Assembly (NCBI RefSeq): GCF_030644365.1
Contig: NZ_CP130058.1
Span: 2,469,705-2,533,704, forward strand
Direction of reading: 5' to 3'
DNA: 64,000 nucleotides
From: Schaalia sp. HMT-172
GTDB taxonomy: Bacteria; Actinomycetota; Actinomycetes; Actinomycetales; Actinomycetaceae
In this document: positions 1 through 64,000 of the stretch, piece by piece
How positions within the stretch are numbered: the stretch's first letter is position 1
How the letters are laid out: each line of letters opens with the position of its first letter
The notes under the pieces: generated by a model
What the model saw: the letters and a program-made list of their open reading frames with translations, nothing else
What the model was told of the DNA's origin: nothing
Database searches by the model: none
Position numbers and translations under genes: made by a program

Positions 1-180
1 GGCGATTTGGGCGCCGAGCGCGAAGCCGACGCGGTGGTACATGGGCGCGGTGTCGGCGTCGGGCGTCAGGTCGGTGATGGTCCAGCCGCGTTCTTCGAGG
101 TGGGCTTTGACGGCTTCCTTGAGGGGGAATCCGGCGAAGTCGGCGCCGACGACGACGTGCTTGTCTTTAACTGTCAGCAT
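1..180 (-). CDS. RpiB/LacA/LacB-family sugar-phosphate isomerase, N-terminal part
   Basis: Only the first 60 residues are present; the gene runs off the left edge. The start (MLTVKDKHVVVG) is followed by GADFAGFPLKEAV, which matches the N-terminal loop of ribose-5-phosphate isomerase B and the galactose-6-phosphate isomerase subunits. The usual GSDHAG has F in place of the histidine, seen in some LacAB_rpiB members of other substrate classes. The start overlaps the end of the upstream permease gene by 14 bp, so it is the last visible gene of the sugar-transporter operon. Inferred role: isomerising the phosphorylated pentose or tetrose imported by the transporter. The exact sugar cannot be told. 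Confidence 0.75.
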   Translation of the reverse strand, partial: MLTVKDKHVVVGADFAGFPLKEAVKAHLEERGWTITDLTPDADTAPMYHRVGFALGAQIA

Positions 181-1213
181 GGGAACGTCCTTTCAGGAGT
201 TTGCGCAGTTTGGGGAAGGAGAAGAGGCCCTCGTTCATGCAGATGACGAGCAGCAGGACGCCGCCCCAGATGAGGGGCCTGTAGAAGTTGGAGATGTTGG
301 GGAACATGTTCAGGCCCGAGGAGAGGACCTGGAGCATGAGGATGGACAGGAGGACGCCGCCCAGGCGCCCGGATCCGCCGTTGGGGTTGACGCCGCCGAG
401 GACGACGATGAGGACGGTGAGCAGCGTGTAGGAGGCGCCGTAGTCGGCTTTCGCGGAGTTGTAGTTCGCGAGCATGACGATGCCGGCCATGGCGGCCATG
501 ACGCCGGAGAGGACGTAGGTGCGAATCAGGAGGCTGGTGACTTTCAGTCCCGAGAAGCGCGCCGCGGTGTCGTTGGTGCCGAGCATGAGGATCGTCGTGC
601 CGAATCCCGTGAAGGCGACGATGGCGCCGGCGACGGCCGCGCACACTAGGAAGACGACGAGGGGGACGGGGACGAGGCCGGCCACCTTCGCCGTGAAGAT
701 CATCCCGAACGCTGCGGGGACTCCGGAGACGGGTTTGCCTTCGGTGAGGATGAGGGCGACGCCGCCGAAGAGTTCGAGGGTGCCCAGGGTGGCGAGGATG
801 GGCGGGATCTTCAGGACCGCGACGAGGATGCCGTTGATGAGTCCGCACACGACCCCGACCACCAGGGCGACGCCCAGCGCGATGAGGACGGCCATGGCCA
901 AGGACGAGGGGGTGACGGCCTCGGCGAGGGTGGCGCGCAGCGTGAGGGCGGCGCAGATCGAGGTGACGTTCGCGATGGCGACGACGGACAGGTCGATGCC
1001 GGCGGTGAACATGGTGAACATGACGCCCAGGCTCATGAGGCCGAATTCAGGGAATTGCACGGCCATTGACTGCCAGGTGCGCACGGCGAAGAAGGGGCCG
1101 GGGCGCGCGGCGGCGAAGAAGATGAGCAGGAGGACGAAGACGATGACGAGGCGCGTCATGTAGCTGTCTTTTTTGAGGAAAGCGAGGCGCGGGGATGCGA
1201 GAAGCGTTGACAT
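167..1213 (-). CDS. Sugar ABC transporter permease (RbsC/LsrD type)
   Basis: A 348-residue, strongly hydrophobic protein with about eight to ten predicted membrane helices. It has the RbsC-family central region (GVVCGLINGILVAVLKIPP, then ATLGTLELFGG) and the late loop VVLGGVNPNGGSGRLGG. It forms one half of the membrane channel of a carbohydrate-uptake transporter. ATG is preceded by a strong ribosome site (AGGAGGACCAC). The gene lies 9 bp downstream of the partner permease. Two different permeases, as here, are typical of the Lsr (AI-2) and Rha (rhamnose) members of the family. Confidence 0.88.
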   Translation of the reverse strand: MSTLLASPRLAFLKKDSYMTRLVIVFVLLLIFFAAARPGPFFAVRTWQSMAVQFPEFGLMSLGVMFTMFTAGIDLSVVAIANVTSICAALTLRATLAEAVTPSSLAMAVLIALGVALVVGVVCGLINGILVAVLKIPPILATLGTLELFGGVALILTEGKPVSGVPAAFGMIFTAKVAGLVPVPLVVFLVCAAVAGAIVAFTGFGTTILMLGTNDTAARFSGLKVTSLLIRTYVLSGVMAAMAGIVMLANYNSAKADYGASYTLLTVLIVVLGGVNPNGGSGRLGGVLLSILMLQVLSSGLNMFPNISNFYRPLIWGGVLLLVICMNEGLFSFPKLRKLLKGRSHADS

Positions 1214-1222
1214 GTGGTCCTC

Positions 1223-2224
1223 CTAGTGTGCGTTGCGGCGGGCGCGCATGACCTGGAGCGCGGAGACGCCGGTTCCCACGATGATGAGCAGGCCCAGGGC
1301 GAAGCCCTGCCAGAACGTTGGGATTCCCATGAGGATCATGGAGTTTTGGACGATGACGATGAGCAGCGTGCCGAGCATGACGCCGGTGAGGGAGCCCTTG
1401 CCGCCGGTGATGGCGGTGCCGCCCAGGACGACGGCTGCGATGACCATCATTTCCATGCCGAGCAGGTTGGTGGGGTGCATCTGTCCCATGGAGCAGGTGC
1501 GGACCATGCCGGCCAGGGCGGCGATGACGCCGACGAGGACGTAGAGCCAGAACTTGGTGGCGCGCACCTTGAAGCCGACGCGGGCGGCGGCGGACTCGTC
1601 GCCGCCGATGGCGAAGAGGGCGCGCCCGAACATCGTGTATCGGGTGATGAAGAAGGCGACCGCGACGACCGCGACGAGGATCAGGAAGGACACGGGCATG
1701 GAGGACTGCAGGCCGGAGCTTTCGTTGCGGGCGACGAACAGGGACGACAATCCGAAGGCGCGCATAGATTCGGGAATCGTGTTGATCTGCACGGATTTGA
1801 GTGCGCCCTGCATGACGCCGTTGAAGACGTTGGCGGTGCCCAGGGTGATGATCAGCGTGGGCACGGTCAGCCGGGAGGTGAAGATGCCGTTGAAGGCGCC
1901 CAGGATGGCTCCGAGGGCGGCGGCGATCAGGAACGGCACGATGACGGGCCCGTTCCATCCGTTGTCGACGAGCATCTTCGTGGTCATGTAGACCGCAAGG
2001 GAGGCCAGCGCGGGGAAGGACACGTCGATGCCGCCGGAGACGAGGACCAGGTGGGCGGCGACGGCGAAGAGTCCGGGAACCACCATCGCGCCGGCCAGGT
2101 CGACGAGGTTGTTGGCCGTGTAGAACTGTCCGGAGCGCGCCTGGATGACGAGGGTGAGCGCGGCGATGACCAGGAACACCCAGAATTCGTTGGCGCGCAG
2201 GACTTTCGTGATGAGTCGGGGCAT
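1223..2224 (-). CDS. Sugar ABC transporter permease (RbsC/LsrC type)
   Basis: A 333-residue multi-spanning membrane protein, second channel subunit of the importer. Family features are the segment LVLVSGGIDVSFPALASL, the conserved RbsC region TVPTLIITLGTANVFNGV, and VVLGGTAITGGKGSLTG near the C terminus. Its ATG overlaps the stop of the upstream ATPase gene (TAATG), a sign of translational coupling. The downstream permease follows after only 9 bp. Confidence 0.88.
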   Translation of the reverse strand: MPRLITKVLRANEFWVFLVIAALTLVIQARSGQFYTANNLVDLAGAMVVPGLFAVAAHLVLVSGGIDVSFPALASLAVYMTTKMLVDNGWNGPVIVPFLIAAALGAILGAFNGIFTSRLTVPTLIITLGTANVFNGVMQGALKSVQINTIPESMRAFGLSSLFVARNESSGLQSSMPVSFLILVAVVAVAFFITRYTMFGRALFAIGGDESAAARVGFKVRATKFWLYVLVGVIAALAGMVRTCSMGQMHPTNLLGMEMMVIAAVVLGGTAITGGKGSLTGVMLGTLLIVIVQNSMILMGIPTFWQGFALGLLIIVGTGVSALQVMRARRNAH

Positions 2225-3750
2225 TAGTTTTCTCCCCCTTCAGTGGACGAGGCCGGGGCGTGGTCCTCGGACAGGAGCCGTGTCAGTTCGGCTTCGGTGA
2301 GGTTGTCGGGGCTCATGGGCTCGCTCAGGTGTCCGGCGCGCATGATGGCGATTGTCGAGCAGTTGGTGAGTACTTCGGCGATGTCGTCGGAGATGATGAT
2401 GACTCCCATGCCTTGGGAGGCGAGTTCGCGCAGGATGGAGTGGATCGTGAATTTGGAGCCGATGTCGACGCCGACGGTGGGGCCGTTGAGGATGAGGACG
2501 GAGGGTTTGGTGGCGAGCCACTTGGCCAACACGACCTTTTGCTGGTTGCCGCCCGAGAGGGTGTTGACGGCGTTGGCGGGGTCGGGTGTGACGACGTCGA
2601 GGCGTTTCACCCACTTTTTTTCTTCGGCGCGGATGGCTTTCTTGTCGATGAATCCCAGGGCTTTGGTGAAGGATTCCATCTCGGAGATCGTGATGTTTTC
2701 GCCGATCGAGCGCGAGAGAAACAGGCCTTCGGTGAGGCGGTCTTCGGGCACGTAGGCGATGCCGGCTTCGATCGCGTCGCGCACGCCGTGCAGGGTCACG
2801 TCCTGGCCTGCGACGCGGATGCGACCGGAGTCGAGGGGCAGCATCCCGAAGAGGGACATGGCCAGCTCGGTGCGTCCGGAACCCAGCAGGCCGGTGATGC
2901 CGAGGATTTCGCCGGGCCGCACGCTCAGGGAGGCGTCGGCGAAAGCGCCGGCAACGGTTGCGCCTTCGACCTGGAGGACCGGGGCCTCGTCGATGTCTCC
3001 TCTCTGGTAGCGTTCCTCCGCGAAGTCGCGCCCCGTCATGTGGCGGGCGAAGCTGGCTCGGTCGAGCTTTTCTTTCGGGCAGGTGATGACCTTGTGGCCG
3101 CTGCGCAGGATCGTGAAGCGCTCCGCGATTTCGAAGACTTCTTCGAGCTTGTGGGACACGAAGAGGATCGCGATGCCGCGCGATTGGAGGTCGGCGACGA
3201 TGTCGAAGAGGGCGCGCACTTCTTTCTTGGTGAGGGCGGTCGTGGGCTCGTCCATGATGATGAGCTTCGCGTCGCCCATGAGGGCGCGGCTGATGGCGAC
3301 GAGCTGCTTGTCGGCGACGGATAGGTTGCCGACAAGTTCGTCGAGGTCCACGTCGAAGCCGATCTTCGCTACGGCCTCGCGCGCGACCTCACGCATGCGG
3401 GAACGGTTCACCAGGCGACGCCCGGCCGCGACTTCGCTGCCCAGCGCGATGTTCTCCATGACGGAGAGGTTGGGGAAGATGGAGAAGTCCTGGTAGATGA
3501 CGCGCACGCCCGCGTCGATGGCAGCGGACGGCGTCAGGCGCGTGAAGTCGCGACCGTCAATCGAGACCGTCCCGTGTTCGGGGGTGTGCACCCCGGAGAT
3601 CACCTTGATGAGGGTGGATTTGCCCGACCCGTTTTCGCCGGCCAGGCAGTGGATTTCTCCGGGCGCGATCTCCAGGTCGATGTCGACCAGGGCTCGCACG
3701 CCTGCGAAGGATTTGCTGACGTGTCGTACCGCCAGCACTGGGGTGTCCAT
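2224..3750 (-). CDS. Sugar ABC transporter ATP-binding protein with two ABC domains (RbsA/LsrA type)
   Basis: A 508-residue fused double ATPase energising the two permeases. The first domain has Walker A GENGSGKST (residues 38-46), a variant signature LSVADKQ (about 143) and an intact Walker B IIMDEPT (about 164). The second has a degenerate Walker A GLLGSGRTE, a good signature LSGGNQQK and a Walker B reading LILNGPT, so the aspartate and catalytic glutamate are replaced. This asymmetry is common in RbsA-like proteins, and hydrolysis is expected mainly at the composite site that uses the first Walker B. The gene follows the binding-protein gene after a hairpin-containing spacer. Confidence 0.92.
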   Translation of the reverse strand: MDTPVLAVRHVSKSFAGVRALVDIDLEIAPGEIHCLAGENGSGKSTLIKVISGVHTPEHGTVSIDGRDFTRLTPSAAIDAGVRVIYQDFSIFPNLSVMENIALGSEVAAGRRLVNRSRMREVAREAVAKIGFDVDLDELVGNLSVADKQLVAISRALMGDAKLIIMDEPTTALTKKEVRALFDIVADLQSRGIAILFVSHKLEEVFEIAERFTILRSGHKVITCPKEKLDRASFARHMTGRDFAEERYQRGDIDEAPVLQVEGATVAGAFADASLSVRPGEILGITGLLGSGRTELAMSLFGMLPLDSGRIRVAGQDVTLHGVRDAIEAGIAYVPEDRLTEGLFLSRSIGENITISEMESFTKALGFIDKKAIRAEEKKWVKRLDVVTPDPANAVNTLSGGNQQKVVLAKWLATKPSVLILNGPTVGVDIGSKFTIHSILRELASQGMGVIIISDDIAEVLTNCSTIAIMRAGHLSEPMSPDNLTEAELTRLLSEDHAPASSTEGGEN

Positions 3751-3854
3751 GTGGTGTCCTTTCCAACGTATCCCGCCGCCCGGGGGACGCCCTCACGCGC
3801 GCGGTCGCGTGACGCGAGGGGGCGCGCGCGTCACTGCGTGCGCGGGGTGGCCCG
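3751..3854. other. Operon spacer between binding protein and ATPase
   Basis: GC-rich non-coding stretch. It contains arms ACGCGCGC and GCGCGCGT (about 3795 and 3824) that can pair. It adjoins the stronger hairpin at 3855-3894. No ORF with a ribosome site was seen. Confidence 0.4.
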
Positions 3855-3894
3855 GCCACGGCCTCGTCATTGGAGTGGGTGACGAGGCCGTGGC
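3855..3894 (-). terminator. 15-bp perfect hairpin after the sugar-binding protein gene
   Basis: Arms GCCACGGCCTCGTCA (3855-3869) and its exact complement (3880-3894) with a 10-nt loop, 28 bp after the binding-protein stop. There is no U-run, so it is more likely a 3' stabiliser or partial terminator that keeps binding-protein mRNA in excess over the ATPase and permeases. Both arms are full copies of the repeated word GACGAGGCCGTGGC. Confidence 0.7.
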
Positions 3895-3922
3895 ACCCGG
3901 GTGGTCGTCGCCTGAGAGCGGG

Positions 3923-4969
3923 TCAGAAGCCGAGGGAGTCGACGTTGTCCTTGGTGATCTTGAGCCAGCCGGTGCCCTCGAGGACCTTGGTGGAGCCGGG
4001 CGAGAAGTGCATGCTTTCGTAGCCTTCGACGCCCAGGTTCACACCGTCTTCGATCTTTTCACCGTTGAGGATCTTCGTGGCCAAGGAGGCCATCGCGTAG
4101 CCGGCGTTCGCGGGATCCCACAGGGTCAGGGTGGACACGGATCCGTCCTTGAGGATTTGCGCGTTGGCGGCGGGCATGCCGGTGCCGGCGGTGAAGACCT
4201 TGCCTTTCAGGCCGAGTTCGTCGATGGCGCGGGCGGTGCCGGGCGCGTCGAAGGAGGAGGTACCGAGGATGCCCTTGACTTCGGGGTACTTCTTGAGGAC
4301 TTCCTTGGCGGTCTGGTAGGCGGTTTCACCGTTGTCTTGGGATTCGACGCGGGGCTCGGCTTCGAGCAGCGTCATGTTGGGGTATTTCTCCTTTTGGTGG
4401 GCGACGGCGCCGTCTGCCCATTCGTTGTGGGAGGCGTTGGTGACGTGGCCGACCATGGTGGTGTAGACGCCTTCTTCACCCATGGCTTCGGCGAGGTTGT
4501 CCATGATGAACGCGCCGTATTCCGTGTTGTTGAAGGCTTCGATGTCGTACATCGTGTTTTGCTGGGAGGCGCCCTCGTGGGTGACGACGACGATGCCTGC
4601 GTCCATGGCTTGCTTGAGGACAGGTTCGATGGCGCCGGGGTCGACGGGGACGACGCAGATGGCGTCGACACCTTGGGCGATGAGGTCTTGGATGACTTGA
4701 GCCTGCATGGTGGCGTCGGTTTCGGCGGGGCCCTTCTGGAAGACGTTCATGCCCGTGTCAGCGGCGTACTTGTTGACGCCGGTTTCCATGCGGACAAACC
4801 AGGGGTTGGTGGCGTCCTTGGGGACGACGGCGATCGTGTAGTTGCCGTCTCCGCCGCCGGTCTTGGTGCCAGATGCGGATTGGGAGGCGTCGTCCATCGT
4901 GCAGGCGCCGAGTGCGAGGGCGCATGCGGACACGGTGACGAGCGTTGTTGCTGCGAGGCGGGACTTCAT
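3923..4969 (-). CDS. Sugar/AI-2-type ABC transporter substrate-binding lipoprotein
   Basis: A 348-residue secreted lipoprotein. The N terminus MKSRLAATT leads into a hydrophobic signal ending LALGAC, so the cysteine is the lipidated residue. The mature part starts with the periplasmic-binding core YTIAVVPKDATNPWF and has the type I sugar-binding features GVDAICVVPVDPGAI and VKGILGTSSFDAPG. It resembles the LsrB/RhaS branch (Peripla_BP_4). The start was set at 4969 because GAGGAGTTCCG precedes that ATG and the signal peptide follows; the frame stays open upstream but without signal-like sequence. It heads the operon with the ATPase, two permeases and the RpiB-like enzyme. Confidence 0.88.
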   Translation of the reverse strand: MKSRLAATTLVTVSACALALGACTMDDASQSASGTKTGGGDGNYTIAVVPKDATNPWFVRMETGVNKYAADTGMNVFQKGPAETDATMQAQVIQDLIAQGVDAICVVPVDPGAIEPVLKQAMDAGIVVVTHEGASQQNTMYDIEAFNNTEYGAFIMDNLAEAMGEEGVYTTMVGHVTNASHNEWADGAVAHQKEKYPNMTLLEAEPRVESQDNGETAYQTAKEVLKKYPEVKGILGTSSFDAPGTARAIDELGLKGKVFTAGTGMPAANAQILKDGSVSTLTLWDPANAGYAMASLATKILNGEKIEDGVNLGVEGYESMHFSPGSTKVLEGTGWLKITKDNVDSLGF

Positions 4970-5454
4970 CGGAACTCCTCTGGGTGTGGTCAACATCGGT
5001 GTTGGGGTTGTGGTTGTGCGTGCGGCGGCTCCGCTGGGGTGCGGCGGCGCGTGGGGTGGCTGTGCTTCCTTGCTGGCCACTCCCGCGGTGTCGCTTGTGC
5101 GGTGCTGCTGCGTGCCGGGCGTTCCCGTCCTTGGGGTCGCGTCGGCGTGCCCCAATCCTAGGACACGCGGGTGGCGGCGTTCACTGTTCGGGTCCGTGTG
5201 GGACGAGGCCGTGGCGGGTTTTTGGGGTGTGGTTGCGGCGGTTTTGGGCTGATTTGTCAGACGTATGGCGTCATAGTCCTCACCAAATTGAGATGAACTG
5301 AATCCACTGAGTGCGGTCCAGCACTCGCAGAGCAAACCCTCTGCACACCCGTTCAGTGATTCGTATCATATGTGCACGTCTGAGCGGCGACCACGCTGAC
5401 GCGGGAGGATGTGCAGGGCGTGGGCGTGCACATCCTCCACCAGCACACTAACGA
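4970..5454. other. Promoter region of the sugar operon plus downstream end of the neighbour gene
   Basis: No gene is supported in these 485 bases. It must hold the leftward promoter of the sugar operon; a minus-strand TATGAT at 5370-5365 could be a -10 box but no good -35 was seen. A small dyad (GAGTGC/GCACTC, 5309-5326) and related elements TGAATCCACTGA and TTCAGTGATTC may be operator parts. One copy of the repeated word GACGAGGCCGTGGC is at 5202-5215. Confidence 0.4.
5404..5438 (-). terminator. 12-bp perfect hairpin downstream of the membrane-protein gene
   Basis: Arms GGAGGATGTGCA (5404-5415) and TGCACATCCTCC (5427-5438) enclose 11 nt, 16 bp after the stop of the gene ending at 5455. No T-run follows, so termination is inferred from position and stem strength. 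Confidence 0.5.
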
Positions 5455-5967
5455 CTAGCTCTGCTTGACGGCTTCGACGACCTCGTTCCACTCTCGTTCA
5501 CTGAGACCCCTCTGGCGTGCCACCATGAAGGCTGCCCTTTGATGCTCCTTCCGATCCACCTCGAGTTCGCTTGGGTTCTTTACCTTGCCATATGCGCCTG
5601 CCCCCGACAGAAGAGCTGCGGCCATGGGGATCACTAGCGTGAGATTCATGCTCAACTCGAGTTTCGACCCTTCTGCGGGGCTGAAGACGATCTCCTTGAG
5701 AGACGGCTGCCCAAACAACCAATACATGGCGACAGTAATGCCACAACACAGGAGGCACACCATCGCTGCGATTGCTGATGTCTTGAGTCTTGACTTCCGC
5801 TCCTTCGACACAATCGAACTGGCCAACAGATACTCTTCGCCGAGTTCAGGCAGCGTCAGGGACGCCAATGTCCGTGTTCCGTTGATCTGATTGAGCGTTC
5901 CGTTTAGGTCGCCACCGAACTGAGCGATCTGATTGCCATCTCCCTTGTTGGTGAATTTCTGAGACAT
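5455..5967 (-). CDS. Two-helix membrane protein with Gly/Asn-rich N-terminal motif
   Basis: A 170-residue protein of unrecognised family. The start MSQKFTNKG at 5967 is chosen because AGAGGAGGGAACAG lies just before it; upstream sequence in frame looks non-coding. Residues 6-27 contain a short motif rich in G, N and Q (GDGNQIAQFGGDLNGTLNQI), reminiscent of amyloid-forming signalling motifs (RHIM/BASS type). A charged segment follows, then two membrane helices (around residues 60-80 and 100-120), and a soluble tail that looks helical and is rich in charged residues. A perfect palindrome lies 25 bp upstream. It stands alone at the edge of the accessory island. Function is not known. Confidence 0.65.
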   Translation of the reverse strand: MSQKFTNKGDGNQIAQFGGDLNGTLNQINGTRTLASLTLPELGEEYLLASSIVSKERKSRLKTSAIAAMVCLLCCGITVAMYWLFGQPSLKEIVFSPAEGSKLELSMNLTLVIPMAAALLSGAGAYGKVKNPSELEVDRKEHQRAAFMVARQRGLSEREWNEVVEAVKQS

Positions 5968-5991
5968 CCTGTTCCCTCCTCTGGGCCACAC

Positions 5992-6012
5992 TGTCGACCA
6001 CCGTGGTCGACA
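5992..6012 (-). promoter_or_regulatory. Perfect palindrome upstream of the membrane-protein gene
   Basis: Half-sites TGTCGACCAC and GTGGTCGACA around a single central base, 25-45 bp upstream of the start at 5967. The size and position fit a dimeric repressor operator overlapping the promoter or leader. No regulator gene sits next to it. Confidence 0.5.
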
Positions 6013-6282
6013 AGCGACACCGTAAGGAGGGGCATGCTCATCTGCGTCCGCCCCAACCAGCAAGGCTCGGAAATGACCACCGCTGCGCGTGCAGTCGCCA
6101 AATCGATACGCCACCAATAGGACCGAAACATGCACAGATCAGCCTCCAACATAAGACGCATGAGCACATCGCTCTCACATCAATCGAACAGCAAGTCATC
6201 CTGTTTGGGAACTCTAGCTTCGTCAACAGAGTGGTGGCCTGGTCTGGTTTTGTGGACCGGGTGTCGTGAGGGTTGTTGGTTG

Positions 6283-7140
6283 TTATTGGTTGTGTTGTGC
6301 CCATTGGCGCGCGTACTGGTTGGGTGAGAGCCAGCCCAGCGCGCTGTGGGGGTGCTCTTCATTCTAGCGGCGCGACTAGGCGGCGATCAGGGTGCGGGCA
6401 TGGTCGAGCCCATCGAACATGTTGTCTTCCAAGAGTTCATCACGCATGCGGTTGTGTAAGGACTCCACGAGCCCGCCCAGCCAAGGCTGGCCCGGTGGGA
6501 TGAATGCTTGGAGCGTGTCGTGCTCGCTGGCCCAGCGCCCCACGGCTGCGGCGATGAATTCAGGCCCGTTATCGGCCCTTAGCACCTGGGGTGCTCCATG
6601 TGCCAGGACAGCCAGGTCAAGCATTTCGATCACGTCGGCGGCTCCCATGCGCCGCTCGACGCGGAAAGCCAGGTGCTGGCGCGTGAACTCATCAATGACG
6701 TTACAGACCTTAAAGACACGCCCCTTCCAATCCGAATCAAACTGGAAATCAATGGCCCACACCTGCCCAGGAGCACTAGCCCTGACCAGGCGCTGTAGGC
6801 GCGGCGCGGTGCGGGGCTTGTGGGCTTTGCGCGGGCACACGCGAAGCCCCTCGGTGCGCCACAAGCGCCGGAACGTATCACGGCCCACGACAATGCCCTC
6901 GCTCTTGGCCCGCGCCCAGGCGCGTTGATAGCCCCAGCGTCGATGCGTGGCGGCAAAATCGTTCATCCACTGGCGCACAGGCCCATGATCACGCAGCGTT
7001 TTCGCCCCGCCCGCCGCGCGGGTGCGGCAATACGCTGACCGGGACAGCCCGGCAACGCGGCATGCAAGACGCTGAGAAAACCCCTGACCAACCAGGTAGC
7101 TCACAGCTTCATGCCTGCGCGCCGGGCTTAGAAGTTTCCC
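6283..7140 (-). pseudogene. IS3-family OrfB transposase with two in-frame amber codons
   Basis: The rve/DDE integrase part is complete: WAIDFQFD (first Asp), LRADNGPEF (second Asp) and GLVESLHNRMRDE (Glu). The frame starts at the orfA frameshift site (GKLLSPARRHEAV). TAG codons at 6376-6378 and 6364-6366 replace a Trp and probably a Tyr of the C-terminal motif; beyond them the frame continues with NEEHPHSALGWLSPNQYA to a TAA at 6283. The truncated product would lack about 30 C-terminal residues. Confidence 0.85.
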
Positions 7141-7415
7141 TCCGCGAGCTCTCGCAGCGCTGCCTTTTCCAGCTCGGCTTGGCCTAGCAACTGTTTGAGG
7201 CGCGCGTTTTGCTCGCGCAACTCACGCAGTTCCTTGGCCTCACTACGACTCATCGACCCATAACGCTGGCGCCACCGGCACAACGTCGCCTCGCTGATAC
7301 CCAGCACGCGGCAGGCCTGGGCCGTACTCATGCCCTCACCTCGCAACGCCTCGGCCTTCTCCAGCTTCACGACAATCTGCTCAAGCGTGTGCTTCGAGAA
7401 CTTCCTCATGGTCAT
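7128..7415 (-). CDS. IS3-family OrfA (HTH protein)
   Basis: A 95-residue transposon DNA-binding protein: helix-turn-helix (TAQACRVLGISEATLCRWR, about residues 31-49) and a leucine-rich coiled coil (AKELRELREQNARLKQLLG) that usually drives multimerisation. The last codons contain G GGA AAC (plus-strand 7134-7140), a classical -1 slippery heptamer of X XXY YYZ form, and the -1 frame is the orfB frame. In intact relatives this gives the OrfAB transposase. ATG at 7415, or the second ATG two codons later, is the start. Confidence 0.85.
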   Translation of the reverse strand: MTMRKFSKHTLEQIVVKLEKAEALRGEGMSTAQACRVLGISEATLCRWRQRYGSMSRSEAKELRELREQNARLKQLLGQAELEKAALRELAEGNF

Positions 7416-7504
7416 CCATTCTGCCCGGCCACAAACAGCCGGGACTACTCAGAACAACCCTCTCAAAACAAACGGTCCAAAAACCCAGAATCCTCCACGG
7501 CGGC

Positions 7505-8211
7505 ATGCGCAAGGCAGAGATCGAACGTCTCAACGAGCAGATCCGAGCACACAAGGCACACATCCTTGCCTGGGAGAATCCGTCTACCTAGACGAAGACA
7601 CCTACAACCACGCACTGGAAGTCCACGGCACAGTTCAGTGCCTGGAACCCCTGATCAAGACATACGACGAGAAGAACATTCTCAAGAAAGAAAAAGACCA
7701 GCTCCTCGAGACCCTGCACACCAAGATGATCGGCTCGATCGCTGCTGATTCCAACGCTGAGATGAACCGAGTCAACGCTGAGTTGTATCCCGATGGCAGC
7801 CGCAAGGTGTGCCCATAGTTCCAGTTCCAGATCAACGGGCAAGGCATCAATTACAAGTTCGACCACTGCGGCAATCGAGGCTCAGGAGCCAAGTCCCGGC
7901 ACCTGGCGATCTTCGATGTCGCAATGCTCCGCCACACGCCGCTGCTGTTCCTCATCCACGACTCAGCGATCATCAAACTCGTCGGACACGCACCCGTTCG
8001 CGCGCTGCTAGGCGCATACATGCGTGCGGCGGAACTCACAAGCGCTGCAGAAGAGCCCAAGCAGGTATTCTTCTCATTCGATGCGACAAAGGCGTATGGT
8101 CGGCAAGCCGAGGAACTCGTCGAAGCGACGCGCGTCATCCACCTCGGCGACGGCCCTGAAGCCCTCTACGGCTTCACCTGGAACACAGAGACCACCGAGG
8201 AAGGTAACTAA
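7505..8211 (+). pseudogene. Remnant of a DUF2326 (COG5293-like) ATPase gene
   Basis: A decayed C-terminal end. Coiled-coil-like residues (MRKAEIERLNEQIRAHKAH) are followed by a frameshift near 7580, then YLDEDTYNHALEVHG and further helical sequence to a TAG at 7816. The same frame resumes with FQFQINGQGINYKF, LAIFDVAMLRHTPLLFLIHD and QVFFSFDATKAYG, ending in a TAA. These are hallmarks of the DUF2326 C-terminal domain of Rad50-like ATPases that occur in ABC-three-component defence systems. The N-terminal ATPase half is missing; the IS3 element occupies its place. Family assignment is from recognition of the terminal motifs. Confidence 0.65.
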
Positions 8212-8213
8212 CC

Positions 8214-8441
8214 ATGCGTATCACCTTCAAACCGCTGTGGAAACTCCGCATTGGCCGCGACATGACCCGCGAAAACCTCCGCCGAGCTGCAGGACTATCC
8301 CCAGCAACCATCGTCAAGCTCGGTAAAGACGGCAACGTCACCACCAACGTACTGCTGTGGATCTGCCAAACTCTGCAGTACAATCTTGAAGATATCATTG
8401 AAGTAGTGCCAGAAACAGCAAATAAGGAAATGCCAGCATGA
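8214..8441 (+). CDS. XRE-family helix-turn-helix regulator of the type I RM operon
   Basis: A 75-residue single-domain Cro/CI-type DNA-binding protein. The HTH covers about residues 17-48 (MTRENLRRAAGLSPATIVKL), followed by helices typical of the HTH_26 group. It overlaps the start of hsdM by four bases (ATGA), so the two are co-translated. Small XRE genes in this position commonly regulate methylase/endonuclease balance; that role is inferred. It starts two bases after the end of the DUF2326 remnant, suggesting one ancestral operon. Confidence 0.85.
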   Translation: MRITFKPLWKLRIGRDMTRENLRRAAGLSPATIVKLGKDGNVTTNVLLWICQTLQYNLEDIIEVVPETANKEMPA

Positions 8442-10192
8442 GTAACCTTGGACCCTTCATTTGGGGCATCGCCGACCAGCTCCGAGGCGATTACAAGCCG
8501 CACGAGTACGGTGATGTCATCCTGCCGATGACCATTTTGCGCAGGCTCGACTGTGTACTCGAAGACCATCGGGAGGACCTGGCTGGGCTAGTCCGAGCCT
8601 TTGCTGACAAACCTGAACTACTCAGCGCCCAGGTCAAGCGCAAGACCGGCTTGTCTTTCTACAACACGACACCGTGGACGCTGCAGACGCTACTCGGCGA
8701 CCCCGCAGGGCTCGAGGCCAACTTCAAGCAGTACGTCGATGGATTCTCGGACAACCTCGACGTCTTCGAGCGGTTCAAGTTCGGCGACCAGATTGCCAGG
8801 ATGGCGGAGAAGGATCTGCTCTTCATCATCATCGAGAAGTTCGCGCGCGTAGACCTGCACCCGAACAAGGTCCCCAACGCAGAGATGGGCGACCTCTACG
8901 AGTATCTGATTCGCACGTTCAACGAGTCCACCAATGAGTCGCCCGGTGAGTACTTCACACCCCGCGACGCAATCCGGCTCATGGTTGACCTTGTCTTTGC
9001 CGGGGACGACGACGCGCTCTCGGTTCCAGGTACGGTCCGATCGATTTACGATCCCACCGCGGGAACAGGTGGGATGCTCTCGATCGCAGAAGAACACCTC
9101 ATCGGCACCCCGGAACACCCTGGCCTCAACCCCGACGCTCAGCTACGCATGTATGGGCAGGAGCGAAACGACCAGTCCTACGCCGTCTGCAAGTCCGATC
9201 TGCTGATCAAGGGGCACGATCCCTCCAACATTCAGCTCGGAGATACGCTCGCAGATGACAGGTTCCCCGCCCAAACTTTTGACTATTGCCTTTCCAACCC
9301 TCCTTATGGCGACGATTGGAAGAAGAGCCAGTCGGCAGTAACTGCCGAGATCAAAGCGCTAGGCGCCGCAGCTCGATTCATTGAAGCCACACCGCCGATT
9401 AGTGACGGCCAGCTTCTGTTCCTCCAGCACCTGATTCATAAGCTTCGCCCGAAAAAATACGGGGGAGGTCGAGGGGCAATCGTGCTTAATGCGGCGTCGA
9501 CATATGGCGGTAATGCGGGAGCCGGACCAAGCGAAATCCGGAGGCACTTGATTTCACTTGGAATCGTGGATTCCATCATCGCTTTACCCACCAATATGTT
9601 CTACAACACTGAGCTTGCCACATACATTTGGATTGTCGATACAAATCGACCGAAAGATCGGGAGTACACCATCCTCTTGATTGACGCACGGAACCTATTT
9701 ACTCGAATGCGTAAGAAGCTTGGAGATAAGGTACATCTGATTGATGAGGAGAATAGGAGTCGAATCGTCAAGGCCTATGTAGATTATGAGTCGAGCAACA
9801 TTTCGCGCATTGTCCCCACCTCAGCGTTCCACTATGTATCAGCCAAGCTGAAATTCCCTGAAGTTGGCGACGACGGCGAGATTAAGCGAAGAGGAACAGG
9901 CAAGGTAGTCGAAGATAAGGGACGTGCGATCGACCTGAAACTGCCCATTCATGGCGACATTAGCGACATGGAGATTGCGATTCATCGGACCGTCGATGAC
10001 TTCATGGAGAATGAGGTTGACCCACGCTTCGACGGCTGTTGGATCGACGCAACTCAAGCAAAGGTTGGTTGCGAAATCGCATTCGAACAATTCTTTTTTC
10101 AGCCGGAATCATATCGAGAAGAAGCTGAAATCATGGAGGATCTCAAGATTGCGCAAACCGAGTTGATCGACCTTATTGAAAGGATGTCATAG
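8438..10192 (+). CDS. hsdM: Type I restriction-modification DNA methyltransferase subunit M
   Basis: A 584-residue adenine-N6 methyltransferase subunit. An N-terminal helical domain (HsdM_N; IWGIADQLRG, DVILPMTILRRLD) precedes the SAM-binding motif I DPTAGTGGML (about residue 205) and catalytic motif IV NPPYG (about residue 288). It works in M2S1 complexes for methylation and R2M2S1 for restriction. The start overlaps the XRE gene; the stop TAG shares a base with the GTG of hsdS. The gene appears complete, with no internal stop. Confidence 0.95.
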   Translation: MSNLGPFIWGIADQLRGDYKPHEYGDVILPMTILRRLDCVLEDHREDLAGLVRAFADKPELLSAQVKRKTGLSFYNTTPWTLQTLLGDPAGLEANFKQYVDGFSDNLDVFERFKFGDQIARMAEKDLLFIIIEKFARVDLHPNKVPNAEMGDLYEYLIRTFNESTNESPGEYFTPRDAIRLMVDLVFAGDDDALSVPGTVRSIYDPTAGTGGMLSIAEEHLIGTPEHPGLNPDAQLRMYGQERNDQSYAVCKSDLLIKGHDPSNIQLGDTLADDRFPAQTFDYCLSNPPYGDDWKKSQSAVTAEIKALGAAARFIEATPPISDGQLLFLQHLIHKLRPKKYGGGRGAIVLNAASTYGGNAGAGPSEIRRHLISLGIVDSIIALPTNMFYNTELATYIWIVDTNRPKDREYTILLIDARNLFTRMRKKLGDKVHLIDEENRSRIVKAYVDYESSNISRIVPTSAFHYVSAKLKFPEVGDDGEIKRRGTGKVVEDKGRAIDLKLPIHGDISDMEIAIHRTVDDFMENEVDPRFDGCWIDATQAKVGCEIAFEQFFFQPESYREEAEIMEDLKIAQTELIDLIERMS

Positions 10193-10863
10193 TGGTGGTC
10201 AATAGGCTCGAACATCTTCCTGAAGGAATCCGCAACTTCTTCTTGACGACCATCATTCAACATGGGTCGGTCCCGCTGTTTACCGTTCTAAAGAAGACGA
10301 AGAGAACCAATGCGGGAATGCAGGAGAACAATCTCCTCTCCTTGAGTTACGGCCAGATTATTCGCAAGGACATTCATACCGACACCGGATTACTTCCGGC
10401 ATCCTTCGAAACCTATCAGATCGTCGAAGCTGAGCAGATTATATTCAGGTTTACCGATCTTCAGAATGACAGGCGGAGTCTTCGTTCGGCGTTATGTACG
10501 GAACGTGGAATTATTACCAGCGCCTATCTGGCGACCGAAGTGATCTCGAATGAATTCTTGCCTCAATATCTGAATTATCTTTTCAGAGCGTATGATCTCT
10601 CGAAGATATTTTACGGTATGGGAGGAGGCGTTAGGCAATCTCTATCATTTGCCGACATTGCACGTTTGCCGATTCCTATGGTTCCGCTTGACACGCAGAT
10701 GCAGATAGTTTCGGAACTCGATAGCCGACTTGAAATCGTCTCGAAACTATCCCCTGCATCTAAAGGCGCTGGTTCCAGTTCGTCGGCAATCGAAAGGTTC
10801 GTAGCTATCGTAAACGAGGGACGTGACGCGCATATCGTTCGGACCGTTTTGGGAGGTCGATGA
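10192..10863 (+). CDS. hsdS: Type I restriction specificity subunit S, single target-recognition domain
   Basis: A 223-residue protein starting GTG GTG inside the hsdM stop. The C-terminal part is Methylase_S-like: YGMGGGVRQSLSFADIARL, then IPMVPLDTQMQIVSELDSRLE, the conserved segment leading into the spacer helix. Normal HsdS is near 400 residues with two recognition domains and two central helices; only one of each is here. It could act as a homodimer recognising a palindromic bipartite site, or be half of an original gene. The recognition region is less GC-rich than its neighbours, as usual for exchangeable TRDs. Confidence 0.85.
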   Translation: MVVNRLEHLPEGIRNFFLTTIIQHGSVPLFTVLKKTKRTNAGMQENNLLSLSYGQIIRKDIHTDTGLLPASFETYQIVEAEQIIFRFTDLQNDRRSLRSALCTERGIITSAYLATEVISNEFLPQYLNYLFRAYDLSKIFYGMGGGVRQSLSFADIARLPIPMVPLDTQMQIVSELDSRLEIVSKLSPASKGAGSSSSAIERFVAIVNEGRDAHIVRTVLGGR

Positions 10864-10866
10864 GTC

Positions 10867-13800
10867 ATGGCAACGCAGCATGAGAAGGCTTTCGAGGAGG
10901 AGATCTGCGACTACCTGGCCGCTCACGGCTGGGTTTATCAGCGCCACTACCGTGGCTACGATCAAAGCCTGGCTTTGGTGCCTGAGGACGTCTTTGCTTG
11001 GCTGCGATGCACACAGCCGGAGCAGTTGGACAAGGTCATCAAGCCGTCGATGTCTGCCGCTGAGCAGGAGCGCGCCAAGCAAGGCATTCTCGACCGACTT
11101 GCGAAGGAGCTCGATCAGCCTCTGGAGCATGGCGGTGGAATCTTGGCGGTGCTTCGGGGCGGATTCAAACGCACCCCGGCCAAGTTCGCCATGTGCGCGT
11201 TCAAACCTGCAACTTCGCTGAATCCCACCGCGCAGGAGCACTACGAGGCCAACATTCTGCGGGTGATGCGCCAAGTCCACCACTCGGCCAAGCATCCCAA
11301 TGACTCGATTGACCTGGTCTTCTTCGTCAATGGCATCCCCGTGGCAACTACCGAACTGAAGACTGACAACACCCAGTCAATCGATGACGCGGTTCATCAG
11401 TACAAGCACGATCGCAAGCCGCAAGGCGAGCCGCTTCTGAAGTGGGGATCACGTTGTCTGGTCCATTTCGCTGTATCCACGGACGAGATCCGTATGACGA
11501 CACGACTTTCGGGGACTGACACAGTGTTCCTGCCGTTCAACCTTGGTAATGACGGCGGTGCTGGCAACCCGGTCAATCCTGATGGTGCGGCGACCTCATA
11601 CCTTTGGGAGCGTGTGCTCCAACGTGACAACTGGCTGCAGATCATTGAGCGCTTCATCAACGCTCAAACGTCGGAGAAAATCGACCCGGTGACCGGGGAG
11701 CACAAGAAGTCGACCCAGATCATCTTCCCACGATTCCACCAGTGGGAGGCAGTCACCGAACTTCTGTCGGCCACCAGAGCCGAGGGGCCAGGGCACCGCT
11801 ACCTCATCCAGCACTCGGCAGGATCAGGGAAGACCAACTCCATTGCCTGGCTGGCTCATGGGTTGGCCAACCTCCACGACTACACCAATACCAAGATCTT
11901 CGACTCGGTCATCGTGGTCACCGACCGGACAGTCCTCGATGACCAGTTGCAGAAGGCTATCAAGGCGATCGAAGGCACCCGCGGGACGGTCGGAACGATC
12001 AACGCCGATGAGGTGCGCAAAGCAGCAGAAACCTCCAAGTCGGCTCTCCTCGCCAAGGAACTGACTAGCGGCAAGCTGATCATCATCGTCACGTTGCAGA
12101 CGTTCCCCTTCGTTCTCGAGGCGATCTCTGAGCAGGGTGGAATGGCAGACAAGAACTTCGCTGTCATCGCGGACGAAGCCCACTCGTCTCAGACTGGAAC
12201 AAGTGCGCAAAAGCTGCGCCAGGTCCTCTCGCAGGCAGAGGTTGAGGCAATCGGCGAGGGTGCAGAGCTGTCCGTTGAGGACGTGCTGGCTGCGGAGATG
12301 GCTGCGCGCGCCACATCCGCAAACGTGTCCTTCTATGCCTTTACAGCCACCCCCAAGGGTAAGACCCTCGAAATGTTCGGTCGACCCGGTGCCGACGGGA
12401 CACCGCAGGCGTTCCATGTGTATTCGATGCAGCAGGCCATCGAGGAAGGGTTCATCCTCGACGTCTTGCGCAACTACACCACCTACAAGACAGCATTCCA
12501 GCTCGCACAGAAAGCCGATGGGAAAACCGCGCCCACTGATGAAGTGGACGAGACCACCGCGACGAAGGGCCTTATGCGATGGGTGAGCCTGCATCCGACC
12601 AATATTGCCCAGAAGGTCCAGATCATCGTTGAGCACTTCCGAACCAATGTGGCCCACCTGCTTGATGGGCATGCCAAGGCAATGGTGGTGACCTCCAGCC
12701 GGGCGGCAGCCCTCAAGTACAAGACCGCGATCGACCGGTACATCGCCTCTCATGGTTACGAGATGGGAACCTTGGTGGCCTTCTCAGGCAGCCTTACCAG
12801 TGATCAAGTTGAAGAAGTAGTTCCTGGGGTCACCGAGCCCTATACCGAGCACAACATGAATCCGGGGCTACGCGGACGCACCATTCCCAACGCATTCGCT
12901 GGTGACCACTACCAGGTGCTGATTGTGGCCAACAAGTACCAGACTGGCTTTGACCAGCCGCTCCTCTGCGCGATGTATGTTGATAAGAGGCTCGACGGCA
13001 TCGAGGCAGTCCAGACACTGTCACGCTTGAACCGTACCCTGCCGTCCAAGGGCAAGGACACCACCTACGTCCTCGACTTCGGCAACGATCCCGAGACAAT
13101 CTTGAACTCGTTCCTGCCGTACTTCCGGACGGCCCAGATCACCCAGACAACAGACCCCGATCTGGTGCACGATCTAGCCCGCAAGCTCGAGACGGCCGGT
13201 ATCTACAACGCAGACGAGGTCGAACGCTTCGCTCAGGCCTTCATCATCGAAAACGCACATGGCAAGCACACCGGCCCCCTCAAGAGCGCTGCCGACCGCT
13301 TCAATGGTCGTTACTGCGCAGCGCTCACGGACCAAGACAAAGCATCCATCGATGAACTGGACCTCTTCCGCAAAGACGTGGGATCTTTCGTTCGCCTCTA
13401 CGACTTCCTGTCCCAGATCGTTGACTATGAGGACACCAATCTGGAAAAACTCGCGCTGTTTCTCCGCCTCCTCAAGCCGCGTCTCACAGGGCGCAAGAGT
13501 ACCGAGGAACTTGACCTGTCAAGCATCGAGTTGACACACATCAAGCAAACACGGCTTAGCGAGGGATCAATCTCGCTGACTGGCGACGGGGAGAAACTCA
13601 AGCCGATGGGTGTCGGCGGTGGGACCACACGCGACCTGAACATGGTGGCCTGGGAACAGATCCTGAAGAACATCAACGATCTGTTCGAAGGGGAGAATTT
13701 CGACCCCGACTCGGTCAACTCTTGGGTGCAGGGGGTAGTAACCATTCTCGTCAAGGACGAGGCGATCCGAGAACAGGTCAACGCCAACAGCAAGGAACAG

Positions 13801-14004
13801 TTCCGCGAATCGCTCACCATTGAACAAGCCGTCACGAATGCTGCCCTCGACCACCATGACACTCAGAACAACATCCTCGAGAAGTTCTTCGAGAGCCCTC
13901 AGCGTCGAGCCGCTGTAATCCGCGAGATTTCGGACCTCATCTACTGGGAGCTGTCCCACGTCGTACAAAGGGGTGAACACGACGAGATCGCCGCAGGCGC
14001 ATGA
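10867..14004 (+). CDS. hsdR: Type I restriction endonuclease subunit R
   Basis: A 1045-residue motor-nuclease. The N-terminal HSDR_N nuclease domain has the PD-(D/E)xK-like pair IDLVFFVNGIPVATTELKT (about residues 142-160). The SF2 translocase has Walker A SAGSGKTNS (about 319), DEAHSSQ (about 437), FYAFTATP (motif III) and YQTGFDQP (motif V region). A helical C-terminal region binds the methylase. It starts four bases after hsdS. Length and motifs are those of an intact enzyme. Confidence 0.95.
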   Translation: MATQHEKAFEEEICDYLAAHGWVYQRHYRGYDQSLALVPEDVFAWLRCTQPEQLDKVIKPSMSAAEQERAKQGILDRLAKELDQPLEHGGGILAVLRGGFKRTPAKFAMCAFKPATSLNPTAQEHYEANILRVMRQVHHSAKHPNDSIDLVFFVNGIPVATTELKTDNTQSIDDAVHQYKHDRKPQGEPLLKWGSRCLVHFAVSTDEIRMTTRLSGTDTVFLPFNLGNDGGAGNPVNPDGAATSYLWERVLQRDNWLQIIERFINAQTSEKIDPVTGEHKKSTQIIFPRFHQWEAVTELLSATRAEGPGHRYLIQHSAGSGKTNSIAWLAHGLANLHDYTNTKIFDSVIVVTDRTVLDDQLQKAIKAIEGTRGTVGTINADEVRKAAETSKSALLAKELTSGKLIIIVTLQTFPFVLEAISEQGGMADKNFAVIADEAHSSQTGTSAQKLRQVLSQAEVEAIGEGAELSVEDVLAAEMAARATSANVSFYAFTATPKGKTLEMFGRPGADGTPQAFHVYSMQQAIEEGFILDVLRNYTTYKTAFQLAQKADGKTAPTDEVDETTATKGLMRWVSLHPTNIAQKVQIIVEHFRTNVAHLLDGHAKAMVVTSSRAAALKYKTAIDRYIASHGYEMGTLVAFSGSLTSDQVEEVVPGVTEPYTEHNMNPGLRGRTIPNAFAGDHYQVLIVANKYQTGFDQPLLCAMYVDKRLDGIEAVQTLSRLNRTLPSKGKDTTYVLDFGNDPETILNSFLPYFRTAQITQTTDPDLVHDLARKLETAGIYNADEVERFAQAFIIENAHGKHTGPLKSAADRFNGRYCAALTDQDKASIDELDLFRKDVGSFVRLYDFLSQIVDYEDTNLEKLALFLRLLKPRLTGRKSTEELDLSSIELTHIKQTRLSEGSISLTGDGEKLKPMGVGGGTTRDLNMVAWEQILKNINDLFEGENFDPDSVNSWVQGVVTILVKDEAIREQVNANSKEQFRESLTIEQAVTNAALDHHDTQNNILEKFFESPQRRAAVIREISDLIYWELSHVVQRGEHDEIAAGA

Positions 14005-14262
14005 GTTGAGAGTCGAGTGCCTAACGCTCGCAAACCGTCGATAAACCTGAAGTTCGCCGCCGTACCGTCTGGGCAGGGCTAGGCAAGATCGCCGAGGAGC
14101 CTCCCCTCGCTGGTGCGCCAGGTGGCGTTCGTGGGGGTTGGGTTCACGGGCTCTTCAGAGTTGAGTGTGGGTGACCGGGTGTTGGTCGGGGGTTGCGGGT
14201 AGAGGTCGAGGTCCTTGATGATGAGCGGACTTCAACCCCCGCTGCCTTCAAGGACCGCGACA

Positions 14263-14900
14263 ATGTCTCACCCTACCTGCTGCTGCTCTGTGTCGCTTGA
14301 TCGGTGTGATCGGTGTGATCTGCTCGTCGACTTGGAGGGCTTCCATCTGATGAGCGTGGCTCGCACCCCAGATGCTCTGGTACTCGACATAGAGTCCTGT
14401 GATCGCTGTGCTGGCTGCCCGGGTTGTGGGGTGACTTGCTCAAGGCCACGGTCGTATGGTGGTGGAGGTGATCGACGCGCCCTGGGCCGGGGTCCCGGCA
14501 GGTTCCGGTGGCACAATACGGCGCTGGATCTGCCGCGAACGCACCTGCCAGACGGTGACATTCCTGGAATATGACGAGCGGGTGTGCGCACCCCGGGCGC
14601 GTTTGGGTGTGCGGGCGATCCGCTGGGCGATCCGACAGTTGCGCTCGGAGGGAGCCACTATCTCAGGCCTGGCCCGCCAGTTAGGAACCACGTGGAATAC
14701 CGTGTGGTCCCATATCAAGCCGTGCCTGCAAGCCGCATCTAAACCCCGCCCGCTTCACAGGGGTTCAGGTGCTGGGGGTTGACGAGAGCCGTGTGGCACC
14801 ACCAAGACCGACGCCGCCGGGGCCCACGAGCTCACCGGCATCGTGGACCTAACACACGGGAGGTCGGGCACTGTATACAAGAACTGGCTGGCCAAGCTCG
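14263..14900 (+). pseudogene. ISL3-family transposase, N-terminal fragment
   Basis: Reads as an ISL3 transposase start with a Cys-rich zinc-finger-like segment (CDRCAGCPGCGVTC), then VVEVIDAPWAG and RRWICRERTC, then an HTH (ISGLARQLGTTWNTV). The reading frame shifts around 14445 and again around 14740; the first catalytic Asp region (VLGVDES) is in a third frame. The gene stops at the IS256 insertion. Confidence 0.75.
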
Positions 14901-16329
14901 AGCCTGTCAATTTTTCTGTGTATGGGGGTTAGAGGTAGGGGGTGATTCGGTCGGGGTAGGCGGTGGTGAGTTGGGCGAGGGCTTGTTTCCAGTTGGTGGT
15001 GGTGTGTCCTTCGATGAGGCGGGTGTGTCCTGTTCGTTTGTTGGGGGGTTTGCCAGCGTCTGTGAGGCGCTGGGCGGCTCTTTTGTCTTCGATGTTGCAG
15101 ATGGCGAGCCACAAGAGTTTGACGGCGGCTTCTTCGCTGGGGAAATGCCCGCGGTTCTTGGTGATTTTGCGTAGCTGGTAGTTCAAGGACTCGATAGCGT
15201 TGGTGGTGTACACGACGCGGCGCAGCATGGGCGGGAACGCCAAGAACGGCGTGAAGCGCTGCCAGGCGCGCTGCCAGGTGGCAACCGTTTGGGGGTAGCG
15301 CGCTCCCAGGTCGCTGGCCGCGAAGTCCTCCAGCGCCCCTCGGGCGGTTTCCTCGTTGGGCGCGCTGTACACGGCCTTGAGAGCCGCGGCGACGCTCTTG
15401 CGGTCCTTGTAGGACACGAAACGCATGGAGGCGCGGATTAAGTGAACGACGCAGGTTTGGACCATGGACTGGGGCCAGGTCGCTTCGATGGCTTCAGGCA
15501 GGCCAGTAAGTCCGTCGCAGCACACGATCAGGACATCGCGTAGGCCTCGGTTGGCCAGCTCGGCGCACACGTGGGCCCAAAAGGAGGCGCCTTCATCGGC
15601 TTGGACCCAGATGCCCAGCACGTGCTTGACCCCCTCCATGTCCACTCCGACCGCCAGGTGAGCGGCCCGGTTCTCCACCCTGTGATCGCATCGGACTTTG
15701 ATGCGGATCGCATCCAGGTAGATCACCGGGTAGAACGCTTCTAAGGGGCGGTGCTGCCACTCCAAGACGGCCTCGCACACCGCGTCAGTGATCGTAGAAA
15801 TCGTCCCAGCGCCCACCTCCACGCCCAGGGTGGAGGCCAGGTGATGGCGGATATCGCGTACCGTCATCCCCCCGGCATACAAGCTGATAATCATCGAATC
15901 CAAACCATCAAGGCGCCGCTGTCCTTTACGCACCAGGCGCGGGGTGAACGAGCCCGCCCGGTCCCGGGGAACCTCGATCTCGAAGGCTCCCACCTCCGAC
16001 ATCACGGTCTTCTTCGTCGTGCCGTTCCTCGTGTTCGAGCGCGCCTGCCCACTGGCCTGGCCCTTCTCATACCCCAAGTGCTCGGTCAGCTCCGCGGCCA
16101 ACCCGCGCTCCAACGCCTCCTTAAGCAACGCCGGCAACAAGCCCTCGCTACCCGTCATCTCGACCTCGCCAGCATCAAGACGCTCAAACAACGCATCCAA
16201 CGCCCCCGAGCGACGAAGCTCCTCCACCGTCTCACGCCCACTAGCGCGAGCCACAACAACATCATCATCATTCATCATGCATCAATCCTTTCAAACAAAA
16301 GACGGATACACAGACAATTAAACACGCCC
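14901..16329 (-). mobile_element. IS256-family insertion sequence nested in the ISL3 element
   Basis: A 1429-bp element bounded by a 9-bp direct repeat CCAAGCTCG (14892-14900 and 16330-16338), the expected target duplication. Terminal inverted repeats of about 23 bp match imperfectly and share TCTGTGTAT. The intact transposase gene and perfect duplication indicate a younger insertion than the ISL3 host. Confidence 0.9.
14929..16278 (-). CDS. IS256-family (mutator type) transposase
   Basis: A 449-residue DDE transposase, full length for the family. The N-terminal region has MTGSEGLLPALLKEALERGL and a helical DNA-binding part (GMTVRDIRHHLASTLGVEV). Catalytic positions are the Asp in YLDAIRIKVR (about residue 190), the Asp in VCCDGLTGLPEAI (about 255) and the Glu in TTNAIESLN. 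MM at the start leaves two possible ATGs (16278 or 16275). No frameshift was seen, so it is probably active. Confidence 0.93.
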   Translation of the reverse strand: MMNDDDVVVARASGRETVEELRRSGALDALFERLDAGEVEMTGSEGLLPALLKEALERGLAAELTEHLGYEKGQASGQARSNTRNGTTKKTVMSEVGAFEIEVPRDRAGSFTPRLVRKGQRRLDGLDSMIISLYAGGMTVRDIRHHLASTLGVEVGAGTISTITDAVCEAVLEWQHRPLEAFYPVIYLDAIRIKVRCDHRVENRAAHLAVGVDMEGVKHVLGIWVQADEGASFWAHVCAELANRGLRDVLIVCCDGLTGLPEAIEATWPQSMVQTCVVHLIRASMRFVSYKDRKSVAAALKAVYSAPNEETARGALEDFAASDLGARYPQTVATWQRAWQRFTPFLAFPPMLRRVVYTTNAIESLNYQLRKITKNRGHFPSEEAAVKLLWLAICNIEDKRAAQRLTDAGKPPNKRTGHTRLIEGHTTTNWKQALAQLTTAYPDRITPYL

Positions 16330-16423
16330 CCAAGCTCGGCAAAAATTCCGCTCCAATACCCAGATTGCATCTCTAGAGCCCTTCCAGGGATAGCAAGAAC
16401 GCCATCGATAGCCAACTCCAGGA

Positions 16424-16501
16424 GGCAACCCCACCAACTACAGACTCCGAATACTCCTCATCACCACAGGCCTAGACGAGTCCACCCACACCCACCTGTG
16501 A
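16424..16501 (+). pseudogene. ISL3-family transposase, C-terminal fragment
   Basis: After the IS256 element, GNPTNYRLRILLITTGLDES and a terminal THTHL with TGA match the usual C terminus of this ISL3 group. The sequence between the IS and this segment (16339-16423) is too decayed to translate. Together with the N-terminal fragment it proves the nested arrangement. Confidence 0.6.
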
Positions 16502-16603
16502 AGAGCCAGAGATCTTGACTTCGCCAGCATCAACATTTGGTCTCGATCCCGGCCGTCGCCAGTCAATCCGTTCATGCAGCACACCACCACAGCTCTGAGC
16601 AAC

Positions 16604-17590
16604 TCAGATCAGACCACTCTCACGGAGTATGCGAATCTCCCGAATAGTCTCCCTGACTTCAGACTCGTAGCCATTCGTCGCGCCGATGTAGAACGCTCGC
16701 AGCCCTTTGCTTCGCAGTAGATGTGTGACAAGAGCAGCCGTGATGCCGGCCTGTGAGAACACAAAGTAGACAGGCTCGCTACCATGTTTCGAAGTCTTTG
16801 AGAGGAAAGAGTCAACAAGCTTACCAGCCACGTCTTCGCAGTCACTTGACTTGACTTGTTTGGCCTCAGACTTCTTAAGAGCCACATCCCCATCGGTCGC
16901 TACACCATGATCGAGAAGCATCTGCACGCGGTCTTCCGCACCCATGAAGGGGACTTGGTAGCGCTCTCGAATGGTTGCATCAAGGAAGATATAGTCTTTA
17001 TCTTTCTCAACACAGTATGGGATCGAGTCAAGTGGAACCTGCACTACCTGAAGTCGAATTAGCTCACTTGTGCTTTTATGATCGTCGACGAGACGCCACA
17101 CCAAAACAATTAACTGCAATGCTAACACACACAACATAGCAACAATCCAGAACGACAGCATAATTATTACAGAATTAATGAGTTCCTGTTTTGCGGGCGC
17201 AACATTAGTAATCTTACGTAAAACTGCACTAGCCACAACAATACCAAATAGGCCAAACACGCTAAAAACTATGCCCAATTGATCTCGACTACTTCTACTG
17301 ATGCGACTTACTCGCCTGCCAATACAGTAAGAGTGAATGACATCTTTGGCTATCTCACGCGTTAACTGTTGTCTTACGGAATTTGATATTTCGGTTCGGG
17401 AGCCAAGAGCACTACGCTTTTGGAATACACGCAAGTACTTTAACCCTTTTACCTTCCGCCCATAACTGAACCAGCTCTTTAAATCACCTCCGTTTTTCAT
17501 TACTTTATAAAGATCATTTACATATTTTCCCAAAGTAAAGATCGCTACAGCAATACCAACCACCGTGGCAACCAATTCAAGCCAATTCAT
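16604..17590 (-). CDS. Three-helix membrane protein with rhodanese-like C-terminal region
   Basis: A 328-residue protein starting MNWLELVATVVG, chosen over an ATG seven codons upstream because AAGGAGTAGCT precedes it. One N-terminal helix (residues 3-25), then a basic segment (about 35-95), two further helices (about 105-130 and 140-170) and a soluble C-terminal domain. That domain has IFLDATIRERYQVPF and, near the end, VYFVFSQAGITAALVTHLLR with GLRAFYIGA, which resembles the rhodanese fold including the active-site loop, but with Ser where the catalytic Cys would be. The gene is much poorer in GC than the core genes, a sign of transfer. Function unknown. Confidence 0.6.
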   Translation of the reverse strand: MNWLELVATVVGIAVAIFTLGKYVNDLYKVMKNGGDLKSWFSYGRKVKGLKYLRVFQKRSALGSRTEISNSVRQQLTREIAKDVIHSYCIGRRVSRISRSSRDQLGIVFSVFGLFGIVVASAVLRKITNVAPAKQELINSVIIMLSFWIVAMLCVLALQLIVLVWRLVDDHKSTSELIRLQVVQVPLDSIPYCVEKDKDYIFLDATIRERYQVPFMGAEDRVQMLLDHGVATDGDVALKKSEAKQVKSSDCEDVAGKLVDSFLSKTSKHGSEPVYFVFSQAGITAALVTHLLRSKGLRAFYIGATNGYESEVRETIREIRILRESGLI

Positions 17591-17772
17591 AGCTACTCCT
17601 TCGTAAGTCAAGTTATGTCTACACTGACAGCCTTACAGGCACTTTATCACCGGACATTACTCAAGCTACATGTATGTCAAACGATGAACACCCGACAGCA
17701 AGCTACTCAATAGCCAAGTGTTTAACAATTCAACCGATGAAGTTATCAGCGCTTACACACCCGATACGCACC

Positions 17773-17799
17773 GACCCTGATGATGAGCACATCAGGGTC
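17773..17799 (-). terminator. 10-bp hairpin after the 225-residue protein gene
   Basis: Arms GACCCTGATG (17773-17782) and CATCAGGGTC (17790-17799), 11 bp past the stop of the leftward gene ending at 17810. There is no clear T-run. It separates that gene from the membrane-protein gene downstream. Confidence 0.55.
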
Positions 17800-17809
17800 T
17801 CCGGACATC

Positions 17810-18487
17810 TCAGTCCTTCTCAAACCCAATCTGCCAAAACCCCATATCAAGAACCTTCATCTGCGGATAGATGAGGTCGCCGACCCGCATTCCACGCCGC
17901 GCTTCCTCGAGGCGGTCGTTGTGCTCCTCGTAGAAGTCCAAGAGCCTACGGACGGACTCTGGGCTGTATTCCCGCGTCGTTACCTTGTATGTCGCAACGC
18001 CATCCTGAAAGAATCTGTCGTACGCAGGCACGCACCCGAGCGTTCCCATGAGGATCTTCGTGATGAGAACCGGCGACACAGAAGACGCAACCTTACGCCC
18101 TGCAACCTCATCGCGGATAGGCCCGAAATGGGCGGCGATGTCGTCACACAGCTTCTTAAGCCTCTTCTGAACCTCAGGCTCCCGCAGACCCACGCAAGCG
18201 ACCCCGAACAGGCAGTCGTATTCGGGCTTGAGGATCTTTTCGACGATGGGCACAAGCACCTTGTAGTCCTTCTGCAGCAGGAAGGACGAGCCCCTGTACA
18301 TCCCCCAGCTCGCCAGGTAGAAGGCGAGGTGCAGGCTCAAATAGTCGTAATCCGGGGAGGGGTCGGTCCGTGCATCTCGAAACACGCGATAGCAATGCTC
18401 CCACGAGCGCGAGCGCCCATTCTTATCCCTGCGCGCATCCTCGTAGAAGGTCTGCGCAGCACTAATCAACTCATCGATGGCTTCCAT
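17810..18487 (-). CDS. Conserved-looking 225-residue protein of unknown function
   Basis: Start MEAIDELISAAQTF at 18487 is preferred because upstream residues in frame derive from an ISL3 fragment; GGAAGG lies about ten bases before it. The protein is soluble and mostly helical, with the segment DYLSLHLAFYLASWGMYRGS (about residues 45-64), TKILMGTLGCVPAYDRFF (about 135) and a charged C-terminal third (LLDFYEEHNDRLEEARR). I recognise it as a type of orphan protein seen in restriction/defence islands but know no assigned activity. No catalytic motif is evident. Confidence 0.6.
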   Translation of the reverse strand: MEAIDELISAAQTFYEDARRDKNGRSRSWEHCYRVFRDARTDPSPDYDYLSLHLAFYLASWGMYRGSSFLLQKDYKVLVPIVEKILKPEYDCLFGVACVGLREPEVQKRLKKLCDDIAAHFGPIRDEVAGRKVASSVSPVLITKILMGTLGCVPAYDRFFQDGVATYKVTTREYSPESVRRLLDFYEEHNDRLEEARRGMRVGDLIYPQMKVLDMGFWQIGFEKD

Positions 18488-18781
18488 ATCATCTGACCTT
18501 CCAGATAGAAATCCACTCCGTCCACTCCAAGGGAGCGGTGGGCTGAACGGTTGACTAAAACGTACAACGTAGTCCGTTTGGGAATCAAGCCCATCCCGGC
18601 TCTTCAGAGTTGAGTGTGAGTGACCAGGTGTTCGTCGGGGGTTGCAGGTAGAGCTCTTGGTCCTTGATGATGAGCGGACTTCCAGCCATGCAGTGACCAG
18701 AGAACGCAAGCAGAGCCCCACAGGAGCATGCACCAGGCATCGATACGGATTCGCATTCACAGCCGTTCGCGGATTCCGCCA
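18488..18781. other. Intergenic region with ISL3 end fragment
   Basis: Contains a direct copy of the ISL3 left end (18598-18682). The rest, including an imperfect dyad around ACTAAAACGT/ACAACGTAGT upstream of the gene ending at 17810, may hold that gene's promoter. No complete gene was seen. Confidence 0.45.
18598..18682 (+). repeat. Solo left end of an ISL3-family element (copy of 14149-14233)
   Basis: Begins GGCTCTTCAGAGTTGAGTGT and stays close to the sequence at 14149 through TCCTTGATGATGAGCGGACT, with a handful of mismatches, then diverges. It has no transposase sequence, so it is a relic of a second insertion or of a rearrangement between two copies. Confidence 0.8.
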
Positions 18782-18801
18782 TCAAGTCATTATTTGGAAG
18801 C

Positions 18802-19078
18802 CTAGTACCCCCGCGCCCACTCTCGCAGCGCCGCTTCGACGACCTCGGACGCGTTCGTCGTATCCGTCGTAGGTTGCACGTAGCATCGCCGCCTCGTACA
18901 CGTCCTCGTCGATGCGCACCGTGACCTCGACGACCGGCACTCGAGGAGCGACTCGCTCCACCACGTCCCGCTGCTCACCGAATCTCGACCCGACCGTCAG
19001 GCCGTTTACCTCCGCCCACCGCCGGATTTCGGCGTTCTGCTCCGCCATGCTTGTATCGTCGCGCTTCGTGATAGTCAT
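18802..19078 (-). pseudogene. Ribbon-helix-helix (antitoxin-like) gene, frameshifted near its end
   Basis: Reads MTITKRDDTSMAEQNAEIRR, then VVEVTVRIDEDVYEAAMLRA, a typical RHH strand and first helix. The expected second helix is in another frame: TNASEVVEAALREWARGY with a TAG at 18802. A single inserted base around codon 77 explains this; left uncorrected, the frame runs to 18782 giving 98 residues with an abnormal tail. Paralogous to the next gene upstream. No toxin gene is adjacent. Confidence 0.6.
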
Positions 19079-19166
19079 ATGTCTACTTCATGGCGGGGTT
19101 CCTCTCTTTGTGGCGCGCCCAGCACCCCACTTGTCGTCGATGACCCGGGGACCAGCCACGGCCTCG

Positions 19167-19460
19167 TCAATCCTCGTGCAGCTCTGGCTGGCGCTCGACG
19201 TCGCGCACCCACTCGCGCACCGCGGCGCGGAGGGCTCCCGACCGTGACGTGATGCCCTCACTGGCCGCGCGAGCCATCATGGCGTCGAAAATATCAACGT
19301 CAAGGCTCGTGGTTACGGCCACTCGTAGCGGGGGCACGGGATGACGCGCTCGCTCCTCGCGCAGGAAGGCCACAAGTTCTTCAGCTTCTCCGGATTCAAT
19401 GAGCTAGCGTTGGAGGTCGGCCTTCATCTTCACGTCCGCTCGGTTACTGCGCTTCCTCAT
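19167..19460 (-). pseudogene. Ribbon-helix-helix (CopG-like) gene with an in-frame amber codon
   Basis: The frame starts MRKRSNRADVKMKADLQR, is interrupted by TAG, and continues LIESGEAEELVAFLREER, then VAVTTSLDVDIFDAMMARA and SRSGALRAAVREWV. A shorter product could start in the second part at an ATG-free GTG near 19412, so a 68-82 residue RHH protein is still possible. The RHH part aligns with the neighbouring broken gene without gaps. Likely role, if expressed, is DNA-binding autoregulation. Confidence 0.6.
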
Positions 19461-19953
19461 GGGGACAGGTATACACGGCACATGCCTCACAGAGTGTGCG
19501 ACGCAGCCACTGCACACAGATTGACATGAATCAAGGCTTCTCCTGTCAGAGCGTTTCACGTGAAACATTTGGCGGCCCACTGGCGACCCCACCCCCGAGG
19601 GCCTTCCGCGCACACGCGCCTCCCCCATTCGGACGCTTGACTCGCGCGCTGCACATTCGCACCGTTGCGCGCCCTATCGACATCAGTGTCCAGATAGTGG
19701 CCCACAGTTTCACCTGTAGGTTGCGCGGATGTCGGGAGAGCGGATCAATGTTTGACAAGGTCAGACGCGAGGCGCTCGCGACGAACGCACATCTGTGCCG
19801 CTCATCACCAGAAATCGGGTGAATGTGCATAATAGTTACTTCGCATTCTGAGTATTTCTTACCAGTTCGAGGCGTAGTCTTACCTCCTATCAGGGCGCGT
19901 CTCCGATGGCGGGGGCGCACAGGAGGACACCTCATCGTGGAGGTTGATAGATC
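19461..19953. other. Intergenic region with a parS-like site
   Basis: 493 bases without a supported gene. Holds one near-perfect parS (19552-19567) and must contain the promoter for the three-gene group starting at 19954. GTGGAGGTTGATAG before 19954 is the ribosome site. This marks the right border of the island: host-type signals (parS) resume here. Confidence 0.5.
19552..19567. promoter_or_regulatory. parS site (15 of 16 bases)
   Basis: CGTTTCACGTGAAACA against the bacterial consensus TGTTTCACGTGAAACA. It is the most origin-distal parS in the window, 17 kb from parB. Confidence 0.85.
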
Positions 19954-20847
19954 ATGATGGTTCCGCCGTTGTCTGAACGTCCCGTGACCGAGGAGGACGA
20001 GGAGCAATTCCGACGCGAAACGGCGCCGCGCAAGTACACGCTGCGCCGACGCTGGGCTGACTACCGCGCCGAGGTCAAAGCGCGCCGCCCCAAGGGCGCG
20101 CGGGCCCGCGCCCGGGCGTGGCTGCACGTCGAACCTTTCTATTGGGGGATGCGCGTAACCTACGTGGTCCTCTTCGCTGGCGCGGTCTTCGCGGTGTACA
20201 TCAACGGGGTGGCCGAAGGCTGGTGGCCAGCCTGGGGCGAGAGACCCACCGTGGCAGCCACGACCACGGCGCCCACTGCCAGGCCTGTGCCCACTGCGTC
20301 TGCCACGGCCTCGGGCGAGGCCGCGATGTCGGGCGGCTACCAAATTGGCCCCGACGGCGTGCTCGTGCGCCCCGCCGAGCACGCGGCATCCACCTACACC
20401 AAACCAGAACTACCCGAGGAGGCCAGAGAAAACACCGAACGAGGAGCCGAAGCAGCAGCAGAACACTACCTCGCACTCCTAATCTACGCATTCAACACAG
20501 GTGACACACAGCCATTTGCTGACATGTCATCACCGACGTCAAAATTTGCATCAGACTACATTAACGATGTGAATGAGCAATACTCCGACGGGTGGAATTA
20601 TGGAATGGAATCCAACATCACGTATGTCCTCCGTGTCGAGCCGGTTGAGGCAAATGGGAATGATGTCCCTCAAGGTTCCATCCTCGTTAAGTTCCGTACC
20701 GAAACATATGAGGGAACATCCTGCACAAGGACAAAAGTAGAAACACCGGCATCAAAATATAAGTCGACGGTTACGTTTATCATGACATGGCAAAACGGCA
20801 AATGGAAAGAAATTCAGGGAAGGACCGTTGCTGACAATGAGGACTAG
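19954..20847 (+). CDS. DUF6318-family membrane-anchored protein
   Basis: A 297-residue protein with a charged cytoplasmic N terminus (about 65 residues, many Arg), one membrane helix (RVTYVVLFAGAVFAVYING, about 66-86), a Thr/Pro/Ala linker and an extracellular domain. That domain contains YLALLIYAFNTGDTQPFADM, which is the signature I associate with DUF6318 of Actinomyces relatives. The fold is likely NTF2/SnoaL-like (inferred). The second ATG (19957) is an equally good start. The 3' half is clearly less GC-rich than the 5' half. The next gene overlaps its stop. Confidence 0.7.
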   Translation: MMVPPLSERPVTEEDEEQFRRETAPRKYTLRRRWADYRAEVKARRPKGARARARAWLHVEPFYWGMRVTYVVLFAGAVFAVYINGVAEGWWPAWGERPTVAATTTAPTARPVPTASATASGEAAMSGGYQIGPDGVLVRPAEHAASTYTKPELPEEARENTERGAEAAAEHYLALLIYAFNTGDTQPFADMSSPTSKFASDYINDVNEQYSDGWNYGMESNITYVLRVEPVEANGNDVPQGSILVKFRTETYEGTSCTRTKVETPASKYKSTVTFIMTWQNGKWKEIQGRTVADNED

Positions 20848-21772
20848 GTTACCGATATTCAGCATTGTCGCGCTCCCATTTCTTGCTCTCCCGACTCTGT
20901 TGCAACCCATTGCTACAGCCGCTCTCGAACAACCCACTCCAAAAATAGGAGGACATATCGAAGATGGAGAAGCGCTAGTTAACGGCGAGATGGGTAATAG
21001 CGAGTCTGATCCCGCATCTCAGCCGAATGATCATCGTCCCGCTGATGACATTCCTGCCCTCACCGCTGATGAGGAGGCTGATCCTGTGTCAGATTCCTAC
21101 AAGAGCGCCGTGCCCTGCAAACAAGTATTTCTCGGCAAAGTGGCCAACAGCCCCATTGTCTCCGATGATGCCACCGTCGATGACTGTCCGCTCCCTCCTG
21201 ATCCACAGGGTGGACCGAACCAAGACCCCGGCCGCACTCCCACGACACGAGACCTTCTGTATCTAGCGACAGCTGTTGTTCACGCCGATGGGGCTGGGTT
21301 GTATAAGCGGCCGTTCGGCGTCTCCTACACGAACAAGTTCATCCCCACCATCGTCGCGGCAACACGCCCCACCCAAAGTCATGTAGTTACAATGTTTGGC
21401 CGCGAGATCACCGTGACATTCACAGCCACAAACTACGAGTGGAACTGGGGAGATGGAACCCAGAACCTGGTGACCACGTCCAAGGGATCGGTGTGGTCCG
21501 AAGGCATGGATTTGAACACCGACCCACGCTTGATCCGACACTACTACACGCCCCCACAAGGGTGGCGCTCCGGGTTCGACGGCCCGTACCCTCACGAGAA
21601 CCGCGAAATCACGCTCACGACGACGTGGAGTGGAACACTCACGAACCCTTTCACCGGGGAAACACAGACGATCAACGGCCTGATCACCACCACCGAGACA
21701 ACCGGACCGTTCCCGTTGTCTCACCTGGTCATCAACAACACAGACACCTGGGAAGAGAAACAAGGCCACTAA
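20837..21772 (+). CDS. Secreted PKD-like protein
   Basis: About 311 residues; ATG at 20837 overlaps the previous stop (ATGAGGACTAG). The N terminus is a signal peptide (IFSIVALPFLALPTLLQPI, cleaved near ATA-AL). The mature part is acidic, then has a beta-rich region with NYEWNWGDGT and the later HYYTPPQGW and NREITLTTTWSGTL, which resemble a PKD-type immunoglobulin-like fold. No anchor is visible, so it is probably secreted. It sits between two DUF6318 paralogues, suggesting a common surface function. Confidence 0.65.
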   Translation: MRTRLPIFSIVALPFLALPTLLQPIATAALEQPTPKIGGHIEDGEALVNGEMGNSESDPASQPNDHRPADDIPALTADEEADPVSDSYKSAVPCKQVFLGKVANSPIVSDDATVDDCPLPPDPQGGPNQDPGRTPTTRDLLYLATAVVHADGAGLYKRPFGVSYTNKFIPTIVAATRPTQSHVVTMFGREITVTFTATNYEWNWGDGTQNLVTTSKGSVWSEGMDLNTDPRLIRHYYTPPQGWRSGFDGPYPHENREITLTTTWSGTLTNPFTGETQTINGLITTTETTGPFPLSHLVINNTDTWEEKQGH

Positions 21773-21787
21773 GGAGAGGCATGAACC

Positions 21788-22549
21788 ATGAGCACTATAT
21801 GGGCACAGCAACGCAGCTTCCGCCCCTGGATCGTCGCGATCATCGCAACGGTTGCGATCATCGCGGCAACCCTACTAGGACTGCGCGCGTTTAGCTCGAG
21901 AGCACACGCCGAAGGAGAGACTCCCCCACAGTCGTCGCAATCCGACACGACTACGCTGAGCAGCGGTCAGTTAAACGACGAACAGTCCGGAAGTAGCCAG
22001 TCCGGCGACAGTACATCGAACGACAGCCAGTCGGGCGACATGACAGCCTCCGACGAACCAGTACCCGTCAGCATCCCTAGCCCCACGCCTCCACCCAACC
22101 TAGACGCAGGTGGACTAATCAGTGCGCAAGCAACGTCGCAGTGGTACCTGGATCTATGGACCTATGCGTTCAATACCGGAGACACCGAAGAGTTCATGAA
22201 GCTATGTCACGCTGAGCCCTTCTGCACACAATTCGAAAATGATATGCGAATATTCCATTCGGAACAAACCGTGATCAGTCCTAGCACCTCGAAGTATCTC
22301 ATGACACAGCAGGTATACGATTGCACAGATCCGGCACACCCAGTCAATGCAGCATGCATTATGTTCCGCTATTCCTCAACTTCTTTGATTACCAGTCCCA
22401 AGGACGCGGACACCCCCTCATCCCACTATTCGACGATTAGTGTCTCCAATGGTCGCCGTGACGAAACCAGTCAATACGAATGCAAGATGCGTCTGGAGGC
22501 AGAAGGAGATGTTTGGGTTGTGAAGATAGTTCACACACACCTCCTCTAG
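21788..22549 (+). CDS. DUF6318-family membrane-anchored protein, second copy
   Basis: A 253-residue protein with one N-terminal helix (WIVAIIATVAIIAATLLG), a Ser/Gln/Asp-rich linker with repeated SQSGD units, and a C-terminal domain containing WYLDLWTYAFNTGDTEEFMKL. This aligns with the matching motif of the protein at 19954, so the two are paralogues. Four cysteines in the domain (CHAEPFC, YDCTDPAHP, AAC) could form disulfides. AAGGAGAGG precedes the ATG. Last gene of the group; hairpins and two parS sites follow. Confidence 0.7.
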   Translation: MSTIWAQQRSFRPWIVAIIATVAIIAATLLGLRAFSSRAHAEGETPPQSSQSDTTTLSSGQLNDEQSGSSQSGDSTSNDSQSGDMTASDEPVPVSIPSPTPPPNLDAGGLISAQATSQWYLDLWTYAFNTGDTEEFMKLCHAEPFCTQFENDMRIFHSEQTVISPSTSKYLMTQQVYDCTDPAHPVNAACIMFRYSSTSLITSPKDADTPSSHYSTISVSNGRRDETSQYECKMRLEAEGDVWVVKIVHTHLL

Positions 22550-22629
22550 GTGTTTGGCGACGAGCGAGGGTTACTGACACAACCGGAAAACTCCCCTAGG
22601 CTCTGCCCCCGACAGAGAGCCCAGGAGAA

Positions 22630-22645
22630 TGTTTCACGTGAAACA
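22630..22645. promoter_or_regulatory. parS site
   Basis: Exact TGTTTCACGTGAAACA. ParB-CTP loading site for chromosome segregation; 60 bp from the next site. Confidence 0.95.
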
Positions 22646-22704
22646 GTCACCGCGGCACGACGACAGACGTCGCTTCAGGGAACGATGCCGACCTCAGAGA
22701 CGAA

Positions 22705-22720
22705 TGTTTCACGTGAAACA
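22705..22720. promoter_or_regulatory. parS site
   Basis: Exact TGTTTCACGTGAAACA, paired with the site at 22630 in the same intergenic region. Confidence 0.95.
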
Positions 22721-22806
22721 CTCGGTACCTGTGCCTACAGGCGCGCGCACCCGCACCCGCGCGATCACCCCGAATACACACACGCGCCGGTCCACCGCTG
22801 ATACCA

Positions 22807-22838
22807 AGCGGGGTGCCACCTCTCGGCAGCACCCCGCT
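22807..22838. terminator. 10-bp hairpin in convergent intergenic region
   Basis: Arms AGCGGGGTGC (22807-22816) and GCACCCCGCT (22829-22838) with a 12-nt loop. No T-run; a bidirectional stop between the DUF6318 group and the transporter operon is inferred from position. Confidence 0.5.
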
Positions 22839-22997
22839 CAGTCAGTGACGAACGCTCACACTTGGGCCCCACTCGCCCACGCCCCAGCTCCACGAAGGCG
22901 CCTGCGCGCCCGACGCAGACGCCCCACACAAACGGACGCACCGGGCCCTCAGGCCCGCGCGCCCCCAAGGCCTCAAGCCCACGGAGCCCACAAGCCC

Positions 22998-23912
22998 TCA
23001 CCCCCGCCTCTCCCGCAGCCTCCGCGCGAGGACCCCATGCCTCGGCGCGAAGACCCAGGCGAGCACGAAGCACGCGGTGAGCACCAGGACGATCGTGGCG
23101 CCCGTCGGCACGTCCAGCGCCCACGACAGGTACAGGCCGACCAGGCCTCCGGCAGCACCCAGCACGGGCGACAGGATCATCATGGTCCCCAGGCGGTCGC
23201 ACAGGAGCCGCGCGGTGGCCGCGGGGGTGACGAGCAGGGCCAGCACCAGCACGTTGCCGATCATCTGCACGGAGATCACGACGGCTAAAGCCACGGCGAC
23301 ATACAAAGACAGATCGGCAGCGAGCACGTGCACGCCCGCCGCCCGGGCGCTCTCGCGGTCCAGGGTCACCGCCACGATGGGCCGGTGCGCCAGGAACAGC
23401 ATCAGCAGCACCAACGCAGCGCCACACATCACCACGGGCACATCCGACGCCGGGATGCCCGTGATCGACCCAAACAGGAAGTCCTGCAGGCTCCCCGCGT
23501 ACCCGGGCGCCCGCGCGATGATCGCGACGCCCAGCGCAAACGCGCCCACGAAGAGCACGCCGATGACGGAGTCCTCCTTAAGCCTGCGGTTCTGCGCCAG
23601 GAGTGCCACGAGCACGGCGGTCACGACGCCCGCGAGCGCCCCACCGAACACCAGGGATCCGCCGCACACGAACGCGATCGCCAGGCCGGGGAACACGGAG
23701 TGCGCGACCGCGTCGCCGATGAACGCCATGCCGCGCAGGACGACGTGCACGCCGACGCTGCCGCACACGAGCGCGGCGACGACCGCGATCAGCAGCGCGC
23801 GCGGCAGGAACGCCAGCGCCGGGTTCGTCAGGTCGCGGAAGAAGTCGTAGGGGCTCAGGAAGTCCGCCGCCGGGACGAGGCCTCCTCCCCCCGCGTGGAT
23901 CACGGTGCTCAT
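22998..23912 (-). CDS. Anchored repeat-type ABC transporter, permease (ABC-3 family)
   Basis: A 304-residue membrane protein with about eight helices. ABC-3 (zinc/manganese class) features include FLPRALLIAVVAALVCGSVG, the segment GMAFIGDAVAHSVFPGLA, and VQMIGNVLVLALLVTPAATA. Its ATG at 23912 overlaps the ATPase stop (ATGA). As the channel subunit it would move a divalent metal handed over by the TroA/ZnuA-like protein encoded upstream. The match is to the actinobacterial 'anchored repeat' subgroup (TIGR03770), inferred from the complete operon composition. Confidence 0.88.
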   Translation of the reverse strand: MSTVIHAGGGGLVPAADFLSPYDFFRDLTNPALAFLPRALLIAVVAALVCGSVGVHVVLRGMAFIGDAVAHSVFPGLAIAFVCGGSLVFGGALAGVVTAVLVALLAQNRRLKEDSVIGVLFVGAFALGVAIIARAPGYAGSLQDFLFGSITGIPASDVPVVMCGAALVLLMLFLAHRPIVAVTLDRESARAAGVHVLAADLSLYVAVALAVVISVQMIGNVLVLALLVTPAATARLLCDRLGTMMILSPVLGAAGGLVGLYLSWALDVPTGATIVLVLTACFVLAWVFAPRHGVLARRLRERRG

Positions 23913-24628
23913 GCGCGCACTCCTAGGGCGTCGAGGATCGGGTTGTCGGGTCGCACGTCGAAGGCGCGGATCCACGGGTCGGCGTCGGCCAGCTCGTCGG
24001 GCCGCCCGGAGGCGACGATCGTGCGCCGCAGCAGGTAAAGGCGGTCGCACCCGGCGCGCGCGCCGATGAGGTCGTGCGTCGTCATCAGGAGGGCTCGCCC
24101 CCCGTCCGCGAGCGCGCGGAACAGGTCCATGAGCATCTCCTGCGTGGGCATGTCGAGGCCGGTGAAGGGCTCGTCGAGGAGCAGCACGGCGGGCCGGATC
24201 GCGAGGGCCCGGGCGACGAGGACGCGCTGGCGCTGCCCGCCGGACAGCTCGCCGATGGGACGCTTCGCGAGGTCGCGCAGGCCCACGAGGCTCAGGGCCT
24301 CCTCGACGGCGCGGAAGTGCGGGGTCCGCGCGCGCCCGAGCAGCCCGCGCCGCACGGTGACGGCCTGCAGGACGGCGTCGCGCACGCTGATCGGGAAGTC
24401 CCACGCGAACTCGTGGCGCTGCGGCACATACCCGATCGCGCCGTCGGTCTCGACGCGCCCGCTGGAGGGGATGAGTCCCAGGATCGAGCGGATCAGCGTG
24501 GTCTTCCCGGCGCCGTTGGGTCCGATGAGGCCGACGAGCTCCCCGGCCCGGGCCTCCAGGTCGACGCCCGTCAGGACGCTGCGCCCACCCAGGGACGCGC
24601 CCAGTCCGGTGACGCGCAGCTGGCTCAC
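23909..24628 (-). CDS. Anchored repeat-type ABC transporter, ATP-binding subunit
   Basis: A 239-residue ATPase with GTG start inside the stop of the upstream gene (GTGA). Walker A GPNGAGKTT (about residue 37), signature LSGGQRQRV (about 128), Walker B VLLLDEPFTGLD (about 148) and the switch His in LLMTTHDL are all intact. It belongs to the metal-type (ZnuC/MntB-like) family, TIGR03771 subgroup by context. It energises the permease encoded immediately downstream. Confidence 0.92.
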   Translation of the reverse strand: MSQLRVTGLGASLGGRSVLTGVDLEARAGELVGLIGPNGAGKTTLIRSILGLIPSSGRVETDGAIGYVPQRHEFAWDFPISVRDAVLQAVTVRRGLLGRARTPHFRAVEEALSLVGLRDLAKRPIGELSGGQRQRVLVARALAIRPAVLLLDEPFTGLDMPTQEMLMDLFRALADGGRALLMTTHDLIGARAGCDRLYLLRRTIVASGRPDELADADPWIRAFDVRPDNPILDALGVRA

Positions 24629-25992
24629 TGCTCCCCTCCCCGATCGACGAGGCCGGGGCCCTCGTCGCCCTCGCCCGCGCCGGGTGCACCGTCAGGCCCC
24701 ACGCTGGGCGCCGCGCCTCGGGCGGGCACGGACCTATCGGACGAGGCCATGGCCGCTTCCCCGCTTCCCTCACCCTTCGCGGTGGGCAGGGGGGCGAGGA
24801 GGGAGTCGGCCTCGGCGATGGCGGCGGCTTGTTCGGCGCGGCTGCGGCGCGAGCGCGCGACGACGAGCGCAAGAATCACCAGGAGGGACAAGCTGGCGAC
24901 GGCGATGATAGCGAGGAAAGCCCAGTCGGGCAGCCCGCCTTCGGAGGAGGGCGACGTTGACTCGGAGGAGCCTGCGGCTCCCGGCCCGGCGGCGCCCGGG
25001 TTCGCGGAAGAGGAGCCAGCGCCTTGGGAGGCGCCCGCGGCCGGGTCCCCAGAACCAGAACCAGAACCGGCAGCCGCGGGCGCGGCCATGGCCAGGGCCT
25101 CGGACGCGGAGGCGGCGTCACCGACGGCGAAGCGCAGGGTCGTGGAGGCGCTCACGGCCTCGCCGGCGGTGGTCGTGCCCAGGAAGGTCACGGTCGCCGT
25201 GTAGGTGCCGGGGGCGGAGAACGCCCAGTTGGCGTGCACGTGCGTGCCCGAGTCGATCCACACGTCGCCAGGCGCCGCGCCGGAGTCGGCGAGCAGGAGG
25301 GGCTTGCCGAAGGTGCCGGACTGGAGGAACAGCCACGCACGGCCGGGGCCGGACACGGGGCCGACGCGCATGGTGAGGCCGCGGTCGATGGTGGCCGTGA
25401 CGGCGGGGTCTTGCGTGTTCCACCCGAGCCACACGACGCTCGGGTTCTGCGTCTGGGGGATGACGTGGACGGGCTTGCCGGCGACGTCGGCCAGGAAGGG
25501 GTAGTCGGCGGAGTCGGGCGCGGTCATGATGGCCGCGTCGCTGACCCGCAGGACGGTCTGGTTGGGGTCGCGCCACACGGCGCCGCTCTCGGCGTCGTGG
25601 CGCAGGCCGGCCCGCCACTGTCCATCGATCAGTCGGGGGCCGAGGTCGACGTGTCCGACGCTGATCTCGCTGGCCTCATTCGACCATTCCTCGTGAGCGG
25701 CGACGCTCTGCGCGAGGTCGGGGTCGGGTGTCGGGTCAGCAAGAGAAGAGGGCGCGCCCACGATGACGAGGAAGGCCGACACAAGCAGAGCGCTCAGAGC
25801 CAGGCCGAGGCGCGCGGAGCGCGACGAGGCGCTGGCAGGCCGCCGGCTAGCCCCGGGGGCGGCGGCAGGGCCTGGCCGGGCTTCGAGACGCGGCGCCGAG
25901 CGCAGCTCGGTCGCCAAGTCTCGCGGGCGGGCCGCCGCCCCCGGGGCGAAGAGCCGGCGGCCGGCAATCGGGCGAGAAGGGAAGGGTTTCAT
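24625..25992 (-). CDS. Choice-of-anchor M domain surface protein
   Basis: A 455-residue membrane-anchored protein. An unusually long N-terminal stretch (about 60 residues, Arg/Pro/Ala-rich) precedes the signal-like helix LGLALSALLVSAFLVIVGA. The extracellular domain contains VSVGHVDLGPRL-like sequence, VWLGWNTQDP and THVHANWAFSAPGTYTATVT, the hallmark of the choice-of-anchor M (TIGR03769) repeat. A Ser/Gly/Ala linker and a C-terminal helix (WAFLAIIAVASLSLLVILAL) anchor it, followed by a cytoplasmic tail of about 70 residues. The N-terminal extension coincides with a palindromic repeat found elsewhere between genes. Start and stop overlap both neighbours by 4 bp. Confidence 0.8.
   Translation of the reverse strand: MKPFPSRPIAGRRLFAPGAAARPRDLATELRSAPRLEARPGPAAAPGASRRPASASSRSARLGLALSALLVSAFLVIVGAPSSLADPTPDPDLAQSVAAHEEWSNEASEISVGHVDLGPRLIDGQWRAGLRHDAESGAVWRDPNQTVLRVSDAAIMTAPDSADYPFLADVAGKPVHVIPQTQNPSVVWLGWNTQDPAVTATIDRGLTMRVGPVSGPGRAWLFLQSGTFGKPLLLADSGAAPGDVWIDSGTHVHANWAFSAPGTYTATVTFLGTTTAGEAVSASTTLRFAVGDAASASEALAMAAPAAAGSGSGSGDPAAGASQGAGSSSANPGAAGPGAAGSSESTSPSSEGGLPDWAFLAIIAVASLSLLVILALVVARSRRSRAEQAAAIAEADSLLAPLPTAKGEGSGEAAMASSDRSVPARGAAPSVGPDGAPGAGEGDEGPGLVDRGGEQ
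25878..25930. repeat. Palindromic repeat inside the choice-of-anchor gene
   Basis: Starts GGGCTTCGAGA and ends TCTCGCGGGCGG, with inner arms CCGAGC/GCTCGG, so it folds as an imperfect hairpin. The same ends and hairpin logic occur in the intergenic repeats at 31805 and 34699. Here it is translated as part of the N-terminal extension (about residues 21-38). Confidence 0.6.
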
Positions 25993-27677
25993 GGCATCTC
26001 CTTGCCGCCCAGGCAGCGTGCCAGTGAGCGGGCGTTGTGTTCCATCATGTCGATGTAGGTGGGTGCTTGGTCGTCGAGGGTGTCGCCGTACAGGGGGCAG
26101 ATGTCCACGCCCGCGTCGGTGGCGGCTGTGCGCAGGGTGGAGCGGGTGCGCGCCAGGTTGGGTTCGAGGAACACCGCGGGAATCGAGGAGTCGGACAGGG
26201 TGGCCTGGAGCTTGATGCGGTCGGCGATGGAGGGTTCGACGCTGGGGTTGGGCGCGACGAAGCCGGCGACGGTGAGCCCGTAGGCGTTCGCCAGGTACGC
26301 GTAGGCGTCGTTGGTGGTGACGAGTTTGCGGCGCTCGGAAGGGATGGACGCGATGGTCGAGGCGACGGTGGCGTCGAGCTCGTCGAGGCGCGTCAGGTAG
26401 GCGGCCGCGTTGGCCCGGTAGGTGGCCTCGCCGCCCGGGTCGACGGAGATCAACGAGTCGCGGATGACGCGCACGTACGCCTGGGCGTTGTGGACGTCGT
26501 GCCACAGGTGGGGGTCGATGTCGCCGTGGACGTGCTTGCCGAGGACGGCCTGGGGCAGCATGTACACGCTGGCGCCGGGCTCGCCGATGAAGCGGAACGA
26601 GGCCTCCCCGGGGATGGTCGTGAGCGCGCGGGTGGGCACTTCGATGACGACCTGGTCGAGGTCGGTGCATTCCATGGTCGAGGCGACGGCCGCCGCGGCG
26701 CTAGATGCTCCCACGCAGGGGGCCGCGGCCTCGTCCCCGCCGAGCGCGCCGACGTCGGAGGCGAGTTCGACGCGTTTGGTGGTGAGGTTGACGGTGATGT
26801 CGGCGTGGCCGGCGTTCAGGACGCGGCGGCCCTCACTGGCGGCGACGTCCTCGGGCGGAGTGCCGACGGCGAAGACGGCGGTGCCTTCCCCGACGCTGAC
26901 GGGCGTAGCGCCGGGGGTGGTGCGCAGGTTGGCGCGGAAGTGGACGCGGTAGACGCCGGGGGCGGTGAACGCCCAGCTCATGTGCTGGTGGGCGTCGGCG
27001 GGCAGCTGCGCGGTGTCGGTGTCGTATCCGCCTGCGGCGTTGAAGCCGTCCGAGGTCGCGAAGGCGATTTCAGGCTGCCCGAACGACGTGGTGAGGTAGG
27101 CGGCGGCCTGCCCGGGCCCGTCGACGCCGGTGGTCGTCAGGTCAATCTGCGAGGCGCGGGTGGCCCCCATGTCAGCGCCGTCGCCCCACACGCGCATGCC
27201 AAGCCAGGGGGTGTCGAGCGCACGGTCTTCGACGAGGGGCAGGATGGTCGCGCCGTTCTTGGCGGCCTCTTCGGCGACGGAGACGGAGCGCGAGCCGACC
27301 GGCAGATTGGAGTCGAGGGCGCGAATGAGGGCGTGCTCTTCGAGCATGAGGTAGTTGGAGAAGGCGACGTCCGCGTAGGCCACGTCGCGCACGGTGCGCA
27401 GGGAGGGCTCCCACGAGTGCGGGTCTGCCCCGTTCGGCACCATCTGCGTGACGTGGGCGCGATCTCCAGCAACGTTGCGCACGAGGTCGGCGAGGATGCC
27501 GGTCGTGGCGACGACGCGCAGTTCACCGTCGGATGCCGGATCGGGCGCGGGCGCGCACCCCGCTAGGGCCGCCGTGAGCGCAAACGTCGAGGCGGCGAGC
27601 ACACACCCACTCCCCCGCCACCCACGGAAGGGGAGGCGGGGGACGAGGGAGAGTCGGCCTCGTGAATGAGGGGTCAC
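25989..27677 (-). CDS. Anchored repeat ABC transporter substrate-binding lipoprotein with inserted choice-of-anchor domain
   Basis: A 562-residue lipoprotein (GTG start overlapping the upstream stop; lipobox LAGC at about residue 44). The first half has the cluster A-1/TroA start LRVVATTGILADLVRNVAGD and the metal-ligand region NGADPHSWEPS. A choice-of-anchor-type domain is then inserted (TPWLGMRVWG, HQHMSWAFTAPGVYRVHF). The TroA fold resumes with HVHGDIDPHLWHDVHNA, KLVTTNDAYAYLANAYGL and FLEPN. The histidines in NGADPH, DPHLWHD support zinc or manganese binding. This split architecture is that of TIGR03772 proteins. Confidence 0.85.
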   Translation of the reverse strand: MTPHSRGRLSLVPRLPFRGWRGSGCVLAASTFALTAALAGCAPAPDPASDGELRVVATTGILADLVRNVAGDRAHVTQMVPNGADPHSWEPSLRTVRDVAYADVAFSNYLMLEEHALIRALDSNLPVGSRSVSVAEEAAKNGATILPLVEDRALDTPWLGMRVWGDGADMGATRASQIDLTTTGVDGPGQAAAYLTTSFGQPEIAFATSDGFNAAGGYDTDTAQLPADAHQHMSWAFTAPGVYRVHFRANLRTTPGATPVSVGEGTAVFAVGTPPEDVAASEGRRVLNAGHADITVNLTTKRVELASDVGALGGDEAAAPCVGASSAAAAVASTMECTDLDQVVIEVPTRALTTIPGEASFRFIGEPGASVYMLPQAVLGKHVHGDIDPHLWHDVHNAQAYVRVIRDSLISVDPGGEATYRANAAAYLTRLDELDATVASTIASIPSERRKLVTTNDAYAYLANAYGLTVAGFVAPNPSVEPSIADRIKLQATLSDSSIPAVFLEPNLARTRSTLRTAATDAGVDICPLYGDTLDDQAPTYIDMMEHNARSLARCLGGKEMP

Positions 27678-29707
27678 GACTGCGCGCGCAGGTTGCGGCG
27701 GCGTCCGATCGCGCCCACCCACACGCAGGCCGCGCCCGTGAGCGCCCACGTGAGGGAGACGACGGTCAGGGGAATGGTGTCGGCGCCGGTGGTGGCCAGG
27801 GAGAGGTCGCAGTCCTTGCCGGACGCGGTGCGGCCGACGACCTGGGAGACCATGGGTCGCCCGCTCGGTCCGGTCGCGCCGGTGGCGGTGAGCTCGCCGC
27901 CGGACCCGAAGCCGCTGCCCGCGAGCGCCGCACCGTTGGGGGTGACGCGCATGGTGATGGTGAGCGTGTAGGTGCCGGGTGCGGTGAACACCCAGTTCTG
28001 GTGGGCGTGCGTGTTGGCGCCGAGCGTGTAGCCGGTGCCGGGGCCGTCGAAGACGTGTTCGCCGACGCCGGAGCCGAGCGCGCCCGCGTTGAAGACGGCA
28101 ACGCGCCCGGGGCCCTCGACGGCGTCGAGGGTGAACTGGACGGGGCCGGTGGTGCCGGTGACTATCTCTTCGCGCTGGGAGTTCAGGCCGAGCCACGGCA
28201 CGCCCGCGATCTGGGTGGAGGGGATCAGCCAAACGCTGGAGCCGGGGGTGGCGACGAAGCCGAGGTCCGCGGGCGCGGTGATGCGCGCGGCGTCACCGAG
28301 GGCGAAGGTCAGGGACGAGGGGTCGACCCACTGGGCGGGCTGGCTGCGGTCGTCCTTGACGCGGGCGACGAGGGTGCCGTTGTCGATGGCGGGGCCCAGG
28401 TCGAAGTGGCCGTCGGTCGCGTTGCCGGAGGCGCCCTCGCCGACGCTGACGGTCAGCGTGGTGCGCGCGGTGTTCGCGGGTGCTTGGGACGAGGCCAGGG
28501 TGGCGGCCTCGGCTTCGGTGGCCTCGCGGGTGATGCGGGTGGCGACGCAGCGCTCGCCTGTGGTGGTGCCTGCGGTGGTACGCGCGCCCGAGGCGGGGGC
28601 AGGGTTCGCGCCGGTCGTCGTGCCGGTGGTGCCGGTGGTTCCGGTCGCGCCGGGGGCGGGGGCGCTGGGCGTTCCCGTGGCGCCGTTGTCAGCCTGGTCC
28701 TGCGCGGCCTGATTGTTCGTGGAGCTCACCGAGCCGGGACCCACGCCGGGGGCGGGCTGCGCCTGGTCGGTCGAGGGGGCCGCTCCGGCCTCGGCGAGGC
28801 ACGAGGCCTCGTCAGCGACGTCGATCGTGTAGGTGCGGACGGCCGACTGGGCGTTGGCTGCACCCGTGTTCCCGGGGGTCCAGGCGCTGGCCTGGACGGT
28901 CAGCGTGTAGCGTCCGGCGCGCGTGAAGAGCCAGTTAACGTGCTTGTGGGCGGCGTAGGGCTGGTCGATGTCGTCGCCGCCCGGCGCCAGGTCGAAGCTT
29001 CCGTCCGCGGTGACCGCCTTGGTGCCCTCGGTGAAGCTGGAGGTGAAGGCGTAGATGCGCCCATCGGCCGGGCCCGTGTAGGAGATGTGGAAGCGCGCGG
29101 CGTCGTATCCGCCTGCCGCGATGCCGAGGGTGTCCCAGCCGGGCCACAGCACGGTGGCCTGGTTATCGCCGGACTGGCCGAGCAGGTAGGCTGCGGCGGG
29201 CGCGCCGGTCGCCTGGCTGACGGAGGCGGGGATCTGGGTGAGGGTGGACTTGTTGACGGCGAGGAGGGTCTGCTCGGGTTCGCGCATGACGCCGGAGCCG
29301 GTGGCATCTTCCTTGATGCGCAGGGTGAGCGCGCCGGACGCGTCGGAGGTGAGGTCGAAGATGTCGGCGTGGCCGCGGTCGAGGGTCGCCGTGGTGCCGG
29401 CGGGGGCGGTGCGCATGACGGCGCAGGCGGAAGCGTCGGCCTCGGACGAGGTCGTGGCCGCGTCGGCGGTGTCGGTGCCTGTCGTTTCTGCGCGTGTTGT
29501 GTCGCTACCTGAGGTCGCGGCGTCTGCTGCGGCGTCGGCGCCGTTGGAGGTCGAAGCCTCGGTGGTCATGTTGGTGGCCTCGGTTCCTGCGGTGGCCTCG
29601 TCGGCGTGTGCCGCTCCGGGCACGAGGAAGGAGGTGGCCGCGAGGGCCATGGCGGCGAAAGCCCGGGCAGCTGCGCGGCCCGGGTTCCGGTATGTCGTGG
29701 GGTTCAT
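27674..29707 (-). CDS. Transporter-associated surface protein with LAXTG sorting signal (TIGR03773-like)
   Basis: A 677-residue cell-wall protein. Signal peptide: MNPTTYRNPGRAAARAFAAM followed by a helix ending PGAAHA. Two choice-of-anchor M modules lie at about residues 100-310 (AHKHVNWLFTRAGRYTLTVQ) and 405-610 (THAHQNWVFTAPGTYTLTIT), separated by a Gly/Ala/Thr/Gln linker. The C terminus carries LATTG, a hydrophobic helix and Arg-rich tail, the recognition pattern of class E sortases. It is the first gene of the five-gene operon and is preceded by a Zur-like box. Probable role: extracellular metal capture or handover at the wall (inferred). Confidence 0.82.
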   Translation of the reverse strand: MNPTTYRNPGRAAARAFAAMALAATSFLVPGAAHADEATAGTEATNMTTEASTSNGADAAADAATSGSDTTRAETTGTDTADAATTSSEADASACAVMRTAPAGTTATLDRGHADIFDLTSDASGALTLRIKEDATGSGVMREPEQTLLAVNKSTLTQIPASVSQATGAPAAAYLLGQSGDNQATVLWPGWDTLGIAAGGYDAARFHISYTGPADGRIYAFTSSFTEGTKAVTADGSFDLAPGGDDIDQPYAAHKHVNWLFTRAGRYTLTVQASAWTPGNTGAANAQSAVRTYTIDVADEASCLAEAGAAPSTDQAQPAPGVGPGSVSSTNNQAAQDQADNGATGTPSAPAPGATGTTGTTGTTTGANPAPASGARTTAGTTTGERCVATRITREATEAEAATLASSQAPANTARTTLTVSVGEGASGNATDGHFDLGPAIDNGTLVARVKDDRSQPAQWVDPSSLTFALGDAARITAPADLGFVATPGSSVWLIPSTQIAGVPWLGLNSQREEIVTGTTGPVQFTLDAVEGPGRVAVFNAGALGSGVGEHVFDGPGTGYTLGANTHAHQNWVFTAPGTYTLTITMRVTPNGAALAGSGFGSGGELTATGATGPSGRPMVSQVVGRTASGKDCDLSLATTGADTIPLTVVSLTWALTGAACVWVGAIGRRRNLRAQS

Positions 29708-29745
29708 GGAGGGGGTCCTCTAGGTGCTTCGCACGTGAATATGAA

Positions 29746-29760
29746 TGAGAATCGTTATCA
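29746..29760 (-). promoter_or_regulatory. Zur/Fur-type operator upstream of the metal transporter operon
   Basis: TGAGAATCGTTATCA matches TGANAATNNTTNTCA and is flanked to give a 19-base dyad (AATGA..TCATT, 29744-29762). It ends 39 bp upstream of the first gene of the operon, where repressor binding would cover the promoter. Metal identity (zinc rather than iron) is inferred from the transporter type. Confidence 0.7.
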
Positions 29761-29865
29761 TTCTATCCCTATTACGCCTCCGTCGCTCTCTCAGCACTAG
29801 GCGCCCAGTCTGCGAGCCTCGGGTTTCCGAGTGTCAGCACGCCGCGCACCGGATCACAGAAGCAT

Positions 29866-29925
29866 CGGGTCGCCGCACGCCGGATCGCCGCGCGCCGGGT
29901 CGCCGCACGCCGGGTCGCCGCGCAT
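29866..29925. repeat. Four 15-bp tandem units
   Basis: Units CGGGTCGCCGCACGC, CGGATCGCCGCGCGC, CGGGTCGCCGCACGC and CGGGTCGCCGCGCAT follow without spacing. The sequence just before (CACGCCGCGCACCGGATCAC) is a diverged partial unit. Non-coding. Confidence 0.8.
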
Positions 29926-30482
29926 CAACAAGATGGTTCCCCGAAAATGTCGCATGCAATTCCTTCCCCCATATTTCAAACTTTGAAACCGCTTCGTTGA
30001 AATTCTGCGACTTTCAGGCTGTCTAAAAATTGTCGGACAACCGAATTGCATACGACTTTTAGGGAGCGCATAAATAGGTCAGATTCCTGAGCGCTCTGCA
30101 CCAGGTTGTCCCACAACGTGCTCACACCCGCCCATATGTACTCCCAGAGACCACGACACCCAACACACCACGAATTGTGAGCGCCGATTCACGATGTGGT
30201 GAAATCTGCGCAGGCGGCCACTTTGCTTTGCAATTGCTTGGTTTTGGTGCGATCTAAATTACTGGCCGAACGGTTGATTGTGCGTTTCGGCAGGGATAGA
30301 CTATAACCATCAAGCGTCTGACGAAGCTGCCAAGCTCATCCGGCGCTTTTCTTGTTTGACACGCAGGGTCGCGCCGACGCCACCCGCGTTGGCATGCTCC
30401 TCGCGCGAGACCCGCCGGGCGATCCCCGGCCTCGCCAAGCAGGAACACACCATTGAATACACGATCCCACGAGGAGCCCGCT

Positions 30483-30581
30483 ATGTTCTCCACCATCGAC
30501 GTCATGGTTGCCCAGGCCCACATCGACCAGCTCAACGAGCTCGCCGACACCAAGCACATCGTGAAGGCCGACCGCCACTGA
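30483..30581 (+). CDS. Small 32-residue protein with its own terminator
   Basis: ATG at 30483 follows ACGAGGAGCCCGCT, a good ribosome site. The product begins MFSTIDVMVAQAHIDQLNEL and ends in VKADRH; it is soluble, with one amphipathic helix. A strong intrinsic terminator begins 31 bp after the stop. Placement between an intergenic region and a converging NYN gene argues for an independent small transcript. Not recognised; a regulatory leader or small-protein gene are the alternatives. Confidence 0.55.
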   Translation: MFSTIDVMVAQAHIDQLNELADTKHIVKADRH

Positions 30582-30611
30582 GCTACTCCCGGCTCCGCCG
30601 GAGTTCCACGC

Positions 30612-30645
30612 AAGTCCGCAGACCCGCATGGGCTGCGGACTTTTT
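30612..30645 (+). terminator. Intrinsic terminator after the 32-residue ORF
   Basis: Arms AAGTCCGCAG (30612-30621) and CTGCGGACTT (30633-30642) with an inner CCC/GGG pair, followed by TTTTT. This is one of the clearest rho-independent terminators in the window. Confidence 0.88.
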
Positions 30646-30718
30646 GCATGCCGTCTCAACCGCGCTTGAGACAGCAACCCGCAATGTACCAAATCCAAGA
30701 AGGAGGATGTTCGCGTAG

Positions 30719-31390
30719 TTATTTCGAAGGGCGCCTTGCGCTCGATTTGATACCGTCAACATGCTCGTTCAGGCTTGTGGATACCTTGTGCCACATCGGA
30801 TCAAGTACGAAATCGATACCACGTCTACGAGCATATTTTGCGGCGGGTACGAAGTCAGAGTCACCAGAGATGAGGATGATCTGCGTGACGAGATCACGTT
30901 CGGCCAACGAAGCAATATCGAGACCAATACGCATATCGACTCCCTTCTGCGTGATGGTGAGTCGAATATCGCGATCGGTCAAGCTCTCGACGGTCCTTCT
31001 ACCCGCACACAGATCCTTCAGTACTCCGGGCCGCAGCGTGTATTCACCGCCGCTTGATAGCTCTTCGCCTCTTCGCAACGCAACCTTGCGCTTCTTCACC
31101 AATGCATCGAAGAATGCGCTCATCCATCGATACTGGTCACTCTGGGCAAGGTTCACCTGGCGCTTCGTGATGGGGTTGAAAACCACTTTCGTTGATGGCG
31201 GGCAGTCGTAGTAGAAGATCCGGTAGAGGCTTGCCTCTTCATCACTCCCCTTGTTGAGGTGACGTATGCAGTATGAAAATAGCTCATCTGCGCGTTCCTC
31301 GGGGGTCTTGTCACCAAACAGTTTCTTTGCCTGAAGGCGGTAGAACCCACCATCGACAAGGATCGCTGTACGTTCGGAAAAACTGGCCAC
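30719..31390 (-). CDS. NYN domain (PIN-like) RNase-related protein
   Basis: A 223-residue protein starting at GTG 31390, chosen for the GAGGAG seven bases upstream; a TTG five codons earlier is possible but lacks a site. Core NYN motifs are AILVDGGFY (first acidic residue), LISGDSDFVPAAKYARRRG (the SGDSD acidic cluster) and IDFVLDPM. This family cleaves RNA in some members; LabA-like proteins are the closest kind. It converges on the small ORF and stands apart from the aminotransferase. Confidence 0.82.
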   Translation of the reverse strand: MASFSERTAILVDGGFYRLQAKKLFGDKTPEERADELFSYCIRHLNKGSDEEASLYRIFYYDCPPSTKVVFNPITKRQVNLAQSDQYRWMSAFFDALVKKRKVALRRGEELSSGGEYTLRPGVLKDLCAGRRTVESLTDRDIRLTITQKGVDMRIGLDIASLAERDLVTQIILISGDSDFVPAAKYARRRGIDFVLDPMWHKVSTSLNEHVDGIKSSARRPSK

Positions 31391-31804
31391 GTTGCTGCTC
31401 CTCAATAGATTAAAAGCCAGTCATCGGCGTCTCCATATCAGCGGAGGGTCAACGGCTGGCTTTGCTACTGGAATCATAACACTCCGCACGGCATATGTCA
31501 CCGTCTTTCCTGTGGTGTCAAGGGATAACACAGTTGAGATCACCATGCGGAACGCTGGCCTCTATCGACGGTTAGGAGCTCTGATTGGCTACCTCGTAGC
31601 CATAGACGGAAGTGGAGTCAGGAAGAGCTATCGTCCCACCACTGTTGAGGGTGCCTGAGCGCGCGGAGGAAATGGGCAGGCCAACCACGCGGAGCACGGT
31701 CGCGGTGCCTGTGGGCGGTGGCGGGGCACGGCCGGCCAACGAGTCGACGCGCCGAGCCGCACATCAACGCCCAAGCGCCATGGGTATGGAGGGCGCCGGA
31801 GGAA

Positions 31805-31882
31805 CCGGAGGGCACGGGCGGGCTTCGAGATCGACCACTCCGAGCCGCAGGCTCGCGTGTGGCGATCTCGCGGGCGGCCGGG
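31805..31882. repeat. 78-bp palindromic intergenic repeat, copy A
   Basis: Identical over 78 bp to 34699-34776. It contains nested arms GAGATCG/CGATCTC, CAC/GTG and CGAGCC/GGCTCG around GCA, so it can form a long hairpin like REP/BIME elements. A shorter diverged relative is at 25878. Confidence 0.85.
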
Positions 31883-32032
31883 GCCTCCGGCGCCCAGTAC
31901 ACCAGCGCGCAACAAACAACAACTCGCGGCACGGACGGCTCGCGGGCGGGCCACCGCCCACCGGCACACACAGCGCCCCGGCCCCAGAGCAAGGCACGAC
32001 GGCGCCCGGAACACCAGCGACACAACAACCAA

Positions 32033-32048
32033 TGTTTCACGTGAAACA
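32033..32048. promoter_or_regulatory. parS site
   Basis: Exact TGTTTCACGTGAAACA, about 100 bp upstream of the aminotransferase start. Confidence 0.95.
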
Positions 32049-32144
32049 TCTGCCCAACCACCGGCCTCGTTACCCCGTGAGCCGCGGAAAGTGGCACACT
32101 TGACCTATACGTTGAACGTGACCCCATGCAAAGGATGGCATGCC

Positions 32145-33473
32145 TTGACTCAGCCTTCGACCAACGGCGTGACCCCGGCCTCGTCCGGGCGCACGCCCGC
32201 GCAAGGAAACCGCCTCGACCCCTGGTTCGACGCCTACGCGGAACGCGCCCACAATCTGCGCGAATCGGAAATCCGCGCGCTCTTCTCCGTGGTGTCGCGC
32301 CCCGAGGTTGTCTCCCTCGCCGGCGGCATGCCGAACCTCAAGGACCTGCCCCTCGACAAGCTCGCCGCGTCCGCGGAGAAGCTGGTGCGCAACCACGGCG
32401 CGCAGGCCATGCAGTACGGCAGCGGCCAAGGCTGGGAGGCACTGCGCGAGCGGATCACCGAGGTCATGAGCTACGACGGCATCGTCGGCGCCGACCCCGA
32501 CGACGTCGTCGTCACGACGGGAAGCCAGCAGGCCCTCGACCTCGTCACCGAGCTCTTCGTGAATCCGGGCGACGTCGTCCTCGCCGAGGCCCCCTCCTAC
32601 GTGGGCGCCCTGGGCGTGTTCCGCGCGCGCCAGGCGGACGTCGTGCACGTCCCCATGGACGAGCACGGCATCATTCCCGAGGCCCTGGTGGAGACGATCC
32701 GCGACGTGCGCGCCTCGGGCCGCACCATCAAGTTCATCTACATCATCCCGAACTACCACAACCCAGCGGGCGTGACGCTCTCCGCGGAGCGCCGCCCCAT
32801 CATCGCGGAGATCTGCCTGCGCGAGCACGTCCTGATCGTCGAGGACAACCCCTACGGCCTGCTCGGCTTCCATAACGACCCCCTGCCGGCCATCGCCTCG
32901 TACAGCCCTGAGGGCGTCGTCTACCTGGGTTCCTTCTCGAAGATGTTCGCGCCCGGCTTCCGTATCGGCTGGGCGTACGCGCCGCACGCGATCCGCGCGA
33001 AGCTGGTGCTGGCTCTCGAGTCCGCGATCCTGTGCCCGTCGATGGTGGGCCAAATGGCGATCGCCGACTACCTGGGCAGCTACGACTGGTACGGGCAGGT
33101 GAAGTCCTTCCGTTCGATGTACGCGGAGCGTTGCCGCTCGATGCTGACGGCGCTCGAGGAGTACATGCCGTCGTGCTCGTGGACGGTGCCGGACGGCGGA
33201 TTCTACACGTGGGTGACGCTCCCCGAGGGCCTCAACGCGAAGTCGATGCTGCCGCGCGCGGTGCGCGCCCAGGTCGCCTACGTGTCGGGGACGGCGTTCT
33301 TCTACGATGGCCAGGGGTCGAATCACATGCGCCTGTCGTTCTGCTACCCGTCCCCCGAGGACATCCGCGAGGGCGTGCGTCGCCTGTCGACGGTCGTCAA
33401 CGCTGAGAAGGAAATGGTCGACATGTTCGGCACCGCCTCGATCGACGAGGCCGGGGCCGAGTCCGCCCGTTAA
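32145..33473 (+). CDS. PLP-dependent class I/II aminotransferase (MocR/LysN-like)
   Basis: About 442 residues. No ATG fits the N terminus; TTG at 32145 with AAAGGAT eight bases upstream is preferred, a TTG at 32101 is possible. Features: SLAGGMPNLKDLPLD, VVVTTGSQQALDLVTELF, PNYHNPAGVTLS and the PLP-lysine motif YLGSFSKMFAPGFRIGW. Related enzymes are 2-aminoadipate or aromatic aminotransferases. The substrate is not evident. It is 22 bp upstream of the ddl-like gene and probably co-transcribed with it, as in other actinobacteria near parAB. The extreme C terminus carries one copy of the GACGAGGCCGGGGC word. Confidence 0.85.
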   Translation: MTQPSTNGVTPASSGRTPAQGNRLDPWFDAYAERAHNLRESEIRALFSVVSRPEVVSLAGGMPNLKDLPLDKLAASAEKLVRNHGAQAMQYGSGQGWEALRERITEVMSYDGIVGADPDDVVVTTGSQQALDLVTELFVNPGDVVLAEAPSYVGALGVFRARQADVVHVPMDEHGIIPEALVETIRDVRASGRTIKFIYIIPNYHNPAGVTLSAERRPIIAEICLREHVLIVEDNPYGLLGFHNDPLPAIASYSPEGVVYLGSFSKMFAPGFRIGWAYAPHAIRAKLVLALESAILCPSMVGQMAIADYLGSYDWYGQVKSFRSMYAERCRSMLTALEEYMPSCSWTVPDGGFYTWVTLPEGLNAKSMLPRAVRAQVAYVSGTAFFYDGQGSNHMRLSFCYPSPEDIREGVRRLSTVVNAEKEMVDMFGTASIDEAGAESAR

Positions 33474-33495
33474 GGTTCCCTAGGAGTAACACATT

Positions 33496-34530
33496 ATGGC
33501 TACGAAAGTTCTCATCATCTCGGGCGGCCTGACGCACGAGCGTGACGTGTCGGTCCGTTCGGGTCGTCGCGTCGCGAACATCCTGACGCAGGCGGGCTAC
33601 GACGTCGTTATTTCGGACGTGGATGCGTCCCTGGCGGGCGCGATCGAGTCCTTCTCCCCTGACGTCGTGTGGCCCCTCGTGCACGGTTCGATTGGCGAGG
33701 ATGGGTCGTTGCAGTCGTTCCTGGAGTCCGTGGGCGTGCCTTTCGTGGGGTCGTCGGCGGTGCAGGCGATGCTCGCGTCGAACAAGCCAACGGCGAAGGC
33801 GCTGTTGGGTTCCGCGGGGCTTGCAACGCCGGGCTGGGTGACGCTGCCGCAGGCGATTTTCCGCCAGTTGGGCGCGTCGAGTGTGCTGTCGGCGTTGGAG
33901 GGTTCCGTGTCGTTCCCTGTTGTCATTAAGCCGACGGATGGGGGTTCGGCGCTTGGTATTTCGACGGCGCATAACGCGAAGGAGCTGCGTCGCTCGATGG
34001 TTGATGCGTTCGCGTATGGGCAGCGTTTGATGGTCGAGCAGCGCATTGAGGGTCGTGACGTGGCCGTGTCGGTGGTGGACCTGGAGGGTGGGCCTGTGGC
34101 GCTGCCTCCGGTTGAGATTGCGACGGACGGTGGCCGTTACGATTACGATGCGCGTTACACGACGGACGAGGCCGTGTACTTTGTGCCCGCTCGTCTTTCC
34201 TCGGAGGTGCTTGCGGACCTGCAGGCGGCGGCCGTCGAGGCACACACGACTCTTGGTCTGCGTGACCTGTCGCGCATGGATTTCGTGGTTGACGACGAGG
34301 GCACGTGCTGGTTCATTGACGCGAATGTTGCTCCCGGCATGACGGACACGTCGCTGCTGCCCCAGGCGGCGGATGCGCTGGAGGATTCGTCGTTTGCGCA
34401 GCTGTGCGCGGATATCGTTGATTTCGTGGCGGGTGGCCGCGTGGCTGCCGAGCGCGAGGCTGGCGCTGGTGGCGCCGAGTCGGGCGAGGCCGTTGACGTT
34501 GCCGCGAACGCGGCTGTCGACGGCGAGTAG
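33496..34530 (+). CDS. D-alanine-D-alanine ligase-like ATP-grasp enzyme
   Basis: A 344-residue ATP-grasp protein. N-terminal ISGGLTHERDVSVRSGRR fits the Ddl start (GG.S.E..VS..S), VWPLVHGSIGEDGSLQSFLE the HG.GEDG loop, FPVVIKPTDGGSALGIS the ATP-binding lysine region and FIDANVAPGMTDTSLLP the metal-binding Asn/C-terminal motif (N.xPGxT). It would ligate two D-amino acids or amino-acid analogues for cell-wall synthesis; near-parAB paralogues differ from the housekeeping ddl, so substrate is uncertain. AGGAGTAACACATT precedes the ATG. The tail after residue 315 is low-complexity Ala/Gly/Glu. A strong hairpin follows. Confidence 0.85.
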   Translation: MATKVLIISGGLTHERDVSVRSGRRVANILTQAGYDVVISDVDASLAGAIESFSPDVVWPLVHGSIGEDGSLQSFLESVGVPFVGSSAVQAMLASNKPTAKALLGSAGLATPGWVTLPQAIFRQLGASSVLSALEGSVSFPVVIKPTDGGSALGISTAHNAKELRRSMVDAFAYGQRLMVEQRIEGRDVAVSVVDLEGGPVALPPVEIATDGGRYDYDARYTTDEAVYFVPARLSSEVLADLQAAAVEAHTTLGLRDLSRMDFVVDDEGTCWFIDANVAPGMTDTSLLPQAADALEDSSFAQLCADIVDFVAGGRVAAEREAGAGGAESGEAVDVAANAAVDGE

Positions 34531-34555
34531 CGAACGCTCCCCTGCGTGACGCACC

Positions 34556-34587
34556 GGGCCCGGGAGGACTGTCGTCCTCCCGGGCCC
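34556..34587 (+). terminator. Terminator of the aminotransferase-ddl unit
   Basis: 14-bp perfect stem GGGCCCGGGAGGAC / GTCCTCCCGGGCCC with loop TGTC, then TTCGTTT. It begins 26 bp after the ligase stop. Confidence 0.85.
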
Positions 34588-34698
34588 TTCGTTTGGATGG
34601 CGTCGCGTCGGCAAAGGCCGAGCGCTGGTGTTTCGGTGCGGCGGGGCCTGGCCGGGCACAGACACCACGAGCAGCCAGCGTGGGGGGTGCCGTAGGGC

Positions 34699-34776
34699 CC
34701 GGAGGGCACGGGCGGGCTTCGAGATCGACCACTCCGAGCCGCAGGCTCGCGTGTGGCGATCTCGCGGGCGGCCGGG
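34699..34776. repeat. 78-bp palindromic intergenic repeat, copy B
   Basis: Exact duplicate of 31805-31882 in the same orientation, 2.9 kb away. Sequence identity extends from CCGGAGGGCACGGG to GGCGGCCGGG. It abuts the first copy of the 35-bp direct repeat. Confidence 0.88.
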
Positions 34777-34873
34777 CCCGAAGGCACCCGACACTCAGGC
34801 ACCACACCACAACCTCGAGCCGCCGCCAACAAGCGCTCGGCGGCCGGGCCCGAAGGCACCCGACACTCAGGCA
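34767..34873. repeat. 35-bp direct repeat (34767-34801 and 34839-34873)
   Basis: Both copies start GGCGGCCGGGCCCGAAGG and end CCGACACTCAGGCA; 37 bp separate them. The first copy overlaps the end of the palindromic repeat, so the 35-bp unit may be a spacer module of a composite element. Confidence 0.85.
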
Positions 34874-34916
34874 GTACTCACAGACACGTCCATGTCGCGT
34901 GAGAAAAGAGGACCAC

Positions 34917-35546
34917 TCAGAACAGGAAACCGAGTTCCTTCAGGCGGGCCTCGGCCTGCTTGGCGCCCTCCCAGACAATGCCGTGGACGCCCAGGAGTTC
35001 CGCAGCCCGCACGTTCTCGCGGCGGTCATCGATGAAAGCCACTTCCGAAACGGGTCCGCCCAAGCGCTGGAGGACGTCGCGGTAGATGCCGCGGGCTGGC
35101 TTGCAGATGCCGTAGTCGCACGAGAAAGCGAAGAAGTCAAAGAGGCTACCCCACTCGGAGCGGCGAATTGCCTTTGCGATCGGGTACGGAGCATTCGAGA
35201 GGATGCCGACGCGCACACCCTGATGCCGCAGGAGGCGCACAAGTGCGAGGGTCTGTTCGTTCGCGTCGGCCATCCGCGAGGAGTCAAGGGTGACGAGCTG
35301 CTTCAGCAATGCGTGGGAGGGTTCAGGCTGTCCACAGTCCCCAGCGATCCGATCCCAGAACTCGCGATCACCCAGGCCGGCGTCGTACTCGCCGCGATGC
35401 GTCCACATCGCCTGGTCGACGAGCGTCGTGAGGCCGCGGGACTCGTCCCCGAACATGCGGGCGATGAGGGCAGGGTCCGGGTGGGCGTCGACGAGGACGC
35501 CCCCGACATCGAAAAGCACGGTGCGCGAACTGCCTTGGGCATTCAT
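34917..35546 (-). CDS. HAD-superfamily hydrolase/phosphatase
   Basis: A 209-residue HAD protein. Motif I is VLFDVGGVLVD (about residues 10-20), motif II GILSNAPY, motif III lysine in CDYGICKPARGIY and motif IV VAFIDDRRENV. The cap is helical and sits between motifs I and II (subfamily IA, YihX-like). The motif I pattern DVGG lacks the second Asp, as in a known branch of the family. Substrate not predictable. It converges with the ddl gene and starts 147 bp downstream of parB, on the same strand. Confidence 0.85.
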   Translation of the reverse strand: MNAQGSSRTVLFDVGGVLVDAHPDPALIARMFGDESRGLTTLVDQAMWTHRGEYDAGLGDREFWDRIAGDCGQPEPSHALLKQLVTLDSSRMADANEQTLALVRLLRHQGVRVGILSNAPYPIAKAIRRSEWGSLFDFFAFSCDYGICKPARGIYRDVLQRLGGPVSEVAFIDDRRENVRAAELLGVHGIVWEGAKQAEARLKELGFLF

Positions 35547-35692
35547 GCCTTTCGCTCCTTCTGGTACTGCGAGGGCCCGATGACAGACCCTTTAGAGGTA
35601 GTTTAAGCGTTAATTCAGTCGAAGATTAGCTCAGAAAATGTCGCGTAGGGAACATACTGCGCGTGATCTGCGAAAAGAACCATGAAGCTAGA

Positions 35693-36970
35693 TCAGTGGA
35701 GAATAAGGCCTGCAATTCGCTGAAGATCCTCGGATCCTGCGAATTCGATGACGATCCTACCCTTCTTGCGGCCTTCCGTGATAGAGACGCGCGTGTCGTA
35801 GGCATCCGACAGTGCGGATACTACACTCTCCCCCAGGGGCGACAGTGGTGGCTGCTGGCGAGTGCGCGGACGCGGGGTGGCCTTCGCCTTTCCGAGACGG
35901 ACGATCTCCTCGGTGGTGCGCACCGAGAGTCCTTCCGCGACGATGCGTTCAGCAAGCCGTTCCATTTCCTCGGCCGTCGCGAGAGACAGGAGGGCGCGGG
36001 CGTGGCCCGCGGTGATGACCTGTGCGGCCACCTTCTTCTGGACGGAGGGGGGAAGCTTCAGCAGGCGCAGGGTGTTGGCGATCTGCGGTCGCGAGCGGGC
36101 GATTCTCTTGGCGAGCTCTTCCTGAGTCGCACCGAAATCCGCCATGAGCTGCTGATATGCGCTCGCCTCCTCCAGCGGGTTGAGCTGGGCCCGGTGGAGG
36201 TTTTCCAGGAGAGCATCTCTGAGCAGGTCTCCGTCGTCGGTCTCCCGGATGATCGCCGGAATCGTGGTTTCACCCGCGAGCTCGGAGGCGCGCAGGCGGC
36301 GCTCGCCCATGATCAGCTCGAAGCGCGCGTCGGGCTTCTCCTGGAGGAACTCCTGGAGCTTCTCGGAACGCCCCGTCGCGGGGATGCTGCGAACGACGAC
36401 GGGCTGGAGAACGCCGACCTCCTTGATGGATGCCGACAGTTCCTTCAGGTCATCCTCATCGAAGACCTCACGCGGCTGCTTCGAGTTGGGGACGATCTGA
36501 TCGATAGCAATCTCTGCAAAGGAGGCGCCGGGCACCGGCACGAGCTCGTGGTCGCTGGATGTTTCACGTGAAACATTCGACGGCGAGTCCGCCACGGCAG
36601 TCGCGGCGTGATCGCGCGAACCCGATTCGCCCTGGTCGGAAGCTGAGCCATTGATCCCGGACCCAAGGGGCGAGGAGCCCTGCGCCGCGAGCCGCGTTCC
36701 GCCCGTGTTCACAGCAGGCATTGTGGGGCGCTTCTTCTTCGACGAGGCCGTGGCTCGCTTGGGCTGGAGGAGATCCTTTGCAGAGCCTCCTCGGCCGCGC
36801 GCGGCAGGGCCTTCGGGGAAAAAGACGTCGAGCGGCCGCGAGGGACCCGCAGACATTGTCTGAGGCGTCTGTTCACCTGCCTGGGGGATAAGAGCTCCAA
36901 GCCCTCGGCCGAGGCCGGAATGCTTACGAGCACCCTTACGACCCTCAGACTTCGGTGTTACATCCGCCAT
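35693..36970 (-). CDS. parB: Chromosome partitioning protein ParB
   Basis: A 425-residue CTP-dependent DNA clamp. The N terminus (KHSGLGRGLGALIPQ) is the ParA-interaction motif, followed by a long low-complexity linker (residues 30-140). The ParB/Srx domain has IVPNSKQPREVFDEDDLKEL and the CTP/GERR box LIMGERRLRASELAG; the HTH domain that binds parS follows (ATQEELAKRIARSRPQIANT). A C-terminal dimerisation domain ends the protein. A parS site is embedded in the linker coding sequence as NVSRET. Lies 174 bp downstream of parA on the same strand. Confidence 0.97.
   Translation of the reverse strand: MADVTPKSEGRKGARKHSGLGRGLGALIPQAGEQTPQTMSAGPSRPLDVFFPEGPAARGRGGSAKDLLQPKRATASSKKKRPTMPAVNTGGTRLAAQGSSPLGSGINGSASDQGESGSRDHAATAVADSPSNVSRETSSDHELVPVPGASFAEIAIDQIVPNSKQPREVFDEDDLKELSASIKEVGVLQPVVVRSIPATGRSEKLQEFLQEKPDARFELIMGERRLRASELAGETTIPAIIRETDDGDLLRDALLENLHRAQLNPLEEASAYQQLMADFGATQEELAKRIARSRPQIANTLRLLKLPPSVQKKVAAQVITAGHARALLSLATAEEMERLAERIVAEGLSVRTTEEIVRLGKAKATPRPRTRQQPPLSPLGESVVSALSDAYDTRVSITEGRKKGRIVIEFAGSEDLQRIAGLILH
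36560..36575. promoter_or_regulatory. parS site inside parB
   Basis: Exact TGTTTCACGTGAAACA within the linker-coding part of parB, read as codons for NVSRET on the minus strand. Confidence 0.96.
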
Positions 36971-37000
36971 TGCATAACTCCTTCAATTGCGTGCGTTCAT

Positions 37001-37016
37001 TGTTTCACGTGAAACA
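37001..37016. promoter_or_regulatory. parS site upstream of parB
   Basis: Exact site extended to an 18-base palindrome (TTGTTTCACGTGAAACAA), in the parA-parB spacer about 30 bp from the parB start, where bound ParB could autoregulate. Confidence 0.97.
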
Positions 37017-37123
37017 ATGCCGTGTGCTCGGCTATTGAGCGTCTTTCGTCACTATGGTGCACTAATGGTCATTTGTTCTGATATCGACGTTCCAAACTGC
37101 GAAAACGTGGGGAAACGGCCGAT

Positions 37124-37139
37124 TGTTTCACGTGAAACA
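37124..37139. promoter_or_regulatory. parS site at the end of parA
   Basis: Exact site with flanking T and A giving an extended palindrome, six bases beyond the parA stop codon. Confidence 0.97.
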
Positions 37140-37144
37140 ATCGC

Positions 37145-38023
37145 TCACTCCCCCGCCGACAGTCGCTCACACAGCTCGAGGGCGGCCTTGCGATACGCGA
37201 TCGCGCCGACATTACGCGGGTCGTAGGTAACGACGGTCTGGGCGTAGCTGGGCGCCTCGGAAATACGGACGGATCGCGGAATCACGGTCGTAAAGGTGTG
37301 ATCGGGGAAGTGTGAGCGCACCTCGCCCTCGACCTCCTCGGACAGCCGCGTTCGCTTGTCAGCCATCGTCAGCAGCATCCCAGAGACACGAAGTCCAGGG
37401 TTAAGATCCACGCCGATGCGCTCGACCGTGTTCCACAGCTGGCTCAAACCCTCGAGCGCGTAGTACTCGGCCTGGATCGGAATCATCACCTCGTCGGCGG
37501 CCACCATGACGTTCAGGGTCACGAGGCCGAGAGACGGGGGGCAGTCGATGAGGACGACGTCGATCTCGCCGTGCGCTGCCACATACTCACGTAGTGCCTC
37601 GCGCAGGCGAAACTCGCGGCGGGGAACGTCGACGAGCTCGATCTCGGCGCCGGACAGGTCGATCGTCGCGGGGCACACGAGGATGCCGTCGATGTCCGGA
37701 CAGGGCTGAACGACGTCCTCAAGCTCCGCTCCGCCGATGATCACATCGTAGGTCGAGGGGGTGCCAACGGGATGGGCGACGCCCAGAGCGCTCGAGGCGT
37801 TGCCCTGCGCATCGGCGTCGATGACAAGCACGGTCAGGCCGCCCAACGCGAGGCCGGCGGCAATGTTGACCGTCGAGGTCGTCTTACCGACGCCGCCCTT
37901 TTGATTTGCGACGGCGATGATGCGCGTGGACGCGGGCTTGCGGAACTCGGCGCGTTCGAGCATGGCCAAGTCGCGCAAGTTTCGTTCGATCTGAGTGGAC
38001 AGTGGGGTGTTGTTGGTATTCAC
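37145..38023 (-). CDS. parA: Chromosome partitioning ATPase ParA
   Basis: A 292-residue MinD/ParA ATPase. Deviant Walker A KGGVGKTTS (about residue 44), A' motif VLIDCPPSLGLVT and Walker B-like VLVIDADAQGN are intact. DNA-binding arginines are expected in the C-terminal half (STVI-region VIPRSVRISEAPS). It forms ATP-dependent gradients that pull ParB-parS complexes apart. First gene of the parAB pair; the promoter lies in 38024-38300. Confidence 0.96.
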   Translation of the reverse strand: MNTNNTPLSTQIERNLRDLAMLERAEFRKPASTRIIAVANQKGGVGKTTSTVNIAAGLALGGLTVLVIDADAQGNASSALGVAHPVGTPSTYDVIIGGAELEDVVQPCPDIDGILVCPATIDLSGAEIELVDVPRREFRLREALREYVAAHGEIDVVLIDCPPSLGLVTLNVMVAADEVMIPIQAEYYALEGLSQLWNTVERIGVDLNPGLRVSGMLLTMADKRTRLSEEVEGEVRSHFPDHTFTTVIPRSVRISEAPSYAQTVVTYDPRNVGAIAYRKAALELCERLSAGE

Positions 38024-38350
38024 GTGACACCTTCCTAGCTACTGCCTCTAGTCTACGGGGCCGGGTGCACACTTCCGGCATCGAAAGTCCGTGATGCATG
38101 AAGGGACACACGAATATCCTCGCGTTGCAACAAACCGACGACAAGTTGTTCTGTAGGATCGATTCTCCTGGCCGACGCGGCCGGCCAGGCGCAACGAGAT
38201 ACGACACAGACCGATCTACAAAACAGCCAGTACTATGGCGCACATCACATACAAATGAACGCCGACAGGTGAACAGGATCAACAGCCCCGACACACAAAC
38301 TAAGGGGCACCACAGTAACCTGTGGTGCCCCTTAGAATCCTAAAAGACGA
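38024..38350. other. Intergenic region between rsmG and parA
   Basis: 327 bases with the rsmG-side terminator at 38301-38334. The remainder should contain the parA promoter on the minus strand; no clear boxes were seen. No gene is supported. Confidence 0.5.
38301..38334 (-). terminator. 15-bp hairpin ending the rpmH-rsmG operon
   Basis: Arms TAAGGGGCACCACAG and CTGTGGTGCCCCTTA with loop TAAC, 17 bp past the rsmG stop. On the minus strand GTTTGTGTGT follows. It isolates the operon from parA. Confidence 0.82.
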
Positions 38351-39034
38351 TCACCGGACGCGCGAACAGACAACGACGTAGGTCGACTCGTCCTCCATGA
38401 CGGAGGGCACCTCGTGGATCTCGGCACGCAGGTGGTGGCGACGCAGCTCCGCGGAGGCCTCCTCGACCTCGATCGGGGCGCGACGACCCTTCAGGGCCAC
38501 GAGGGTGCCGCCGGGCGCGATGAGCTTAGACGTCATGCGCACGAGCTTGCTCATGTTCGCAACCGCGCGGGCGGTGACCACGTCGGCCTTGCCCTTGCCG
38601 CGCAGCTCTTCGGCGCGCGCCTGGTGGATGGTGACGTTATCCAGGCCGAGCCCCTCGACGACGTCCTCGAGCCACTCGACGCGGCGCGCCATCGGCTCGG
38701 CGAGGTGCACGTGCAGGTCGGGCCGGCAAACCGCAATCACGATGCCGGGCAGGCCCGAACCGGAACCAACGTCCAACACCTCGCGCCCCTCCCGGCGCGG
38801 CATGAAATCGAGGACGGCCGCCGAATTCACGATGTGGCGCGACCAGATGCGCTCCATGTCGCGCGGGCCCAGCAGGCCGCGCAACTCGCCCTCCTCCTCG
38901 AGCATGCGCGCGTACTCGGCGACGTCGGAAAAAGCAGGGCCGAAGAAGTCGCAGACCGCCTGCGTGGGCTCTTCTGGGACGAAGGGGTCGCCGACCTGGC
39001 GACCCCTTCCCGTCCCGTTCGGGTTCTCACTCAC
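38351..39034 (-). CDS. rsmG: 16S rRNA (guanine(527)-N7)-methyltransferase
   Basis: A 227-residue SAM-dependent enzyme modifying G527 of 16S rRNA; loss causes low-level streptomycin resistance in other bacteria. Family features: IWSRHIVNSAAVLDFMP, the SAM loop VLDVGSGSGLPGIVIAV (about residues 82-98), and ADVVTARAVANMSKLV. Its ATG overlaps the end of jag by 8 bp. Last gene of the rpmH-rnpA-yidD-yidC-jag-rsmG operon. Confidence 0.95.
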   Translation of the reverse strand: MSENPNGTGRGRQVGDPFVPEEPTQAVCDFFGPAFSDVAEYARMLEEEGELRGLLGPRDMERIWSRHIVNSAAVLDFMPRREGREVLDVGSGSGLPGIVIAVCRPDLHVHLAEPMARRVEWLEDVVEGLGLDNVTIHQARAEELRGKGKADVVTARAVANMSKLVRMTSKLIAPGGTLVALKGRRAPIEVEEASAELRRHHLRAEIHEVPSVMEDESTYVVVCSRVR

Positions 39035-39530
39035 CGTTGGATTCCTCGGGGAGGATGACGACGCGTCGGTGGGGTTCGACGCCCTCGGACTCGGAGGTCA
39101 GGCCCTCGTCAGCGACGACGTCGTGGCACACCTTGCGCTCGAAGGGGTTCATGGCGTCGAGCTTGACGGCCTCGCCGGTGGCGCGCACGCGGGCGATCGC
39201 CTCGCGGGTGATGTCCTGGAGTTCTTCCTTGCGTTCGGCGCGGAAGCCGGCGATGTCGAGCATGAGGCGCGAGCGCTCGCCGGTCTCGGTCTGAACGGCC
39301 AGGCGGGTCAGCTCCTGGAGGGCGTCCAGGACCTCGCCGTCCTCGCCGACGAGGCGGTCTAGGGCTTCGGGGTCGTCGGCGACGATCTCGACCGAGGCGC
39401 GGCCGTTCTCGACGTCGATCTCGATGTCGCCGTCGAGGTCGGCGATGTCGAGCAGTTCTTCCAGGTAGTCGGCGGCGATTTCGCCTTCTTCTTCGAGGCG
39501 GGTGAGCTTGCCTGCGTTGTCGTCACTCAT
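39027..39530 (-). CDS. Jag/KhpB-type R3H RNA-binding protein
   Basis: A 167-residue protein: an N-terminal acidic leader, a KH-like domain (VEIVADDPEALDRLVGEDGEVLDALQELT) written here only as its ends VEIVADDPEAL and VLDALQELT, then an R3H domain with RKEELQDITREAIARV and MNPFERKVCHDVVAD. It binds RNA and is linked to envelope growth control in related bacteria. The start at 39530 (MSDDNAGK) was chosen because the longer open frame upstream overlaps yidC-spacer sequence. GGAGGACAC precedes it. Confidence 0.92.
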   Translation of the reverse strand: MSDDNAGKLTRLEEEGEIAADYLEELLDIADLDGDIEIDVENGRASVEIVADDPEALDRLVGEDGEVLDALQELTRLAVQTETGERSRLMLDIAGFRAERKEELQDITREAIARVRATGEAVKLDAMNPFERKVCHDVVADEGLTSESEGVEPHRRVVILPEESNGE

Positions 39531-39613
39531 GACGTGTCCTCCGTGGTGGGGAATGGGGTCTTGCTGGTCTCCAGGGTACCCGCTGGGGTTCTGGGACCGT
39601 GAATCTAAAGGAG

Positions 39614-40960
39614 TTAGCGCTTCTTGCCGGAGCGGCGGCGAGCCTTGCGTCGCTCGACGCGGCGGCGCTCGATCTCCTCGGCGCTCAGGGAGCCGTTCGA
39701 GGACTCCTTGGCGGCCTGCGTGGACGTGCGCGATTCGGACGAGGCCTTGGTGGCCTCGCGCTCGCCAGTGCGGCGCTCGCGCTGCTTCTTTTGCAGTTCG
39801 GCGCGCTGGGCGGAGGCTTCCTGCTTGGCGACTCGCTTTTCGACGGCGAGGGTCAGGCCGTGCATCCACTGCTCGTCGGGCAGGGTGGTCCACTTCTGGC
39901 TGGCGAGGTTGCGGTAGACGGTGACGATTTCGCCGGGGGTCATGGAGGCGGGGAAGTCGGAGGCGACGTGCTGCTTCTTGGCCTTGGCGCGGACTTCGGC
40001 GAGGGTGCGCTCGTTGAGCTCCTCGACGCGCGGGTCGGTGCCGGGTGCGCCGAGGGCGGCGCGCTCACGGTCGTAGTTCTGGAAGTAGGGCTTGGCCCAT
40101 TCCTGGTAGGCGTTTTCGCGCGAGGACAGCAGGTCGGCGTAGGCCGGGGATCCGGGGGTCGGCATGACCTTGATGGTCCAGAAGGACTGGGCGAGAGCCC
40201 AGAAGGAGGCGGTCACGGTGTAGATGACGACGCCCATCTGGAAGAACGCGCCGGAGACGATGAACATCGCCGGCATAATGTACATCATCGTGCGCTGCGA
40301 CTGGGCCATCGGGTTGTCGCCCATGTCGGGCATGTTGCGCGAGAAGGACAGGCGCATGGAGAAGAACTGCAGGGCGACCATGAGGATGATCGCGGCAACG
40401 AAGACGGCGACGACGCTGGGCTGGCCGAAAGACTCGCGCAGCGTGTGGGAGAGCGGGACGCCGAAGACAGTGGAGTTGACGATCTCCTCGGAGACGGAGG
40501 CGGTCAGGGGGCCGAGGTGGTCGGTGGCCTCGCCGCGGTAGGTGTATGTGCCGGCGGAGATCGAAGAAACCGCGATGATGGCTCGGTACATGCCGAAGAG
40601 GACGGGCATCTGCACGAGCATCGGCAGGCAGGAGGCGAAGGGCGAGACCTTGTGCTTGCGCTGCAGGGCCTGGGTCTCTTCCATCATCTTCTGACGGCTG
40701 ACCTGGTCCTTCTTGCCCTTGTACTTCTCCTGGATCTTGCGCATTTCGGGCTGGATGGCCTGCATGGCACGCGAGGAGCGGATCTGCTTAAGGAACAGCG
40801 GGATGATGGCGATGCGCACCAGGATGGTGAGCAGCACGATGGACAGAACCCACGCGATGCCGGAGCCGGAGGACATTCCGAGCAGTACGAGGAGGTCGTG
40901 GATCCAGACCCACACGTAGGAGATTGCCCACGCGAAGGGGTGGAGCATTGCGTCGAACAT
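39614..40960 (-). CDS. yidC: Membrane protein insertase YidC
   Basis: A 448-residue Oxa1-family insertase. A signal-like first helix (MFDAMLHPFAWAIS) is followed by WVLSIVLLTILVRIAIIPLF with the catalytic-groove arginine, and the cytoplasmic coiled coil (QIRSSRAMQAIQPEMRKIQE). Three more helices follow (SPFASCLPMLVQMPVLFGMY, then two). The C-terminal 170 residues are long, charged and lysine/arginine-rich, as in actinobacterial homologues that bind the ribosome. It lies between yidD and jag. Confidence 0.95.
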   Translation of the reverse strand: MFDAMLHPFAWAISYVWVWIHDLLVLLGMSSGSGIAWVLSIVLLTILVRIAIIPLFLKQIRSSRAMQAIQPEMRKIQEKYKGKKDQVSRQKMMEETQALQRKHKVSPFASCLPMLVQMPVLFGMYRAIIAVSSISAGTYTYRGEATDHLGPLTASVSEEIVNSTVFGVPLSHTLRESFGQPSVVAVFVAAIILMVALQFFSMRLSFSRNMPDMGDNPMAQSQRTMMYIMPAMFIVSGAFFQMGVVIYTVTASFWALAQSFWTIKVMPTPGSPAYADLLSSRENAYQEWAKPYFQNYDRERAALGAPGTDPRVEELNERTLAEVRAKAKKQHVASDFPASMTPGEIVTVYRNLASQKWTTLPDEQWMHGLTLAVEKRVAKQEASAQRAELQKKQRERRTGEREATKASSESRTSTQAAKESSNGSLSAEEIERRRVERRKARRRSGKKR

Positions 40961-41045
40961 AGTTTTCGCTTTCGCCGTGGCGCCGAAGCGCCGCTGTTTC
41001 GTTGTTCCTTGGGGTCCGAGGCCGCCCCGGGCTCTCGGGGAGGTC

Positions 41046-41375
41046 TCAGGTGGGGTCGAGTCCCATGGGGGCGGGACGTTCCCAGTTGTCGTGGCCGGCC
41101 CAGTCCTCGGGCGGTACCCACGGGTCGGGTTTCCAGCGCCCGCGCTCGGGCACGTGGTCTACTCCCCCGTGGCTCCACGGGTTGCATCGCAGCAGGCGCC
41201 AGGCCGCGAGGATCAGTCCCTTGATGGGGCCGTGGACGCGGATGGCTTGGAGCGCGTAGGTGGAGCAGCTGGGCGCGTAGCGACACCGGGGGCCGAGGGC
41301 CGGGGAGATGAAGCGCTGGTAGGCGACGATGGGCGCGGACAGGAGTGCGCGCACTGCCTTGCCGGCCGTGTTCAT
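41046..41375 (-). CDS. yidD: Membrane protein insertion efficiency factor YidD
   Basis: A 109-residue member of the small family, with [20 protein letters not shown], the cysteine motif [14 protein letters not shown] and [14 protein letters not shown]. The start at 41375 gives ATGA overlap with rnpA; an ATG seven codons upstream lies within rnpA. A Trp-rich tail of about 30 residues extends past the usual end. Confidence 0.94.
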
Positions 41376-41725
41376 CGGGCGTCCCACTTGCGCCATGCTC
41401 GCTCCATGACGCGATCGAGGTGAGCGCCCAGCTCCTTCGAGGGGACGCCGAGCGCTTTGGACGAGGCCCGCACGACGAGGCGGGTTCCGTCCGGCAGGTC
41501 GGCGACCCGGTCTCTCATCAAGTGCCGCAACTGCCGCTTGACGCGGTTGCGTCCGTTGGCGCGTTTGATTTCCCGCTTGGGTACGACGAAACCGACGAGG
41601 CGGCTGTTGCGTTCCTCGTCGGCTCGGACGTGGACGACGACCAGCGGATCTCCTGCGCGCGCTCCGTGACGGATCGCGGCGGTGAAATCCGCTGGGTCAA
41701 CCATGCGGTGCGCGCGCGGCAGCAC
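41372..41725 (-). CDS. rnpA: Ribonuclease P protein component
   Basis: A 117-residue basic protein (GTG start) that binds the RNase P RNA and assists 5' tRNA maturation. The family signature is [20 protein letters not shown] (about 50-69), with VGFVVPK before it. It is 9 bp downstream of rpmH in the universal rpmH-rnpA pair. Confidence 0.95.
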
Positions 41726-41734
41726 CGGTGTGTC

Positions 41735-41875
41735 TCAGGCGGACAGCTTGGCGCGGCCCTTGCGACGGCGGGCAGCCAGAATGGCGCGGCCGGCGCGGGT
41801 CGACATGCGCAGACGGAAGCCGTGCGTCTTGGAACGACGACGGTTGTTGGGCTGGAAGGTCCGCTTGGTGGTCAC
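41735..41875 (-). CDS. rpmH: 50S ribosomal protein L34
   Basis: 46 residues: [20 protein letters not shown], then [20 protein letters not shown]. The GTG at 41875 is the start because GAGGAGAATTGCC precedes it and the protein length is normal. First gene of the leftward operon; its promoter shares the origin region with dnaA. Confidence 0.95.
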
Positions 41876-42321
41876 GGCAATTCTCCTCGGCGGGGAGTGG
41901 TCTCCCACTCGTATCGGTTGGGCTATCGAGCCCACGGGGGCGCGATAGCGGGGACGCACGCCCGAAATGGGCGCAAACAAGTTTCAAGACTAAGCGGACC
42001 GGCGCGCCTAGTCAACGCGGCGAGAGTACCCACCGCGTCACACACAGTTTCCACAGCTGTGGAAATCACTGTGGAACAACCCCGTCCACAGCGGTGGATG
42101 ACGAAAGTTATCCACAGGCTGTGGGTCATTTTGCTTTCCGCAGGCTGCCGCGGACCCATAGTTGTAACTACAGACGTGTGATTCTGTGATAGTTCTCCAC
42201 AGCTCCATCCCCAATCTGTGCATAAGCATGTGGGCGGGCTACACTGCACATAGATAGAAGGGTCGTGCAGATCACCATGATTGCGTGACTGAACTCACCG
42301 TTATTTTGTTCGGAGGTTGCC
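41876..42321. other. oriC: oriC, part 1 (rpmH-dnaA intergenic region) with DnaA boxes
   Basis: Contains TTATCCACA at 42108-42116, TGTGGAAAT (42058-42066), TTTCCACA (42048-42055), TGTGGAACA (42070-42078), CGTCCACA (42083-42090) and TTCTCCACA (42193-42201): a cluster of perfect and relaxed DnaA boxes in both orientations. A possible dnaA -10 TACACT at 42240-42245 lies 17 bp from TGTGCA. CGGAGG at about 42311 is the dnaA ribosome site. The divergent rpmH promoter should be at the left end. Confidence 0.88.
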
Positions 42322-43767
42322 GTGGAGTCGGATTCCCTCACACGTGCGTGGGCTGCCGCCCTCAATGCAGTCCCCACCGACGAGCTGGGACCCGTCGCCA
42401 CGTCGATGCTGCGCTCGGCACGCCCGCTCGGCGACATCGAGGGCACGATCCTGCTGGCCGTCCCCAACGGCTTCACCAAGCAGTGGATCGAAGACAAGGC
42501 CCAGTCGAAGCTGACGACCGCCCTGTCCGTGAACCTCGGACGCACCGTGCGCATCGCCATCACGGTTGATCCCTCCCTGGAGCTCGTCGCCGCTGACGAT
42601 CAGGAAGAGGAGGAGCCACCCGCTCCCGCCCCACCCACACAGCCCGCCCCGGCCTCGTCCCAGGAGAAGAAGGAGAACCACTCCCCCGCCCTCGTGACCT
42701 CCCCGACCGACGCCGGACCGACCCACCTGAACCCGAAGTTCACCTTCGATACCTTCGTCATCGGCCCGTCGAACCGTTTCGCGCACGCCGCGGCGCTGGC
42801 GGCCTCGGAAACCCCGGGTACCGCCTTCAACCCGCTGTTCATCTACGGCGACTCCGGGCTGGGAAAGACGCACCTGCTGCAGGCCATCGGCCACAACGCC
42901 CTGTCGATGATGCCCCACCTGAAGGTCCGCTACGTCAACTCCGAGGAATTCACGAACGAGTTCATCAACGCGATCCGCCTGAACAAGACCGACAACTCCC
43001 AGGTCGAGGCCTTCCACCGGCGCTACCGCGAGCTCGATATTCTCCTCATCGACGACATTCAGTTCATCGGCGACAAGGAACAGACGGTCGAAGGTTTCTT
43101 CCACACCTTCAACGCACTGCACAGCGCCAACAAGCAGATCGTCCTGACCTCCGACCTGCCCCCCGCCCAGCTCAAGGGCTTCGAGGACCGCATGCGCTCG
43201 CGCTTCTCCTCCGGCCTGCTCGTCGACGTCCAGCCGCCGGACCTGGAGACCCGCATCGCGATCCTGCACAAGAAGGCGGACGCCGAGGGCCTGGAGGTCA
43301 CCCCTGAGGTCTTCGAATACGTGGCCTCGCGCATCTCCTCCAACATCCGCGAGCTGGAGGGCGCGCTCGTGCGCATCGGCGCGTGGGCGTCCCTCTATAA
43401 GGAGCGCATCGACCTGAATCTGGCGCAGATGATGCTTAAGGACTTCGTGTCCAACCCGGACGACAACGAGATCACCGTCAGCCTCATCATGAGCCAGTGC
43501 GCCGTCTACTTCGGTGTGACGATCGAACAGATGGGATCCTCCGAGCGCAGCCACAACGTCGTCGAAGCCCGCCAGATCGCCATGTATCTGTGCCGCGAAC
43601 TCACCGACCTGTCGCTGCCCAAGATCGGACAGGCCTTCGGGCGCGACCACACGACGGTCATGCACGCCAACAAGAAGATCTCCAAGCTCATGAAGGAAAA
43701 ACGAGAAACCTTCAACCACGTGTCCGAGCTTACAAACCGCATCAAGCAGAAGGCCAGAGAGTCGTAA
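42322..43767 (+). CDS. dnaA: Chromosomal replication initiator DnaA
   Basis: A 481-residue AAA+ initiator with GTG start. Domain I (1-85) binds helicase-loading partners; the Pro/Glu-rich domain II (95-140) is variable and carries one copy of the GACGAGGCCGGGGC word (reverse). Domain III has Walker [11 protein letters not shown] (about 177) and Walker [11 protein letters not shown] (about 240). Domain IV has the DnaA-box binding signature [14 protein letters not shown] (about 438-452). Complete and typical in length. Confidence 0.98.
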
Positions 43768-44177
43768 AACACGCGCGGGCGCTGACGAAAGTCGGCGCCC
43801 GCGCCCCGTTCACAGGATCTGTGGACAACGAGTGGATGACGCGGCGTAGGCTGTGGACAAAATGAGGCCCCCTGTGAATCACAAAAAGTTGTCACGAGCT
43901 GCGTCCACATGACCACGTGAGGAGTCCACAGCCTCGTCCCACCCTCACATCACAACAACATCAGCGACTTTCCAACGAAAAAGTGAGTTATCCACAGAAC
44001 TCACAGCCCTTATGATGGAGGGAGAGTCGAATGACAAAAAATTTTTCACAGGCCTCCGTACAACAGCGACGCCGACGCCACGCCAGCGGCGCGGATGCCA
44101 AGCCTTCCATCGCGCCCCACGTGGGCACACTTGTGGGTAAAGTAGTGTCCGATCCGTTTTGTGTTTTGGAGGCAGCT
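43768..44177. other. oriC: oriC, part 2 (dnaA-dnaN intergenic region) with DnaA boxes
   Basis: DnaA boxes: TGTGGACAA at 43820-43828 and 43852-43860, TTATCCACA at 43988-43996, relaxed GCGTCCACA (43901) and GAGTCCACA (43922). The segment ATGACAAAAAATTTTTCACA near 44031 is the most AT-rich stretch here and could be the unwinding element. An open frame continues upstream of dnaN but has no ribosome site. A dnaN -10 (TAGTGT, 44143) is possible. Confidence 0.88.
43773..43804 (+). terminator. dnaA terminator
   Basis: Stem GCGCGGGCGC / GCGCCCGCGC with a 12-nt loop, 5 bp after the dnaA stop. No T-run. Confidence 0.65.
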
Positions 44178-45314
44178 ATGAAGTTCACCGTCGCCCGCGA
44201 TGTTCTGGCCGAAGCCGTGTCGTGGACCGCCCGCGCGCTCCCCGTGCGTCCGGCCTCGCCGATCCTGGCCGGCGTGCGCATCAAGGCTGAGGGCGACGAG
44301 CTGACCCTGTCCTCCTTCGACTACGAGGTCTCCGCCAATTCGCACATCCCCGCGACCGTCGACGAGGCCGGCGAGGTCCTGGTCTCCGGACGCCTCCTGG
44401 CCGACATCTCCAAGTCGCTGCCCTCCAAGCCCGTCTCCGTCGAGCTCGACGGCCAGAAAGTGAACCTGGTCTGCGGATCCTCCCACTTCACGCTCGCCGT
44501 CATGCCCCTCGACGAGTACCCGCTGCTGCCCGCGCAGCCCACGGGCATCGGCGCGATCGACTCCTCCACGCTCTCCCAGGCCGTCTCCCAGGTGTCCATC
44601 GCCGCGTCACGCGACGACACCCTGCCCCTGCTGACCGGCGTGCGCATCGAGATCAACGGCCCGGCGATCACCCTGCTGGCCACAGACCGCTACCGCCTGG
44701 CCATGCGTGAGCTCGACTGGGAGCCCACCGACACCTCCATCGAAGAGGTCGCCCTGGTCAAGGCCCGCATCCTCCAGGACGTCGCCAAGTCCATGACCTC
44801 GGGCGCCAAGGTCGAGGTCGGCCTCTCCGGCGAATCCCAGCCCGGCGCCTCGTCCCTCATCGGCTTCACCGCCCAGGGACGCCGCACCACCTCGACCCTC
44901 ATGGACGGCGACTACCCCGCCGTGCGTCGCCTCTTCCCCGAATCAACGCCGATCCAGGCCGTCGTCGACCGCCACGCCCTGCTCGAGGCCGTCAAGCGCA
45001 TGTCTCTGGTCGCCGAGCGCAAGACCTCCGTGCGCCTGGCCTTCACCGACGGCCAGCTGGTCCTCGAGGCCGGCCAGGGCGACAACGCTCAGGCCTCCGA
45101 AGCCATCGAGGCGACCCTGCACGGCGACGACATTTCCACCGCCTTCAACCCGCAGTTCCTCATTGACGGCCTGCAGGTCCTGGACACCGACTACGTGCGC
45201 TTCGGCTTCACGCACCCCACGAAGCCGGCCGTCATCACCGGCCAGAAGAAGGCCGACGAGGGCGAGGTCACGCAGTTCCGCTACCTGCTGATGCCCATCC
45301 GCTTCGGCATCTGA
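44178..45314 (+). CDS. dnaN: DNA polymerase III sliding clamp (beta)
   Basis: 378 residues, start MKFTVARDVLAEAVSW at 44178 after TTTTGGAGGCAGCT. Three-domain clamp: SPILAGVRIKAEGDEL (domain 1), LLTGVRIEINGPAI and LATDRYRLAMRELDW (domain 2), and the C-terminal YLLMPIRF-type end which forms part of the partner-binding cleft. Holds the replicase on DNA. recF starts one base after its stop codon. Confidence 0.97.
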   Translation: MKFTVARDVLAEAVSWTARALPVRPASPILAGVRIKAEGDELTLSSFDYEVSANSHIPATVDEAGEVLVSGRLLADISKSLPSKPVSVELDGQKVNLVCGSSHFTLAVMPLDEYPLLPAQPTGIGAIDSSTLSQAVSQVSIAASRDDTLPLLTGVRIEINGPAITLLATDRYRLAMRELDWEPTDTSIEEVALVKARILQDVAKSMTSGAKVEVGLSGESQPGASSLIGFTAQGRRTTSTLMDGDYPAVRRLFPESTPIQAVVDRHALLEAVKRMSLVAERKTSVRLAFTDGQLVLEAGQGDNAQASEAIEATLHGDDISTAFNPQFLIDGLQVLDTDYVRFGFTHPTKPAVITGQKKADEGEVTQFRYLLMPIRFGI

Positions 45315-45315
45315 C

Positions 45316-46512
45316 GTGCGCGTCTCCCACCTGGCCCTCGACGACTTCCGCTCCTGGAAGCACGGGGTCGTCGAGCTGCCCGCGGGACCCACGGTCCTGG
45401 TGGGCGCGAACGGCCAGGGCAAGACGAACCTCGTCGAGGCGCTCGCCTACCTGTCTACGTTTTCATCGCACAGGGTCGGCGCGGAGGGCGCGCTCGTGCG
45501 CATCCCCCTCGACGAGGACGAGGCCGCCCCGGGCGGTGCCGTCATCCGCGCGCGGGTCGTGACCTCGGGCCGCGAGCAGGTCATCGAGCTGGAGATCGTG
45601 CGCGGCAAAGCAAACCGGGCGCGCATCAACCGCGCGCAGGTGAGGCCCCGCGAGATCCTGGGCATCGTGCGCACCGTCGTCTTCGCGCCCGAGGATCTCT
45701 CGCTCGTGCGCGGTGACCCGTCGGTGCGCCGCTCCTTCCTCGACGACTTGGCTACGCAGCTCTCCCCCATCCACGCCTCCGTGCGCTCGGATTTCGACCG
45801 CGTCGCCCGACAGCGCGCCGCGCTCATGAAGGCCGCCCAGGCCTCGCTCCGGCGCGGGCAGGCCCCCGACCTGTCGACGCTCGAGGTATGGGACCAGCAA
45901 TTCGCCGCCCTGTCGGCGCGCATCACGGCGACGCGCGCCTCCATCGCCTCGCGCCTGGAAGAGCCGGCCTCGCGCTCCTACGACGACGTCGCGGACTCCC
46001 CGCGCCACCTGCGCCTCGCCTTCGACGCCTCCGTCGACCGCGTCATCGGCACCGACCCGGGCAACCCGGCCAGCGCCGACCTCACCGACGTCGACGCACA
46101 GACGCAGCGCATGCTCGCCGCCTTGGGGAGCGTGCGCGAGAAGGAAACCGAGCGCGGCGTCAACCTCGTCGGCGCGCACCGCGACGACCTGACCCTCAGC
46201 CTCGGCGCAATGCCCGTCAAGGGCTACGCCTCCCATGGCGAATCCTGGTCGGTCGCCCTGGCCCTGCGCCTCGGCGCCTTCGAGCTGCTCAGCGACGACG
46301 GCGACACCCCGATCCTCATCCTCGACGACGTCTTCGCCGAACTCGACTCCTCGCGCCGGGCGGGCCTGGCCGCCCTGGCCTCGAAAGCCGAGCAGATCAT
46401 CGTCACCTGCGCCGTCGCCGGCGACCTGCCCGCGTCCCTCGACCACCACCCCCTGCACGTGCGACTCGACCCGCGCCGTGGCACCGTCATCGACGGACCC
46501 GACCATGAGTGA
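45316..46512 (+). CDS. recF: DNA replication and repair protein RecF
   Basis: 398-residue SMC-like ATPase, GTG start. Walker A VGANGQGKTNLVEAL (about residue 33), signature VNLVGAHRDDL (about 288) and Walker B ILILDDVFAELDS (about 334). Helps RecA loading at gaps with RecO/R. The end overlaps the DUF721 gene by 8 bp. Confidence 0.96.
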   Translation: MRVSHLALDDFRSWKHGVVELPAGPTVLVGANGQGKTNLVEALAYLSTFSSHRVGAEGALVRIPLDEDEAAPGGAVIRARVVTSGREQVIELEIVRGKANRARINRAQVRPREILGIVRTVVFAPEDLSLVRGDPSVRRSFLDDLATQLSPIHASVRSDFDRVARQRAALMKAAQASLRRGQAPDLSTLEVWDQQFAALSARITATRASIASRLEEPASRSYDDVADSPRHLRLAFDASVDRVIGTDPGNPASADLTDVDAQTQRMLAALGSVREKETERGVNLVGAHRDDLTLSLGAMPVKGYASHGESWSVALALRLGAFELLSDDGDTPILILDDVFAELDSSRRAGLAALASKAEQIIVTCAVAGDLPASLDHHPLHVRLDPRRGTVIDGPDHE

Positions 46513-47317
46513 GCGTCACGACCGCGCCGACGCGGATCCGACCGGCCCCGACGCCGAGGGCGCCCACTCCCCCACCCCAGGCGAGGAAGCCGACGCCGAC
46601 GAGTTCGTCGTCCGAGCGCTCGAACGCGCCCAGCGCGTCGCCCGCAACCACGGCTACATTCGATCCACCCTGCCCTCGTGGGGCCTCGACGAGACGCGCC
46701 CCAGACGCAGCCTCGACGGCTCCAGCGAATACGCGGCCATCGAAATCGATGGGCTCGGCCGCCTCGCCGGCGGCGACGACGACGCCCAGGCGCGCGCAGC
46801 CGCCCGAGCCGCCGCCTACGGGCGCGTGAACGGAGTGAGCGCCCCGGCCTCGTCCACGGAGGAAGACCCAGAGGGCGACCTCGCCGCGCTGCGCCAAGCC
46901 CTCGAAGGTACGGGCGCCTCGTGGAGCCGCTCCCCCGGCATGGCCGCGATGCGGCCGCGCTACCGCAGGGCCAACTCGCTGGGCGCGATCCTCGAGCGCA
47001 CCATCAGCGCCCGCGCCTGGGACACGCCCACCAAAATGGGGTCCGTCATGGCGAAATGGCGGGACATCGTGGGCCCCAGCAACGCCGACCACACGCGCAT
47101 CGAGACCTTCGAGGGACACAAGCTCGTCGTGCGCGCCGACTCAACCGCCTGGGCCAAACAGCTCCAGCTCCTGCTGCCCACCATCGAGCGTCGCATCGCC
47201 GAGGAGGTCGGCTCGGGCGTCGTCGAACAGGTCATCATCTTGGGGCCCGTCGCCCCGTCGTGGAAGAAAGGCCCCTACGTGGTGCGGGGGCGTGGCCCGC
47301 GCGCCGACTATGGATAA
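46505..47317 (+). CDS. DUF721/DciA-family protein
   Basis: 270 residues; ATG at 46505 within the recF end. The N-terminal 150 residues are acidic and low-complexity; the conserved C-terminal region has GAILERTISARAWDTPTKMG, VMAKWRDIVGPSNADHTRIE and LVVRADSTAWAKQLQLLLP, the KH-like DUF721 domain. Other DciA proteins load the replicative helicase; gene order recF-DUF721-gyrB is the usual actinobacterial one. The linker includes one reverse copy of GACGAGGCCGGGGC. Confidence 0.88.
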   Translation: MSERHDRADADPTGPDAEGAHSPTPGEEADADEFVVRALERAQRVARNHGYIRSTLPSWGLDETRPRRSLDGSSEYAAIEIDGLGRLAGGDDDAQARAAARAAAYGRVNGVSAPASSTEEDPEGDLAALRQALEGTGASWSRSPGMAAMRPRYRRANSLGAILERTISARAWDTPTKMGSVMAKWRDIVGPSNADHTRIETFEGHKLVVRADSTAWAKQLQLLLPTIERRIAEEVGSGVVEQVIILGPVAPSWKKGPYVVRGRGPRADYG

Positions 47318-47360
47318 CCGGATTCAGGCGCGTTTCGAGACGCTGACGCCCATCGCTTCC

Positions 47361-47381
47361 TCGGTCAGATTTTGTTAGTCT
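47361..47381 (+). promoter_or_regulatory. Conserved promoter-like block upstream of the first DUF5067-like gene
   Basis: TCGGTCAGATTTTG followed by TTAGTCT, 47-67 bp upstream of the start. The same block, with two changes, precedes the third paralogue (49090-49110). TAGTCT fits an actinobacterial -10 (TANNNT). Confidence 0.55.
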
Positions 47382-47427
47382 GTGGCGTGTGTCCTGCCCG
47401 TGTGCAGGGTCGCGACGAGGAGTAATA

Positions 47428-48174
47428 ATGACGAACCCCTACGGTCCTTCCGGTCCTTCGAACCACTCGAATCCGGGACGCGGCTCGGGTCAGTCGCGCC
47501 CCGTCGGCGCATCGATGCAGGGGGGAGGACCGGTTTCTGGCGGCGTGCGCGGGCGCGTCGCGCGGACCCAGAATGAGGCAGCGAGGCCTCGTTCATCTCG
47601 CCGCATCGTCGGAAGCATCATCGGTGTGCTGGTCGTCGCTCTCCTCGGAATCGGGTCCTTCGTCGTGTTCCACGAGGGAGGAATTGGGCTGGGCGGATCG
47701 AACTCTCCCACGCCGACCGCACGCGCGACCGGCAATGGAGAACAGTATTCGACGCAGTACCTCGACGGGGCGTTCACCGTCAATACGACGAGAATCGAAC
47801 AGGGGCCCGTCGATAAGGAGGGAGCGGATACCCTCCTCGTGACGTACACGCTCGTCAACAACACCGCAATCACACAGCGCGTTCGGCTCACTCTTCCCAA
47901 ATTGATACAAAAGGGAACGGAGCTGCCAAAAGCGGAGTTCGAACCGGGTCAGGAACCCGAGGGACTCACCAAATGGAACTATGACATCGCGTCAGGCGAG
48001 GCGATGACTGTCACGTATGCGTACCGGTACGCCTACCCGGGCGAGACCGTCACCTTCCGGCGGTGGAACACCATAGACGAAGACCCGAACGCGCCACTGT
48101 GGTCGTTCGCTCCTCAGGATCAACAATCGGACGAGACAGCCGATGATGAAGATTGGATTTGGCACCCGTACTGA
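47428..48174 (+). CDS. Membrane-anchored DUF5067/DUF4352-like protein, copy 1
   Basis: 248 residues, start after GACGAGGAGTAATA. A Gly/Ser/Asn-rich, basic cytoplasmic head (about 65 residues), one helix (IVGSIIGVLVVALLGIGSFV) and an extracellular beta-sandwich-like domain with FTVNTTRIEQGPVDKEGADT, LLVTYTLVNNTAITQRV and GEAMTVTYAYRYAYPGETVT. The same three motifs recur in the next two genes. The family assignment rests on the pattern of an immunoglobulin-like domain that measures 'N-N-T' strands; function unknown. Confidence 0.7.
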   Translation: MTNPYGPSGPSNHSNPGRGSGQSRPVGASMQGGGPVSGGVRGRVARTQNEAARPRSSRRIVGSIIGVLVVALLGIGSFVVFHEGGIGLGGSNSPTPTARATGNGEQYSTQYLDGAFTVNTTRIEQGPVDKEGADTLLVTYTLVNNTAITQRVRLTLPKLIQKGTELPKAEFEPGQEPEGLTKWNYDIASGEAMTVTYAYRYAYPGETVTFRRWNTIDEDPNAPLWSFAPQDQQSDETADDEDWIWHPY

Positions 48175-48207
48175 GGCGGCGAGCCTCGGGAGGATTGAGG
48201 AAACATC

Positions 48208-48900
48208 GTGAGCTACCCATATAACAACGCGGGTGGGCACCCGCGGGACGCCCGACAGGCGGTCCCCATGGGGACGTCAATGCTCGGCGCCGGCCCCCAC
48301 AACCAGGGACAGCCCGCATCCTCTCAGAGCCCCGAGGGCTCCGGCGCTCCTCAGCAGGCCACCGGTGCGTCCAGGGGCATGCAGTCCGTGATCCTGGTCG
48401 CCCTCGTTATTCCGCTCTGCATCCTCCTCGTCGCGATCGGAGGGATAGCGTTCATGCGATCCCACGGCGCATCGCTGTCAAGCGACCCGACGGCGATAAA
48501 AACGGTGACAGCAGACCATTATTCCGCGGACATCATGAATGGAAAGTTCCATATCGAGAGTACGTCGGTGACACGAGGCCCTGTCGACCAAGACGGCGCG
48601 GACACCGTGTTCGTCACCTTGACGATGACCAACAACACCGATGACGCTGAATTCATCATGTTGCACACGCCAAACTTGAAACAGAAGGGGATCGTCCTCG
48701 GTTTCGCCGCCCTTGATCCCGACGAATACCCTGACGTCATTGTGGAGATGAACGATGACATGGTCAGGCCGGGCGACACCGTGACGTTCACGCTTGGCTT
48801 GAAATACATCAACGTCGGCGAACCCGTCACTTTCATGACGGATGTCCCAGTGGGGGAGGATATCTTTGATTTTCCCCATATTGTTGTGCAGCCGTCCTGA
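48208..48900 (+). CDS. Membrane-anchored DUF5067/DUF4352-like protein, copy 2
   Basis: 230 residues; GTG start after GAGGATTGAGGAAACATC, 33 bp downstream of copy 1, so probably co-transcribed. Helix: VILVALVIPLCILLVAIGGI. The domain has FHIESTSVTRGPVDQDGADT, VFVTLTMTNNTDDAEF and GDTVTFTLGLKYINVGEPVT, matching copy 1 in order and spacing. Shorter N-terminal head. Confidence 0.7.
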   Translation: MSYPYNNAGGHPRDARQAVPMGTSMLGAGPHNQGQPASSQSPEGSGAPQQATGASRGMQSVILVALVIPLCILLVAIGGIAFMRSHGASLSSDPTAIKTVTADHYSADIMNGKFHIESTSVTRGPVDQDGADTVFVTLTMTNNTDDAEFIMLHTPNLKQKGIVLGFAALDPDEYPDVIVEMNDDMVRPGDTVTFTLGLKYINVGEPVTFMTDVPVGEDIFDFPHIVVQPS

Positions 48901-49089
48901 TTGGGGTTGGTTGGCGCTGGCGACCGCCGGGCACGCATCGTGGTAGTCAAGCCGCCGCCGTGCTCCCACGACGATCGAGGCACCCCCACGGACAACGCGA
49001 GGCCGTCACGACGGAAACGCTGACGATTGACGTGAAGACGGGCGTGAACCCCCTTGACAGGAGCAAGCACGCGAGAATCACTCCCCATT

Positions 49090-49110
49090 TCGGTCAGATT
49101 TTGCTAGGCT
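49090..49110 (+). promoter_or_regulatory. Conserved promoter-like block upstream of copy 3
   Basis: TCGGTCAGATTTTG followed by CTAGGCT, the same distance (47 bp) from the start as the block at 47361. Conservation amid diverged flanks marks it as functional. Confidence 0.55.
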
Positions 49111-49157
49111 TCCTCGTGTCATCCCGCACGGCAGTGCGATTTCTGTGAGGAGTCTCC

Positions 49158-50294
49158 ATGAGTAACCCATACGCTCCCGAGGGCCAGGATTCCTGGAACA
49201 AGGGAAATGACCAGGGCGCCTACACCGGCTCGGCTCAGCCCTACGATCCGAACGCCATGCCCTACCCCCAGGGGCAGGACAACGGGTACGTGGATCAGAC
49301 TCAGCAGTTCCAGCCTGGTTATGGTGATCAGGGTGGGTTTGCTGCGGATCAGACTCAGCAGTTCCAGCCTGGTTATGGTGATCAGGGTGGGTTTGCTGCG
49401 GATCAGACTCAGCAGTTCCAGCCTGGTTATGGTGATCAGGGTGGGTTTGCTGCGGATCAGACTCAGCAGTTCCAGCCTGGTTATGGTGATCAGGGTGGGT
49501 TTGCTGCGGATCAGACTCAGCAGTTCCAGCCCGGTTACGGTGATCAGGGCGGGTATGCAGACCAGACCCAGCAGTACGCCGCAGGCTACGCGGACCCCTA
49601 CACCCAATACGGCTCGGACACTCCATCGCCCGACGGCAAGAAGGGCTCCAAGCTCCCGATCATCGTCGCAGCAGTCGCCGGCGTCCTCGTGCTGGTCCTC
49701 ATCGTCGTCGGCGCAGTCATCTTCATCAACCGCGACAGCGAACCCGAGCCCGACCCCACGACCACCAGCGCCGCGCCGACACCGACGAGCAGCCCGACGC
49801 CAACCTCGACGAGCAGCCCGAAGCCAACGCCGACAAGCAGCCCGACCCCCTCGCCGAGCCCATCCTCGAGCGGGGCACCGACCGGCAACCCCGGCACCTA
49901 TCACGCTAACGGCAATTACAGCGTCGACTTCAAGAACGGGGTGCACCTCGAAATAACGAAGATCGAAAAGGGTCCCGTTGACGAGGACGGGTCGAACACG
50001 CTGCTGGTCACCTACTCGATGACCAACAACTCCAACGTCGAGCAGAGCAGCACCCTCCTCGATCCTGATCTCAGCCAGAAGGGGATCGACATGAGCTCCG
50101 CCTTCTTTGAGCGCGGTAAGGAACCTGCAGGCTACGACATCTGGGCAAGCATCTCCGTGACAGCCAAGCCCGGTGAGACGAAGACCTTCATGAAGGCCTA
50201 CAAGCTCCCCTACGACAACGAACAGGTCACCTTCAAGACCATCGACTTCGATGACTTCCGCGCCAAGATCCCCGACTGGACCTGGCAGCCGTGA
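49158..50294 (+). CDS. Membrane-anchored DUF5067/DUF4352-like protein, copy 3, with tandem-repeat head
   Basis: 378 residues. The cytoplasmic head is made of an 18-residue unit (DQTQQFQPGYGDQGGFAA) repeated four times exactly and twice in degenerate form. Then come a helix (LPIIVAAVAGVLVLVLIVVG), a Thr/Pro/Ser-rich wall-spanning linker and the domain shared with copies 1 and 2 (LEITKIEKGPVDEDGSNT, LLVTYSMTNNSNVEQ, KPGETKTFMKAYKLPYDNEQ). ATG after TGTGAGGAGTCTCC. A hairpin ends the transcript. The Gln/Tyr/Gly head resembles phase-separating or scaffold sequences. Confidence 0.75.
   Translation: MSNPYAPEGQDSWNKGNDQGAYTGSAQPYDPNAMPYPQGQDNGYVDQTQQFQPGYGDQGGFAADQTQQFQPGYGDQGGFAADQTQQFQPGYGDQGGFAADQTQQFQPGYGDQGGFAADQTQQFQPGYGDQGGYADQTQQYAAGYADPYTQYGSDTPSPDGKKGSKLPIIVAAVAGVLVLVLIVVGAVIFINRDSEPEPDPTTTSAAPTPTSSPTPTSTSSPKPTPTSSPTPSPSPSSSGAPTGNPGTYHANGNYSVDFKNGVHLEITKIEKGPVDEDGSNTLLVTYSMTNNSNVEQSSTLLDPDLSQKGIDMSSAFFERGKEPAGYDIWASISVTAKPGETKTFMKAYKLPYDNEQVTFKTIDFDDFRAKIPDWTWQP
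49293..49559 (+). repeat. 54-bp coding tandem repeat (VNTR candidate)
   Basis: Units start at 49293, 49347, 49401, 49455 and 49509. The first four read identically over 54 bp; the fifth is 51 bp with synonymous and coding changes. Unit length is a multiple of three, so copy-number change keeps the frame. Confidence 0.93.
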
Positions 50295-50361
50295 TCGAAC
50301 GACAACGCGCGTTGATCGTCACGAGCGGCACACACTAGCCCGTTGCGACAACACACCGTCA

Positions 50362-50390
50362 GGCCGCCCTCCCCCGCCGGGAGGGCGGCC
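50362..50390 (+). terminator. Terminator of the DUF5067-like gene group
   Basis: 12-bp perfect stem GGCCGCCCTCCC / GGGAGGGCGGCC with loop CCGCC; 68 bp after the stop. No T-run; the right arm runs into a copy of the GGCCTCGTC word. Confidence 0.7.
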
Positions 50391-50515
50391 TCGTCTCGCC
50401 CCGCGGCAGCCACGTCCGCAATGCGACTGATCACAGTCACGTTTTCGTTGCAATCTCGCAGTTTGTAAAGTAACCCTCCGGGTCTGTCAATCCCGGGTAC
50501 AAGCCCCACTTTTGG

Positions 50516-50521
50516 TAGAAT
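50516..50521 (+). promoter_or_regulatory. Possible gyrB -10 box
   Basis: TAGAAT 46 bp before the gyrB start; no clear -35 at the usual distance. Confidence 0.4.
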
Positions 50522-50566
50522 CTATAAGGTTAAACATCTATTTTCGCGCAATGCGAGGGGAGCCAC

Positions 50567-52591
<2,025 letters not shown>

Positions 52592-52665
52592 CAACACCGC
52601 GACCAGCCCAGCCCCGGCCTCGAACCTGGCGGGCCTGATCGAGCAGAAACAACGTAAGGAAAAAC

Positions 52666-55272
52666 GTGAGCGACGAGCAGACTACTGACGCGCGGCACAT
52701 CTCGGACACCGAGCGCATCCGCCAGGTCGACCTGCAAAAAGAGATGCAGCGCTCCTACCTCGACTACGCGATGAGCGTCATCGTCGGACGCGCCCTACCC
52801 GACGTGCGCGACGGCCTCAAGCCCGTCCACCGCCGCGTCCTGTACGCCATGTACGACGGCGGATACCGCCCCACCTCCTCGTTCTCCAAGTCCTCCCGCG
52901 TCGTCGGCGAGGTCATGGGTAACTACCACCCCCACGGCGATGCCGCCATCTACGACGCCCTCGCGCGCCTCGTGCAGCCCTGGTCGCTGCGCTACCCCCT
53001 CGTCGCCGGCCAGGGTAACTTCGGCACCCCCGGCAACCTGGGACCCGCCGCACCCCGTTACACCGAGTGCAAGATGGCACCCCTGGCCATGGAAATGGTC
53101 CGCGACATCGACGAAGAATGCGTCGACTTCCAGGACAACTACGACGGCCGCAACCAGGAACCCACCATCCTGCCCGCGCGCTTCCCGAACCTGCTGGCCA
53201 ACGGCTCCGAAGGCATCGCCGTCGGCATGGCGACCCGCATCCCGCCGCACAACCTGCGCGAACTGGCGCGCGGCGTCGAATGGGCCCTCGAACACCCCGA
53301 AGCCTCGCGCGAGGAACTCCTCGAAGCACTCCTCACGCTCATCCCCGGACCCGACTTCCCCACCGGCGCCACCATCCTGGGCCGCAAGGGCATCGAAGAC
53401 GCCTACCGCACCGGACGCGGCTCCATCACGCAGCGCGCCGTCGTGGGTGTTGAGGAAATCCAGGGCCGCCAGTGCCTCGTCGTCACCGAACTGCCCTACC
53501 AGGTCAACCCCGACAACCTGGCCGATAAGATCGCCCAGCTCGTGCGCGACGGCGCGATCGGCGGCATCGCCGACATCCGCGACGAAACCTCCGGCCGAAC
53601 GGGCCAGCGCCTCGTCATCGTCCTCAAGCGCGACGCCGTCGCCAAAGTCGTCCTCAACAACCTCTACAAGCGCACCAGCCTGCAGGAAAACTTCTCCGCC
53701 AACATGCTCGCGCTCGTCGACGGCGTGCCCCGCACCCTGTCCATCGACGGCTTCATCCGCCACTGGATCACCCACCAGATGGACGTCATCGTGCGCCGCA
53801 CGCGCTTCCGCCTGCGCAAGGCCCTCGAACGCCTGCACATCCTCGAAGGCTACCTGAAGGCCCTCGACGCCCTCGACGAGGTCATCGCCCTCATCCGCCG
53901 CTCCCCCACCGTCGACGAGGCACGCGCAGGCCTGATCGACCTGCTCGACGTGGACGCCATCCAGGCCGACGCCATCCTGGCCCTCCAGCTGCGCCGCCTG
54001 GCCGCCCTCGAGCGCCAGAAGATCATGGACGAGTACGCCGAGCTCAAGGCCCGCGTCGACGACCTCAACGACATCCTGGCCAAGCCCGAGCGCCAGCGCG
54101 CCATCATCTCCGCCGAACTGTCCGACATCGTCGACAAGTTCGGCGACGAGCGCCGCACCCGCATCCTCCCCTTCGACGGGGAAATGTCGATGGAAGACCT
54201 CATCCCCGAAGAGGACGTCGTCGTCACCATCACCCGCGACGGCTTCGCCAAGCGCACCCGCACCGACAACTACCGCTCGCAAAAGCGCGGCGGGAAGGGC
54301 GTGCGCGGCACCCAGCTGCGCGGCGACGACGTCGTCGAGCACTTCTTCGTCACCACCACGCACAACTGGCTGCTCTTCTTCACCAACCTCGGCCGCGTCT
54401 ACCGCGCCAAGGCCTACGAAATCCCCGAAGGCGGCCGCGACGCCAAGGGCCAGCACGTCGCCAACCTGCTGGCCTTCCAGCCCGACGAGCACATCGCGCA
54501 GGTCCTCGCGATCCGCACCTACGAGGACGCGGACTTCCTGGTCCTGGCCACCAAGCGCGGCCTGGTGAAGAAGACCCCGCTGAGCCTGTACAACTCCCCC
54601 CGCTCCGGCGGCATCATCGCCATCAACCTGCGCGAGGACGAAGACGGCAAGCCCGACGAACTCGTCTCCGCGCAGACCATCATGGCCGACGAGGACCTCA
54701 TCCTCGTCTCGCGCGACGGCCAGGCCGTGCGCTTCACCGCCACCGACGATCAGCTGCGCTCCATGGGCCGTTCCACGTCCGGCGTGCGCGGCATGAAGTT
54801 CCGCGGCGACGACGAACTCCTCAGCATGGAGGTCCCGCGCGAAAACACCGACCTGCTGATCGTCACCGACTCCGGCTACGCCAAGCGCACCCCCGTCGAG
54901 GAATATCCGACGAAGTCGCGCGGCACCCTCGGCGTGCGCGTCGGCAAACTCGTCGACGAACGCGGCGGCCTGGTCGGCGCCCTCGTCGTGCGACCCGATG
55001 AAGACGTCATGGTCATCACCGAGTCCGGCAAGCTCGTCCAGGTCAACGCCTCCGACGTGCGACCCACCGCCCGCAACACCATGGGCGTCATCTTCGCCCG
55101 ACCGGACGAGGGCGACCGCATCATCGCGATCACCCGCAACCCCGACTCGGGAGATGACGAGGCCGACGACACCGAGAACACCGAGGCTGCGGATGCCGCG
55201 GAGGGAACCGATGCCCCCGCCGACGAGGCCACGGCCTCTGAGGGCGGCGACACCGAAGTTACCGAAAACTGA
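52666..55272 (+). CDS. gyrA: DNA gyrase subunit A
   Basis: 868 residues, GTG start after GTAAGGAAAAAC. Breakage-reunion domain with the active Tyr in [14 protein letters not shown]; quinolone region [20 protein letters not shown] has Ala where E. coli has Ser83 (Asp87 equivalent kept). The C-terminal beta-pinwheel includes the GyrA-box [10 protein letters not shown]. The tail after residue 825 is acidic and low-complexity. A 17-bp terminator stem follows. Confidence 0.98.
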
Positions 55273-55276
55273 CGTG

Positions 55277-55314
55277 TGATCACGGGACGAGGCGGGGGCC
55301 TCGTCCCGTGATCA
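55277..55314 (+). terminator. 17-bp perfect gyrA terminator stem
   Basis: Arms TGATCACGGGACGAGGC (55277-55293) and the exact complement (55298-55314) with loop GGGG. The stem again contains GACGAGGC/GGCCTCGTC. No T-run follows. Confidence 0.75.
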
Positions 55315-55399
55315 AGCTTCCAAAGCGGCGCGGAACCAGCGCCGGTGCCCGGCGATGCGGTAGCCTGGCAGGTAGGAAGTGCGACCTGGAAGGAAACAC

Positions 55400-55792
55400 A
55401 TGAGCGACCACGTCTCGAGCGCCCGCAGCGACGCTCCCCGCCGAGTTGACCTGGCGATCGCGCGTATCGACGCGTGGACCGTCATGAAGGTGTCTTTCCT
55501 CCTGTCCGTCGCCCTGGGCATCGCAATGGTCATCGCCACGATCGTCCTGTGGCTCATGGTTGACGCGATGCACGTGTTCAGCCAGCTCGAGGAATTCCTG
55601 CAGACCGTGGGCGCCGGCCGTTTCGTGGACCTGCTGGACTACGCGCGCCTGCCTCGCGTCATCTCCTACGCGACCATCGTCGCCGTCATCAACGTCATCC
55701 TGCTCACCGCGCTGTCGACACTGGGCGCCATGCTCTACAACGTCGTCGCGTCCCTGGTGGGCGGCATTAAGGTGTCTCTCATGGACGAGTGA
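55400..55792 (+). CDS. DUF3566 membrane protein
   Basis: 130 residues, ATG after GGAAGGAAACAC. Two helices (MKVSFLLSVALGIAMVIATI and VIAVINVILLTALSTLGAML-like) flank an extracellular loop. VDLAIARIDAWTVMKVSFLL is the DUF3566 signature. Its position downstream of gyrA next to tRNA-Ile is conserved in actinobacteria. No activity is known. Confidence 0.92.
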   Translation: MSDHVSSARSDAPRRVDLAIARIDAWTVMKVSFLLSVALGIAMVIATIVLWLMVDAMHVFSQLEEFLQTVGAGRFVDLLDYARLPRVISYATIVAVINVILLTALSTLGAMLYNVVASLVGGIKVSLMDE

Positions 55793-55804
55793 GGGCACTC
55801 GCGC

Positions 55805-55832
55805 AAGGGGTCGGCTCACGCCGGCCCCTTTT
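55805..55832 (+). terminator. Intrinsic terminator after DUF3566
   Basis: AAGGGGTCGGC / GCCGGCCCCTT (one G-T pair), loop TCAC, then TTTT; 13 bp after the stop. Confidence 0.85.
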
Positions 55833-55845
55833 GCTATGCCTGTGT

Positions 55846-55895
55846 GCCTGCCTGCGTGCGTCTATGACTGCCTGCGTGCGTGCTTGCGTGCGTGT
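55846..55895. repeat. Short GCCT/GCGT tetranucleotide-like repeat
   Basis: TGCCTGCCTGCGTGCG, then CTGCCTGCGTGCGTGCTTGC and GTGCGTG. Units of four vary between CCTG, CGTG and CTTG. Lies just past the end of the hydrolase gene on the other strand. Confidence 0.7.
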
Positions 55896-55898
55896 CGT

Positions 55899-56759
55899 CT
55901 ATCCGCGTCGGCAAACCCTCAGCAGGACGCCGACGAGGCCACCGAGCGCAGCCCCTAAACGCGACGGTGGCCGCAGATCGCGCCGCAGCGACGAGCCATC
56001 GATCAGCCATGAGTACGGGTTGTGGCTGAGAGGCCCCGGCCAGGACGATGCGACAGCCCGCGCCGGAGCGGGCAGGGGAAGCAGTGGGCTCACCCACGAG
56101 TCGGCCGTCACGTAGATACGCATTCGCCCGTCAATGCCGTGAAAGAAACCGTCGTCAACGACCGACGCGGGAAAACCCAACGGGTCGAACGCATAGACGC
56201 GCTCGACGGTGGGGGAGGAGGCAGCCGCGTAGAGCGCCAGGTTGCCACCCTTCGAGTGCCCAATCACGGTGAGGGGTCCGCCTCCTCGGCCGGCAGCGTA
56301 GTCCAGGTAGCGCGCCGCCCACCGCTGCGCGATCGTCGGGAATTCCAGCCCGAAGCGGGCGTCCTCCGCCCATCCGACCGCGGTTGTGTCCGTCCCGCGG
56401 AAGACCACGAAACGTGCCCCGGCCTCGTCGACGAAGGTGAGCGCGCCGAACTGCGCGAGGGGGCGAGTGCCGATCTTTGTGACCGCGTCGCGCACCCGCA
56501 CGCCACGAAAACGCGGGCTCGCGCCGACTGCCTCCAGGAGCGCGCGGTCCGAATGCGTCACGCTCGAGTGACGGAAGAGGGCGGGTATCGACGAGGCCTG
56601 GGCGACGTCGCGGAGCAGGCAACCGTGGGTGGAGCGGGGGCCGGGCAGCGCGTGACAGTCGACGTAGGTCAGGCATGTGAGCGCGAGCGCGTCGGCGGGG
56701 GAGAGGTCGGAGCGCAGCGGAGTCGTCGCGCTCCTGACGTAGTCGATGATTGCGGTCAC
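55899..56759 (-). CDS. Mbeg1-like (DUF2974) alpha/beta hydrolase
   Basis: 286 residues, GTG start. The nucleophile elbow is VIGHSKGGNLALYAA (Ser at about residue 169); DFGALTFVDE-like sequence and FVVFRGTDTTAVGWAEDA (oxyanion region) precede it. The acid may be the Asp in YAFDPLGFP and the His in PLSHNPYSW. Lipase-like activity is expected; substrate unknown. Converges with DUF3566; the tail meets a tetranucleotide repeat. Confidence 0.85.
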   Translation of the reverse strand: MTAIIDYVRSATTPLRSDLSPADALALTCLTYVDCHALPGPRSTHGCLLRDVAQASSIPALFRHSSVTHSDRALLEAVGASPRFRGVRVRDAVTKIGTRPLAQFGALTFVDEAGARFVVFRGTDTTAVGWAEDARFGLEFPTIAQRWAARYLDYAAGRGGGPLTVIGHSKGGNLALYAAASSPTVERVYAFDPLGFPASVVDDGFFHGIDGRMRIYVTADSWVSPLLPLPAPARAVASSWPGPLSHNPYSWLIDGSSLRRDLRPPSRLGAALGGLVGVLLRVCRRG

Positions 56760-56882
56760 GAGGGTTCTCTTTCTGCGCCGCGCCCCGTCGCGACGGATTC
56801 GTGTTGGACGTCACCAAGTCTCGATTTTGCCGGACGGCCCGGTCCTGTGTACTATATCCGAGTGCCCGCAAGGGTGCCGGTT

Positions 56883-56959
56883 GGGCCTATAGCTCAGTAG
56901 GTTAGAGCGCAGTCCTGATAAGACTGAGGTCGGTGGTTCGAGCCCACCTAGGCCCACCA
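56883..56959 (+). tRNA. tRNA-Ile (anticodon GAT)
   Basis: Acceptor GGGCCTA pairs with TAGGCCC; D loop AGCTCAGTAGGTTAGAGC; anticodon loop CTGATAA; T arm with GGTTCGAGCCC. CCA is encoded (56957-56959). Confidence 0.96.
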
Positions 56960-56988
56960 TCCGCAGGCGAGTTTGAGCGGAGGACATC

Positions 56989-57123
56989 ATGAAGAAATGG
57001 GTCACGTGCTGTGTGGCTGTCGGATCCGTCGTCGCCGTTGGCATCGTCGTTCGACAAGTTCTGGTTGATCTTTCCGATAACGCCGACCTGTGGACGTCCG
57101 TGACGGACACCGTGGAGAACTAG
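56989..57123 (+). CDS. DLW-39 family small protein
   Basis: 44 residues between tRNA-Ile and tRNA-Ala: one N-terminal helix (WVTCCVAVGSVVAVGIVV) and the terminal NADLWTSVTDTVEN with the defining DLW. GCGGAGGACATC precedes the ATG. This actinobacterial family always sits at this place; function unknown. Too short for usual gene finders. Confidence 0.9.
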   Translation: MKKWVTCCVAVGSVVAVGIVVRQVLVDLSDNADLWTSVTDTVEN

Positions 57124-57134
57124 CAGTCTCCGAC

Positions 57135-57207
57135 GGGGCTATGGCGCAATTGGTAGCGCACCTGCTTTGCAAGCAGGGGGTTACGGGTTCGAGTCCCGTT
57201 AGCTCCA
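57135..57207 (+). tRNA. tRNA-Ala (anticodon TGC)
   Basis: Acceptor GGGGCTA pairs with TAGCTCC (one G-T-type mismatch); anticodon loop TTTGCAA; T arm GGGTTCGAGTCCC. CCA is not encoded. Confidence 0.96.
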
Positions 57208-57213
57208 CGTTTC

Positions 57214-57242
57214 ACCCGCAACCTGGTGGTTGCGGGTTTTTT
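57214..57242 (+). terminator. Intrinsic terminator of the tRNA unit
   Basis: ACCCGCAACC / GGTTGCGGGT with loop TGGT, then TTTTTT. Clear rho-independent type. Confidence 0.93.
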
Positions 57243-57599
57243 GCATGTGACCTTCAAAATATTTTTTGGTGAGCTTCCCGAGGTCGGGGAGATTGGTCGC
57301 TTCCAGCGTTAGTTGTCCGACCATTTGGTCATGTGGGCACCATCTGTGCATGCGGAGCCGGCGCACTCGGGATTTATGGTCCTCACGTGGAATAACGCCA
57401 TTTTTTATCCACAGCCTTATCAACAGTTGTGTATAAACCGTATGGACGGTTGTTTCACGAATGCGGTCAAAAATCTGAAAACTGACCTAGGAAACATAAG
57501 ATTACGAGCGTCTTTCGCGTGATAGCTCCCTCTTTACACTTGCTGCAAAACCGCTAAAATTGGGATGTTTAGTCCCGTCTCGCACAACAGGAGAAGGCT
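57243..57599. other. Promoter region of the large adhesin
   Basis: 357 bases without a supported gene. Contains a compact DnaA-box cluster (57405-57436). AACAGGAGAAGGCT just before 57600 is the ribosome site. Confidence 0.5.
57405..57436. promoter_or_regulatory. DnaA-box cluster away from oriC
   Basis: TTATCCACA (57405-57413), TTATCAACA (57417-57425) and inverted TTATACACA (57428-57436) within 32 bp. One perfect and two relaxed boxes, 13 kb from the origin and about 165 bp upstream of the adhesin. Confidence 0.65.
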
Positions 57600-60500
57600 G
57601 TGCACATCAACGACACGTGGTCAAAGGCCTCCCGGCTGACCCAGCTACTTGCCATGCTGATGACGACCGCCCTCGTCATCCTCGGTATTACGACGCTGCC
57701 CGCCTACGCGGCGGCCCCCACCCTCAAGCTGGCGATCAACGCCGACGAAGACTCGTACCTGTCGGGCGTTGAACAGCGCTACGTCGTCGAGTTTTCCTGC
57801 GCCTCCACCACGGAGGACTGCCTCGACTCGGTCGTGACCATCTCCCTGCCGCACACGATCACCCCCGGCGGCAACTCCAACCCCGACTCGGCCCCCGAGG
57901 GTATCAACGCCACCGCGACCGCAGGCAACAAGGTTGTCACCCCCGAGATCAAGCGACCCACCGGAACGACCGACGGCCTCGTCACCTACAACCTGGGCAC
58001 CGTCGCGGCCGGCACATCCTTCCAGACCGTGCTCACCTTCACCGCGCCGCGCGGCGTCACCCCCGGCGGCTCCACGGTCACCCCCGTCGCCACCTTCTCC
58101 TCCGGCGACACGACCGTCACGGCGAACGACAGCGTCACGATCAAGTCCGAGCCGACCCCCCTCCTGTCGAAAACCGGCCCCGTCGCCACACCCAAGAACG
58201 TCGACGTGACCTACCAGATCACCCCCAAGTACGACACCACCGTCGACGGCCTCAACGGCAAGTCCAACATGACGAACGTCGTCGTCACCGACCCGCTGCC
58301 CCAGTGCGCGACCTACGTGTCCTCCTCGGCCTCGGGCAACACCATCACGAACACCGCGGCCACCGTCCCCAGCTCCTACGACGCCGCAACCCACACCGTC
58401 ACCTGGACCATCGGCGACGTCAACCCCGCGTTCATGAACGTCGTCCTGAGCGTCACCGTCCACTACGACGACACCTGCGCCGATAACACGGTCACCAACA
58501 CCGCCAAGCTCACCGGCAAGGAAATGCACAACGAGGACAACGTCCACACCGCGAACGCCTCCTTCACCCACCACTTCGACAACGAGGTTCGCTACGGCGG
58601 CGGCTTTAACAAGCGCGCCATGAGCCAATTCGAGCGCGGCAAGCAGGGCAACTGGCTCTACACCTACGACAACAAGTCCAACGTGCCCGTCGTCCTCGAG
58701 TACACCGACTACATGACCTGTGGCCTCGTCTCCCCGACCGACGGCTCCAAGGACTGCGACAAGCCCCTCATGCGCGTCAAGACCATCGACACGCAGACGA
58801 CGACGCCCATCGACATCACCTACTGGACCAACAAGGGCAACACCGGTACTCAGACCGTCTACCGCGGCAAGGCGTTCGACTTCTCTTCCTTCGCCGCCGA
58901 CGAGTACCTGACCGTCTTCCACTACAAGCAGACGATCCCCGCCGGTGAGACCTCCATCCTCAACGTCGCCGGCCCCATCGGCGCGGGCACCCCCACCACC
59001 GAAGACGGCGTCACTTACGTCGACGTCGACAAGGACGCCGCCGCCTGGAAGGCCGGCAAGTCCGACCAGTGGGTGCGCGTCCAGAACTGCGTCACCGACT
59101 TCTCCATGAAGTCCCTCGACGGTACGCGAGAGATCGTGATCCCCGCCGACGACAAGTGTGACGTCCTGACCCTGGGCACCGCACTGCCCAAGTACTACAA
59201 CGCCAAGTCCACCATCAAGGGCAACCTGGCGTCCCCCGGCTCCGAGGTCACCTTCAGCGTCACCGCGAACAACACCTCGACCGTCGTCGACTCCCAGCCC
59301 GTCATCTCCGACCTGCTGCCCTGCGGCATGACCTTCGTCGAGGGCTCCGTCACCGGCGGCCCCGCCGGCAAGGACAAGACCGTCACGGTCCGCGACGTCA
59401 CCGACGCCACCGGCTGCACCCGACAGCTCGTCCAGGTCACCTGGCCCGGCTACCAGACCAAGGGTGGCACCACCATCCAGCTGCGCGGCAAGGTCGGCCC
59501 CTCCATGAGCGCCGGCACCCACAAGAACGAGGCCTACATCTCAGCGGCCGAGCCCGAGTACGCCCTCACCTCCAAGAAGACCACCATCTGCTTCTACGGC
59601 TCCACCGACGACACATACGATGTCAACGGCGACGGCAACACCGCCGATCAAGTCTGCCCCGTCTCCTCGACCTTCACCGTGTCCGAGCAGGCAGGCGCCG
59701 ACGTCGTCCTCGAGTCCCTGGGCTCCGTGCCCGGCTCCGTCTACAAGAAGTACACCGACGGCCCCTCCGTCATGCGCCAGGGCGAAGACGGCCAGTTCCG
59801 CATCACCCCCACCAACTCCGGTAACGCGGACCTGTCCGACATGACCGTGTACGGCATCCTGCCCCACGTCGGAGACACCTCCGTCCAAGGCGGCGCGTCG
59901 CGCGACTCCGAATGGGAGCCCACCATCACCGGCCCCATCCAGGTCGGCACCGGCTCGGGCATCGACCCCTCGCAGGTCACCATCGAGTACTCCACCTCCT
60001 TCAACCCCTGCCGCGGCGAGGTCATCAACCAGGGCGACACCATGGTCGCCTCCCCCGCAGGCTGCGACAACAACTGGACCGCAACCCCGGCCTCGTGGTC
60101 GGACGTGAAGTCCTACCGCATCTACATCAACGGAAAGGCCACCCCCATCAAGGCGGGCGCCTCCATCCCCCTCATCGTGCCCATCAAGGCGCCCGATAAC
60201 GCCACCGGCATCGCCTACGAATCCGTCGCGATCGCCGCCACCCAGGCCTCGAACAACCGAGCCATCCTGCCGACCGAACCCATCAAGGTCGCCCTGGTCG
60301 TCGCGCTCGACATCGCCCTGAATAAGACCGTCGTCTCCGACGCCGACAACCTCGCGCCCGGCGACAACGTCACCTTCCGCATCGACGCCGGCAACACCGG
60401 CCAGGGCAAGGCCCCCGACGTCAAGGTCGCTGAGGCGTTCCCCGCCGGCACCACCTTCGTGTCCGCCGAATCGCACCTGTGCACCTCCGGCTACACCTCC

Positions 60501-63500
60501 GGCGTGCCCGGCGAGTGCAGCACCGGTGGCTCCGCCGGCACCTTCGACGGCACCACGTGGAAGCTCGGCGACATGCTCGCCGGCCAGCACGCCTCGCTGT
60601 ACGTCACCGTCACGCTCGACGAGGGCACCGATGGCAAGACGCTGCAGAACACTGCCTCCTTCGTGAACCCGCCCGAGTACGACCAGAACCCGGACAACAA
60701 CACGGCGAAGGCCTCGATCTCCGTCAAGCACCGCCTGTCCGGCAAGGTCTACTACGACGCCAACGACTCCTCCTCCTACACCGACGGTGAAGAGGGCTTC
60801 AAGGACATCACGGTCGAGCTCCTTCGCCCCGACGGCTCCGTCATCGCCACCACCACGACCGACGCTGACGGCAACTACTCCTTCACGCGCCTGGCCGCCG
60901 GCGACTACACCGTCAAGGTCACCAAGGCCGGCGCCATCGCCGACCTGACACAGACCGAAGACCCCGACGCCACGAAGGACTCCACCTCCGGCACCGTCAC
61001 CCTGAACGCGGGCAACCCCGTCCAGGAGAACATCAACTTCGGATACGTCAAGAAGCACGCGATCTCCGGCACCGTCTACCTCGATCAGAACCGCGATAAG
61101 GCGAAGGACGGCGGCGACATCGCCCAGTCCGGCGTCACCGTGAAGCTGGTTGACGCCTCCGGCGCCGTCGTGGCCACCACGACGACCGACGCTGACGGCA
61201 ACTACTCCTTCACTGGACTGAACGACGGCACCTATACCGTCCAGGTCGACAAGACCGGCCCGCTCGCCTCCACCGAGCAGACCGAGGACCCCTCCGGAAA
61301 CGGCGACTCGCGCTCCCAGGCCATCACCTTCACGCGCTCCGACCCCGACGTCACGAACGTCAACTTCGGCTACGCGGAGGACTACACGGTCTCCGGCACC
61401 GTCTACTACGACAAGGATCGCTCCGAGACCCTGAACAACGGTGAGCCCGGCTTCGACGGCGTCACCGTCAACCTCCTCAACGAGGCCGGGGCAACGGTCG
61501 CGACAACCACAACGAAGGCGGACGGCACATACTCTTTCGCCAAGCTGCCCGCCGGCAAGTACACGGTCAAGGTGGAGCCCTCCGACCTGCTCAAGAAGCT
61601 CGAGCAGACCGAGGACCCGGACGGCACGAAGGACAGCGCCTCCGGCGTCGTCCAGGTAGGCCACGACAACCCCTCCGTGAAGAACGTGAACTTCGGTTAC
61701 GCCACGAACTACACGATCAAAGGCACCGTCTACCGTGACGCCGACCGCTCCGAGAGCCTCGAAGACGGCGAGAAGCTCTACCAGGGCGTGACCGTCGACC
61801 TCCTCGACAATGCCGGTAACGTCGTGGCCACCACGACCACCGACGCTCACGGCGCCTACGCCTTCACCAACCTCGAGGAAGGCACTTACAAGGTCCGCGT
61901 CCACAAGGAAGGCCCCATCGCCGACCTCGTCCAAACCGAGGACCCCGACGCCACCAAGGACAACACCTCCGGCGACATCACCCTCGAGCTGAACGACCCG
62001 ATCAAGGAGAACGTCAACTTCGGGTACATCTCGGACAACTCGATCTCCGGCACCATCTACCGTGACGACAACCGCTCCAACTCCCTGAACGGGGGAGAGG
62101 CCGGCTACCCCGAGCAGACGGTGCAGCTCCTCGACAAGGCCGGAGCGGTCATCAAGACCACTAAGACCGACGCGAACGGCAACTACTCCTTCGACAACCT
62201 CCCCGACGGCACCTACTCCGTCAAGGTCGTCAAGGACGGTGCCCTCACCGACCTCGAGCAGACCGAGGACCCGGACGCCACCAAGGACAGCGCCTCCGAG
62301 CCCATCGTCCTGAACGAGGACAACCCCACGAAGAAGAACGTCAACTTCGGCTACGTGCCCGACTACTTCATCAAGGGCACCATCTACCGCGACGGCAACC
62401 GCTCCGGCGCGCTGGATGCGGGCGAGAAGCTCTACAAGGGCGTGACAGTCAACCTGGTGGACGCCGACGGCACCGTCGTCGCCACCACCACGACCGACGC
62501 TGATGGCACCTACTCCTTCGACAAGCTCCCCGCGGGCACCTACTCCGTCAAGGTCGTTCAGGATGGCCCCATCGCCTCCCTCGAGCAGACCGGCGACCCG
62601 GACGCCACGAAGGACAACGCCTCCGAGCCCATCACGCTGAACAACGACAACCCGTCCACGACGGACGTCAACTTCGGCTACGTGAACAACAACTCCCTGT
62701 CGGGCACTGTCTACCGCGATGACTCGCGCAACGGCGACCAGGACGGCACCGAACCCGGATACTCCGGCGTGACCGTCCAGCTCCTCGACGCCTCCGGAAA
62801 CGTCGTGGCCACCACGACCACCGACGCGAACGGCGCCTACTCCTTCTCCAAGCTGCCCGACGGCACCTACTCCGTCAAGGTCGTCAAGGATGGCGAGCTC
62901 GCCGACACCGAGCAGACCGAGGACCCGGACGCGAACAAGGACAACGCCTCCGAGCCGGTGACCCTGGGTGAGGACAACCCCACCAAGGACCACATCGACT
63001 TCGGTTACGTGCCCGACTACTCGATCCACGGCCTCGTCTACCGCGACGGTGACCGCAACGAGATGCACGGCGCAACGGAGAAGGGCTACGCCAACCAGAC
63101 CGTCGAGCTGCGCGACAAGGACGGCAAGGTCGTCGCGACCACCACGACGGACGCGAACGGCGCGTACTCCTTCTCCAAGCTGCCCGCCGGCGACTACACC
63201 GTCAAGGTCGTCAAGGACGGTGCCCTCACCGACCTCGACCAGACCGAGGACCCGGACTCCACCAAGGACAGCGCCTCCGGCGTCATCTCACTGAGTAACG
63301 ACCACCGCACCGAGACGGACGTCAACTTCGGCTACATCGCCAACAACTCCATCAACGGCACCATCTACCGCGACGGTGACCGCGACGGAAAGAAGGGCGA
63401 CACCGAAGGACGCTACTCCGGTGTGACGGTCCAGCTCCTCGACAAGGACGGCAAGGTTATCGCCACCACGACGACCAACAAGGACGGCAAGTACTCCTTC

Positions 63501-64000
63501 GAGCACCTGCCCGACGGCACCTACTCCGTCAAGGTCGTCAAGGACGGTGTCCTCACCGACACCGACCAGACCGGCGACCCCGACAACAAGCTGGACAACG
63601 CCTCCGAGCCGATCACTCTCGACGAGAAGAACCCCACCAAGGGCGACGTCGACTTCGGCTACGTCCCGAACAACACCATCACGGGTACTGTCTACCGCGA
63701 CGACAACCGCGACAAGATGATCAACGGTGACGAGCCCGGCCTCGAGCGTGTGAGCGTCCAGCTCCTCGACGAGGACGGCAAGGTCCTCCAGACCCTCGAC
63801 ACCGACGCGGACGGCAACTACGCCTTCCAGCACCTGCCCGACGGCAAGTACACCGTCAAGGTCGTGCGCTCCTCGTCCATCAAGGACTACGACCAGACCG
63901 AGGACCCCGACGCCACCGTCGACGACACCTCCGCTGTGTACGACATGGGCCCCGGCCACTCCCTCCAGGAGAACGTCAACTTCGGCTACGTGCCCGACTA
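57600..64000 (+). CDS. Giant surface adhesin with SdrD-B-type repeats, C-terminus beyond the window
   Basis: 2133 codons are visible with no stop. GTG start; signal peptide with LLAMLMTTALVILGI ending PAYA. Residues 40-1040 form an N-terminal region of beta-sandwich domains, including DUF11-like segments (DVTYQITPKYDTT, NNTSTVVDSQPVISDLLPC, LAPGDNVTFRIDAGNTGQGK). From residue 1044 come ten complete repeats of about 109 residues, each with [IV]SGT[VI]YRD at its start, VATTTTDA.G.YSF in the middle, and Q.EDPDATKD and VNFGY at its end: the collagen-binding-B/SdrD-B fold, often Ca-binding. An eleventh begins at the edge. Sortase anchoring is expected at the missing end. Confidence 0.9.
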   Translation, partial: MHINDTWSKASRLTQLLAMLMTTALVILGITTLPAYAAAPTLKLAINADEDSYLSGVEQRYVVEFSCASTTEDCLDSVVTISLPHTITPGGNSNPDSAPEGINATATAGNKVVTPEIKRPTGTTDGLVTYNLGTVAAGTSFQTVLTFTAPRGVTPGGSTVTPVATFSSGDTTVTANDSVTIKSEPTPLLSKTGPVATPKNVDVTYQITPKYDTTVDGLNGKSNMTNVVVTDPLPQCATYVSSSASGNTITNTAATVPSSYDAATHTVTWTIGDVNPAFMNVVLSVTVHYDDTCADNTVTNTAKLTGKEMHNEDNVHTANASFTHHFDNEVRYGGGFNKRAMSQFERGKQGNWLYTYDNKSNVPVVLEYTDYMTCGLVSPTDGSKDCDKPLMRVKTIDTQTTTPIDITYWTNKGNTGTQTVYRGKAFDFSSFAADEYLTVFHYKQTIPAGETSILNVAGPIGAGTPTTEDGVTYVDVDKDAAAWKAGKSDQWVRVQNCVTDFSMKSLDGTREIVIPADDKCDVLTLGTALPKYYNAKSTIKGNLASPGSEVTFSVTANNTSTVVDSQPVISDLLPCGMTFVEGSVTGGPAGKDKTVTVRDVTDATGCTRQLVQVTWPGYQTKGGTTIQLRGKVGPSMSAGTHKNEAYISAAEPEYALTSKKTTICFYGSTDDTYDVNGDGNTADQVCPVSSTFTVSEQAGADVVLESLGSVPGSVYKKYTDGPSVMRQGEDGQFRITPTNSGNADLSDMTVYGILPHVGDTSVQGGASRDSEWEPTITGPIQVGTGSGIDPSQVTIEYSTSFNPCRGEVINQGDTMVASPAGCDNNWTATPASWSDVKSYRIYINGKATPIKAGASIPLIVPIKAPDNATGIAYESVAIAATQASNNRAILPTEPIKVALVVALDIALNKTVVSDADNLAPGDNVTFRIDAGNTGQGKAPDVKVAEAFPAGTTFVSAESHLCTSGYTSGVPGECSTGGSAGTFDGTTWKLGDMLAGQHASLYVTVTLDEGTDGKTLQNTASFVNPPEYDQNPDNNTAKASISVKHRLSGKVYYDANDSSSYTDGEEGFKDITVELLRPDGSVIATTTTDADGNYSFTRLAAGDYTVKVTKAGAIADLTQTEDPDATKDSTSGTVTLNAGNPVQENINFGYVKKHAISGTVYLDQNRDKAKDGGDIAQSGVTVKLVDASGAVVATTTTDADGNYSFTGLNDGTYTVQVDKTGPLASTEQTEDPSGNGDSRSQAITFTRSDPDVTNVNFGYAEDYTVSGTVYYDKDRSETLNNGEPGFDGVTVNLLNEAGATVATTTTKADGTYSFAKLPAGKYTVKVEPSDLLKKLEQTEDPDGTKDSASGVVQVGHDNPSVKNVNFGYATNYTIKGTVYRDADRSESLEDGEKLYQGVTVDLLDNAGNVVATTTTDAHGAYAFTNLEEGTYKVRVHKEGPIADLVQTEDPDATKDNTSGDITLELNDPIKENVNFGYISDNSISGTIYRDDNRSNSLNGGEAGYPEQTVQLLDKAGAVIKTTKTDANGNYSFDNLPDGTYSVKVVKDGALTDLEQTEDPDATKDSASEPIVLNEDNPTKKNVNFGYVPDYFIKGTIYRDGNRSGALDAGEKLYKGVTVNLVDADGTVVATTTTDADGTYSFDKLPAGTYSVKVVQDGPIASLEQTGDPDATKDNASEPITLNNDNPSTTDVNFGYVNNNSLSGTVYRDDSRNGDQDGTEPGYSGVTVQLLDASGNVVATTTTDANGAYSFSKLPDGTYSVKVVKDGELADTEQTEDPDANKDNASEPVTLGEDNPTKDHIDFGYVPDYSIHGLVYRDGDRNEMHGATEKGYANQTVELRDKDGKVVATTTTDANGAYSFSKLPAGDYTVKVVKDGALTDLDQTEDPDSTKDSASGVISLSNDHRTETDVNFGYIANNSINGTIYRDGDRDGKKGDTEGRYSGVTVQLLDKDGKVIATTTTNKDGKYSFEHLPDGTYSVKVVKDGVLTDTDQTGDPDNKLDNASEPITLDEKNPTKGDVDFGYVPNNTITGTVYRDDNRDKMINGDEPGLERVSVQLLDEDGKVLQTLDTDADGNYAFQHLPDGKYTVKVVRSSSIKDYDQTEDPDATVDDTSAVYDMGPGHSLQENVNFGYVPD

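What the first reader, a model, noticed from the sequence alone, without database searches (positions are those of the whole stretch)
2246..56429. Repeated DNA word GACGAGGCCGKGGC behaves like an uptake or Chi-like signal
The 9-mer GACGAGGCC or its complement occurs at least 34 times by eye; base composition alone (assuming about 65% GC) predicts one or two. Eleven are exact 14-mers GACGAGGCCGKGGC: forward at 2246, 3881, 5202, 24646, 33444, 36741; reverse ending at 3868, 19168, 42659, 46854, 56429. In genes it is read in several frames (D-E-A, A-S, G-L-V), mostly in C-terminal tails and linkers, and it also sits between genes. So protein sequence does not explain it. Nine of the eleven 14-mers point towards oriC. 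Uptake sequences of Neisseria and Pasteurellaceae show the same placement; none is known to me for actinobacteria.
Basis: partly seen in the sequence, partly recalled or inferred. Interest (0 to 1): 0.85.

Follow-up and report, generated by a model that had tools for sequence, protein, structure and literature searches.

The report
Self-DNA uptake word in oral Schaalia
A 14-letter DNA word is scattered hundreds of times through the chromosome of a mouth bacterium, and sister species use altered versions of it, which looks like the tag some other bacteria use to recognise and take up DNA of their own kind, so far known only in two unrelated families.

Summary
GACGAGGCCGKGGC occurs 11 times in the window and 350 times in the 2.53 Mb genome; the pattern read backwards occurs 0 times. 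In a 484 kb sample codon shuffles give 1.4 sense and 1.2 antisense copies where 15 and 26 are found; between genes 29 are found against 0 simulated. Intergenic copies often pair as inverted repeats just past stop codons, and close relatives keep many in place. Other species of the genus have few or none but carry altered words sharing GACGAGG: GACGAGGGCGGRSC, GACGAGGGYGRCC, GGGACGAGGACGA, largely following the tree. Bias toward oriC is only 56%, against Chi or KOPS. The genome has comEA-comEC, dprA, two tad pilus loci and a prepilin peptidase. Best explanation: a DNA uptake sequence with dialects, arisen independently in Actinomycetaceae. A 2025 paper calls Neisseriaceae and Pasteurellaceae the only families known to do this. 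Uptake itself and the receptor are not shown.

The parts
2246..2259 (+). 14-mer GACGAGGCCGGGGC, antisense near the 3' end of a gene at 2224-3750 (minus; looks like an ABC transporter ATPase by my reading of its start)
3855..3868 (-). 14-mer (GT form), left arm of an inverted pair between genes
   Evidence: the hairpin folds at -34.4 kcal/mol, z -4.6
3881..3894 (+). 14-mer (GT form), right arm of the same inverted pair, 28 bases past the end of the next minus-strand gene
5202..5215 (+). 14-mer (GT form) between genes
19155..19168 (-). 14-mer (GT form) between genes
24646..24659 (+). 14-mer (GG form), antisense close to the 3' end of a gene at 24625-25992 (minus)
33444..33457 (+). 14-mer (GG form), sense close to the 3' end of a gene at 32091-33473 (plus)
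36741..36754 (+). 14-mer (GT form), antisense in a gene at 35693-36970 (minus; product starts like ParB by my reading)
42646..42659 (-). 14-mer (GG form), antisense in dnaA (42322-43767, plus)
46841..46854 (-). 14-mer (GG form), antisense in a gene at 46505-47317 (plus)
56416..56429 (-). 14-mer (GG form), sense in a gene at 55899-56759 (minus)

Best explanation
The word is a DNA uptake sequence: a tag that marks DNA of the own kind for natural transformation. A component of a competence (tad/Flp) pilus, or of the ComEA receptor step, prefers double-stranded DNA that carries GACGAGG plus a species-specific tail; DNA is drawn in through ComEC, protected by DprA and recombined. Because tagged fragments are taken up more often, copies that arise by mutation spread by recombination and build up, mostly where they do little harm: gaps past stop codons (where two facing copies also form a hairpin) and tolerant stretches of genes. 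A change of receptor shifts the tail, giving dialects. Shown: over-representation, placement, dialects, site conservation, presence of the genes. Inferred: preferential uptake, the receptor, build-up by uptake bias, and that the cells are transformable.
For: 350 copies against 0 of the reversed pattern. Sense 15 v 1.4, antisense 26 v 1.2, between genes 29 v 0. The repeated unit ends at its 14 bases, so no long mobile unit. 29 of 76 copies lie wholly between genes where 12.6% of bases lie (p = 1.5e-8). 21 intergenic inverted pairs, all within 75 bases past a stop codon, 19 within 45, in both arm orders; inverted core pairs 24 v about 1.2 simulated. Near-misses also in excess: 1 mismatch 69 v 22.8 in genes, 36 v 0.3 between. 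Dialects: GACGAGGGCGGRSC 363 in G014, 168 G012, 114 G013, 111 G015, 3 in own; GGGACGAGGACGA 148 in G005, 1 in own, at most 16 elsewhere; GACGAGGGYGRCC 251 G013, 186 G017, 113 G003, 10 own. Own 14-mer: 59-309 in 11 of 34 same-genus relatives, 0-28 in the other 23, 0-10 in 63 genomes of other genera. On a 20-genome tree the own genome and 8 of its 10 same-word relatives shown form one clade, support 1.00. Aligned intergenic sites kept exactly in 13 of 27 cases v 13.5% for ordinary intergenic 14-mers. comEA-comEC, dprA, two tad loci, prepilin peptidase.
Against: No uptake experiment and no receptor. ComEC was found in 93 of 98 genomes and the PF00437 pilus/secretion ATPase family in 58 of 58 (own included in both), with or without a word, so these genes do not track the word. 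No listing in my paper searches reports competence of Schaalia. Exact copies (350) are fewer than the 'thousands' of DUS/USS in the classic families (passage). Weak bias toward oriC (56%, p 0.028). Inverted pairs are clear only in the own genome; G005 has 5 v 1.4, G003 3 v 0.2, the other sampled genomes about chance, and five of the 12 word-first pairs come from one array, L011. GACGAGGGYGRCC has background outside the genus (53 in G075, 41 in G072). In G007 the sampled word is in genes only, 0 between genes. Divergent gaps hold 3 of 30 placed sites with 21% of gap bases, not a strong deficit. The own word is also enriched in G012 and G014, away from the main clade. Dialect words were picked from samples of the same genomes whose whole counts are then given. 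The L031 ComEA scores below the curated NCBIfam cut-offs, and so does the L134 TadA.
Confidence: 0.75

Rival explanations
1. A Chi-like signal: a recombination nuclease reads the word in one direction and switches from cutting to recombination.
For: Frequent, dispersed in the chromosome, slight orientation bias (196 of 350 toward oriC).
Against: Nearly symmetric orientation; inverted pairs past stop codons; the weak bias may follow from the antisense preference in genes (27 antisense v 18 sense). Dialects that change between sister species are not a feature of Chi that I know of (recall). Nuclease genes were not searched.
Confidence: 0.09
2. A chromosome-organising or segregation site (KOPS-, parS- or nucleoid-protein-like).
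For: Genome-wide spread and conservation of position in relatives.
Against: KOPS would be strongly strand-biased (recall); here 56:44. 350 copies are far too many for parS (recall). Paired inverted copies and quick dialect change are not expected.
Confidence: 0.07
3. A transcription terminator hairpin or REP-like mobile repeat.
For: Facing pairs fold well (one pair tested) and lie past stop codons.
Against: 45 of 76 copies lie wholly within genes; the pairs occur in both arm orders; no REP-type Y1 transposase match in the genome; no conserved flanks.
Confidence: 0.05
4. An artefact of codon use: frequent D-E-A and A-S strings in GC-rich genes.
For: 36 of 45 copies in genes are in phase 0; about a third of the 9-mers is expected from codon shuffles.
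Against: 14-mer about 11-fold (sense) and 22-fold (antisense) above codon shuffles, and 29 v 0 between genes; 3-17 copies in sister genomes of similar or higher G+C (G006, G007, G008, G013).
Confidence: 0.02

Closest known systems
DNA uptake sequence (DUS) of Neisseriaceae, with its dialects and the ComP receptor
   Same: Short, hugely over-represented word; dialects that share a fixed core and follow the species tree; dyad-symmetric copies (passages of PMC3630211).
   Different: Unrelated letters (core CTG there, GACGAGG here); a different phylum; the pilus loci examined here are tad loci (two of the four PF00437 matches of the own genome were looked at); fewer exact copies; no receptor known and no uptake test.
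Uptake signal sequence (USS) of Pasteurellaceae
   Same: Enriched short word with species types (passages of PMC12616744).
   Different: Unrelated letters (AAGTGCGGT, core GCGG). The GCGG inside one Schaalia dialect is absent from the own word, so it is not the shared core.
Natural transformation of Micrococcus luteus (comEA/comEC with two tad/Flp loci)
   Same: Actinobacterium with comEA/comEC and two distant tad loci; there both loci are needed (passages of PMC4322843).
   Different: The words 'uptake sequence' do not occur in the main text of that paper; I did not examine M. luteus DNA.
Chi and KOPS
   Same: Frequent chromosomal words.
   Different: Both are read in one direction and strongly strand-biased (recall); this word is 56:44.

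Membership tests
DUS/USS-type uptake sequence (functional class) | Word far above chance on both strands, genome-wide | tested here: met
   182 + 168 copies v 0 + 0 reversed pattern; codon and Markov controls on a 484 kb sample
DUS/USS-type uptake sequence (functional class) | Excess between genes with inverted pairs past stop codons | tested here: met
   Own genome: 29 of 76 wholly intergenic, p 1.5e-8; 21 pairs; 24 core pairs v 1.2. Weak or absent in the other sampled dialect genomes
DUS/USS-type uptake sequence (functional class) | Dialects with a conserved core that follow phylogeny | tested here: met
   exception: the own dialect is also enriched in G012 and G014, outside its main clade
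DUS/USS-type uptake sequence (functional class) | Competence machinery in the genome | tested here: met
   comEA, comEC, dprA, two tad loci, prepilin peptidase; genes only; comEA is below curated NCBIfam cut-offs and named by its helix-hairpin-helix match and its place before comEC
DUS/USS-type uptake sequence (functional class) | DNA with the word is taken up in preference | not testable with these tools
   Needs an uptake experiment
DUS/USS-type uptake sequence (functional class) | A specific DNA receptor (such as the minor pilin ComP) | not tested
   Candidates by inference: TadE-like minor pilins of the two tad loci, and ComEA; no structure job was run
DUS of Neisseriaceae (by descent) | Core CTG and DUS-like word | tested here: not met
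   Different word with core GACGAGG; DUS core
USS of Pasteurellaceae (by descent) | Core GCGG / AAGTGCGGT-like word | tested here: not met
   Own word has no GCGG; USS letters
Chi | Strong orientation bias along the replichore (recall) | tested here: not met
   196 of 350 toward oriC
KOPS | Strong skew toward the terminus (recall) | tested here: not met
   154 of 350 point away from oriC
REP/RAYT repeats | Y1 transposase and restriction to gaps between genes (recall) | tested here: not met
   No PF01797 match at E <= 0.001; 45 of 76 copies within genes

The most novel reading that the evidence does not exclude
Actinobacteria with a single membrane have their own self-DNA recognition: a tad-pilus competence system reads GACGAGG plus a species-specific tail, and the tail has changed two or three times within one genus, setting barriers to gene exchange. 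A second genus of the family (G050) carries an unrelated word, ACGACGMCGCAGC, 101 times (reversed control 10; at most 12 in the other 97 genomes), so such recognition may have arisen more than once in Actinomycetaceae.
Probability: 0.5. Interest if true: 0.92.

Novelty: new variant of a known kind. Interest (0 to 1): 0.85.

Why it matters
Uptake sequences are described only in two proteobacterial families (passage of PMC12616744). A third, independent case in a phylum with a different cell envelope and a different pilus would let one ask which parts of the mechanism are general, would suggest that oral actinobacteria exchange DNA mainly with their own kind, would give a tool for their genetics (tag the donor DNA), and gives natural dialect pairs in which to find the receptor by co-variation.

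Tried and rejected
Codon-use artefact: rejected for the 14-mer by codon-preserving shuffles. Mobile repeat: rejected, no conserved flanks and no Y1 transposase match. Chi/KOPS: disfavoured by orientation. Presence of competence genes as a discriminator: it failed, since ComEC and PF00437 ATPases are in nearly all genomes searched. Dialect search in samples of 16 genomes, own included: no clear word in G006, G008, G016, G020, G026, G036, G044, G048 (though G008 has an excess of the core ACGAGG between genes, 28 v 10.7); in G007 and G030 an excess mostly or wholly in genes. Some low-G+C genus members (G016, G018, G021, G024, G026) hold 15-28 copies of the own 14-mer, above the reversed control of 0, which I did not explain. 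Paper searches for an earlier report; listings only, apart from passages of PMC4322843, PMC11577799, PMC3630211 and PMC12616744; no paper was read whole. The string GACGAGGCCG occurs in 37 papers; the titles of the 15 listed are unrelated, the other 22 were not seen. The library lacks most subscription papers and preprints.

Data caveats: gene borders come from my own simple ORF caller, not a curated annotation. The own-genome sample is the window plus 20 evenly spaced 20 kb stretches plus the com stretch (484 kb), later plus two chosen tad stretches (524 kb). Loci L136 and L138 were left out of the enlarged sample because they overlap L057 and L063. Only two of the four PF00437 matches of the own genome were listed and looked at. 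One search was a script error, repeated.
Full report
Observation. The window is the end of a 2,533,704-base single-contig genome, in which the 14-mer occurs 182 times forward and 168 times reverse; the same pattern read backwards occurs 0 times on either strand. The reversed pattern has the same base composition, so composition does not explain the count.

Is it protein coding? In 484 kb of this genome (window, 20 evenly spaced stretches and the com stretch) I called genes with a simple script and shuffled synonymous codons within each gene 40 times. The 14-mer is found 15 times sense (1.4 expected, largest shuffle 4), 26 times antisense (1.2, largest 4) and 29 times between genes (0 in 20 Markov simulations). 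The 9-mer is more ordinary: 84 sense v 43.6, 92 antisense v 25.9, 49 between genes v 2.35.

Where it sits. In 524 kb, 76 exact copies: 45 wholly within genes (17 sense and 19 antisense in phase 0, 9 in other phases), 29 wholly between genes, 2 straddling a gene end; 12.6% of bases are non-coding, so the preference is about threefold. Of 31 exact sites counted as intergenic in the 484 kb sample, 12 are in convergent, 15 in tandem and 3 in divergent gaps and 1 at a stretch edge, while gap bases divide 12.9, 32.6 and 12.4 kb. Twenty-one inverted pairs with up to two mismatches per arm lie in gaps, all within 75 bases past a stop codon and 19 within 45, 12 in one arm order and 9 in the other; five of the 12 are in one array (L011). 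The window pair at 3855-3894 folds to -34.4 kcal/mol, z -4.6. Counting only the 6-base core ACGAGG, the own genome has 24 inverted pairs between genes v about 1.2 simulated. Counting near-misses over control, the 524 kb hold about 238 excess sites with up to two mismatches, which would be about 1,150 in the genome (my arithmetic).

Motif limits. Bases outside the 14 are near background, so the repeated unit is the word itself.

Orientation. oriC is in the window, between rpmH and dnaA. In the window 9 of 11 point toward it; genome-wide 196 of 350 (p = 0.028). I counted these from the lists, which show the first 100 places per strand and so cover the first replichore (88 forward, 99 reverse before 1,244,898, plus 3 reverse right of oriC); the rest follows from the totals, with the terminus assumed opposite oriC. 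In genes the word is antisense 27 times and sense 18 times, which, if genes mostly follow replication, would produce such a small bias (inference).

Relatives. One search covered 98 genomes, the own one included. Of 34 same-genus relatives 11 have 59-309 copies and 23 have 0-28; 63 genomes of other genera have 0-10. The own genome groups with the S. odontolytica genome.

Dialects. A word search without preset words in sampled stretches of 15 relatives found altered words in four genus members, G003, G005, G013 and G015 (weaker), which all keep GACGAGG (frequencies). Words of G003 and G005 beat codon shuffles in genes and simulation between genes; ACGAGGGCGGAC in G013 and CGAGGGCGGGGC in G015 do so only between genes, though GACGAGGGCGG in G015 passes in both; GACGAGGGCGGG in G007 exceeds the shuffles in genes but has 0 copies between genes. 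Whole-genome counts (58 genomes each, own included): GGGACGAGGACGA 148 in G005, at most 16 elsewhere, 1 in own; GACGAGGGYGRCC 251 in G013, 186 in G017, 113 in G003, 10 in own, but also 53 in G075 and 41 in G072 of other families, so this word has background; GACGAGGGCGGRSC 363 in G014, 168 in G012, 114 in G013, 111 in G015, 92 in G017, 70 in G007, 3 in own, at most 6 outside the genus. The last two words are alike and may be one dialect. On a HolA+LepA tree of 20 genomes nine own-dialect genomes (G000, G011, G019, G022, G023, G025, G028, G031, G034) form one clade, support 1.00; G012 and G014, which carry CCGKGGC but more GCGGRSC, lie elsewhere; G010 (198 copies) was not in the tree; of the four words, G016 and G030 have only 18 and 3 copies, all of the own word. 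The broad spread of GCGGRSC suggests it is the older form (inference).

Conservation of sites. Three intergenic sites of the com region, aligned to nine relatives: 13 of 27 exact, 6 with one mismatch, 1 with two, 6 with a gap (five of these keep 13 of 14 bases), 1 unaligned; ordinary intergenic 14-mers are identical in 13.5% (a slightly stricter test, since the word allows G or T at one place). Sites in genes from the com and tad regions: 28 cases, of which 10 unaligned, 6 exact, 5 one mismatch, 3 two, 1 three, 2 four, 1 gap; ordinary 14-mers in genes are identical in 17.4%. The relatives are close to each other, so these are few independent events.

Machinery. comEA and comEC lie end to end (L031 8094-10345); ComEC passes its Pfam and one NCBIfam cut-off, ComEA does not pass the NCBIfam ones and is named by its helix-hairpin-helix match and its place. 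dprA at C1:1167613, a prepilin peptidase at C1:1389165, two tad loci at about C1:2,350,600-2,355,900 (L133) and 1,820,400-1,824,700 (L134) with TadA-type ATPases (the first over its cut-off, the second below) and TadE-like proteins. In Micrococcus luteus, two distant tad loci are both required for transformation (passages of PMC4322843). ComEC was found in 93 of 98 genomes and PF00437 ATPases in 58 of 58, whether or not they carry a word, so gene presence supports possibility, not specificity.

Known background. [quoted passage not shown] passages of PMC3630211 describe dialects around a fixed core. The listings of my searches of the open library show no actinobacterial case.

Conclusion. The anatomy matches uptake sequences on the points testable from sequence, most fully in the own genome, and the rivals each fail on at least one. 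Uptake, receptor and competence of the organism remain to be shown.

Noticed in passing
L027 37-5162 (own genome C1 ~2250037-2255162): CRISPR-like array, 85 copies of GTTTTCCCCGCGTGAGCGGGGATGAGCC, 61 bases apart at the start.
   Followed up: partly
L010, L012, L016, L020, L133 and window 29950: Other repeats, AATTACGTGCGA and AATTGCATGCGA, mostly between genes and often 93 bases apart; AATTGCATGCGA occurs once in the window.
   Followed up: no
L009, L013, L016, L021, L134: Clustered GGATAGGTTA repeats, some 19 bases apart, in five stretches.
   Followed up: no
L011 814-17150: Five related gaps that each hold a paired 14-mer, about 3.2-6.5 kb apart, the last three with the same flank, suggesting tandem duplication.
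   Followed up: partly
G050 (L106-L110): A member of another genus carries a different dispersed word, ACGACGMCGCAGC, 101 copies v 10 reversed; forward 64, reverse 37.
   Followed up: partly
L156, L157: Public records named Xylanimonas cellulosilytica 352_XCEL and Sanguibacter keddieii 250_SKED group with Schaalia odontolytica (ComEC 71%, LepA 96.6 and 98.0% to the own genome), so the names look wrong.
   Followed up: partly
L050, L087, L089 (G013, Actinomyces provencensis): Clustered repeats with a 23-base period around AACAGAGCGGACTTC.
   Followed up: no
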